This document shows, one piece after another, positions 1 to 33,679 of a DNA stretch of 33,679 nt. Under the pieces are notes generated by a model that saw only the letters and a list, made by a program, of their open reading frames with translations, was not told where the DNA came from and ran no database searches. This stretch comes from a virus. The stretch spans positions 1 through 33,679 of IMG/VR virus record IMGVR_UViG_3300028027_000143. One strand, written 5' to 3'. A program made the position numbers and the translations under genes. How positions within the stretch are numbered: the stretch's first letter is position 1; every line of letters begins with the position of its first letter.

Positions 1-2
1 TC

Positions 3-849
3 ATTATTGTGATGACCCGGTGGTCTAAGAGGGACTTAACCGGTCAAATTCTAAAAAAATTCGGCTAAAGATGGCGTAGATCAGTGGGAAGTCATTGATT
101 TTCCCGCAATCATGCCCAACGGGAACCCTTTGTGGCCCGGATTCTGGTCTAAACAAGCCCTAGAAGCCCTCAGATCAGAGCTTCCAGTCTCTAAATGGGA
201 AGCGCAGTACCAACAGAACCCCACTTCCGAAGAAGGCGCAATCATTAAGCGTGAGAATTGGCAGATTTGGGAGAAAGATTCACCCCCGCAGTGTGAATAC
301 ATCATCCAATCTTGGGATACTGCGTTTGAAAAGAACAATAGAGCCGACTATTCAGCCTGTACAACGTGGGGCGTCTTCCAACATCCCAACAAACACGGTG
401 ATTTGAAGCCAAACATCATCCTCCTTGATGCGTTTAAAGCACGCATGGAGTTTCCTGAGCTAAAACACAAAGCTTTGGAGATGTGGAGGGAATGGGAACC
501 AGATACGTTGATCGTTGAGAAGAGAGCTGCCGGTGCTCCGCTCATCTATGAGATGAGAAAGATGGGAATCCCTATGTCAGAGTATACGCCGGGCAAAGGA
601 AACGATAAGATATCGCGTGTAAACGCAATCTCAGACTTATTTGCCTCTGGAATTGTTTGGTGTCCTGAGACCCGCTGGGCTGAGGAAGTGATGGATGAGT
701 TAGCTTCCTTCCCCAACGGCGATCATGATGACCTTGTTGACTCAAGCAGTCAGGCTTTGATGCGTTTTCGCTTGGGTGGCTTTATCTCCATCGATTCAGA
801 TGAAGAAGATGAGCCTACTTACCACCGCAGAAAAGTAGAGTACTACTAA
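3..849 (+). CDS. terL: Terminase large subunit, C-terminal part (frameshifted, 5' truncated by window)
   Basis: The large terminase is the ATP-driven motor and nuclease that cuts and packages phage DNA into the prohead. The window opens inside the gene. Bases 3-59 read IIVMTRWSKRDLTGQ, a typical TerL stretch at the end of the ATPase domain. The reading frame then moves by one base around the A7 run at 53-59, and continues as KDGVDQWEVIDFPAIMP to the stop at 847-849. Removing one A restores an uninterrupted protein. The nuclease domain (RNase H fold) is visible: SWDTAF (bases 313-330) carries the first acidic residue, LIVEKR the second, and FPNGDHDDLVDSS near the C-terminus the metal-binding aspartates. 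An ATG at 112 gives a 245-residue open frame, but it lies inside the conserved region and is unlikely to be the true start. The portal gene follows after 8 bases. Confidence 0.93.
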
Positions 850-857
850 GGAATATT

Positions 858-3347
858 ATGAGCATTGAACAATCATTGAGCCAAGCTCCATTGGGTTTAA
901 GCGGTCTAGAAATTGACGATACCCCAGCCATTGAGATTGAAATTGAGAACCCAGAAGGCGTCAGAATTGGCATCGACGGGATGGAAATTGACCTCATGCC
1001 AGAAGAAGATGAGGAAGGTTTTGATGACAACCTTGCCGAGTACATGGATGAAGGTGAACTTGAGAAGATTGCAAGTGACCTAATTGGGATGGTAGACACA
1101 GACATCAACTCCCGTAAAGACTGGGTAGAGATGTATGTCAAAGGTCTTGATGTTTTGGGGATGAAATATGAAGAGCGTACTGAGCCATGGCTGGGGGCGT
1201 GTGGTGTATTTTCAACTGTTCTTACCGAAGCCGCAGTGCGCTTTCAAAGCGAAACAATCATTGAAACCTTTCCGGCTCAAGGCCCAGTCAAGACGGAAAT
1301 CATTGGTGCAATTGACAAACTTAAAGAGGAAGCTGCGGAGCGTGTCAGAGATGACATGAACTTTAGACTCACGGAAGGTATGCCTGAGTACCGTCCTGAG
1401 CATGAGCGTCTTTTGTATTCTCTAGGTCTGGCTGGCGCAGCCTTTAAAAAGGTCTACTACGACCCAAGCCTAGGCCGCCAAGCGTCTATCTTTATCCCAG
1501 CAGAAGATGTCATCATCCCTTACGGTGCTTCTAGCGCCATGACATCAGAGCGTGTGACCCACATCATGCGCAAGACAAAGAATGACATCCGTAAGCTTCA
1601 AGTTAACGGGTTCTATATTGACTGCGATCTGGGTGATCCTCTTCAGTTCTACACCGACGTAGAAAAGAAAAAGGCAGAAGACCAAGGCTACAGTTTAAAC
1701 GACGATGACCGTTACCAAGTCTATGAGATCCATGTAGACTATGACCTGCCCGGCTATGAAGATGAAGATGGAATTGCTCTTCCATATGTCATCACATTGG
1801 AGCGAGGAACAACTAAGATTCTTGCTATTCGCCGTAACTGGGGTGAAGACGACAAACATAAGCTCAAGCGCCAGCACTTTGTCCAGTACACATATGTACC
1901 CGGATTCGGTGCTTATGGCCTAGGTTTGATTCACCTGATCGGTGGATACGCCCGTGCAGGCACATCCTTGATTCGTCAGCTGGTAGACGCAGGAACCTTG
2001 TCTAACTTGCCCGGAGGTCTTAAGACCCGTGGTCTTCGCATCAAAGGCGACGACACACCAATCCAGCCGGGTGAGTTCCGTGATGTTGACGTGCCTAGCG
2101 GCTCGGTTAAAGAGAACATCATGGCGTTGCCATATAAAGAACCATCTCAGGTTCTGCTGGCCCTGTTGAATCAAATTACAGATGAAGGACGCAGACTTGG
2201 CTCAATCGCAGATATGAACATCAGCGATATGTCTGCCAACGCTCCCGTAGGTACAACTCTGGCGTTGTTAGAGCGCCAGTTAAAAACCATGTCTGCGGTA
2301 CAGGCTCGTGTTCATTATTCAATGAAGCAAGAGTTTAAACTGCTCAAAGAAATCATTCGTGATTACATGCCAGAGGATTATGAATACACCCCAGTATTTG
2401 GAACTCCTCAAGCCAAACGAGCAGACTATGACATGGTGGATGTTATCCCCGTGTCAGATCCTAATTCCGCCACGATGGCTCAAAGGATCATGCAGTACCA
2501 AGCAGTCATTCAGTTGGCTCAAGGCGCTCCTCAGATCTACAACCTACCAGTCCTGCACCGCCAGATGATTGAAGTTCTGGGAATTAAAAACGCAGACAAG
2601 CTTGTACCTGTAGAGGATGACATGAAGCCAAGAGATCCTGTCTCTGAAAATATGTCTTTCTTGACCGGTAAACCTACCAAAGCGTTTATCTACCAAGACC
2701 ACGATGCTCACATTGCTGTCCACACATCAATGATGCAAGATCCTATTGTGATGGGCCAACTGGGTCAGAACCCAATGGCTCAGCAAATGCAAGCTTCTAT
2801 CATGGCTCACGTAGCAGAACACGTAGCATTCCAATACCGCACAAAAATTGAACAGCGTCTTGGTGCTACCTTACCAAAACCTGACACTGAAATGTCAGAG
2901 GACGTGGAAGTTCAACTCTCTAAACTTGTTGCTCAAGCTGCAACCCAGTTGCTTCAAATTGATAAAAACCAAGCAGCTCAACAACAAGCCCAACAACAGA
3001 TGCAAGATCCTGTTGTGCAAATGCAACAAGCTGAATTGCAAATCAAACAACAAGATGCGCAGACAAAAGCGCAGAAGGTTCAGGGAGATTTAGCAATCAA
3101 GCAAGCAGAACTTCAGCTCAAAGCTCAACAGCTTCAGTCTCAGCAAGGTGAGAACCCAGCAATGGCTGCACAAAAAGCGCAACAAGAAATTGCTGTTCAA
3201 GCAATGAAGCACCAAGCTGAAATGAAACGTGCCCAAGAGGAGCATCAACAGTCCTTGATGCATAACCAGCAAGCACAAGATTTGCAAGCTAAACAACAGC
3301 TTTTGCAAATGATGTTGAACGCAAAAAATCAACCGAGAGGTGAATGA
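858..3347 (+). CDS. Portal protein
   Basis: The portal forms the dodecameric ring at one capsid vertex through which DNA is packaged and ejected. The 829-residue product is long, comparable with P22-type portals. Its middle holds the recognisable core: GFGAYGLGLIHLIGGYARAG, then DAGTLSNLPGGLKTRGLRIK, and later the NAPVGTTLALLERQLKTMSA helix region. The N-terminus (residues about 1-80) is strongly acidic. The last 150 or so residues are rich in Gln, Ala and Lys and look like one long coiled coil, matching the barrel extension seen in podovirus portals. It lies directly after terL, with TAAGGA overlapping the terL stop as ribosome binding site, in the usual packaging order. The stop overlaps the next start by ATGA. 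Confidence 0.93.
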   Translation: MSIEQSLSQAPLGLSGLEIDDTPAIEIEIENPEGVRIGIDGMEIDLMPEEDEEGFDDNLAEYMDEGELEKIASDLIGMVDTDINSRKDWVEMYVKGLDVLGMKYEERTEPWLGACGVFSTVLTEAAVRFQSETIIETFPAQGPVKTEIIGAIDKLKEEAAERVRDDMNFRLTEGMPEYRPEHERLLYSLGLAGAAFKKVYYDPSLGRQASIFIPAEDVIIPYGASSAMTSERVTHIMRKTKNDIRKLQVNGFYIDCDLGDPLQFYTDVEKKKAEDQGYSLNDDDRYQVYEIHVDYDLPGYEDEDGIALPYVITLERGTTKILAIRRNWGEDDKHKLKRQHFVQYTYVPGFGAYGLGLIHLIGGYARAGTSLIRQLVDAGTLSNLPGGLKTRGLRIKGDDTPIQPGEFRDVDVPSGSVKENIMALPYKEPSQVLLALLNQITDEGRRLGSIADMNISDMSANAPVGTTLALLERQLKTMSAVQARVHYSMKQEFKLLKEIIRDYMPEDYEYTPVFGTPQAKRADYDMVDVIPVSDPNSATMAQRIMQYQAVIQLAQGAPQIYNLPVLHRQMIEVLGIKNADKLVPVEDDMKPRDPVSENMSFLTGKPTKAFIYQDHDAHIAVHTSMMQDPIVMGQLGQNPMAQQMQASIMAHVAEHVAFQYRTKIEQRLGATLPKPDTEMSEDVEVQLSKLVAQAATQLLQIDKNQAAQQQAQQQMQDPVVQMQQAELQIKQQDAQTKAQKVQGDLAIKQAELQLKAQQLQSQQGENPAMAAQKAQQEIAVQAMKHQAEMKRAQEEHQQSLMHNQQAQDLQAKQQLLQMMLNAKNQPRGE

Positions 3348-3541
3348 TGGACAAACTGCTTGAGAGTTTAAACAAGAAGCTTGATGAACATGTCAAGCAG
3401 TTAGTCGATGTTGTCAGTGGTGGTGGTGCTAAATCCCACGATCACTACAAAGAACTGTGCGGAACGATCCGGGGTCTGCAAACCGCGCAGTATGAACTTG
3501 CTGACCTCGTGCGTAAAACTAAGGACTATGACGATGACTGA
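3344..3541 (+). CDS. Small hypothetical protein between portal and co-chaperonin
   Basis: This 65-residue protein is not recognised. It is mostly predicted helical (LLESLNKKLDEHVKQLVDVV, then GTIRGLQTAQYELADLVRK), has a short glycine turn (SGGGAKSH) and ends in an acidic DYDDD tail. It starts in an ATGATG that overlaps the portal stop; either ATG (3344 or 3347) could be used. Its end overlaps the start of the GroES-like gene, so all three genes are probably translationally coupled. Short helical proteins occur in this place in related podovirus head modules, but I cannot assign a role. It carries one GTTTAAAC site at 3366-3373, read as Ser-Leu-Asn. Confidence 0.75.
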   Translation: MMDKLLESLNKKLDEHVKQLVDVVSGGGAKSHDHYKELCGTIRGLQTAQYELADLVRKTKDYDDD

Positions 3542-3938
3542 ATTTGATGTTAGTGCGGTTGATCTAAGCGGTGTGCTAAATACCAACGCTGAAGAGAAAG
3601 CCAAACAAGTACCAGATCCGGCAACTTACCACCTCCTCTGTATGCTACCCAAAGCAGAAGAAGAGTTTAGTGAGACCGGTATTTTGAAATCTGCGACTGC
3701 GATGTATCACGAGGAGCTTCTTTCCCCCGTGTTATTTGTTGCAAAGATTGGCCCTGATGCGTTTAAAGACGCCTCTCGTTTCCCCTCTGGCCCAAGCTGT
3801 AAGGTAGGTGACTTTGTGTTAGTGCGTCCTAACACCGGAACCCGCATGAAGATTCACGGCACTGAGTGGAGATTGATCAATGATGATTCCGTGCAAGCGG
3901 TTGTGCAAGACCCCCGTGGTATCCAACGACCAAGTTAA
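3528..3938 (+). CDS. GroES-like co-chaperonin
   Basis: The 136-residue product has the layout of a GroES (Cpn10) domain, the lid that works with GroEL in folding large proteins such as capsid subunits. The evidence is the order of elements: YHLLCMLPKAEEEFSETGIL resembles the first strand and mobile loop, SPVLFVAKIGPDAF the central V-x-V-G-x-G-type strand, CKVGDFVLVRPNTGTRMKI the KVGD-x-V segment, and LINDDSVQAVVQDP the final strand (GroES: ...D-I-L-A-I-V). The open frame extends upstream to 3408, but that part lies inside the previous gene in another frame. ATG 3528 (or 3534) is therefore the likely start. Its position between portal and scaffold fits a role in head assembly. No GroEL is seen, so the host GroEL is the presumed partner. 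Confidence 0.78.
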   Translation: MTMTEFDVSAVDLSGVLNTNAEEKAKQVPDPATYHLLCMLPKAEEEFSETGILKSATAMYHEELLSPVLFVAKIGPDAFKDASRFPSGPSCKVGDFVLVRPNTGTRMKIHGTEWRLINDDSVQAVVQDPRGIQRPS

Positions 3939-3948
3939 GGAGTAAATC

Positions 3949-4911
3949 ATGGCCGATACAGAAAAAACAGAATTTGAGTTTCCTGATGAAGCAGAACAAA
4001 ACCCCCGTAAAGGTGGGAAAGTTGTAGAAACTGAGTCAGTTGAAGAAGAAAAACCTGAGATTGAAGTGGTGGATGACACCCCAGAGGAGGACAGATACCG
4101 TACTCCAATGGCCGAAGCCCCGCAAGATCCTACCGAAGAAGAACTTGCAACATACTCTGAGAGTGTAAAAAACAGGTTTAAACACTTCACAAAAGGCTAT
4201 CACGAAGAACGCAGAGCCAAAGAGGCTGCTGAACGTGAAAAAGACGAGGCTCTTCGCATTGCTCAGGCGGTGTTTGAAGAGAACAAACGCTTAAAAGGCT
4301 CAGTCAATCAGAACCAACAAGCTTTGCTAGAACAAGCAAAGAAAGTTGTTAACTCTGAGATTGAAAATGCTAAGCGGCAGTACAAAGAAGCTTACGAGTC
4401 TGGAGATGCGGATAAGTTGTTAGAAGCGCAGGAAGCACTAACTACCGCCAAGATCCGCGCAGATAAAGTAAATAATTTTAAACCTGCCCCTTTACAGGAA
4501 AGAGAAACTCCTGTACAAATCACACCACAGCCTCAACAAGCTGCACCCGTTGACGAAAAACTACTTGCATGGCAAGACCGAAATCAGTGGTTTGGAAGCA
4601 ATAAACGGATGACTTCATACGCTCTAGGGCTGCATGAAGAGCTTGTAGAGAACGGTATCAGGGTTGGCAGTGAAGAGTACTATAAACGTATTGACACTGA
4701 CATCCGAGAAAGATTCCCAGACCAAGTTGGAGCCGGGGAGTCCGTTGATGCGAAACCTCAACGTACCAAATCCAATGTTGTTTCACCTGCCACCCGTAGT
4801 ACAGCGCCTAAAAAGATCGTACTAACGCAGACACAAGTGAATATCGCCAAGCGGTTGGGAGTTCCTTTGGAACTGTACGCCCGTAAGGTTGCTGAAGAAA
4901 TGAGGAAATAA
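3949..4911 (+). CDS. Capsid scaffolding-type protein
   Basis: The 320-residue protein is interpreted as the scaffold that templates prohead assembly and is later lost. Residues 1-60 are very acidic (FEFPDEAEQNP, ESVEEEKPEIEVVDDTPEED). A long charged helix or coiled coil follows at residues about 65-180, with many Glu, Lys, Ala and Gln. The C-terminal tail is basic (KKIVLTQTQVNIAKRLGVPL, then ARKVAEEMRK), the type of segment that binds the coat protein in P22-like scaffolds. The position between portal and major capsid gene is classical for scaffolds. The identification rests on composition and position, not on a catalytic motif. TAAGGAG directly precedes its ATG and overlaps the stop of the co-chaperonin gene. 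Confidence 0.8.
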   Translation: MADTEKTEFEFPDEAEQNPRKGGKVVETESVEEEKPEIEVVDDTPEEDRYRTPMAEAPQDPTEEELATYSESVKNRFKHFTKGYHEERRAKEAAEREKDEALRIAQAVFEENKRLKGSVNQNQQALLEQAKKVVNSEIENAKRQYKEAYESGDADKLLEAQEALTTAKIRADKVNNFKPAPLQERETPVQITPQPQQAAPVDEKLLAWQDRNQWFGSNKRMTSYALGLHEELVENGIRVGSEEYYKRIDTDIRERFPDQVGAGESVDAKPQRTKSNVVSPATRSTAPKKIVLTQTQVNIAKRLGVPLELYARKVAEEMRK

Positions 4912-4913
4912 AA

Positions 4914-5369
4914 ATGGAAAAGTCTATCGCCCGTCAAGGCCGTGATCTGAGCACCCGCGAATCTGCGGAACGTCCAAAACAATGGATGCCTCCACAGCTT
5001 CTACCTGACCCCAATCCGGAGGCAGGTTATGCGTATCGCTGGATAAGGATTGCGTCGCTAGGTAAAGATGATGCCACGAACATTTCCGGTAAGTTACGCG
5101 AAGGCTGGGAACCTGTTAAGGCTTCTGACCATCCCGAAATCCGTCTGTTTGGTTCTTCCAACGGGAAGTTTCCTGACAGTATTGAAGTCGGTGGTCTGTT
5201 GCTTTGCAAAACACCTGTGGAGTTTACTGAACAGCGAAATGATTACTACCGAAAACAATCGGAAGCTCAAATGGCCTCAGTGGATAACACTTACATGCGC
5301 GAGAATGATCCGAGGATGCCTATGTTCAAAGAACGTAAGTCCACGGTCACTTTCGGAAAAGGTCTTTAA
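4914..5369 (+). CDS. Conserved phage head-module protein of unknown function
   Basis: This 151-residue protein has no motif that I can tie to a function. It begins with a charged stretch (RQGRDLSTRESAER), followed by a proline-rich linker (WMPPQLLPDPNPEAG) and a compact mixed region with YRWIRIASLGKDD, REGWEPVKASDHPE and a GLLLCKTP segment. It ends with a charged helix around YYRKQSEAQMASVDNTYMRE. There is no signal peptide or membrane segment. The start lies 2 bases after the scaffold stop, and AGGAAAT inside the scaffold 3' end serves as ribosome binding site. Its place between scaffold and capsid genes suggests a head or prohead role. Confidence 0.8.
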   Translation: MEKSIARQGRDLSTRESAERPKQWMPPQLLPDPNPEAGYAYRWIRIASLGKDDATNISGKLREGWEPVKASDHPEIRLFGSSNGKFPDSIEVGGLLLCKTPVEFTEQRNDYYRKQSEAQMASVDNTYMRENDPRMPMFKERKSTVTFGKGL

Positions 5370-5387
5370 TTTTTCTGGAGTCTATAG

Positions 5388-6002
5388 ATGGCATACCCTA
5401 CCATTGACAAGACGTATGGTTTCAAGCCTGTCAATCGCATTGACGGCCTACCCTACGCCGGAGCGATCCGTCAAATCCCCGTAGCACCTGCTTACGCTAC
5501 AGCAATCCTGAACGGTGACACCGTTAAGATTGATACTAACGGCTACATCGTAGCTGCTAGTACAACCAATTCAGGTAGTGTTGTTGGTGTTTTAGTTGGT
5601 TGTTCTTACATCAACTCTTTGAGCCAGCCTACGTTTAGCCAGTACTATCCTGCGGCGACCTCAACATCTACCAACATGGCTTTTGCCTTTGTTGTGGATG
5701 ATCCTATGGCAGCTTTCAAAGTTTGCGCCACTGTCGCTGGTTCCACCACTCCTACAGCTTATAGCCGTGCTTTGGTTGGTTCTAACGTCGCTTTGGTTGC
5801 TAACGTTGGTTCTACCACCACTGGTGACTCTTATTATGGTATTGACGGTTCTTCCGCTAACACCACCAATACGTTGCCCGTTCGTGTGATCGACGTTGTG
5901 CCTGATACAGCTACAGGTAATGCTAACGTAGCTGCCACGACTTACTACGAGTTCCTCGTTAAGTTCAACACAAATCAGTATAACAATACTGAAGGCATCT
6001 AA
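5388..6002 (+). CDS. Putative head decoration or minor capsid protein
   Basis: The 204-residue protein is rich in Ala, Thr, Val, Ser and Asn with few charges, as in beta-structured virion proteins. It begins MAYPTIDKTYGFKPVNRIDG, followed by a Pro/Ala segment and a barrel-like stretch (GDTVKIDTNGYIVAASTTNS, VVGVLVGCSYIN). The pattern of a short N-terminal arm, then 'I-L-N-G-D-x-V', then G-x-V-V-G-V-L resembles small capsid decoration proteins encoded next to major capsid genes. It lies 13 bases before the major capsid gene in the same orientation. A TGGAG ribosome site is present at about 5376-5380. The structural role is likely; decoration versus minor capsid protein cannot be settled here. 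Confidence 0.75.
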   Translation: MAYPTIDKTYGFKPVNRIDGLPYAGAIRQIPVAPAYATAILNGDTVKIDTNGYIVAASTTNSGSVVGVLVGCSYINSLSQPTFSQYYPAATSTSTNMAFAFVVDDPMAAFKVCATVAGSTTPTAYSRALVGSNVALVANVGSTTTGDSYYGIDGSSANTTNTLPVRVIDVVPDTATGNANVAATTYYEFLVKFNTNQYNNTEGI

Positions 6003-6015
6003 GGAGTAACTTAAA

Positions 6016-6924
6016 ATGGCTATTTCACGCGCACAACTATTGAAAGAGTTGCTCCCCGGTCTGAACGCATTGTTCGGTCTTGAGTACGCTAAGTACGGCG
6101 AAGAGCATAAAGAGATCTACGAAACAGAGACATCTGAGCGTAGCTTTGAAGAAGAGACCAAGCTGTCTGGTTTCTCTGCTGCACCAGTCAAAAACGAGGG
6201 TTCTGCCATCGCTTATGACAATGCACAGGAAGCATGGACTGCACGTTACACCCACGAAACCATTGCGATGGGCTTCTCCATCACTGAGGAAGCTGTGGAA
6301 GATAACTTGTATGACAGCTTGTCTTCACGTTATACCAAGGCTTTGGCCCGTGGTATGGCTTACACCAAGCAAGTCAAAGGTGCTTATGTGTTGAACAACG
6401 CTTTCACCGGCGGCCCAACATATGGCGACGGCGTGGTGCTTTGCTCTACTGCTCACCCCTTGGTGTCTGGTGGTACTAACAGCAACACTCCATCTACCGC
6501 TGCTGACTTGAATGAAACTTCGTTGGAAAACGCAGTTATTCAAATCGCTGCTTGGACAGATGAGCGTGGTTTGCTGATCGCCGCTAAGCCTAAGAAGTTG
6601 ATTGTTCCTCCTTCTTTGATGTTCGTTGCTACTCGTCTGCTGGAAACCGAACTCCGTGTTTCTACTGCTGATAACGATATCAACGCTATCAAGAACAACG
6701 GTTCAATTCCTGAAGGCTATACCGTTAACCACTTCTTGACAGACACCAACGCTTGGTTCCTGTTGACTGACGTGCCTAACGGTTTGAAGCACTTCGTTCG
6801 CACCCCTATGTCTACCGGCATGGATGGTGACTTTGACACAGGTAACGTTCGTTACAAAGCCCGTGAGCGTTACAGCTTCGGCGTGTCTGATCCTTTGGGC
6901 ATCTTCGGTTCACCCGGAGCCTAA
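6016..6924 (+). CDS. Major capsid protein
   Basis: The 302-residue product is the most likely major capsid (HK97-fold) subunit. It starts with a helical arm (MAISRAQLLKELLPGLNALF), continues through an E-loop-like region with ERSFEEETKLSGFSAAPV, and contains the segment YTHETIAMGFSITEEAVEDN typical of Mu gpT-like and related capsid proteins. A central region, CSTAHPLVSGGTNSN, matches the conserved 'L-x-S-x-x-H' element of these capsids. The final part reads FGVSDPLGIFGSPGA. It follows the scaffold and decoration-type genes, has a good TAAGGAG site, and is followed at once by a strong terminator, as expected for the most highly expressed head gene. Confidence 0.88.
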   Translation: MAISRAQLLKELLPGLNALFGLEYAKYGEEHKEIYETETSERSFEEETKLSGFSAAPVKNEGSAIAYDNAQEAWTARYTHETIAMGFSITEEAVEDNLYDSLSSRYTKALARGMAYTKQVKGAYVLNNAFTGGPTYGDGVVLCSTAHPLVSGGTNSNTPSTAADLNETSLENAVIQIAAWTDERGLLIAAKPKKLIVPPSLMFVATRLLETELRVSTADNDINAIKNNGSIPEGYTVNHFLTDTNAWFLLTDVPNGLKHFVRTPMSTGMDGDFDTGNVRYKARERYSFGVSDPLGIFGSPGA

Positions 6925-6932
6925 TAGGCATC

Positions 6933-6963
6933 AAAAAAAGAGGGAGCTTCGGCTCCCTTTTTT
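6933..6963 (+). terminator. Rho-independent terminator after the major capsid gene
   Basis: A six-base-pair stem GGGAGC (6942-6947) and GCTCCC (6952-6957) closes a TTCG loop and is followed by six T (6958-6963). Seven A precede the stem, so it could extend by A-U pairs and could also work in reverse. It ends the head operon nine bases after the capsid stop codon. Confidence 0.93.
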
Positions 6964-6964
6964 G

Positions 6965-6993
6965 TTGCATTGGTTTAAACGAAGTGGTATAAA
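6965..6993 (+). promoter_or_regulatory. Candidate sigma70-type promoter
   Basis: TTGCAT (6965-6970) and TATAAA (6988-6993) are separated by exactly 17 bases. The -10 box matches the consensus at five of six positions, the -35 box at three of six. The pair lies right after the capsid terminator and 90 bases before the next start codon, where a new transcript must begin. The 17-base spacer holds the palindrome GTTTAAAC (6973-6980), which could serve as an operator. No transcription data support this. Confidence 0.55.
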
Positions 6994-7014
6994 CATATTA
7001 ATCCGGGCTTTCCG

Positions 7015-7057
7015 GTGCATCAAACTGTCCCGGCAGACAACATACGGATTGATGCAC
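7015..7057 (+). promoter_or_regulatory. Inverted repeat in the leader of the 7083 gene
   Basis: GTGCATCAA (7015-7023) and TTGATGCAC (7049-7057) are perfect inverted repeats of nine bases separated by 25 bases. The interval has a smaller hairpin (TGTC...GACA), and a CCGG...CCGG pair (7003-7006 and 7012-7015) overlaps the left arm. In RNA this could form a leader hairpin ending 13 bases before the AAGGA ribosome site at 7071. It might protect the mRNA 5' end or control translation; alternatively it is a DNA-binding site. Confidence 0.6.
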
Positions 7058-7082
7058 TTAACTTGTATGTAAGGAATACATC

Positions 7083-7631
7083 ATGGCACGTACTACGTTT
7101 CAAGGCCCAGTTCGTTCATTGGGCGGCATCTATCAACAAGGCCCAGCGTCTGTAGTTGATATCACAACAAGCACCACATTAAGCCCAGAAGCCCACGGCG
7201 GTCGCATTATTGCTGTTGGTGGCTCTTTGGCGGCAGCTGTTACTTTGACATTGCCTGCAATCAATGTATCAGCTAATCCCACAACATCTGGCCCCGGCCA
7301 AGATCCAAGCACAGCCAACAACGAAGGCGTGACTTACACAATCTGGGTTCCTACTACCATTTCTACAAGTTCTTTGAAGATTGGTACTACTTCCGGTTCT
7401 AGTGACTTGTTCATTGGCTCTGTTATTTCTATTGACTCAGACACATCTGGTGCAGTTGTTGGTTTCTCTGCTAACGGTTCTTCTAATGACTTCATCAACT
7501 TGAACGGTTCAACTACCGGTGGCGTTGCTGGCACATGGATTCAAATCGTGGCAGTTGCAGCTGACAAGTACATGGTGACTGGCGTTGTTGTCGGCTCTGG
7601 TACTGTGGCTACACCGTTCGCAGATTCCTAA
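7083..7631 (+). CDS. Putative virion surface protein in its own transcription unit
   Basis: The 182-residue protein is rich in Thr, Ser, Gly, Val and Ala, has very few charges and no cysteine, and is likely all-beta. The N-terminus MARTTFQGPVRSLGGIYQQG resembles an anchoring arm seen in environmental phage structural proteins. The rest (GGRIIAVGGSLAAAVTLTLP, VTYTIWVPTTISTSSLKIGT, GTWIQIVAVAADKYMVTG) looks like a secreted or virion beta-barrel, perhaps a head fibre or decoration subunit. It is isolated between two strong UUCG terminators and behind a candidate promoter, so it is probably expressed separately and at high copy. The ribosome site AAGGA lies seven bases before the ATG. Confidence 0.78.
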   Translation: MARTTFQGPVRSLGGIYQQGPASVVDITTSTTLSPEAHGGRIIAVGGSLAAAVTLTLPAINVSANPTTSGPGQDPSTANNEGVTYTIWVPTTISTSSLKIGTTSGSSDLFIGSVISIDSDTSGAVVGFSANGSSNDFINLNGSTTGGVAGTWIQIVAVAADKYMVTGVVVGSGTVATPFADS

Positions 7632-7638
7632 TCAACCC

Positions 7639-7660
7639 AAGGGGCTTCGGCCCCTTTTTT
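7639..7660 (+). terminator. Rho-independent terminator after the 7083 gene
   Basis: GGGGC (7641-7645) pairs with GCCCC (7650-7654) around a TTCG loop, followed by six T (7655-7660). It lies seven bases beyond the stop codon and just upstream of the AAAGGAG site of the next gene, so some read-through or a further promoter must supply the downstream genes. Confidence 0.92.
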
Positions 7661-7674
7661 AAAGGAGATTGATT

Positions 7675-7944
7675 ATGATGCAAACTGACGTAGTAGGTAA
7701 GGATTGCGCAGCTGGCGCAACCACTACTGTATATAACGGACGCGCTCGTTTTAAAGGCATTTGGTACAGTTCTTCTGGAGCTTCTACCATTGCTGTTAAA
7801 GATGGCGCAACCACATTGTTTACATTTACTGTCGCAGGTCAAGCATCGGATGATATTTGGATTCCGGGCGAAGGCGTATTGTGTGAAACAAGTCTTGTCA
7901 TAACAACTGGAGCGGGGCTTACCGCAGTGGTTTTCTATGGCTGA
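7675..7944 (+). CDS. Small beta-rich virion-type protein
   Basis: The 89-residue protein (start ATG 7675 or 7678) is not assigned to a named family. It has the alternating pattern of a small beta-sandwich: ARFKGIWYSSSGASTIAVKD, TTLFTFTVAGQASDDIWIPG, then CETSLVITTGAGLTAVVFYG. Such single-domain proteins are common as virion accessory proteins. A frame-compatible TTG at 7669 is only one base from the AAAGGAG site, so ATG 7675, seven bases from it, is the better start. The end overlaps the glycosyltransferase start by eight bases, so the two are probably translationally coupled. Confidence 0.75.
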   Translation: MMQTDVVGKDCAAGATTTVYNGRARFKGIWYSSSGASTIAVKDGATTLFTFTVAGQASDDIWIPGEGVLCETSLVITTGAGLTAVVFYG

Positions 7945-8677
7945 GAAAAAACAGGCAACATTGATGGGCCGCAAGTTGTTCATAGGCATCCCAGCTTATG
8001 ACGGCAAGTTAAACATCAAGACCGCATTTGCTCTGGCGCAGTTAATGCCCAAAGCAATGAGTCTTGGCGTTTCCATCACGTTGTCTGATTTGTCTAATTG
8101 CTCAATCATTACCATGGCTCGTAACGCCTTGGTACACGAATTCTTAAAGACAGATTGCACAGAGCTTCTGTTTATTGATGCTGATGTGATTGTTAACCCA
8201 GACGACATCTTGCGTTTAATGGCCCAGAGCGGTGATAAAGACATCACTGCTGGCGCATATCCACGCAGGGCAAAGGATGCTAAGTTCTTTGCAGACATTT
8301 ACCAAGATGACAATGGCGACCTAGAGTTTGAAGGTTCGTTAATGCGTTTGAAGAGAGCGCCTACTGGGTTTATGTTGATCCAACGCCATGTCATTGAGCA
8401 AATGGTATTTGCACACCCTGAGTGGACTTATGAAAAGTCCCCAACAGAGAAGATGTCAGCAGTATTTGACTTTGCCATTGTGGACGGCAAGTATGTTGGT
8501 GAAGATTATTTATTCTGCGACAGAGCAACGCAGATGGGATTTAAAGTCTATATTGACGTAGACATTAGCCTTCCTCATGTTGGACAAGAAACATTTGAAC
8601 GTAACTTCCGTGAAGAGGTTGTCATGCCAATGTTGGAAAATATCTATCAATCCAAACTGAAAGTCGTAAATGGCTAA
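7937..8677 (+). CDS. Glycosyltransferase-like protein (GT-A type)
   Basis: The 246-residue protein looks like a nucleotide-sugar-dependent glycosyltransferase acting in the cytoplasm. Residues 13-20 (KLFIGIPA) form the first strand of a GT-A fold. ITMARNALVHEFL (58-70) is the nucleotide-binding helix with an Arg-Asn pair. ELLFIDADVIVNPDD (76-90) contains the D-A-D metal-binding motif followed by the typical 'P-D-D'. AGAYPRR and APTGFMLIQR match later conserved strands, and GEDYLFCDRATQMGF is the acceptor-side E-D motif. There is no membrane segment. It could modify virion proteins, DNA bases or the host surface; its position among structural genes favours a virion target, but this is inference. 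Confidence 0.82.
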   Translation: MAEKKQATLMGRKLFIGIPAYDGKLNIKTAFALAQLMPKAMSLGVSITLSDLSNCSIITMARNALVHEFLKTDCTELLFIDADVIVNPDDILRLMAQSGDKDITAGAYPRRAKDAKFFADIYQDDNGDLEFEGSLMRLKRAPTGFMLIQRHVIEQMVFAHPEWTYEKSPTEKMSAVFDFAIVDGKYVGEDYLFCDRATQMGFKVYIDVDISLPHVGQETFERNFREEVVMPMLENIYQSKLKVVNG

Positions 8678-8915
8678 ATCACCAGCATGGCAGAGGAAAG
8701 AAGGCAAATCAGAGAAGGGCGGCTTGAATGCCAAGGGACGAGCCTCCGCGAAAGCGCAAGGCATGAATTTGAAACCGCCCCAGCCAGAAGGCGGCTCCCG
8801 GCGCGACTCTTTCTGTGCGAGGATGGGCGGCATGAAGAAGAAGTTAACCAGCGCAAAGACCGCCAACGACCCAAACTCACGCATCAACAAAGCTCTTAGA
8901 GCATGGAATTGCTAA
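8670..8915 (+). CDS. Small basic conserved phage protein ending in Cys (DUF6321-like)
   Basis: The 81-residue protein is very basic and hydrophilic. It begins MAKSPAWQRKEGKSEKGGLN, followed by AKGRASAKAQGMNLKPPQPE, a conserved pattern I recognise from many environmental tailed phages (Pfam domain of unknown function, probably DUF6321). It continues with DSFCARMGGMKKKLTSAKTA and ends RINKALRAWNC with a terminal cysteine. Its start overlaps the glycosyltransferase stop by eight bases. The other frames here (for example 8687-8899) are shadows. The function is unknown; the composition suggests nucleic acid or acidic-surface binding. Confidence 0.85.
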   Translation: MAKSPAWQRKEGKSEKGGLNAKGRASAKAQGMNLKPPQPEGGSRRDSFCARMGGMKKKLTSAKTANDPNSRINKALRAWNC

Positions 8916-9176
8916 ATGGATTACCATTTTCTTTGGTCGGCTGCTTTATCCGTCATCCTAGGGGTTGGCGGATTTTTCCTGCGTGAAAAGTTTGCTGAAG
9001 TCAAAGAAGTAGCTTCTGAGTTAAAGCGAGTTGAGCGACTACTCAACATAACACGAGAGGAGAACCATCGTGATTTCATTACTAAAGCAGAAGTTCAACG
9101 AATTTCTGACCACATTGACCAACGCTTCAACAGGCTTGAAGAAAAGATTGACCAGCTTATTCGGCAAAAAGGATAA
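8916..9176 (+). CDS. Small membrane protein with coiled coil
   Basis: The 86-residue protein has one N-terminal membrane segment (residues about 5-22, FLWSAALSVILGVGGFFL) followed by a charged helical or coiled-coil part (EKFAEVKEVASELKRVERLL and ISDHIDQRFNRLEEKIDQLI). The architecture, N-in anchor plus long coiled coil, is shared by small phage inner-membrane proteins such as spanin-like or holin-accessory proteins. No lysis gene is next to it, so no role is assigned. It starts directly after the stop of the upstream gene and ends in TAATG with the next. Confidence 0.75.
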   Translation: MDYHFLWSAALSVILGVGGFFLREKFAEVKEVASELKRVERLLNITREENHRDFITKAEVQRISDHIDQRFNRLEEKIDQLIRQKG

Positions 9177-9178
9177 TG

Positions 9179-9553
9179 ATGCCAAGCACGAGTAAGAAGC
9201 AACACAATTTCATGGAAGCGGTGGCGCACAATCCATCGTTTGCCAAGAAAGTAGGCGTCCCACAGTCCGTGGGTAAAGATTTTTCAGCGGCTGATAAAGG
9301 CCGTAAATTTGCAAAAGGTGGCGACATGAAACACGAAGATGTAAAAATGGACAAAAAGATGATGCAGAAGGCCGTGAATAAACACGAAGGCCGTCTGCAC
9401 AAAGGCGCAACTATGACCAAGCTGTCTAAAGGTGGCATGGCTGCATCTAAGATGGGTGCTGTTAAAACTGGTAAAACGCCAGATGGTGTTGCTGCCAAAG
9501 GTAAAACCAAAGGCACAATGATTAAGATGAACATGGGCGGCAAAGCCTGTTAA
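9179..9553 (+). CDS. Lys/Gly-rich small protein with ADG-KGKT tail
   Basis: The 124-residue basic protein begins PSTSKKQHNFMEAVAHNPSF and continues AKKVGVPQSVGKDF, a widespread phage motif of unknown function. Its second half is low complexity with FAKGGDMK and LSKGGMAASK. The end (PDGVAAKGKTKG, then TMIKMNMGGKAC) is shared with the proteins encoded at 9565 and 10099. ATG 9176 and ATG 9179 are both possible; the AAGG site at 9169-9172 is three bases from the first and six from the second, favouring 9179. No enzyme motif or membrane segment is visible. Confidence 0.82.
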   Translation: MPSTSKKQHNFMEAVAHNPSFAKKVGVPQSVGKDFSAADKGRKFAKGGDMKHEDVKMDKKMMQKAVNKHEGRLHKGATMTKLSKGGMAASKMGAVKTGKTPDGVAAKGKTKGTMIKMNMGGKAC

Positions 9554-9564
9554 GGAGTTTAAAC
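9551..9564 (+). promoter_or_regulatory. Stop/RBS junction with GTTTAAAC spacer
   Basis: The stop TAA is embedded in the ribosome site (TAAGGAG), and the spacer to the ATG at 9565 is completed by the palindrome GTTTAAAC (9557-9564). The same 14-base junction recurs at 11912-11925. Confidence 0.7.
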
Positions 9565-10089
9565 ATGAGAAGACGTAAATTCCAAATGGGCGGTGACGTA
9601 GATCCAATGGAAGCAGCAAATGCTTCTATGGAATCTCAAGACATTGCCAGATCTATGGCTGCTGGCCCTAAAAATGAAGCTCCTAAAGCAGCACCTAAGA
9701 ACCGTGTTGTTTCCAAAAAAGAATTGGAAGATTCTGGTCTAAGTCTGCGTGATTATTTAAATCGTGAGCGTGGTTTAAAGCGCAGAGCAGAGAAAGATCC
9801 TACTGCTGGTGACTCTCCTGATAAAGCTGCTCAAGAAGCCGCAGATGCAATTGATCCCGGTCGTGATATGAGAACACCTCGCCGCTATAACAGCATTATG
9901 GAAAGATCACCAGAAGATCGTGATGCCATGTTGAAGTTGGGCTTACAGCGTCAAGAAGCCGCTAGAGCCATGAAAGATTTTAAAGCCAAGAAGGCGGCTG
10001 GCATGAAGTCTGGCGGCTCTGTTACTTCTGCTTCTAAACGTGCTGACGGTATTGCCACCAAAGGCAAAACCCGTTGCAAAATTTGTTAA
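9565..10089 (+). CDS. Lys/Ala-rich protein with ADG-KGKT tail ending in Cys
   Basis: The 174-residue protein begins MRRRKFQMGGDVDPMEAANA, with an F-x-M-G-G motif near the start. The middle is charged and helical (VSKKELEDSGLSLRDYLNRE, ERGLKRRAEKDP). The C-terminus has MKSGGSV followed by TSASKRADGIATKGKTRCKI and a final cysteine. The last part is a shortened version of the tail of the neighbouring protein encoded at 10099. The length is unusual for this set of small proteins because of the extra helical middle. Function unknown; it may be a minor virion protein. Confidence 0.82.
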   Translation: MRRRKFQMGGDVDPMEAANASMESQDIARSMAAGPKNEAPKAAPKNRVVSKKELEDSGLSLRDYLNRERGLKRRAEKDPTAGDSPDKAAQEAADAIDPGRDMRTPRRYNSIMERSPEDRDAMLKLGLQRQEAARAMKDFKAKKAAGMKSGGSVTSASKRADGIATKGKTRCKIC

Positions 10090-10098
10090 GGAATTAAT

Positions 10099-10362
10099 AT
10101 GAGTCCAGCAGAAAAAGCAGCTCGGGAAGAAATGGCAGAACGCAAGATGCAAGATGCCACCGAAAAAGCGTATACCAAATCTTTGACAACCACTGAATAT
10201 GCTCCCGCAAAGAAAGACCCACGAGATGCAGTCCGTGGTCAGCGTGGTTATGCTTCTGGCGGTAAAGTCTCTTCCGCATCTAAGCGTGCTGATGGTTGCG
10301 CCACTAAAGGCAAAACTAAAGGCACAATGATCACTATGAAAGGCGGCGGTTACGCCTGCTAA
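10099..10362 (+). CDS. Small basic protein with ADG-KGKT tail ending in Cys
   Basis: The 87-residue protein has a charged helical N-terminus (PAEKAAREEMAERKMQDATE) and the motif YASGGKV at residues 51-57, followed by SSASKRADGCATKGKTKG and TMITMKGGGYAC at the end. The tail from SSASKRADG onward is closely similar to those of the proteins encoded at 9565 and 9179, but the codons differ at synonymous positions. This indicates an old duplication maintained by selection on the protein. A TAAGGA site overlaps the stop of the upstream gene. Function unknown. Confidence 0.82.
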   Translation: MSPAEKAAREEMAERKMQDATEKAYTKSLTTTEYAPAKKDPRDAVRGQRGYASGGKVSSASKRADGCATKGKTKGTMITMKGGGYAC

Positions 10363-10365
10363 ATT

Positions 10366-10599
10366 ATGATGGCAAGCCGTGGAATGGGGGCCATGTCCCC
10401 CAGCAAAATGCCCAAAGGTGTACGTAAAGCACGCCGGGATGACACTGACTTTACGCAGTATGCTGAAGGCGGTAAAGTTGGACTTTACGCCAACATCCAT
10501 GCCAAACGTGCTCGTGGCGAGAAAATGCGCAAACCCGGTCAAAAGGGAGCGCCTACAGCTCAAGCTTTTATTGACTCTGCAAAGACGGCTAAAAAATGA
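10366..10599 (+). CDS. Small basic phage protein (YAEGGKV / KGAPTA family)
   Basis: The 77-residue protein contains QYAEGGKVGLYANIHAKRAR followed by GEKMRKPGQKGAPTAQAFID, and ends SAKTAKK. I recognise this C-terminal pattern from many environmental phage genomes, without a known function. It starts three bases after the previous stop, at an ATGATG (10366 or 10369) with no strong ribosome site of its own, so coupling to the upstream gene is likely. Its stop overlaps the next start by ATGA. The Lys/Arg-rich composition suggests binding to nucleic acid or to an acidic protein surface. Confidence 0.83.
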   Translation: MMASRGMGAMSPSKMPKGVRKARRDDTDFTQYAEGGKVGLYANIHAKRARGEKMRKPGQKGAPTAQAFIDSAKTAKK

Positions 10600-11531
10600 C
10601 CACTACCGGCTCAACCCTCTTCAATATGGACTTCACGGAGATTGCCGAGGAAGCGTGGGAGCGTGCGGGCCGTGAAATGCGTTCTGGTTATGACTTGCGT
10701 ACAGCTCGTCGTTCAATGAACCTGATGACCATTGAGTGGCAGTCTAAAGGTATCAACATGTGGACTATGGAGCAGGGAATCATTAACCTGACTCCGGGTT
10801 TAGCAACATACGCCCTACCAACGGACACAATTGATCTGCTTGAGCATGTCATTCGTACTGGGTCTAACACTGCATCAACACAGGCTGACCTAACAATTAC
10901 ACGTATTAGTGTTTCTACCTATGCCACTATTCCAAACAAGTTACAACAAGCTCGTCCAATTCAAGTGTGGATTCAAAGACTTTCTGGTGAAACCAATCCA
11001 ACAGCTTTGGTTCTTGACGGAGCCATCAATTCCACAGACACAACGATCACGCTTAACTCGGTGGTTGGACTAGCAAACGCTGGTTTTATTCGCCTTGGTA
11101 CAGAAGATATTTACTACACCTATGTCTCTGGTAATACTTTGGGTGGTGTGTTCCGTGGTCAAAATAATACAACTGCCGCCTCTCAAGCCGATGGCACTGC
11201 GGTATTTGTTCCCCAACTTCCAGCTGTAACTGTCTGGCCTACGCCTGATAACTCAACGCCATATCAGTTTGTATACTGGAGACTGCGTCGTGTTCAAGAT
11301 GCTGGCGCTGGTATGGAAACAGCTGACATGAACTTCCGCTTTCTGCCATGTTTGGTAGCGGGCTTGGCGTATCACATTGCCATTAAAGTGCCTGAGCTAA
11401 TGCCACGCATTCCAATGCTTAAGCAGATTTATGATGAAACATTTGACATTGTTGCTGGTGAAGATCGAGAGAAAGCAGCAGTAAGATTTGTACCTAGGCA
11501 GATGTTTATTGGAAGCGGCGGGGGTTACTAA
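10596..11531 (+). CDS. Head-tail connector-type structural protein
   Basis: The 311-residue protein begins with a helical region (DFTEIAEEAWERAGREMRSG, then YDLRTARRSMNLMTIEWQSK) and then INMWTMEQG and TPGLATYALPTDTIDLLEHV, a pattern of podovirus head-tail connector proteins of the P22 gp4 / tail tubular A type. The C-terminal half again is helical (MNFRFLPCLVAGLAYHIAIK, RIPMLKQIYDETFDIVAGED). Residues about 135-208 form a Thr/Asn-rich beta insert (DGAINSTDTTITLNSVVGLA) that splits the domain. It overlaps the upstream gene by ATGA and the downstream gene by TAATG. The connector role is inferred from the fold pattern and position. Confidence 0.75.
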   Translation: MTTTGSTLFNMDFTEIAEEAWERAGREMRSGYDLRTARRSMNLMTIEWQSKGINMWTMEQGIINLTPGLATYALPTDTIDLLEHVIRTGSNTASTQADLTITRISVSTYATIPNKLQQARPIQVWIQRLSGETNPTALVLDGAINSTDTTITLNSVVGLANAGFIRLGTEDIYYTYVSGNTLGGVFRGQNNTTAASQADGTAVFVPQLPAVTVWPTPDNSTPYQFVYWRLRRVQDAGAGMETADMNFRFLPCLVAGLAYHIAIKVPELMPRIPMLKQIYDETFDIVAGEDREKAAVRFVPRQMFIGSGGGY

Positions 11532-11914
11532 TGGGCAATCGTTTTGCATCCGGCAAGAAAGCGATTGCTGAATGTGATCGCTGCGGGCAGCAATTTAGAT
11601 TAAAGCAGCTCAAGACCGAAATCATTAAACAACGCAAGTACGAGTTGTTAGTTTGTTCTGAATGCTGGGATCCAGATCAACCACAATTGATGCTTGGCAC
11701 GTTTCCAGTAGATGATCCACAAGCTCTGCGTAACCCACGCAGAGATACAACTTATGTAACTTCTGGTGTAAACGCAAGCGGGAATTTGTCTGGTGGTTCA
11801 CGAGACATTCAATGGGGTTGGGGGCCTGTAGGCGGAGCTAGTAATTTTGATGCAGGATTAACCCCCAACTACTTGGTGGCAACGACATTTGTTGGTACAG
11901 TTAGCATATCTTAA
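11531..11914 (+). CDS. Zinc-ribbon phage protein
   Basis: The 127-residue protein has two CxxC knuckles, CDRC at residues 16-19 and CSEC near residues 43-46, separated by a basic strand (KQLKTEIIKQRKYELLV). This is a typical zinc ribbon. A linker follows (WDPDQPQLMLGTFPVDDPQA) with a D-P-x-A-L-R-N-P-R-R motif, then a Gly/Asn/Ser-rich tail (GGSRDIQWGWGPVGGASNFD). I know similar proteins as conserved phage hypotheticals next to connector genes. The ATG overlaps the previous stop by one base, so it is probably coupled to the connector gene. A structural or DNA-end-binding role is possible but not shown. Confidence 0.8.
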   Translation: MGNRFASGKKAIAECDRCGQQFRLKQLKTEIIKQRKYELLVCSECWDPDQPQLMLGTFPVDDPQALRNPRRDTTYVTSGVNASGNLSGGSRDIQWGWGPVGGASNFDAGLTPNYLVATTFVGTVSIS

Positions 11915-11925
11915 GGAGTTTAAAC
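11912..11925 (+). promoter_or_regulatory. Stop/RBS junction with GTTTAAAC spacer
   Basis: The 14-base sequence is identical to 9551-9564. The TAA stop of the zinc-ribbon gene is part of TAAGGAG, and GTTTAAAC (11918-11925) fills the gap to the ATG at 11926. Confidence 0.7.
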
Positions 11926-12114
11926 ATGGCATATACACGATCAGCCGATGGCATCGCTAAAAAAGGTAAAACCGAAGGTAAAAACTTAGGTAATAGCGGC
12001 CCTATTCAGAAAGAAACGATGGGCGGTAAAGGCAAGGGCAAAGGCAAAACCAATGCTGACATGAAGTCTATGGGTCGCAACTTGGCAAAAATTGCCGCAC
12101 AGAAACGAGGCTAA
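11926..12114 (+). CDS. Very small Lys/Gly-rich protein with ADG-KGKT motif
   Basis: The 62-residue protein is almost entirely low-complexity and strongly basic. It carries YTRSADGIAKKGKTEGKNLG at its N-terminus, the same ADGxAxKGKT motif that stands at the C-terminus of the proteins encoded at 9179, 9565 and 10099. A GKGKGKGK run and a basic helix (NADMKSMGRNLAKIAAQKRG) follow. No fold can be assigned. It follows a GTTTAAAC-containing ribosome site and lies two bases before the next small gene. Confidence 0.8.
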   Translation: MAYTRSADGIAKKGKTEGKNLGNSGPIQKETMGGKGKGKGKTNADMKSMGRNLAKIAAQKRG

Positions 12115-12116
12115 TC

Positions 12117-12380
12117 ATGGCTACATTTAGCAAAAAAATGATGGGTAAAGAAGTTGGTGATGCGTCTGTGTACGCTAAACCACACACCATGTCCGGCAAA
12201 GCAGTTAAAGCTTCTGCTAATCCCGGCAGTGGCCCAGATCACAGTGATGCATCTACAGTCAATATGTCTGTAGGTAATGTTTCTCGTCGCCCTCAACCAG
12301 CAGCAAAGACCAGCGGCATTAAAATCCGTGGTACAGGTGCAGCTACTAAAGGTGTTATGGCTCGGGGGCCGATGGCGTGA
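12117..12380 (+). CDS. Small basic phage protein (RGTGAATKG tail)
   Basis: The 87-residue protein begins MATFSKKMMGKEVGDASVYA, passes through a Ser/Gly/Pro-rich middle, and ends with KTSGIKIRGTGAATKGVMAR and GPMA. The tail 'IKIRGTGAATKG-x-MARGPMA' is familiar from many environmental phage genomes, without a known role. The A-T-K-G piece weakly resembles the KGKT motifs of the neighbours. It has no cysteine, membrane segment or enzyme motif. Its stop overlaps the GTG start of the GIY-YIG gene, which appears to have been inserted here between this gene and the adaptor gene. Confidence 0.8.
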   Translation: MATFSKKMMGKEVGDASVYAKPHTMSGKAVKASANPGSGPDHSDASTVNMSVGNVSRRPQPAAKTSGIKIRGTGAATKGVMARGPMA

Positions 12381-13066
12381 CAACTGCCAACGACGCAGGA
12401 TATGTGTATTCAATAGAAAATACGGTGAATGGCCACCGTTATATTGGAAGCACTACCAATTACAAATCCAGATGGCAAACCCATCGGAGTACGTTGCGTC
12501 GTGGAAAACACCATTCTTTTATCCTGCAAAAAGCTTGGGATAAATACGGTGAAAAATCATTTGACTTTAAGTTATTGCTGGTTTGCCCAAAAAAGCAGCG
12601 TATTGAATACGAAACTCGTTTGATGTCATTGCAGACATACAACATATTGCGGACTCCGCATGAGGTTTTGGTTCGCGGTGGTTGGTCGCATACGCCTGAA
12701 TTTAAAGCAAAAATGTCTGCACTGCACAAAGGCAAAGTGCTAACGGATGAACACCGAGAAAAATTATCCACGCACCGTAAAGGGCGTATTGAATCACAAG
12801 AGTTTCGGGAAAAAGCTCGGGCGCGTCAGTTAGGCGTATCGCCATCTAACGAAACTAGAAGTAAATTAAGTCAAGCATTAAAAAATTTTCGTTTTGCGGC
12901 AACTGAAGAAACCAAGCGAAAAACAAATTTGATTCACACAGACTGTTTGCTTGGGGGTAAAATTTCAGATGCTTGTGCTAAACACGGGCTATCAACCACC
13001 ACTTTTTATGCGTATTGCAAAAAACTTGCACTGCCCTTGCTAAAGCAAAAAAGGGAAGCAACATGA
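12377..13066 (+). CDS. GIY-YIG homing endonuclease with NUMOD3 motifs
   Basis: The 229-residue protein is a free-standing homing endonuclease, a selfish gene that cuts unoccupied sites in related phages. Residues 8-25 (GYVYSIENTVNGHRYIGS) are the GIY-YIG core with the catalytic Tyr and an Arg. H-x-x-L near HRSTLRRG and a conserved Glu (RIEYETRLM) follow. After the nuclease, HTPEFKAKMSALHKGKVLTD and the following EHREKLS form a NUMOD3 DNA-binding element, with further repeats (SQEFREKARARQLGV, NETRSKLSQALKNF). A helix-turn-helix-like end, KISDACAKHGLSTTTFYAYC, follows. It starts with GTG in a GTGA overlap and ends in an ATGA overlap, so insertion kept translation of both neighbours. Confidence 0.9.
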   Translation: MTTANDAGYVYSIENTVNGHRYIGSTTNYKSRWQTHRSTLRRGKHHSFILQKAWDKYGEKSFDFKLLLVCPKKQRIEYETRLMSLQTYNILRTPHEVLVRGGWSHTPEFKAKMSALHKGKVLTDEHREKLSTHRKGRIESQEFREKARARQLGVSPSNETRSKLSQALKNFRFAATEETKRKTNLIHTDCLLGGKISDACAKHGLSTTTFYAYCKKLALPLLKQKREAT

Positions 13067-13902
13067 CTTATGATGAACTTGTAGTTGCGGTTTCTGATTA
13101 CTGTGAGAATTCATTTCCCACAGTTGATATGAACATCTTCATTAGACAATGTGAGCAAAGGGTATACAACACCGCGCAACCTGCTAACTTGCGAAAGAAT
13201 GTGTCGGGCGTACTAACCACCGGCAACAAATATCTTCAGTGCCCATCAGACTTTTTGTCTGTATATAGCCTGTCCGTATACCCGTACAACACTACAACTG
13301 CTACCGGTACATCTGGTCAGAAAACAATCGTAGTGGCAAGCACTACAGGTATTGCGGCGGGTCAGCAGGTTACGGGTACAGGCATTGGCACTAACGCTCA
13401 AGTGCGTAGTATTGCTGGTACAACCATTACATTGACTGTTGCTAACAGCGGCACGGTGTCAGGCTCTGTTGTGTTCCAAGGCGACTATCTGTATCTGCTA
13501 AACAAAGACGTTAACTTCATCCGTGAAGCGTATCCTTTGTCTGCGTTTGCATCTGAGCCTAAGCACTACGCCATTTTTGGCCCTCGGTCAGACGATGTGA
13601 ATGAGTTGACGTTCATTGTTGGCCCAACGCCAAGTTCAGCCTATTACGCAGAGTTGCATTATTACTACTATCCCGAATCTATCGTCACCGCCGGAACTAC
13701 TTGGCTAGGTGATAACTTTGATTCTGTGCTGCTGTACGGCACAATCTGCGAAGCGCTTGTGTACATGAAGGGCGAAGGCGACATGGTTAAACTGGCGCAA
13801 GATCGCTACGTTCAAGCCATTGCTCTGTATAAAAACCTCTCAGACGGCAAACAAAGAGCCGATGCGTACCGAGATGGTCAAGTTAGGGTTGCTGTTTCAT
13901 GA
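13063..13902 (+). CDS. Phage adaptor protein (SU10-type head-tail adaptor)
   Basis: The 279-residue protein is the adaptor that links portal to tail in SU10-like podoviruses. Recognisable segments are the N-terminal MTYDELVVAVSDYCENSFPT, VDMNIFIRQCEQRVYNTAQP, LTTGNKYLQCPSDFLSVYSL, LLNKDVNFIREAYP, NELTFIVGPTPSSAYYAELH, and WLGDNFDSVLLYGTICEALV. A Gly/Thr-rich beta insert sits at residues about 78-130 (SGQKTIVVASTTGIAAGQQV), unlike the compact form. The start is ATG 13063, in an ATGA overlap with the endonuclease stop, with AGGGA upstream. A start further upstream is inside the endonuclease gene and is not supported. Confidence 0.85.
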   Translation: MTYDELVVAVSDYCENSFPTVDMNIFIRQCEQRVYNTAQPANLRKNVSGVLTTGNKYLQCPSDFLSVYSLSVYPYNTTTATGTSGQKTIVVASTTGIAAGQQVTGTGIGTNAQVRSIAGTTITLTVANSGTVSGSVVFQGDYLYLLNKDVNFIREAYPLSAFASEPKHYAIFGPRSDDVNELTFIVGPTPSSAYYAELHYYYYPESIVTAGTTWLGDNFDSVLLYGTICEALVYMKGEGDMVKLAQDRYVQAIALYKNLSDGKQRADAYRDGQVRVAVS

Positions 13903-14315
13903 GTTACATCCTACAAACCCAAACGACCAGCTTCAAGAAGGAGTTGTACACGGGCGTTCACGATCTATCTACGGATGTTTTGTACATCGCCCTGTACACC
14001 GCCAATGCAAATTTAAACGAAGCAACTACCGTTTACACGACTGCCGCAGAAGTTACCGGTGGTGGTTATGTAGCCGGTGGCGTAGTCTTGACGGGCGTGA
14101 CGATTAACTCGTCTGGGTATACAGCCTATGTAGACTTTGCTGATGTGGTGTTTAACGCATCGGTGACAGCCCGTTGTGCTTTGATTTACAACGTGACTCA
14201 AGGTAATAAATCTATTGCCGTGTTGGACTTTGGCTCTGACAAAACATCTACCAATTTCACAATCACAATGCCTTCTAATACAGCAACGGCAGCGTTGATT
14301 CGTTCTTCTAATTAA
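13899..14315 (+). CDS. Conserved phage virion protein (beta-rich)
   Basis: The 138-residue protein belongs to a family common next to SU10-type adaptors. It begins MSYILQTQTTSFKKELYTGV and continues HDLSTDVLYIALYTANANLN, then EATTVYTTAAEVTGGGYVAG. The remaining strands (TAYVDFADVVFNASVTARCA, SIAVLDFGSDKTS) complete a compact beta fold. The ATGA overlap with the adaptor gene suggests co-translation. It probably sits in the tail or neck, but no experimental role is known to me for this family. Confidence 0.82.
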   Translation: MSYILQTQTTSFKKELYTGVHDLSTDVLYIALYTANANLNEATTVYTTAAEVTGGGYVAGGVVLTGVTINSSGYTAYVDFADVVFNASVTARCALIYNVTQGNKSIAVLDFGSDKTSTNFTITMPSNTATAALIRSSN

Positions 14316-14324
14316 GGAGTCAAT

Positions 14325-14903
14325 ATGACCACAGAAAAACTTAAAGTAACTGACCAAATGTCGAGTGGTCTTATTGCAGGCACTCAGTCTGGCGAACAAG
14401 CCAAAGCAACAGGTGTTTACCATGTTGAATGCCGTGATAAAGATGGTAACTTGAAGTGGTCTGCTGACACCAAGAACTTAGTTGTTAACGCTGGTTTGGC
14501 TTACATGGCCGGTACTGCTCTGACTTCCGTGGCCCAGATTACCACTTGGTACATTGGCTTGTACGGTGCTGGTGCTTCTAATACGCCTGCCGCTACAGAC
14601 ACAATGTCTTCCCACATTGGCTGGACTGAAGTTACGGCTTACAGTAATGCAACCCGTGTAGCGGCTACGTTTGTAACAGCAACGACTGCGAACCCTTCTG
14701 TGGTGACTAACTCTGCTTCTCCAGCTGTTTTCAACATCAACGGCACAACAACTGTGGGTGGAGCGTTCTTGACCAGCGGTAGTGCTAAAGGCGGTACGAC
14801 TGGTACGCTGTTCTCTGCGGCTGACTTCTCTTCGCCCGGTGATCGCTCGGTGGTTTCCGGGGACATCATCTCTGTAACCTATACGTTCAGTTTAGCTGCT
14901 TGA
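14325..14903 (+). CDS. Conserved phage structural protein
   Basis: The 192-residue protein has a distinct N-terminal arm (TGVYHVECRDKDGNLKWSAD, then TKNLVVNAGLAYMAG), which I recognise as a recurrent phage structural pattern. The rest is Thr/Ala/Ser-rich beta sequence with TWYIGLYGAG, SHIGWTEVTAYSNATRVAAT and a final SVVSGDIISVTYTFSLAA, consistent with a jelly-roll-like virion protein. It follows the 13899 gene after a TAAGGAG junction and is followed by the tandem-repeat gene. It may be a fibre-adaptor or tail surface protein. Confidence 0.78.
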   Translation: MTTEKLKVTDQMSSGLIAGTQSGEQAKATGVYHVECRDKDGNLKWSADTKNLVVNAGLAYMAGTALTSVAQITTWYIGLYGAGASNTPAATDTMSSHIGWTEVTAYSNATRVAATFVTATTANPSVVTNSASPAVFNINGTTTVGGAFLTSGSAKGGTTGTLFSAADFSSPGDRSVVSGDIISVTYTFSLAA

Positions 14904-14910
14904 GGTCTAA

Positions 14911-15759
14911 ATGGCTGAAGGCGGCTGGGGTTCTGGCACATGGGGTCAGGCTGGCTGGGGTGATTCAGTCTATGACCGGAGTGTTGCTGAAACTGCGACA
15001 GGGACAGATGCTGTCTCTACGGCCATATCAGTTCCATCTAGTGTCAGTGAAACAGCTACGGGATCGGATGCTGTATCCAGTCTAATTCAGGTTAATTCTG
15101 CGGTCAGTGAGACAAGTACTGGGTCTGATGCCATTAGTGCGTTGGCGACATTTGGTGCTTCGGTCAGTGAGTCTGGCACGGGCAGTGATTCAATAAGTGC
15201 GATTCCCACATACGGGGTGTCGGTCAGTGAGACATCTACTGGGTCAGATTCAGCGCAGGCGTTTGCTAACTTCTTGGGTCAAATCCTTGAGACAGCGACT
15301 GGCACGGATGCAACGAGTTCAGCGTTCACGTTCTTGGTTTATATTGTCGAGAGCGCAACGGGCACGGATGTAGTATCGAGCAGTTTGGCTATTGGCTCAG
15401 AAATTAGTGAGTCAGCAACGGGCAGTGATGCTTTATCTGCTAGTGTTACATTGCCAGCCAGTGTGTCAGAAGCGGCGACTGGTGCGGATGTAAATGTGGC
15501 GCTGGCAAGCTTCTTTTCTTCCGTGGTTGAGTTAGCGACAATCTCGGATGTATTACTTGGCAGGCCGTTATGGGAAATTATTGATGACGTACAGAATGCT
15601 GACTGGGGCGGGATTACAAATACGCAGACTGCTGGGTGGCAAAATGTTAATGACACACAATCAATAAACTGGCAAAATATTAACAATACTCAGTCTTCTG
15701 GCTGGGCAAATGTTGATGATACCCAGAGTGCTGGGTGGACACCAATCGACACGAATTAG
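14911..15759 (+). CDS. Tandem-repeat fibre-like protein
   Basis: The 282-residue protein is built of three parts. Residues 5-17 form a Trp/Gly-rich head (GWGSGTWGQAGWG). Residues 24-223 contain about ten copies of a 20-residue unit with the pattern S-V-S-E-T-A-T-G-S-D-A-V-S, with variation in the last third of each. Residues 229-282 contain five copies of an 11-residue unit, W-x-N-V-x-D-T-Q-S-x-G. The regularity suggests a fibrous trimer or repeated beta-turn rod. The gene lies between a structural gene and the S74 tail fibre, so a fibre or fibre-linker role is likely. No enzymatic motif is visible. Confidence 0.8.
   Translation: MAEGGWGSGTWGQAGWGDSVYDRSVAETATGTDAVSTAISVPSSVSETATGSDAVSSLIQVNSAVSETSTGSDAISALATFGASVSESGTGSDSISAIPTYGVSVSETSTGSDSAQAFANFLGQILETATGTDATSSAFTFLVYIVESATGTDVVSSSLAIGSEISESATGSDALSASVTLPASVSEAATGADVNVALASFFSSVVELATISDVLLGRPLWEIIDDVQNADWGGITNTQTAGWQNVNDTQSINWQNINNTQSSGWANVDDTQSAGWTPIDTN
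14980..15577 (+). repeat. Ten copies of a 60-base coding repeat
   Basis: The unit encodes 20 residues around E-T-A-T-G-[ST]-D-A-[VI]-S. Copies differ at many synonymous positions, so this is not a recent slippage expansion. Confidence 0.88.
15595..15756 (+). repeat. Five copies of a 33-base coding repeat
   Basis: The unit encodes 11 residues, [ST]-A-G-W-x-N-[VI]-x-D-T-Q. It forms the C-terminal end of the tandem-repeat protein and ends with GWTPIDTN. Confidence 0.88.
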
Positions 15760-15769
15760 GAGCTTTTAA

Positions 15770-18190
15770 ATGACTACAGGCGCAACGGGACAACTAGGTT
15801 TAGCTCTTCCAGTACAGGGCGAACTCTCCGGTACATGGGGCGATACCGTTAACAATGGTATTACGCAGTACACCAACATCGCCATTGCGGGCACTTTGAC
15901 CCTGACTGGTGACGGCGCAGTTACTCTGGCAAATACCACAGGTGACGCTTCAGCTTCTAACATCACATCTACTTTAGCTGGCGCAGGTACAGTTACCGCC
16001 CAGTTTGCGATTGTTAAGGTGTCCGGTACAACAACTACAAAAGTAGTCACAGGCCCAAGCTATAGCAAGACTTATGTGGTGGACAACGCCTCGTCATTTG
16101 CTGTGACGTTTAAAGCATCTGGTCAGACTGGTGTTTCTATTGCAGCGGCTGAGAAGGTCACTGTTGTGTTTAACGGCACAGACTACATCAAGCTGGCCGG
16201 TACGATTGCTAATGCAGCAGGCTCCAACACTCAGATTCAGTTTAACAATGGCGGTCTGTTTGGCGCATCTTCCAGCCTGACATGGGATGGCACAACACTT
16301 AGCTCTACTCAAGTTAACATCACCGGCCAAGGCACTTTGCGCCTGCAAGACACAACCGGTGGTGAGTATGTCGGCCTTCGTTCTCCCTCGGCTTTGGGTG
16401 CAAGCTACACACTGACATTCCCCGCAGATGACGGCACAAGCGGTCAGGCTCTAATTACGGACGGCTCTGGTGTTCTGTCATGGTCTACAGCCGCTTCTGG
16501 CGATGTGTACGGCCCCGGTTCATCTACTGATAACGCAGTTGCTCGGTTTGACAGCACGACAGGTAAGTTGCTACAGAACAGCGTAGTCCTTATTGGTGAC
16601 ACAGGCGCAGTCACGGGCGTGACGGATTTAACAGCATCGGGATCAGTAACCCTCTCTGGTGGTACAGCTAACGGAGTAGCGTATTTAAACGGCTCTAAGG
16701 TTGTTACAAGCGGTTCTGCGCTTACTTTTGATGGGACTAATGTTTTTACTGTTGGCACTTCTTCAACATCAGGCTCAAACATTGTTTTGAATTCAGGAAC
16801 AACCGCTGGGTTTGGTGGTGCTTTTAAGATTCAAAGCGGTGGAACTTTAAAATCTCAAATCACAACTAAAACAGTTGTGACTGGTGGCGGAACAGACCAA
16901 AGTTTATGGCTTGGTAGTGAGGCAGATAACATTTATTTGTCTTCTGCGGCCTCAACTGGAAACATTCTTTTTGGTCAAGGGCCGGGCTATGCATTTACAG
17001 AACAAATGCGCCTAACCAGCACAGGTCTGGGTATTGGTACAAGTTCACCTGCGGTAAAACTTCATGTTAGTGGTGTTAGTCGTTTTGCAAGAAGCACAGA
17101 TGCATCTCAGTATTTAAACTTAACACTTGAAACAGGTAACGCTGTTTACAACGCTGTAGGAAGCATTAACCATGTTTGGCAAAATGCTGGTACTGAGCAC
17201 ATGCGCCTCGACTCATCAGGCAATCTAGGCTTGGGAGTTACTCCTAGTGCTTGGGGTGGTATTTTTGATGTATTGCAAATAGGTGCAGGTGCAAGTTATC
17301 TTGGTGGTCGTACTGATAGTGTTGCAGGTCGTCAAATCTGGCTTGGAACAAACAGTTATTTCAACGGCACAAATTGGATTTATGGCGTTACGCAACCTGC
17401 CGCACAGTATTACCAGAATGATGGCGCACACATTTGGAACACAGCCCCTTCTGGCACAGCAGGAAACGCCATTACCTTTACTCAGGCAATGACTCTGGAT
17501 GCTAGTGGGAATTTGGGTGTAGGCGCTACAAGTCCGACTAACAAAGTTGACATTCTTACCGCTGACAATACAGGCTTGACTGTAAGAAGTACAAATTACA
17601 GCGGCTCTTTTGGGCCAAGCGGTCTAGGTGGCATGGCGCTTACGACTGCGGGCGCATACCCGTTGATTTTTTATATCAATGGCGCAGAGCGTGCCCGTAT
17701 AGACTCAAGCGGTAACTTCTATGTTGCTACTACAGCATCTGGTGGTCAAAGTGGTTTTTCAGTTTTAAAAGGCGGCTCTGGAATTGAAACCAGCATAGAA
17801 ATTGCTCACAATTTTGGTACTGCTTCTGGTGTTAAATACTCTGACTTTTTATATGCAACAGGTTCTATTGGTTCCATTACTCAATCAGGCACAACAGCAG
17901 TTCTTTACAACACAACTTCTGACCAACGTCTAAAAGAAAACATTGTTGACGCTGACTCAGCATCAAGTTTGATTGACTCATTGCAAGTTCGTCAGTTTGA
18001 TTGGAAAGCAGACGGCTCACATCAGCGTTATGGTTTTATTGCTCAAGAGTTGGTAACTGTTGCCCCTGAAGCAGTACATCAACCAACTGACTCAGAAGAA
18101 ATGATGGCTGTGGACTATTCCAAACTTGTCCCAATGTTGGTCAAGGAAATTCAATCACTTCGTAAACGCCTAGCAGACGCTGGCATCTAA
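15770..18190 (+). CDS. Tail fibre / tailspike with S74 chaperone domain
   Basis: The 806-residue protein is the receptor-binding fibre. The N-terminus (LGLALPVQGELSGTWGDTVN, then NGITQYTNIAIAG) is an attachment module frequent in phage fibres. The middle is Gly/Thr/Ser-rich with beta-helix-like repeats, including two copies of a M-R-L-D/T-S-x-G-x-L-G-x-G element (EHMRLDSSGNLGLGV). The last 92 residues (from about 715) form a Peptidase_S74 intramolecular chaperone: TSDQRLKENI with the Ser/Lys pair for autocleavage, LQVRQFDWKADGS, RYGFIAQELV, then a C-terminal coiled coil (KEIQSLRKRLADAGI). In this family the domain trimerises the fibre and cuts itself off just before the serine. Confidence 0.92.
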   Translation: MTTGATGQLGLALPVQGELSGTWGDTVNNGITQYTNIAIAGTLTLTGDGAVTLANTTGDASASNITSTLAGAGTVTAQFAIVKVSGTTTTKVVTGPSYSKTYVVDNASSFAVTFKASGQTGVSIAAAEKVTVVFNGTDYIKLAGTIANAAGSNTQIQFNNGGLFGASSSLTWDGTTLSSTQVNITGQGTLRLQDTTGGEYVGLRSPSALGASYTLTFPADDGTSGQALITDGSGVLSWSTAASGDVYGPGSSTDNAVARFDSTTGKLLQNSVVLIGDTGAVTGVTDLTASGSVTLSGGTANGVAYLNGSKVVTSGSALTFDGTNVFTVGTSSTSGSNIVLNSGTTAGFGGAFKIQSGGTLKSQITTKTVVTGGGTDQSLWLGSEADNIYLSSAASTGNILFGQGPGYAFTEQMRLTSTGLGIGTSSPAVKLHVSGVSRFARSTDASQYLNLTLETGNAVYNAVGSINHVWQNAGTEHMRLDSSGNLGLGVTPSAWGGIFDVLQIGAGASYLGGRTDSVAGRQIWLGTNSYFNGTNWIYGVTQPAAQYYQNDGAHIWNTAPSGTAGNAITFTQAMTLDASGNLGVGATSPTNKVDILTADNTGLTVRSTNYSGSFGPSGLGGMALTTAGAYPLIFYINGAERARIDSSGNFYVATTASGGQSGFSVLKGGSGIETSIEIAHNFGTASGVKYSDFLYATGSIGSITQSGTTAVLYNTTSDQRLKENIVDADSASSLIDSLQVRQFDWKADGSHQRYGFIAQELVTVAPEAVHQPTDSEEMMAVDYSKLVPMLVKEIQSLRKRLADAGI

Positions 18191-18211
18191 TTAACCCCCG
18201 AAAGGAAAATC

Positions 18212-18743
18212 ATGTCCTTGACACAAGAAGAAGCACATCGCTTGTTTGAGTACAAGGATGGTGTTTTGTTTTGGAAAGAGCGCCCTCGGTCTGACTTTAA
18301 TAGTGATTTGGCATTTAAACAATGGAATCCAAAACACATGGGGGAAAAAAGCGGGTTGCTGGTCTGGGCATCATGTCAGTGTCAGTGTTAACAAAAAACA
18401 ATATCCATTGGCAAGAGTAATATTTTTGATGCACCATGGGTATTTGCCTGAAATTGTTGACCATGCCGACTGCAATCCAATGAATAATGACATCCGCAAT
18501 CTTCGTGCGGCAACAAAAGCAGAAAATCAACGCAATTCAGGCATGTTTGCACACAATACATCTGGCGTTAAAGGTGTTGTTTGGAGCAAAGCGTGTCAAA
18601 AATGGATTGCCAGAATTAAAGTAATGGGTAAAACAAAGCATCTTGGTACTTTTGAATCAAAAGAACTTGCCGCTGAGTTTGTTCAATTAGCCCGTGAGAC
18701 ATTTCACGGTTCATTTGCAAATCATGGTTTTAAAGGAGCATAA
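18212..18743 (+). pseudogene. HNH homing endonuclease with AP2 domain, frameshifted
   Basis: Two open frames together encode one HNH endonuclease. The first (18212-18391) begins MSLTQEEAHRLFEYKDGVLF and continues WKERPRSDFN, typical for the family start. The second frame continues with AGCWSGHHVSVSV, the HNH core VDHADCNPMNNDIRNLRAAT and KAENQRN, and then an AP2-like DNA-binding domain (SGVKGVVWSKACQKWIARIK ... KHLGTFESKELAAEFV). The frames meet at the GGGGG-AAAAAA run, 18340-18350; one base too many is enough to explain it. The internal ATG at 18246 in the second frame is not a plausible start. It is an inactivated copy, or an error of the assembly. It sits between the fibre gene and a conserved small gene. 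Confidence 0.85.
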
Positions 18744-18745
18744 AC

Positions 18746-19075
18746 ATGACAACAGTAACAACTTGGGTAGTGTCCCAATTAGATTGCCTGCCGCAAGCAG
18801 ATGGTCAAACCGATGTGGTGGTGGTAGCCCATTGGTCATGCAACGGTACAGATGGAACCTATAACGGATCCGTTTACAGCACTGCATCGTTTACATATAC
18901 AGGCGGCGCTTTTGTCCCATATTCAAGCCTCACGCAGAATGAAGTATTGGGCTGGATTTGGTCAAGTGGCGTGTCAAAAGATGCCACAGAAGCCGCTGTA
19001 GCCCAACAAATTGCGAATCAAGTAAATCCTCCTATCGTAGTTTTGCCACTTCCTTGGGCAACACCAGCACCGTAA
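18746..19075 (+). CDS. Small conserved phage protein (DUF7936-like)
   Basis: The 109-residue protein is in a family I recall from many phages near fibre genes. It begins MTTVTTWVVSQLDCLPQADG, followed by QTDVVVVAHWSCNGTDGTYN and a beta stretch (SVYSTASFTYTGGAFVPYSS). It then has LTQNEVLGWIW with a helix (EAAVAQQIANQVNPP) and a Pro-rich tail. There is no signal peptide. It starts two bases after the end of the endonuclease gene, so that gene has slipped in just before it; GGAG at 18734-18737 provides the ribosome site. Probably a virion or fibre-assembly protein, function unknown. Confidence 0.8.
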   Translation: MTTVTTWVVSQLDCLPQADGQTDVVVVAHWSCNGTDGTYNGSVYSTASFTYTGGAFVPYSSLTQNEVLGWIWSSGVSKDATEAAVAQQIANQVNPPIVVLPLPWATPAP

Positions 19076-19087
19076 GTTAACGGGAAA

Positions 19088-19109
19088 GCCACCACCCGAC
19101 CTTGGTGGC
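19088..19109 (+). terminator. Weak hairpin, possible terminator
   Basis: GCCACCA (19088-19094) pairs with TGGTGGC (19103-19109) around an eight-base loop and is followed by GCATTTTAAGG. The T run is only four bases, so this is a weak terminator or an mRNA-stabilising hairpin in front of the 19130 gene. Confidence 0.4.
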
Positions 19110-19129
19110 GCATTTTAAGGAAATACGAA

Positions 19130-19366
19130 ATGGCAAACCAACAATCCCAGATCGTAAGCATAGATGGCGTTGAGTACAAAATTGAAGACATGACGCAGGA
19201 GCAACAGATGCTTTTGAACCATGTAGTTGACCTTGAGCGAAAGATTGGTTCTACCAAGTTCCAGTTGGATCAGCTTAATGTAGGAAAAGATGCCTTCTTC
19301 ACAATGTTGAAAGCAGCGTTAGCCGCCAAGCCTGAAGAGGCTGTCTCTGATGTAGAACCAAAGTAA
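19130..19366 (+). CDS. Small coiled-coil phage protein
   Basis: The 78-residue protein begins with a short beta element (SQIVSIDGVEYKIEDMTQEQ) and continues as one helix (QMLLNHVVDLERKIGSTKFQ, LDQLNVGKDAFFTMLKAALA) with an acidic tail. This 'I-D-G-x-E-Y-K-x-E-D' plus helix layout occurs in a small family of phage proteins of unknown function (probably DUF6447-like). An AAGGA site precedes the ATG. A terminator follows right after the stop, closing the fibre unit. Confidence 0.78.
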   Translation: MANQQSQIVSIDGVEYKIEDMTQEQQMLLNHVVDLERKIGSTKFQLDQLNVGKDAFFTMLKAALAAKPEEAVSDVEPK

Positions 19367-19374
19367 CCTTGTCT

Positions 19375-19397
19375 GGGGGCTTCGGCCCCCGCTGTTT
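19375..19397 (+). terminator. Rho-independent terminator between fibre and lysis units
   Basis: GGGGGC (19375-19380) and GCCCCC (19385-19390) form a six-pair stem around TTCG, the same loop as the two terminators after the head genes. The following stretch is GCTGTTT, with only a short T run, so termination may be partial. Confidence 0.75.
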
Positions 19398-19427
19398 GGT
19401 TACTGGAATTTGTTTTGAGTTGTACCT

Positions 19428-19928
19428 ATGATTCCAATAGATCCAATAACAGCGTTAGAGGGACTACAGACTGCAATCAGCGTAGTCAAAAAAGCCAGCA
19501 AGGTTGCTAATGATCTGGCGGGCTTGGCCCCGTCCATTTCACGGATGTTTGATGCTCAAAGCACTGCTACCAAGGCAATGCTTCAGGCAAAGCGTACTGG
19601 GGGTAAATCCAACCTTGGTGCGGCGCTACAGATTGAGATGGCTTTGGATGAAGCCAAGCGGTTTGAAGAACAGCTAAAGATGCTGTTTATGCAGACTGGC
19701 CGTATTGACGTATGGAATGCGGCTAAAGCTCGTCAAGCCGAGATGGACAGGGACGATGCCAAAGAAATGGCAGAGTTAAAAGCAGCGGATAAAAAACGCA
19801 AAAAAGATGAAGCCGAACAACTGGCGTGGGCTGTTGGCATTGTGGTCATCGTGATGTTTTTAGGTGCTATTGGTTGGGGTATTGCTGAGATTCAAGAGGT
19901 CTGCGCCAGAGGAAGGTGTGGTCGGTGA
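19428..19928 (+). CDS. Membrane-anchored helical protein, lysis module
   Basis: The 166-residue protein starts with a hydrophobic-amphipathic region (ITALEGLQTAISVVKKASKV) and continues as long charged helices (residues 50-125, including AKARQAEMDRDDAKEMAELK and AADKKRKKDEAEQ). One membrane segment lies near residues 133-153 (AWAVGIVVIVMFLGAIGWGI), and the short tail has Cys-Ala-Arg-Gly-Arg-Cys. Proteins of this shape precede endolysin genes in several phages, perhaps as antiholin or spanin-like factors, but this is inference. There is no strong ribosome site in front of ATG 19428. The stop overlaps the GTG of the next small gene. Confidence 0.78.
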   Translation: MIPIDPITALEGLQTAISVVKKASKVANDLAGLAPSISRMFDAQSTATKAMLQAKRTGGKSNLGAALQIEMALDEAKRFEEQLKMLFMQTGRIDVWNAAKARQAEMDRDDAKEMAELKAADKKRKKDEAEQLAWAVGIVVIVMFLGAIGWGIAEIQEVCARGRCGR

Positions 19929-20074
19929 ATGAATACCAGAAACAATTTGACCAATTCCTTAAAATCTTCGTGCGCCTGTGCGTGGTTTGGTGGGTGCTTG
20001 GGTTTCTTAAGTTCCTGCCGGACGAGTTGGCCGACAGAGTTGTAAACAAAATACTGGGAATGTTTGGACTATGA
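19925..20074 (+). CDS. Tiny membrane protein, GTG start
   Basis: A 49-residue frame joins its neighbours by GTGA and ATGA overlaps. It encodes NEYQKQFDQFLKIFVRLCVV followed by WWVLGFLKFL, then PDELADRVVNKILG. One hydrophobic segment (about residues 14-31) with three tryptophan/cysteine positions makes it a likely small membrane protein. It fills the otherwise empty 142 bases between two membrane protein genes. The ATG at 19929 opens a different frame of 38 residues with no such structure and is less likely. A lysis-related role is suggested by position only. Confidence 0.6.
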   Translation: MNEYQKQFDQFLKIFVRLCVVWWVLGFLKFLPDELADRVVNKILGMFGL

Positions 20075-20682
20075 GTGACGAAAAGCCATCAGACATATTG
20101 AGCAAGGTTCTGTCCTATGTGGATAGCCCGTTTAAACTGTTTGCGCTAATCCTCATGGCGGTGTTTGCGTTCTCTGGTTATTTTCTGTGGCAGAACCAAG
20201 CGTTCTTGTTTGATGCGTACAAGGAGAACAAGAAGCTCCCGATGATTGCAGAAGACCGGGCAGAAGATGTCGTAGCGCATTTGTTCAAGAACACAGATGC
20301 AACCGTAGTGGCTATCTTCAAAGTCAATCCGTTGTTTGGCACAAGGATTCTGTTCCGTGCTTACACCCGCGAAGGCAGAGATAAAACGCACGATGGTTTA
20401 GACGTAGGGCTGTTTACACAGAATTCTGCCAACAACCATGATGTAATTGCGCTGATGGCTAATGAAATACCGTGTGGTGAATACGCTAGGCCCCAGAGTG
20501 AAATGGGTCTTTGGTACATTGAGAAGGGCGTAACCTTTGGTTGCCGTGTCAGCGTTCCTCCTGAACAGGGCCGGTTTGTTGGACAGATTACGGTTGGCTG
20601 GGACAAAGAGCCAAAAGACCTAAACAAAGCAATTAGTATGTTGCAGATTGCCAGCAGTATGCTTTCAAGGAGTAAACAGTAA
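20071..20682 (+). CDS. Membrane protein with periplasmic domain, lysis module
   Basis: The 203-residue protein has a cytoplasmic start (MSDEKPSDILSKVLSYVDSP), one membrane segment (residues 22-43, KLFALILMAVFAFSGYFLWQ), and a larger mixed domain outside, with RILFRAYTREGRDKTHDG, DVGLFTQNSANNHDVIALMA and EKGVTFGCRVSVPPEQGRFV. Two cysteines (in EIPCGEYA and FGCRVSV) could form a disulphide in the periplasm. The domain has the size and strand-helix order of a PAS/GAF-like sensor. It sits immediately before the endolysin, ending in TAATG. A control function in lysis timing is possible but unproven. Confidence 0.75.
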   Translation: MSDEKPSDILSKVLSYVDSPFKLFALILMAVFAFSGYFLWQNQAFLFDAYKENKKLPMIAEDRAEDVVAHLFKNTDATVVAIFKVNPLFGTRILFRAYTREGRDKTHDGLDVGLFTQNSANNHDVIALMANEIPCGEYARPQSEMGLWYIEKGVTFGCRVSVPPEQGRFVGQITVGWDKEPKDLNKAISMLQIASSMLSRSKQ

Positions 20683-21197
20683 TGGCTCAGTTTGAACCAG
20701 CTTTTGAGCAGATGATTAAAGACGAGGGCGGCTACGTCCTCCATGAAGTGCCCGGTGATACAGGCGGGATGACCTACGCTGGGATTGCCCGTAACAAAAA
20801 CCCGCAGTGGAACGGCTGGCCTCTGGTAGATAAGAAGGAGTTTGGCGGCTCCCTGACCAGTATGGTGCGTGAGTTCTACCGCATTGAGTTCTGGGACAAG
20901 ATGCGCGGTAACGAGATCACTAACCAAGACGTAGCTAACTCTATCTTTAACTTTGGTGTAAACGCAGGCATGGGCATGGCGGTCAAGCTGGCTCAGTTGG
21001 TTGTGGGTGCTACACCAGACGGCGGGATTGGCGCTAAAACAATAGAGAAACTCAACACCATCACGGACGGCCAGCGCTTTAAGGAGTCCTACGCTCTGGC
21101 TAAGATTGCCCGTTATGTTGAGATATGCAACAAGAACCCCGTACAGGTTAAGTTCCTCAAGGGCTGGATTAACCGCACATTGAAAGGTCTAGCATGA
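20682..21197 (+). CDS. Endolysin, GH108-type muramidase
   Basis: The 171-residue protein is a peptidoglycan hydrolase. The N-terminus FEQMIKDEGGYVLHEVPGDT followed by GGMTYAGIARNKNPQWNGWP is the glycoside hydrolase 108 core, with the catalytic Glu in the E-G-G-Y motif (residue 15). The second part, NSIFNFGVNAGMGMAVKLAQ, then VGATPDGGIGAKTIEKLN, matches the C-terminal peptidoglycan-binding segment paired with GH108. The length fits the family. There is no signal peptide, so release needs a holin, which is encoded next with ATGA overlap. It cleaves N-acetylmuramic acid to N-acetylglucosamine bonds in the host wall. Confidence 0.9.
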   Translation: MAQFEPAFEQMIKDEGGYVLHEVPGDTGGMTYAGIARNKNPQWNGWPLVDKKEFGGSLTSMVREFYRIEFWDKMRGNEITNQDVANSIFNFGVNAGMGMAVKLAQLVVGATPDGGIGAKTIEKLNTITDGQRFKESYALAKIARYVEICNKNPVQVKFLKGWINRTLKGLA

Positions 21198-21631
21198 GCT
21201 TGCTTGCCGTTGGATCAATTATTGAAGCTGTGGGTAAGGTTGCAGGCGACCTAATTACGACCGACAAAGAAAAGATGGAAATGGAGATTGAGCAGCGTAA
21301 GCTTGATCTGGAAGAAAAGAAGATTAACCAAGCTACCGACCTAGCGCAGATTGAAGTTAACAAGATTGAAGCGGCTTCGTCCAGCGTGTTTGTTTCCGGC
21401 TGGCGGCCTGCGATTGGGTGGATTGGCGTGGCGGCTATGGCCTATCAGTTTCTGCTGTATCCGCTGTTTCAGTGGGGCTGGAAATACTTGCAGGCAATGG
21501 GTTGGATTCCAGCGGGCATGGAGCCTCCACCAGTACTGGACGCAGACCAACTATGGGTGATATTATCAGGCATCTTAGGCATTGCCGGTATGCGTTCTTT
21601 TGAGAAGACCAAAGGCGTTGCCAGTAAATAA
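21194..21631 (+). CDS. Holin (GTA-type three-helix holin)
   Basis: The 145-residue protein forms the membrane lesion that lets the endolysin reach the cell wall. It begins MSLLAVGSIIEAVGKVAGDL, has a charged helix (KEKMEMEIEQRKLDLEEKKI), then the family signature VSGWRPAIGWIGVAAMAYQF and LLYPLFQWGW with two membrane passes, and a final hydrophobic segment (LWVILSGILGIAGMRSFEKT). The order matches the holin family of gene transfer agents. It overlaps the endolysin by four bases, in the unusual order endolysin before holin. Confidence 0.88.
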   Translation: MSLLAVGSIIEAVGKVAGDLITTDKEKMEMEIEQRKLDLEEKKINQATDLAQIEVNKIEAASSSVFVSGWRPAIGWIGVAAMAYQFLLYPLFQWGWKYLQAMGWIPAGMEPPPVLDADQLWVILSGILGIAGMRSFEKTKGVASK

Positions 21632-21640
21632 AGGTCATCC

Positions 21641-22261
21641 ATGCCGCTGAAAATGTGCAACAAATGCCAGTGTGAGAAACCAATCTCAGAGTTTGGTAAA
21701 GATCGCGCACGGTATGACGGTTTGACTTACAGGTGTTTGGAGTGCAGGAAAGCCGCTAACAAAACGCAATCTGATGTAATCCGGGCGCAAAAACGTGACC
21801 ATTACAAGCGGCACCGGGAAGTATTACTGCAACGTAAACGTGACAGCTATTTGGATAATGCTGAAGAAAAACGGGCATACCAACGTGCGTATGCAGCGGC
21901 TAGACCAGAAGAAACTAAGTTAAAGTCAAAATTGTTCTACGCAAAAAACCCAGATTACTACAAACAATTCCGTCAGAAGTACCCTGAAAAGGTAAATGCA
22001 AAAGAAGTCAAACGCAAGACGGCCAAGATGAATAGAACGCCACCTTGGTTGACAGAAGATGATTTTTGGTTAATTGAACAAGCTTATGACTTGGCGGCTA
22101 AACGCACTCAAATGTTTGGATTTTCTTGGCACGTTGACCACATAATACCGTTACAAGGCAAGATTGTTTCTGGCTTGCACGTTCCGTTAAATTTGCAAGT
22201 TATACCGGCAGCCATCAATACATCCAAACAAAATAAATTTGAGGTTTGCAATTATGCTTAA
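21641..22261 (+). CDS. HNH endonuclease with N-terminal zinc ribbon
   Basis: The 206-residue protein is a free-standing homing-type nuclease. Residues 6-35 make a zinc ribbon (CNKC and CLEC, 23 residues apart). A highly charged helix linker follows (RDHYKRHREVLLQRKRDSYL) and the nuclease core stands at the C-terminus: WHVDHIIPLQGKIVSGLHVP then LNLQVIPAAINTSKQNK, with His164/Asp166/His167, His180, Asn184 and Asn193 in HNH order. This layout is known from phage HNH genes that sit between structural genes. AAGG is at 21630-21633. It overlaps the downstream nozzle gene by eight bases, so this copy is intact and probably coupled to it. Confidence 0.9.
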   Translation: MPLKMCNKCQCEKPISEFGKDRARYDGLTYRCLECRKAANKTQSDVIRAQKRDHYKRHREVLLQRKRDSYLDNAEEKRAYQRAYAAARPEETKLKSKLFYAKNPDYYKQFRQKYPEKVNAKEVKRKTAKMNRTPPWLTEDDFWLIEQAYDLAAKRTQMFGFSWHVDHIIPLQGKIVSGLHVPLNLQVIPAAINTSKQNKFEVCNYA

Positions 22262-24374
22262 AAAGCTTCAGTTGAAAAGTGGCGTGAACAAAGAAAACAC
22301 TCGCTACTTTAGTGAGAATGGATGGTACGTTTCTGACAAGATGCGCTTTAGGCAGGGCAGCCCTGAAAAAATTGGCGGCTGGGTTCGTATTTCAAGCAAT
22401 ACATTCCAAGGTGTATGCCGTTCTTTGTGGAACTGGATCACCCTAGCGTCACTGAACCTGATCGGTGTTGGCACTAACTTAAAGTTCTACATTGCCAATG
22501 GCGGTGCGTACTACGATGTTACGCCTATCCGTGCGTCTGGGATTATCAACAACAACCCATTTGCGCTTACAGCGTCTACGACAGTCACAGTCACTGACAC
22601 AAACCATGGTTGCTACACGGGCGACTTTGTAACTTTTAGCGGAGCCGCAGACATTGGCGGCGGTGGCACAAACGTTACTGCGTCTGTCCTGAATCAGAAC
22701 TTCCAAGTTACTGTCATTGACGCAAACACTTACACAATCGTTATCTCAGCAACACCTAATGCTACTGCTATTGCTGGTTCACCCGGTGGTGGAGCTACGG
22801 TTACTGCGTCTTATGAGATTCATACTGGCCCGGCTTATGCTGTTGCGCTAACCGGCTGGGGCGGTGGCCCTTGGGGTTCTGGTACTTGGGGTTTTGGTAC
22901 GCCATCTGTTAACTCCATCCAGTTGTGGAGTCAGGCTAACTTTGGTGAAGACTTGATCTATGGCCCCAAAGGTGGCGGTATCTATTACTGGTCTGCCCAG
23001 ATTGGTGTGTCTAACTCAGCCACCACAATCACAATTGCATCTCCTGCGGTCTTTACTACCCAGACGGCCTTGCGTAACGGCACTGCTGTAATGCTCAACA
23101 CAACAGGCGCTTTGCCGACTGGCTTGGATGTCAGCACAGTCTATTATGTGGTTGGTGCAAGCGGTACAACTTGTAATCTGTCTTTGACTTTTGGTGGTGC
23201 GGCCATTAACACCAGCGGCACTCAGTCTGGAACGCAGAGCTTCTCTCCACGGGGTATTGATATTACCGACTTAGGTGGTGCATCTAACTGCCCAATCATT
23301 CAGAACTTTATCTTTGTATCTGACATCAGCCGGTTTGTATTTGCGTTTGGCTGTAATGAATTGGGAAGCACAACCCAAGACCCTATGCTTATCCGCTGGT
23401 CGGATCAGGAATCTGTTACTGACTGGACGCCCGCAGCTACCAATCAAGCCGGTAGTATCCGCTTGTCTCATGGCTCAGAGATTATTACTTGCATCCAAAC
23501 ACGCCAAGAGATCGTGGTGTTTACAGACTCTGCGTTGTATTCTCTCCAGTATCAAGGCCCGCCCGTGGTTTGGTCAACTCAGCTTTTGGGTGACAACATT
23601 TCTATTGCCGGTCAGAACGCAGTATCTGTTGCGTCCGGTGTGATCTACTGGATGGGCGTAGACAAGTTCTATAAATACGATGGCCGTGTTGGTACTTTGC
23701 GTTGCGACTTACGTCAGTTCATCTATCAAGACATTAACTTGTCTCAGTGGTCACAAGTATTCTCAGGAACTAACGAAGGCTTCAATGAAGTCTGGTGGTT
23801 CTACTGCTCTACTAACAGCAATACTATTGATAGATACGTTACATACAACTACCAAGAAGATGTGTGGGCATACGGCACAATGGCACGAACAGCATGGCTT
23901 GACTCTGGCCTGCGTGACTATCCTATTGCCGCTACATACAGCCATAACCTTGTAAACCATGAACAGGGTAACGATGACGTAGAAACCGATGTAAGACTTC
24001 CAATCGAGGCAGTCATCAGTTCTGCTGAATTTGACATTGATGACGGCGATCACTTTGGCTTTGTCTGGAGAATGCTGCCAGACATTACGTTCCGTGGCTC
24101 TGATACCGAGAACCCACAGGTTGTGATGACGCTCATCCCCATGCAGAACTCAGGCTCTGGCTACAACAACCCGATCTCTTTGGGTGGTAACTCGGACGCT
24201 ACAGTAACCCGTACATCTACAGCTGTGATTGAGCAGTTTACGGGGCAGGTGTACGTCAGGGTGCGTGGTCGTCAGATGATTTTGCAAGTGTCTTCTAATC
24301 AGATTGGATGCGCATGGCAGTTAGGTTCACCCCGTATTGACATCAAGCAAGATGGCCGCAGAGGTAACTCATGA
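22254..24374 (+). CDS. Tail nozzle / tail accessory protein (P22 gp10-like)
   Basis: The 706-residue protein resembles the P22 gp10 / T7 gp12 type of tail nozzle subunit. The start is ATG 22254, with GAGG ten bases upstream. Residues about 1-80 read KKLQLKSGVNKENTRYFSEN and GWYVSDKMRFRQGSPEKIGG, which is typical of these proteins. The beta-propeller part has FVFAFGCNELGSTTQDPMLI, RWSDQESVTDWTPAATNQAG, RLSHGSEIITCIQTRQEIVV and WMGVDKFYKYDGRVGTL. Two beta inserts of the kind 'T-x-x-H-G-x-x-T-G-D-x-V' (DTNHGCYTGDFVTFSGA) and 'L-P-T-G-L-D-x-x-T-V-Y-Y-V' split it, plus a WGSGTWG segment. Nozzle assignment is by pattern and position. Confidence 0.75.
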   Translation: MLKKLQLKSGVNKENTRYFSENGWYVSDKMRFRQGSPEKIGGWVRISSNTFQGVCRSLWNWITLASLNLIGVGTNLKFYIANGGAYYDVTPIRASGIINNNPFALTASTTVTVTDTNHGCYTGDFVTFSGAADIGGGGTNVTASVLNQNFQVTVIDANTYTIVISATPNATAIAGSPGGGATVTASYEIHTGPAYAVALTGWGGGPWGSGTWGFGTPSVNSIQLWSQANFGEDLIYGPKGGGIYYWSAQIGVSNSATTITIASPAVFTTQTALRNGTAVMLNTTGALPTGLDVSTVYYVVGASGTTCNLSLTFGGAAINTSGTQSGTQSFSPRGIDITDLGGASNCPIIQNFIFVSDISRFVFAFGCNELGSTTQDPMLIRWSDQESVTDWTPAATNQAGSIRLSHGSEIITCIQTRQEIVVFTDSALYSLQYQGPPVVWSTQLLGDNISIAGQNAVSVASGVIYWMGVDKFYKYDGRVGTLRCDLRQFIYQDINLSQWSQVFSGTNEGFNEVWWFYCSTNSNTIDRYVTYNYQEDVWAYGTMARTAWLDSGLRDYPIAATYSHNLVNHEQGNDDVETDVRLPIEAVISSAEFDIDDGDHFGFVWRMLPDITFRGSDTENPQVVMTLIPMQNSGSGYNNPISLGGNSDATVTRTSTAVIEQFTGQVYVRVRGRQMILQVSSNQIGCAWQLGSPRIDIKQDGRRGNS

Positions 24375-25036
24375 TTGTTACCTCCGTATATGAGCTTAAT
24401 CAGGTTGCCGCGCCCAACTTGCCGTTGGCTCCTGTCCAGTACAACGCTCAATACATAGATCAACTTAACAATGTCTTGCGTTTGTATTTCAACAGACTAG
24501 ATGCCATTCTTGCCCAGCTACGAACTAGCGATGATGTTGATCCCGCAAACATTAATTTTCCCAATGGTTTGTTCTTTAACACCGCAGACCAGACGTTGGC
24601 GGCTGTAGACACAGGCTATCCCATCACGTTTAACCAGACATACCTGAATAACTTTGTGGCACTACAGTCTGGCAGTACGTCAAAGATTGAAGTGACTGTT
24701 GGTGGCGTGTATAACTTTCAGTTGTCGGCCCAGTTAAAAAGCACCAATTCATCAGCCAAAGACGTACAAATTTGGATTAAGCGTGGGACAACAACAATTG
24801 GTTATTCATCTCATAGGTATACGGTTGAAGGCTCAGACAACCACATGAATGTTAACTGGATCTTTGACATTGATTTAGCGGCTAATGAATACATTGAGAT
24901 GTACTGGGGCGCAGATGATACAAACGTGACGATGGAGGCAATACCCGCATCTGCTCCATATCCTGCTGTTGCTTCAGCGGTAATGGCTGTAAACTTTGTT
25001 GCGCGGTTACCAGATCCACGCCCAACGCCTCCTTAA
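24371..25036 (+). CDS. Conserved phage virion protein, jelly-roll type
   Basis: The 221-residue protein begins MIVTSVYELNQVAAPNLPLA and has a helical N-terminal segment (QYIDQLNNVLRLYFNRLDAI) that could dock it on the virion. The C-terminal half is a beta jelly roll like those of TNF/C1q-like phage proteins (EVTVGGVYNFQLSAQLKSTN, KDVQIWIKRGTTTIGYSSHR, NVNWIFDIDLAANEYIEMYW). It ends in a Pro-rich tail. It overlaps the nozzle gene by ATGA. It is likely a tail or collar attachment protein that may bind sugars, but the function is inferred. Confidence 0.78.
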   Translation: MIVTSVYELNQVAAPNLPLAPVQYNAQYIDQLNNVLRLYFNRLDAILAQLRTSDDVDPANINFPNGLFFNTADQTLAAVDTGYPITFNQTYLNNFVALQSGSTSKIEVTVGGVYNFQLSAQLKSTNSSAKDVQIWIKRGTTTIGYSSHRYTVEGSDNHMNVNWIFDIDLAANEYIEMYWGADDTNVTMEAIPASAPYPAVASAVMAVNFVARLPDPRPTPP

Positions 25037-25045
25037 GGTTTAAAC
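25034..25045 (+). promoter_or_regulatory. Stop/RBS junction with GTTTAAAC spacer
   Basis: TAAGG (with the stop TAA at 25034-25036) runs directly into GTTTAAAC (25038-25045), which ends at the ATG at 25046. This is a third ribosome-site junction carrying the palindrome, shorter than the other two. Confidence 0.65.
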
Positions 25046-28000
25046 ATGGCTATTCAAAGAGATTTTTTGCAAAGCATATACGAAGACGCTGATAGTTTTG
25101 GTGAGGATGCTCTGTATCAAAACGAGATGTTGGCTAACATCATTAACCCGCCTATGCCGGTTGTTAAGCCTGCGCCACAGTTAATTGCACCAACGCCCCA
25201 GCCAGTCGCACCCGATGTTGTTCAGCAGCTCTTTGCATCCCAACCAGCTACCCCTGCTACCCTGCCAACGCCACCTACTGTTGATCCTGTAATGAAGGAT
25301 ATATTTGGTGAGTCAGACTTAGAAGTTACTAAATTTACGCAGCCTTCTAAGCAGCCAACTGTTGCTCCCGCAAGTCCTACTGTAGCGCCAACTACGCCTT
25401 CTCCTGCTGCACCTACTACGCCTATTGCACCAAAAGTTGATTACACAAGCGCATTAACCAAGCAAATTTTAGGTCAAGGTATTACTGACAAATGGTCTGG
25501 CGCAGGCCATGGCTCCGCAGAAGCTAACGCCGCAGACATGGCTAAGATTCTTGCTGGGATTGGGATTACCGATATCAAGCAGTTTGGCAAAGTACCTCGG
25601 TATGAACAAGCCGAAGTAAAAATGGGTTTTAACGGCCAGTTAGCTAACCAAGATGCTGATGGTAATTACTACATTACAGTACCCGGGGGTACTGATTCTG
25701 AAGGCAATCAAATAATGGTTCCTCAGTATCTTAATCAATCTCAGCTAAAACCTGTGTACGGCACGTACTCACAGCCAATGGGTATGGATGAGAATCCTCA
25801 ATTTGTACCAATTGACCCAACGTTAGTCATTGAAAAAGATGGCGTCCCAATGATTAAAACTGGCGAGACTTTTGGCAACAAAGCCACTGGTCAAGCAGTT
25901 CCCAATACATACACTGAACGCCAAACGGGTAACTTTTTTGGTGGAACTTATGAGGGTAAAGGCAACACCGGTTACGGTGTTCAGTTTGATGCGCAAGGCA
26001 ATCCGTACTTTTATACGCAAGGTGCGTCTAGTAGTGACATGGATAAAATTGCACCGCTGTTATCAATTGCTTCTTTTGTTCCCGGCTTAGCTCCTTTTGC
26101 TCAAGGTTTAAACGCTTTAATTGCAGTCAAGCAAGGAAATTTATTAGGAGCAGCGCTTAGCACTCTTGGTGCTGCTGGCGGGGCAGGGTTTACAGACTTT
26201 GCTGGAATCCCAATTGGTGATGCCAAAAACATTCTTGGCGGTATAAATGCGCTTCAAACAGGCAACGTTGCAGGACTTATTAACTCTGCGGCTGGGTATG
26301 CTGGGGCTAGTTTACCCTCTGAATTTGGCACTGGCGTAAAGGTACTTAACGCTGCAAATGCGTACTCCAAAGGAGACTATGCGGGGCTTCTTGATGCGGC
26401 TAGTTCATTGACGGGTAGTAGTGACGCAAAGCTTGCGGCATCTGCTCTTCGTCTTACCAACGCAGTTAATAGCGGTAATCCTGCGGCTCTTCTTAGCGCG
26501 GCTCAAGCCTTTGGCTCTATAGTTAATACAGCCTCCGCAGATCCAAAACTTGCATTAGGTTTTGGCCCCGGTGATATGGATGATTTTAATGCCAGCTTAA
26601 TCCCCGGCTATTTCCAACCGGGCGGTGAGGGCTACATCCCTCCAGAAGAAGAAGAAAATCCAACCACGGTTCAACAACAACCAGCTGGGTTGGATGATTT
26701 CCTTAGCCAGCTTGAACAGTTTAAACAGAGCGCAGTTACACCCGATGACATTCAAGAAATTATTAGCGGGCAAAACTTTGCCACACCTGAAGACATTCAG
26801 AATGCAATTAGCAACATCCCCGCTGGTTTAACAGAAGAAGACCTTGTTAAGAGTCTTGGCACAACCAAAGAAGACCTTCTTACGCAACTAGGTACTACAG
26901 AAGAAGAAATGCAGCAACGTATTGCTGATTTGGAATCTGAATTTGGCGGGCAACTTACTGGTGCTACTCAAGGTTTGGAGTCTAAGATTGCGGGAACTCA
27001 AGACAGCGTAGATGCGCTTGCTGAAAGCCTAGGAACTACCAAAGATGATTTGCTTAACGAGCTTGGTATTACCGAAGAAGGTTTACAGCAAAGGATTGCT
27101 GATCTTGAGTCTGAATTTGGTGGGCAGCTTACCGAGTCTACTAAAGGCTTAGAGTCCAAACTTGCTGAAACACAGACCGGTGTTGATGAACTTGCAGAAA
27201 GTCTTGGCACAACACGAGAAGACTTGCTTGACCAATTGGGTGTGACGGAAGACGAGATTAACCAGCGTATTGCCGATCTTGAGTCCGAGTTTGGTGGTAG
27301 TTTTAAAGACATTGAGAGTAGCCTTGGTAAAACGCGAGAAGAATTGCTGTCCGAATTTGGCGTTACAGAAGACGAAATTAACCAGCGCATTGCGGACTTA
27401 GAAGCTGAGTTTGGCGGTAACTTTGGTGATATTGAGAGCAGCCTTGAAAAAACAAGGGAAGATTTACTTGCTGAATTTGGGTTGTCGGAAGAAGAAATGC
27501 AGCAACGGATTGCAGATTTAGAAACTACGTTTGGCGGTAATCTGGAAGATATTGAAAGCAGTCTTGGCAAGACACGGGAAGAGCTACTAGCTGAGTTTGG
27601 CGTTACAGAAGACGAGATTAACCAAAGAATTGCAGACTTAGAAACTGAGTTTGGTGGTAATTTTGAAGATATTGAAGGTAGTCTTGAAAAGACAAGAGAA
27701 GAGCTACTAGCTGAGTTTGGTTTATCCGAAGAAGAGATGGCTCAACGAATTGCGGATTTGGAAACTGAGTTTGGTGGACAGCTTACATCTGGACTGGGCA
27801 AACAGTCTGCGGAGACTAAGGCGCTATTCCAGAACCTTTTGAACCAACAACAATCCCAAGCTGCTGCACTTGCTAAATCTCAAGCAGCCGCAGCCGCTAA
27901 AGCAAAAGCAGATGCAGTGGCAAGAGCGCAGTCTGAAGCAGCTTCCAGTAAAAACAACCAGCTGCAAGCGCTGTTGGCAATGATGAGTAGCAATAATGAA

Positions 28001-28093
28001 GTTGCTAAGATAAAATCCTACAAAGATCTTTTTGGGGAAGACTTGTTTGGGACGGATATTGATTTAACCCCCGTTGGCGGTGAAGCCGAATAA
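25046..28093 (+). CDS. Large internal-virion-type protein with coiled-coil repeats
   Basis: The 1015-residue protein has several zones. Residues 30-130 are Pro/Ala/Thr-rich linker. Residues 130-330 are a mixed region with GYGVQFDAQGNPYFYTQGAS. Residues 340-530 are Ala/Gly/Leu-rich with weak hydrophobic helices (IASFVPGLAPFAQGLNALIA, NLLGAALSTLGAAGGAGF), suggesting membrane insertion. Residues 603-911 carry seven units ending in Q-R-I-A-D-L-E-x-E-F-G-G. The tail is a Gln/Ala-rich helix and the acidic end DLFGTDIDLTPVGGEAE. There is no recognisable enzyme domain. Location after the tail genes and the amphipathic, repeated build suggest a protein ejected into the cell, but this is inference. Confidence 0.78.
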   Translation: MAIQRDFLQSIYEDADSFGEDALYQNEMLANIINPPMPVVKPAPQLIAPTPQPVAPDVVQQLFASQPATPATLPTPPTVDPVMKDIFGESDLEVTKFTQPSKQPTVAPASPTVAPTTPSPAAPTTPIAPKVDYTSALTKQILGQGITDKWSGAGHGSAEANAADMAKILAGIGITDIKQFGKVPRYEQAEVKMGFNGQLANQDADGNYYITVPGGTDSEGNQIMVPQYLNQSQLKPVYGTYSQPMGMDENPQFVPIDPTLVIEKDGVPMIKTGETFGNKATGQAVPNTYTERQTGNFFGGTYEGKGNTGYGVQFDAQGNPYFYTQGASSSDMDKIAPLLSIASFVPGLAPFAQGLNALIAVKQGNLLGAALSTLGAAGGAGFTDFAGIPIGDAKNILGGINALQTGNVAGLINSAAGYAGASLPSEFGTGVKVLNAANAYSKGDYAGLLDAASSLTGSSDAKLAASALRLTNAVNSGNPAALLSAAQAFGSIVNTASADPKLALGFGPGDMDDFNASLIPGYFQPGGEGYIPPEEEENPTTVQQQPAGLDDFLSQLEQFKQSAVTPDDIQEIISGQNFATPEDIQNAISNIPAGLTEEDLVKSLGTTKEDLLTQLGTTEEEMQQRIADLESEFGGQLTGATQGLESKIAGTQDSVDALAESLGTTKDDLLNELGITEEGLQQRIADLESEFGGQLTESTKGLESKLAETQTGVDELAESLGTTREDLLDQLGVTEDEINQRIADLESEFGGSFKDIESSLGKTREELLSEFGVTEDEINQRIADLEAEFGGNFGDIESSLEKTREDLLAEFGLSEEEMQQRIADLETTFGGNLEDIESSLGKTREELLAEFGVTEDEINQRIADLETEFGGNFEDIEGSLEKTREELLAEFGLSEEEMAQRIADLETEFGGQLTSGLGKQSAETKALFQNLLNQQQSQAAALAKSQAAAAAKAKADAVARAQSEAASSKNNQLQALLAMMSSNNEVAKIKSYKDLFGEDLFGTDIDLTPVGGEAE
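26852..27778 (+). repeat. Seven coding repeats of 58 or 40 residues
   Basis: The conserved end of each unit is Q-R-I-A-D-L-E-[SAT]-x-F-G-G. From the first arginine of that motif (26918) the steps are 58, 58, 40, 40, 40 and 40 residues, ending at 27746. The unit ends alternate between E-D-E-I-N-Q and E-E-E-M-x-Q in part of the array. Confidence 0.9.
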
Positions 28094-28104
28094 AGGAAAT
28101 AATT

Positions 28105-31023
28105 ATGGGATACTACGTCGGCCCTGATGAAGATGGCAACTACTCATACGTAGATGATGATGAGCCAACATATTCAAATCTTGATCCTTATGACATTCCT
28201 GTAACGCCATCTTTCCCCGGCATTACGGATTATGGCGGTGGCGATTACGGCGAATATTTAGTTGGTGATGGTGGCGCAGGGACTTCTTACACAGTAAACC
28301 CAGACGGCACAATTACCGTTAACAGCGGCACTGGTGGCTATACACCCCGTAGTGCAAGTGAGCCAAACTCTGGTATTACAGATGCCCTTAATAAACTGCT
28401 TGGCACAGCTTATAGCGGGAAACAATTAGCAGCATTAGCAGGTGTTTTTGGTGGCGGTGTTGCAGGTTTGACCGGTGCTTTGAACCCCAAAGCAAACAAA
28501 GTTGGCTACCAAGGTGGCATTCCTAAGTATGACGCAGTACGTAACATGGTCACTGCGCCAGATCCAAACCGTCGCCCCGGTTCTGGTGGCACTCGCTATG
28601 GTGGTGATGTATCTTTTGTGCCTAAAGGTTCTTCACCTATTGGTGGCGGTCTTGCTTCTTTAATAGGTGGTGGTCTTACTGGCGGTACTGCTCCAGTGGC
28701 TTCAGCTCCCGCAGCACCACAGATTCCTCAAAAACCGGTAGCACAAGACGATCCGTTTTATAAATCGCCTGAGTACAAAGCGTACTTAAATGATCCGTCA
28801 AATATGTATGCTACTGCCGATATGTACGACTCCCCGTACTTTGGGCGAATGAGTTCTGGGTCAGTGGGTGGTGCTATGGATAGGGCGTATGAGCAGTACA
28901 AAGGTATTGCGCCACAACAAAATATTGCAGCAATGTTTAATCGTTTAAATTCTGAGCCAATGAACGAGAATCAAACTTTTGCAAAAGGTGGTTCAACTGG
29001 TCGTTATTTACAAGGTGAAACTGACGGTATGGCCGACAAAATCCCCGCTCAAATTGGTGAAGACCAACCAGCCGCCCTTAGCCATGGTGAGTTTGTTGTT
29101 CCTGCGGATGTTGTTTCCCATCTAGGCAATGGTAATTCTGATGCCGGTGCTAAGAAACTGTACAGCATGATGGACAAGATCCGTCAGGCTCGTACCGGCA
29201 CAAAGAAGCAAGGCAAGAAAATCAACGCAGATAAGTTTATGCCCGGTGGTTTAGCTCAAGGTTATGCCAAAGGTGGATTAACTGACGACTACTTTAGTGT
29301 GCTTGAAGAGCGAGACTTGTCAAACCCAAGATACCGTGAGTACTTGGCAAAACAGCAAGGTCTTGAGGGGAGTCACCCAGAGATGTTTGCCGCACCCATT
29401 GCACGAGGCTTAGGTTCATTGGCTAAGACAGCAAGGGGCATGCTTGCACCGCCAAAACGGCCACAGGCATGGGTTGAAAACGGCCCAGTCCCCGGCTCTG
29501 TACTTCAAAATCCAATCGGCGCTCCAGTTCCAGAACTTACTGCCGCCGACCTTGAAAGATTCCTAAAAGCTGCACGTTCACCACAACACCTTGCAAAACA
29601 GCAAAAACATTTTTCAGATCGATTGCCCCAAATTGCTGAACGAAATCTTATGCAGAATTCCCCAAGGAATTTATACAACGCTTTTGTGGAAGCGCGGGAT
29701 ATTCGTGATTTGATGGATGAGCGTCAAAAATCTAGTGGAATGGCTGCTGGCGGTGCTGTTGCAAGTTTTGCCGCTGGTGGTACAACTCCTACAGCCGCTA
29801 CAGCCGCTTCTGCTGGCGTCACCGGTACAGAGCAAGCCCCATCAAGCTGGGCTGGCGACTACATTACCAACATGCTAGGTAAAGGTCAGGCTTTGGCTGA
29901 AGCCCCATATCAAGAATATGGTGGCCCATTAACAGCAGGCGCTTCTCCTTTGCAACAACAAGCGTTTGGTACTGCGGCTAACTTATCAGTTCCCGGTAGC
30001 GTAGGCACTGCCGCTCAAACTGCTGGAGATATCGCCAGTAAAGCGCAAGGCATGGCGTACACCCCTGCGCAGTTTACAAATCAGTTTAATGCGCCTACGG
30101 CTGGTACGGCTACCAACTTTACCAATCAATTCCAAGCCCCCAATCAGTATCAAAACACTGCGTTTACATCAGGCACATTTGGTGGAGATCAAGCCCAGCA
30201 GTACATGAATCCGTACTTGCAGACATCGCTTAACCCGCAGTTGGCTGAAGCACGTCGTCAAGCAGATATTACTGAGCAGCAAAACAAAGCTGCAATGACC
30301 AAGGCTGGTGCGTTTGGTGGTGGTCGTCAGGCTATCTTGACCGCAGAAGGTCAGCGTAACCTTGGCACTAACCTAGCCAACATCACTGGTAAGGGCTACG
30401 ACACTGCGTATCAAAACGCTATGGCTCAGTACAACGCTGACCAAGCCCGTAATATGCAGGCGCAACAAGCATCTGAGCAATCTAAACAGTTTGGCGCTCA
30501 GCAGGGCATGTCTGCGGCTCAGATGATGGCTCAGTATGGCATGTCTGCACAGCAAGCTCAGGAAGCTGCACGTCAGTTCCAACAACAGCAAGCCATGACT
30601 GGCGCTCAGTCTGCTGCTCAATTTGGTCAATCCGCACAAACAGCCGCAGAACAATCCAGACAGTTTGGTGCTACGCAAGGTTTGGCTGGTCTTAACACCG
30701 CTCTCCAAGCGGCTCAGACTCAAGGCAACTTGGGCATATCTAGCGGTGATCTTGGTTTGCGTCAGTTGCAACAACAGGTTGGATTAGGCGCTGTACAACG
30801 TGGTATTGAGTCTGAAGGCATCGCAGCTGATAAAGCAGCGTTTGAAGAAGCTAGGGCAAATCCTTATAAGATGCTTCAGTTCCAGCAGTCTTTGCTCCAA
30901 GGTTTGCCAATCACTGCAACAAACTACAACTTATCTCAGCCAAACTTTTTGGAGTCTGCCGCTGGTGGTGCAACAACTGTAGCAAAATTGCTTGATACGC
31001 TGGGCCTTGGCGTGAAATCGTAA
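28105..31023 (+). CDS. Large internal-virion-type protein with phage 'GETDG/SHGEFVVPADVV' module
   Basis: The 972-residue protein begins with an acidic Tyr/Gly/Asp-rich part (GYYVGPDEDGNYSYVDDDEP) and a Gly-rich linker. At residues 290-370 lies a module I know from many phage proteins: FAKGGSTGRYLQGETDGMAD, KIPAQIGEDQPAALSHGEFV, VPADVVSHLGNGNSDAGAKK and LYSMMDKIRQARTGTKKQGK. The second half is Gln/Ala-rich helix (MSAAQMMAQYGMSAQQAQEA) with the frequent phage motif EQQNKAAMTKAGAFGGGRQA. The end is hydrophobic (ATTVAKLLDTLGLGVKS). Membrane insertion or ejection is likely; enzymatic function is not visible. It has four [F/Y]-A-x-G-G motifs or close variants. Confidence 0.78.
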   Translation: MGYYVGPDEDGNYSYVDDDEPTYSNLDPYDIPVTPSFPGITDYGGGDYGEYLVGDGGAGTSYTVNPDGTITVNSGTGGYTPRSASEPNSGITDALNKLLGTAYSGKQLAALAGVFGGGVAGLTGALNPKANKVGYQGGIPKYDAVRNMVTAPDPNRRPGSGGTRYGGDVSFVPKGSSPIGGGLASLIGGGLTGGTAPVASAPAAPQIPQKPVAQDDPFYKSPEYKAYLNDPSNMYATADMYDSPYFGRMSSGSVGGAMDRAYEQYKGIAPQQNIAAMFNRLNSEPMNENQTFAKGGSTGRYLQGETDGMADKIPAQIGEDQPAALSHGEFVVPADVVSHLGNGNSDAGAKKLYSMMDKIRQARTGTKKQGKKINADKFMPGGLAQGYAKGGLTDDYFSVLEERDLSNPRYREYLAKQQGLEGSHPEMFAAPIARGLGSLAKTARGMLAPPKRPQAWVENGPVPGSVLQNPIGAPVPELTAADLERFLKAARSPQHLAKQQKHFSDRLPQIAERNLMQNSPRNLYNAFVEARDIRDLMDERQKSSGMAAGGAVASFAAGGTTPTAATAASAGVTGTEQAPSSWAGDYITNMLGKGQALAEAPYQEYGGPLTAGASPLQQQAFGTAANLSVPGSVGTAAQTAGDIASKAQGMAYTPAQFTNQFNAPTAGTATNFTNQFQAPNQYQNTAFTSGTFGGDQAQQYMNPYLQTSLNPQLAEARRQADITEQQNKAAMTKAGAFGGGRQAILTAEGQRNLGTNLANITGKGYDTAYQNAMAQYNADQARNMQAQQASEQSKQFGAQQGMSAAQMMAQYGMSAQQAQEAARQFQQQQAMTGAQSAAQFGQSAQTAAEQSRQFGATQGLAGLNTALQAAQTQGNLGISSGDLGLRQLQQQVGLGAVQRGIESEGIAADKAAFEEARANPYKMLQFQQSLLQGLPITATNYNLSQPNFLESAAGGATTVAKLLDTLGLGVKS

Positions 31024-31036
31024 AGAGGATATTTAA

Positions 31037-32803
31037 ATGTTTACACCTACACCAGTCAATAAGATTGCAGCTGCATATTTGGGCAATCCTCAGCCCTTGG
31101 CTCAGAAAGTTGAGAAAGACAAACAACAAAATGGTGGGATCCCACGGGATCTGCGCCAGTTGCTTGCTTTAAACGACATCACCCAAGGCCGTAATGCTGC
31201 GGGTATTCAACAAGCATTGCAAACTCCAACAGACATGCCGACTGTTGCTCAAAGCTTACAAGAGCGTGCCCGTCAAGCTATCCAAGCGCAGATGATGCAA
31301 CAGGCTCAACAGCAACAACGTAAAGAAGGACTGCCTATGGCTGTCCCTCCAAACGCACCACGCCCTCCCATGCAGGCGCAGGGCATTGACAACCTACCAA
31401 CTAACATAGGTGAAGGTTATGCTGGTGGTGGAATTATTGGGTTTACCAATGGTGGCAACATTCCATCGTCAGGAGAATTGTCTGGTTTTAGTGGGCCAAC
31501 TCCGGAGGAAGAAGCCAAAGCAGAACTTCGGGCAGCCGAGCAAGAGCGCGTTAAAAAACTGGTTGAGTTAAAACAAAAAGCTGATTTCTTAAAATCTGCT
31601 GGCGCTCCACAAGCCAAAGAAGTAGAAATGCAGTTGCAGGCGCTAAAAGATGATATGCGGCCAAAGCCATCCCCAACCGATCCTAATTTCCGTCGTCAAC
31701 CAGACCCACGTATGACTGGTACTCCAGCAGTATCGTCTTCAGTGCCTTTTGTTACTTCCGGAGATCGTCCACCTTCTGCAAACGTTAATGCTTCTGCCGC
31801 TAGAGATAGCGCTCCTATGCCTGCTGGCTTGACTGATTTGGCAAAGCTTCCATCAGTTGGTGTTGGTCGTGACTTCCTGCAAAGATCACTTGCTGATAAT
31901 CAAAAGTTTGATGAAGAAGCGTTTAAACAGAAGTACTTAAAAGAAGTTGGCGCAAAAGACACGTCCATTTACGATGAAATGGCGTCAGAGCTTAAAGCCC
32001 GTAAGGAACGTTTAAACGCTCCTAAACAGGGTTACGAAGCATTGATGGAGTACTTGGGTCAAATAGCGCAAGCTGGTGGCCGTAACTGGGCGCAGTCTGG
32101 AGCTATTGGTGCGGCTAGAGTTGGTGCTCTACAGAAAGAACGCCAGACTCAACAAGATGCATTGATGGAAAAAATTCTCGATCTTGGCGCTAAGAAGAAA
32201 GAAGCTCAGTACGGCGAACGTCTTGGCATGTTCACTCTTACTAAAACCGAGAAAGACAGAATTAATAAAGAAAGCGCAGAGATTGCTAAGGCTCTTAACT
32301 TGTCTGAGGATAAGGCTGAGGAACTGCGTCAGAACAGATTGCTTGAAGAAGCCAAGATGAAGAACCAGCTTAAGGTTGCTGGCATGGGCGCTCAAGACAA
32401 TCTCATGAACCGTGCCGCAGCTATCAGGGCTGAAAACAAAGGCATGTCTGTTGAGGAGTCAATCAAACGTGCGGCGTTGGCTGGCGGTGCAGCTTCTGTG
32501 GAAGGCACTGACGCACGCAAGAGCAAAGCTTACATTGACGCTAAGAATAAAATTGATGAGCGTTTCCAGCATTTAATGAGCGACACTCCTTATGGCAAAA
32601 AGCAAAAAGAGTTGTATGACAAAGCTATTATCGACTTGGATAAAACATTTGGCATAAGCGGTGGTGGTATAAACACACTGCCTTCCGCAGCCAAGCCGAT
32701 CCCAGCCGGAGCAGGGCCAAGTGATTTAAACGTTGGAACTGTTTATCAAACTGCCAGAGGCCCAGCAAAATGGAATGGTAAAGCATTTGAACCAGTGCAA
32801 TAA
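31037..32803 (+). CDS. Helical internal-virion-type protein
   Basis: The 588-residue protein is rich in Ala, Gln, Lys and Glu and mainly helical. The N-terminus (PTPVNKIAAAYLGNPQPLAQ, then RDLRQLLALNDITQGRNAAG) leads into a Gln-rich stretch. IGEGYAGGGIIGFTNGG at residues about 122-138 has two glycine-pair motifs like those in the neighbouring proteins. Long coiled-coil segments follow (residues 160-210 and 330-500; PKQGYEALMEYLGQIAQAGG is conserved among such proteins). The C-terminus (NVGTVYQTARGPAKWNGKAF) resembles a short surface strand pair. It is packed between two other large proteins of this type, and an ejection role is inferred. Confidence 0.78.
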   Translation: MFTPTPVNKIAAAYLGNPQPLAQKVEKDKQQNGGIPRDLRQLLALNDITQGRNAAGIQQALQTPTDMPTVAQSLQERARQAIQAQMMQQAQQQQRKEGLPMAVPPNAPRPPMQAQGIDNLPTNIGEGYAGGGIIGFTNGGNIPSSGELSGFSGPTPEEEAKAELRAAEQERVKKLVELKQKADFLKSAGAPQAKEVEMQLQALKDDMRPKPSPTDPNFRRQPDPRMTGTPAVSSSVPFVTSGDRPPSANVNASAARDSAPMPAGLTDLAKLPSVGVGRDFLQRSLADNQKFDEEAFKQKYLKEVGAKDTSIYDEMASELKARKERLNAPKQGYEALMEYLGQIAQAGGRNWAQSGAIGAARVGALQKERQTQQDALMEKILDLGAKKKEAQYGERLGMFTLTKTEKDRINKESAEIAKALNLSEDKAEELRQNRLLEEAKMKNQLKVAGMGAQDNLMNRAAAIRAENKGMSVEESIKRAALAGGAASVEGTDARKSKAYIDAKNKIDERFQHLMSDTPYGKKQKELYDKAIIDLDKTFGISGGGINTLPSAAKPIPAGAGPSDLNVGTVYQTARGPAKWNGKAFEPVQ

Positions 32804-32823
32804 TAGCCTCACAGGAGTTTGTA

Positions 32824-33679
32824 ATGGCAAAAGAATTCTCGTTTGAAGAGGCATTTAACGCACCCAAAGAAGACAAGGACAAGAAGTCTTTTTCTTTTCA
32901 AGAAGCCGTAAAGCAACCTAGTGCTGGGTTCTCTCTTAAAGACCTAGCCCTTTCCTTTGGTCAGGGCGTAGCCGGTACAACTCAAAGCCTTTCCGATCTT
33001 GCTGGCGCAGAAAATGTTGTCTCCAAGAAGTTAAGCGGTATTCAGCAACTTGCTGGTGAAACCATGACGCCTGAGCGTCAGGCTGAGATTCAGCGTCGCC
33101 AACAACTTGAGAAGGCCGCAGAAGGCAACACTTTAGAAGAGATCAAAGCCAAGCTTGGTGCTGTTGGTGAAGCACCGCTACAGACTCTTGCTCAAGCTGC
33201 TGGCTCTATGGTTCCATATGTGGCTGGTACATTCTTAGCCCCACAAGCTACTATCCCTGCGGCTGTTGCCAGACTTACCGGCCTTGGCATGTCTGCTAAA
33301 GCGGCGCAGAAGGTTGCCTCCGCATTGCCTGCCGCCACTATCGGTGGCGCTGTTGGTTTAGGTGGTCAGAAAGGCCAAGACTACGCCACAGTTAAACAAG
33401 AACTTCTTGATAAAGGGGTTCCTGAAGAAGAAGCAGAACGCTTGGCCCAAAAAGCCGCAGAGTATTCTCTACAGAATCTACCAAGGCAAGCCGCATCTAC
33501 TGCCACTGGTGCGTTTGAAGGCGCTATTGGTGCTGAAGCCTTATTGGGTCGTGCTGTTAAGAAGCCTCCTCAAGTCCAAGGTAAGCCCGTCAAGATGGAC
33601 GAGCCAACTTGGAAAGAAGCAATTGCAAGAAGCACAGTTGGTGAGGCTCTTCCAGAGGGTGTTCAGTCTGCGGTTAGCA
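32824..33679 (+). CDS. Large internal-virion-type protein, N-terminal part (cut by window end)
   Basis: An open frame runs from ATG 32824 (ribosome site AGGAG at 32813-32817) to the window end without a stop, giving at least 285 residues. It begins AKEFSFEEAFNAPKEDKDKK and contains a helical region with QPSAGFSLKDLALSFGQGVA, APLQTLAQAAGSMVPYVAGT and IGGAVGLGGQKGQDYATVKQ. The alternating amphipathic and weakly hydrophobic helices resemble the N-terminal parts of large ejection proteins. The domain with possible transglycosylase activity, if present, would lie beyond the window. Function inferred only. Confidence 0.75.
   Translation, partial: MAKEFSFEEAFNAPKEDKDKKSFSFQEAVKQPSAGFSLKDLALSFGQGVAGTTQSLSDLAGAENVVSKKLSGIQQLAGETMTPERQAEIQRRQQLEKAAEGNTLEEIKAKLGAVGEAPLQTLAQAAGSMVPYVAGTFLAPQATIPAAVARLTGLGMSAKAAQKVASALPAATIGGAVGLGGQKGQDYATVKQELLDKGVPEEEAERLAQKAAEYSLQNLPRQAASTATGAFEGAIGAEALLGRAVKKPPQVQGKPVKMDEPTWKEAIARSTVGEALPEGVQSAVS

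Follow-up and report, generated by a model that had tools for sequence, protein, structure and literature searches.

A short aromatic-Ala-x-Gly-Gly element of phage virion proteins borders a module related to siphophage tape-measure proteins

Organization of the locus

The window, by which is meant the whole stretch of DNA analysed, is a 33.7 kb virus record from a freshwater phage. Its genes run in the order TerL, portal, scaffold-like, capsid, small basic open reading frames (ORFs), tail proteins, lysozyme, holin-like and large late proteins, where the scaffold-like and holin-like labels come from a reading of the translations and the gene order. Relatives of the capsid and portal are annotated as P22/Pam1-like and occur with adaptor, stabilisation and DNA-transfer proteins; the window phage is probably short-tailed. 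An aromatic residue, Ala, any residue and two Gly ([FY]A.GG) had been predicted to form a motif shared by small basic proteins and large internal proteins, and every motif string listed in that prediction is present in the window. All of the features described below lie on the plus strand.

Among the small basic ORFs near the capsid gene, ORF 8670 (C-terminus ..RAWNC, 8898..8915) is the first of four to end in Cys. ORF 9176 (9176..9553, 125 amino acids, PHROG 16759/22033/25121; the gene originally placed at 9179) carries FAKGGDM at residue 45 (9308..9328), the loose form LSKGGMA (9422..9442) and altogether several [hydrophobic]xxGG sites. In ORF 9565, the loose form FQMGGDV lies near the N-terminus (9580..9600) and MKSGGSV-TSASK-RADGIATKGKTRCKIC makes up the C-terminal module (10003..10086), which in relatives reads YASGGxVSSASRRADGIATKGKTRCKIC. 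The C-terminal module of ORF 10099 is YASGGKV-SSASK-RADGCATKGKTKGTMI...YAC (10249..10359), and ORF 10366 has YAEGGKV (10459..10479) flanked by an RRDDTDFTQ segment and a GLYANIHAKR module.

Turning to the large late proteins, ORF 25046 (25046-28093) contains FQPGGEG (26612..26632), the relatives having GYFAPGGEGYI at this site; many coiled-coil-like repeats of about 30 residues (TREELLAEFGLSEEEMQQRIADLESEFGG) are also found in this protein. In ORF 28105, FAKGGST (28978..28998) and YAKGGLT (29263..29283) form the upstream and downstream borders of a GEFV module (GRYLQG..DGMADKIPA..AALSHGEFVVPADVVSHLG..KFMPGG, 28999..29250) that is homologous, by profile comparison, to a cassette of siphophage tape-measure proteins (TMPs). 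Tandem copies follow in MAAGGAVASFAAGGTT (29740..29787, with MAAGG at 29740 and FAAGG at 29767) and, within ORF 31037, in YAGGGIIGFTNGGNI (31418..31462, with YAGGG at 31418 and FTNGG at 31442). The last of these is present as listed, but it lacks the Ala of the pattern.

Beyond composition, the motif-bearing proteins had been described as having nothing else in common, which is incorrect. An ADGIAxKGKTxG module is common to ORFs 9176, 9565, 10099 and 11926, where it appears as ADGIAxKGKTxG(x)M at 9482-9523, 10039-10086, 10285-10332 and 11941-11979; the copy in ORF 11926, SADGIAKKGKTEG (11941..11979), is without FAxGG. The neighbours 8670, 9176, 9565 and 10099 are the only window proteins with a C-terminal Cys (window 8670-10362), and two of the copies in ORF 28105 form the borders of the GEFV module. 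A C-terminal Cys is also found in the homologues of these four proteins in most of ten relatives, and it could possibly represent a crosslink or metal site.

Several of the small modules are known from other phages. The N-terminal domain of ORF 9176 (43 residues, window 9176-9310; phrog_16759) is 77% identical in a tblastn search to PHIKZ165.1 of phage phiKZ, and it also starts annotated virion structural proteins of the jumbo phages CBB and 121Q. Apart from this shared domain, phiKZ and the window phage are very different. ORF 8670 belongs to phrog_4689 and the C-terminal module of ORF 10366 is phrog_16028, which is widespread among cyanophages and pelagiphages. Elsewhere, phrog_16759, phrog_16028 and phrog_4689 occur either without FAxGG or fused into large structural proteins. 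Since the translated counterparts of the small basic modules in phiKZ, CBB, 121Q and P-GSP1 lack FAxGG, motif and modules are separable. No match to the tail of ORF 10099 was found among cultured phages by tblastn. The small basic proteins presumably sit in the virion.

Enrichment of the motif in virion proteins

In the window, [FY]A.GG occurs seven times against 0.69 expected from within-protein shuffles, a count reached in 0 of 2000 shuffles, and the expectation rises to 1.26 when GG pairs are preserved (again 0 of 2000). The control patterns A[FY].GG, [FY].AGG, GG.A[FY], [LIV]A.GG and [KRDE]A.GG occur in the window at chance frequency. As the pattern was set after inspecting the window, independent data were needed. 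ORFs 9176 and 28105 served to find 160 related viral loci, and the ORFs called in these and the window (161 loci) were reduced to 421 non-redundant representatives. Among these proteins [FY]A.GG is found 66 times with 12.1 expected, so that the motif is enriched over composition-matched shuffles across related phages. A hold-out set was then formed by removing Gly-rich proteins and the homologues of seven window proteins, six of them with the motif and 25046 and 9565 in a loose form. In this set the extended pattern [FY][AS].GG.[VIM] is seen 13 times against 1.28 expected. In ten relatives of 60-67 kb, the late block of virion genes holds 32 copies of the same pattern (1.7 expected), while the other 462 proteins of these relatives hold none.

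We give practically no credence to the view that the motif merely reflects the composition of low-complexity proteins rich in Gly and Ala: while some raw counts (YAGGGGGG) do stem from Gly-rich collagen-like fibre proteins, the enrichment withstands shuffled, GG-preserving, permuted and reversed controls and the exclusion of Gly-rich proteins. Collectively, [F/Y]-[A/S]-x-G-G-x-[V/I/M] is a genuine and specific short peptide element of virion proteins. It behaves as a short linear motif, recurring in unrelated proteins above the level set by composition and having both fixed and free positions.

Conservation and sequence contexts

Alignments of four families define these positions. The aromatic residue and both Gly are nearly fixed in the 9176, 10366 and 31037 families, Ala is favoured, with Ser in its place in the 9176 family, the third position is under little constraint, and V, I or M is common two residues past the GG. 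In the 9176 family, 72 of the 77 aligned sequences retain F and 70 retain each G, and S often replaces the A (FSKGGDM). The 10366 family has G35, G36 and Y/F in 66/66 and V in 65/66. In the 31037 family, Y128 is found in 38 of 48 sequences (Y or F in 43), G131 and G132 in 47 each, I or V at 133-134 and F136 in 47/48; the motif 5-mer ranks 27th of 584 by conservation. The 10099 family loosens the aromatic to Y/M/F/L and keeps the GG invariant.

The motif is found in six or more sequence contexts that are unrelated to one another. Besides the GEFV borders of ORF 28105 and GYFAPGGEGYI in the 25046 relatives, they include FSKGGDM (9176 family), YASGGxVSSASKRADG (9565/10099), RRDDTDFTQYAEGGKV (10366 family), SNVGExYAEGGII[AG]F (31037 family) and FAKGGLIDLLRRR, which closes small proteins of the relatives with FAxGG-LVDLLRRR. 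The window copies differ in their wobble codons and thus are not recent DNA duplications.

The GEFV module and the tape-measure cassette

In ORF 28105, residues ~292-391 are organized as FAKGG-[GRYLQG.TDGMADKIPA..AALSHGEFVVPADVVSHLG..KFMPGG]-LAQG-YAKGG. The GEFV core is almost invariant in relatives. In the variable flanks the A and GG persist and x is free, and the motif lies downstream of the core in 70/74 homologues and upstream in 50/74, counts that admit [FYM] and a few residues other than Ala. The module gives weak tblastn matches to annotated TMPs. A profile-profile comparison (hhalign) with the TMP cassette returns a probability of 97.3 and an E-value of 2.4e-11, and single-sequence comparisons with lambda give E ~2e-4. 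On the strength of these alignments, the GEFV module is homologous to the siphophage tape-measure "hook" cassette.

The same motif-core-motif layout is found in lambda gpH (FATGG-FTGTGGKYEPAGIVHRGEFVFTKEATSRIGVGNLYRLMRG-YATGG, with the motifs at 733-737 and 778-782) and in the TMP of Rhodococcus phage GuyFagieri, and the cassettes of these two were used to gather additional TMPs for a set of 27 non-redundant TMP ORFs. Within a cassette window of 115 residues, [FY][AS].GG occurs at 13.2 per 1000 residues versus 0.17 elsewhere (about 80-fold), or 41 motifs against 1.0 in shuffled sequence. The two sides of the cassette have an [FY]A.GG border in 21/27 and 17/27 TMPs, and V stands at +7 in 32 of 45 motif copies. 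In several TMPs and in HMO-2011 gp49, the motif is missing from one or both sides of the GEFV core.

The siphophage cassettes compared are those of JBD30 gp46 (~1014-1089), Douge gp16 (956-1027 and 1408-1473) and lambda gpH (733-782). As in ORF 28105, a core of the form (TSDSIPA.LS)GEFV..A..V...G is flanked on one side or on both by [FY]A.GG, with V at +7 after the aromatic. The 28105 core differs in being longer, with an additional NGNSDAGAKKLYxMMDKIRxARTG..INPDKFMPGG, and in lying in the middle of a protein that is not a tail-tube tape measure, in a phage that is probably short-tailed, unlike the siphophage carriers. A further difference is that the window group has the motif in other proteins too, away from the hook. 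A candidate assignment of ORF 28105 as a whole tape-measure protein was rejected, as it comes without the TMP domains and tail-tube gene set and carries the TMP-type cassette only; the whole protein has no Pfam or PHROG TMP match.

The TMP-cassette profile matches the PDB chains 8zdo_S and 8rk3_A, corresponding to mycobacteriophage Douge gp16 (two copies) and JBD30 gp46, and the 28105 module, searched against the PDB as a profile, gave no significant match; Pfam has no family for the GEFV/TMP cassette. The resolved parts of these TMPs lie outside the cassette, being 1658-1699 in Douge (PMC13033339), the last 33 residues in JBD30 and 818-849 in lambda gpH (PMC10721106). In JBD30, residues 930-1021 are predicted to be unstructured and precede a predicted hook of two helices and a β-hairpin at 1022-1066 (PMC11445458), which places FASGG at their junction. 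The authors of that study speculate that the hook anchors the TMP in the baseplate once its C-terminus is released (PMC11445458). AlphaFold2 models of the 28105 module and the TMP cassette reach a pLDDT of only 56 and 53, with low-confidence helices after the GEFV segment, and hence no structural claim is built on them. Low model confidence around the motif fits a segment that would become ordered only upon binding, and is not proof of one. The TMP cassette is already present in known proteins and its hook had been predicted before. Within the open-access literature, no paper was found that names the motif or prints TSDSIPA/SNGEFVM, and no record was found of the TMP cassette in podovirus-type ejection proteins.

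Two observations concern the end of lambda gpH. Its terminal sequence, MRDGGLFSGGGR, loosely resembles the C-terminal FAKGGLIDLLRRR of the relatives' small proteins, and gpH has been modelled up to residue 849 in the tail tip beside gpI (PMC10721106).

Ejection proteins and packaged proteins of other phages

The position of the large late genes after the stabilisation protein matches that of the podovirus ejection proteins (P22 gp7/gp20/gp16, T7 gp14/gp15/gp16), and a downstream gene in the relative DSL-LC04 is annotated as a DNA transfer protein. A universal ejection signal was considered and rejected. The motif is absent from P22 gp7/gp20/gp16 and from T7 gp13-gp15, one FSTGG is found in T7 gp16, and the T7-like HTVC168P has no plausible late-gene copy. 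The motif is therefore a trait of some phage lineages. In Pelagibacter phage HTVC027P, several late proteins carry a looser [FY]xxGGx[VI] without the Ala (YKVGGRV, YKKGGSV, FRKGGNV, FDVGGIV and FNEGGRV).

The internal proteins of T4 carry N-terminal cargo-loading or capsid-targeting signals that are cut by the prohead protease. Like the window motif, these are short signals on otherwise unrelated packaged proteins. The window copies, however, are internal and repeated, and no prohead protease was found with them.

Possible roles of the motif

From gene order and the annotation of relatives, the motif-bearing proteins would be luminal and ejected, and the motif probably serves for attachment or as a hinge in proteins that exit the particle when the phage infects. 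The reading we tentatively favour, at a little under an even chance, is that virion proteins which are stored and later ejected use it to dock or to be anchored. While stored in the head and the ejection channel, they would hold a common phage-encoded partner through the motif during assembly and let go of it upon ejection. In ORF 28105 the motif forms both borders of the GEFV module homologous to the TMP hook cassette, and the same element, single or in tandem, recurs in the large 31037- and 25046-type proteins, in the small proteins ending in FAxGG-LVDLLRRR and in the small basic proteins beside the capsid gene. The relation to the TMP hook points to anchoring as its possible role within the ejection apparatus.

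A short docking segment would fit the recurrence of the motif in late proteins that are otherwise unrelated, its mixture of fixed and free positions and its frequent placement in low-complexity flanks. The original prediction had proposed docking to one common partner. A shared functional element agrees with the enrichment, the confinement to virion genes and the retained aromatic and GG, while the binding of a single putative partner is something we infer. A bolder version, which we consider rather unlikely, is a docking code [FY]AxGGx[VI] by which many otherwise unrelated virion proteins of one phage group, and siphophage TMPs, attach to one site of the portal or ejection channel; its users would include very large ejected proteins as well as small, multivalent basic proteins with a terminal Cys. 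If true, the same attachment chemistry would operate in short- and long-tailed phages.

The main rival, possible though less probable than docking, is an intramolecular role in which the motif forms a strand-turn or flexible hinge at module edges and has no separate partner. The aromatic would pack, the Gly-Gly would turn and x-V would follow, which the hook and its neighbours would need in order to fold or to pass through the channel. The placement of the motif exactly at the GEFV cassette borders in TMPs and ORF 28105 speaks for such a role, as do the JBD30 FASGG at the predicted unstructured/hook junction (PMC11445458) and the tandem copies 8-9 residues apart (YAGGGIIGFTNGG, FARGGLVRGFASGG), which look like a repeated turn. 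Against it, the motif is also found in proteins without a GEFV module, including about 8-16 residues from a C-terminus (FAKGGLIDLLRRR), and the aromatic and Ala are constrained beyond the needs of a plain hinge.

Module reuse by recombination is improbable as the whole explanation. Here the motif would ride on short modules (the ADGIAxKGKTxG tail, GLYANI and the hook) and its recurrence would reflect common descent. The copies in ORFs 9565 and 10099 do lie in the same C-terminal module, and very different phages have the 9176 N-terminal and 10366 C-terminal modules on their own or as parts of fusions. The six or more unrelated contexts argue the other way, as do the modules that occur without the motif (phiKZ, CBB, 121Q and P-GSP1), the enrichment that survives removal of homologues, the differing codons and the 31037 alignment, which suggests that the motif is kept under purifying selection outside the modules.

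The idea that the motif is a processing signal, at which a prohead or host protease cuts behind Gly-Gly, had also been put forward and is now disfavoured; we rate it very improbable. GG is a plausible cleavage site, the TMPs of T5 and lambda undergo processing in morphogenesis (PMC10038345), and the N-terminus of P22 gp7 is recorded as removed by a host protease. Co-occurrence with a prohead protease gene, which had been suggested as a check, was not borne out. Searches in which the positive control matched found Peptidase_S78 (PF04586) in 0/18 relatives and a Clp-type protease (PF00574) in 0/10; Peptidase_S77 (PF03420) was found in 0/10 as well, but its control was silent too. In TMPs, the known or predicted cuts come after Arg and not at GG, namely R1127 in T5 (PMC10038345) and, by prediction, R1066 in JBD30 (PMC11445458). 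Motif copies are often internal and multiple, such that cutting at each would split ORF 28105 into four, and conservation runs on beyond the GG (x-V).

The ejection and tape-measure proteins of phages are difficult to annotate, and few of their assembly signals are known. As a mark of late virion proteins that also brackets a module shared by siphophage TMPs and a podovirus-type ejection protein, the motif offers a way to test how these proteins are kept in the particle and released from it, and it can be used to flag uncharacterised virion proteins of environmental phages. A truncated large late protein at the end of the window (32824-33678) has an N-terminal repeated peptide, FSFEEAFNAPK / FSFQEAVKQP, which is possibly another short repeated signal.
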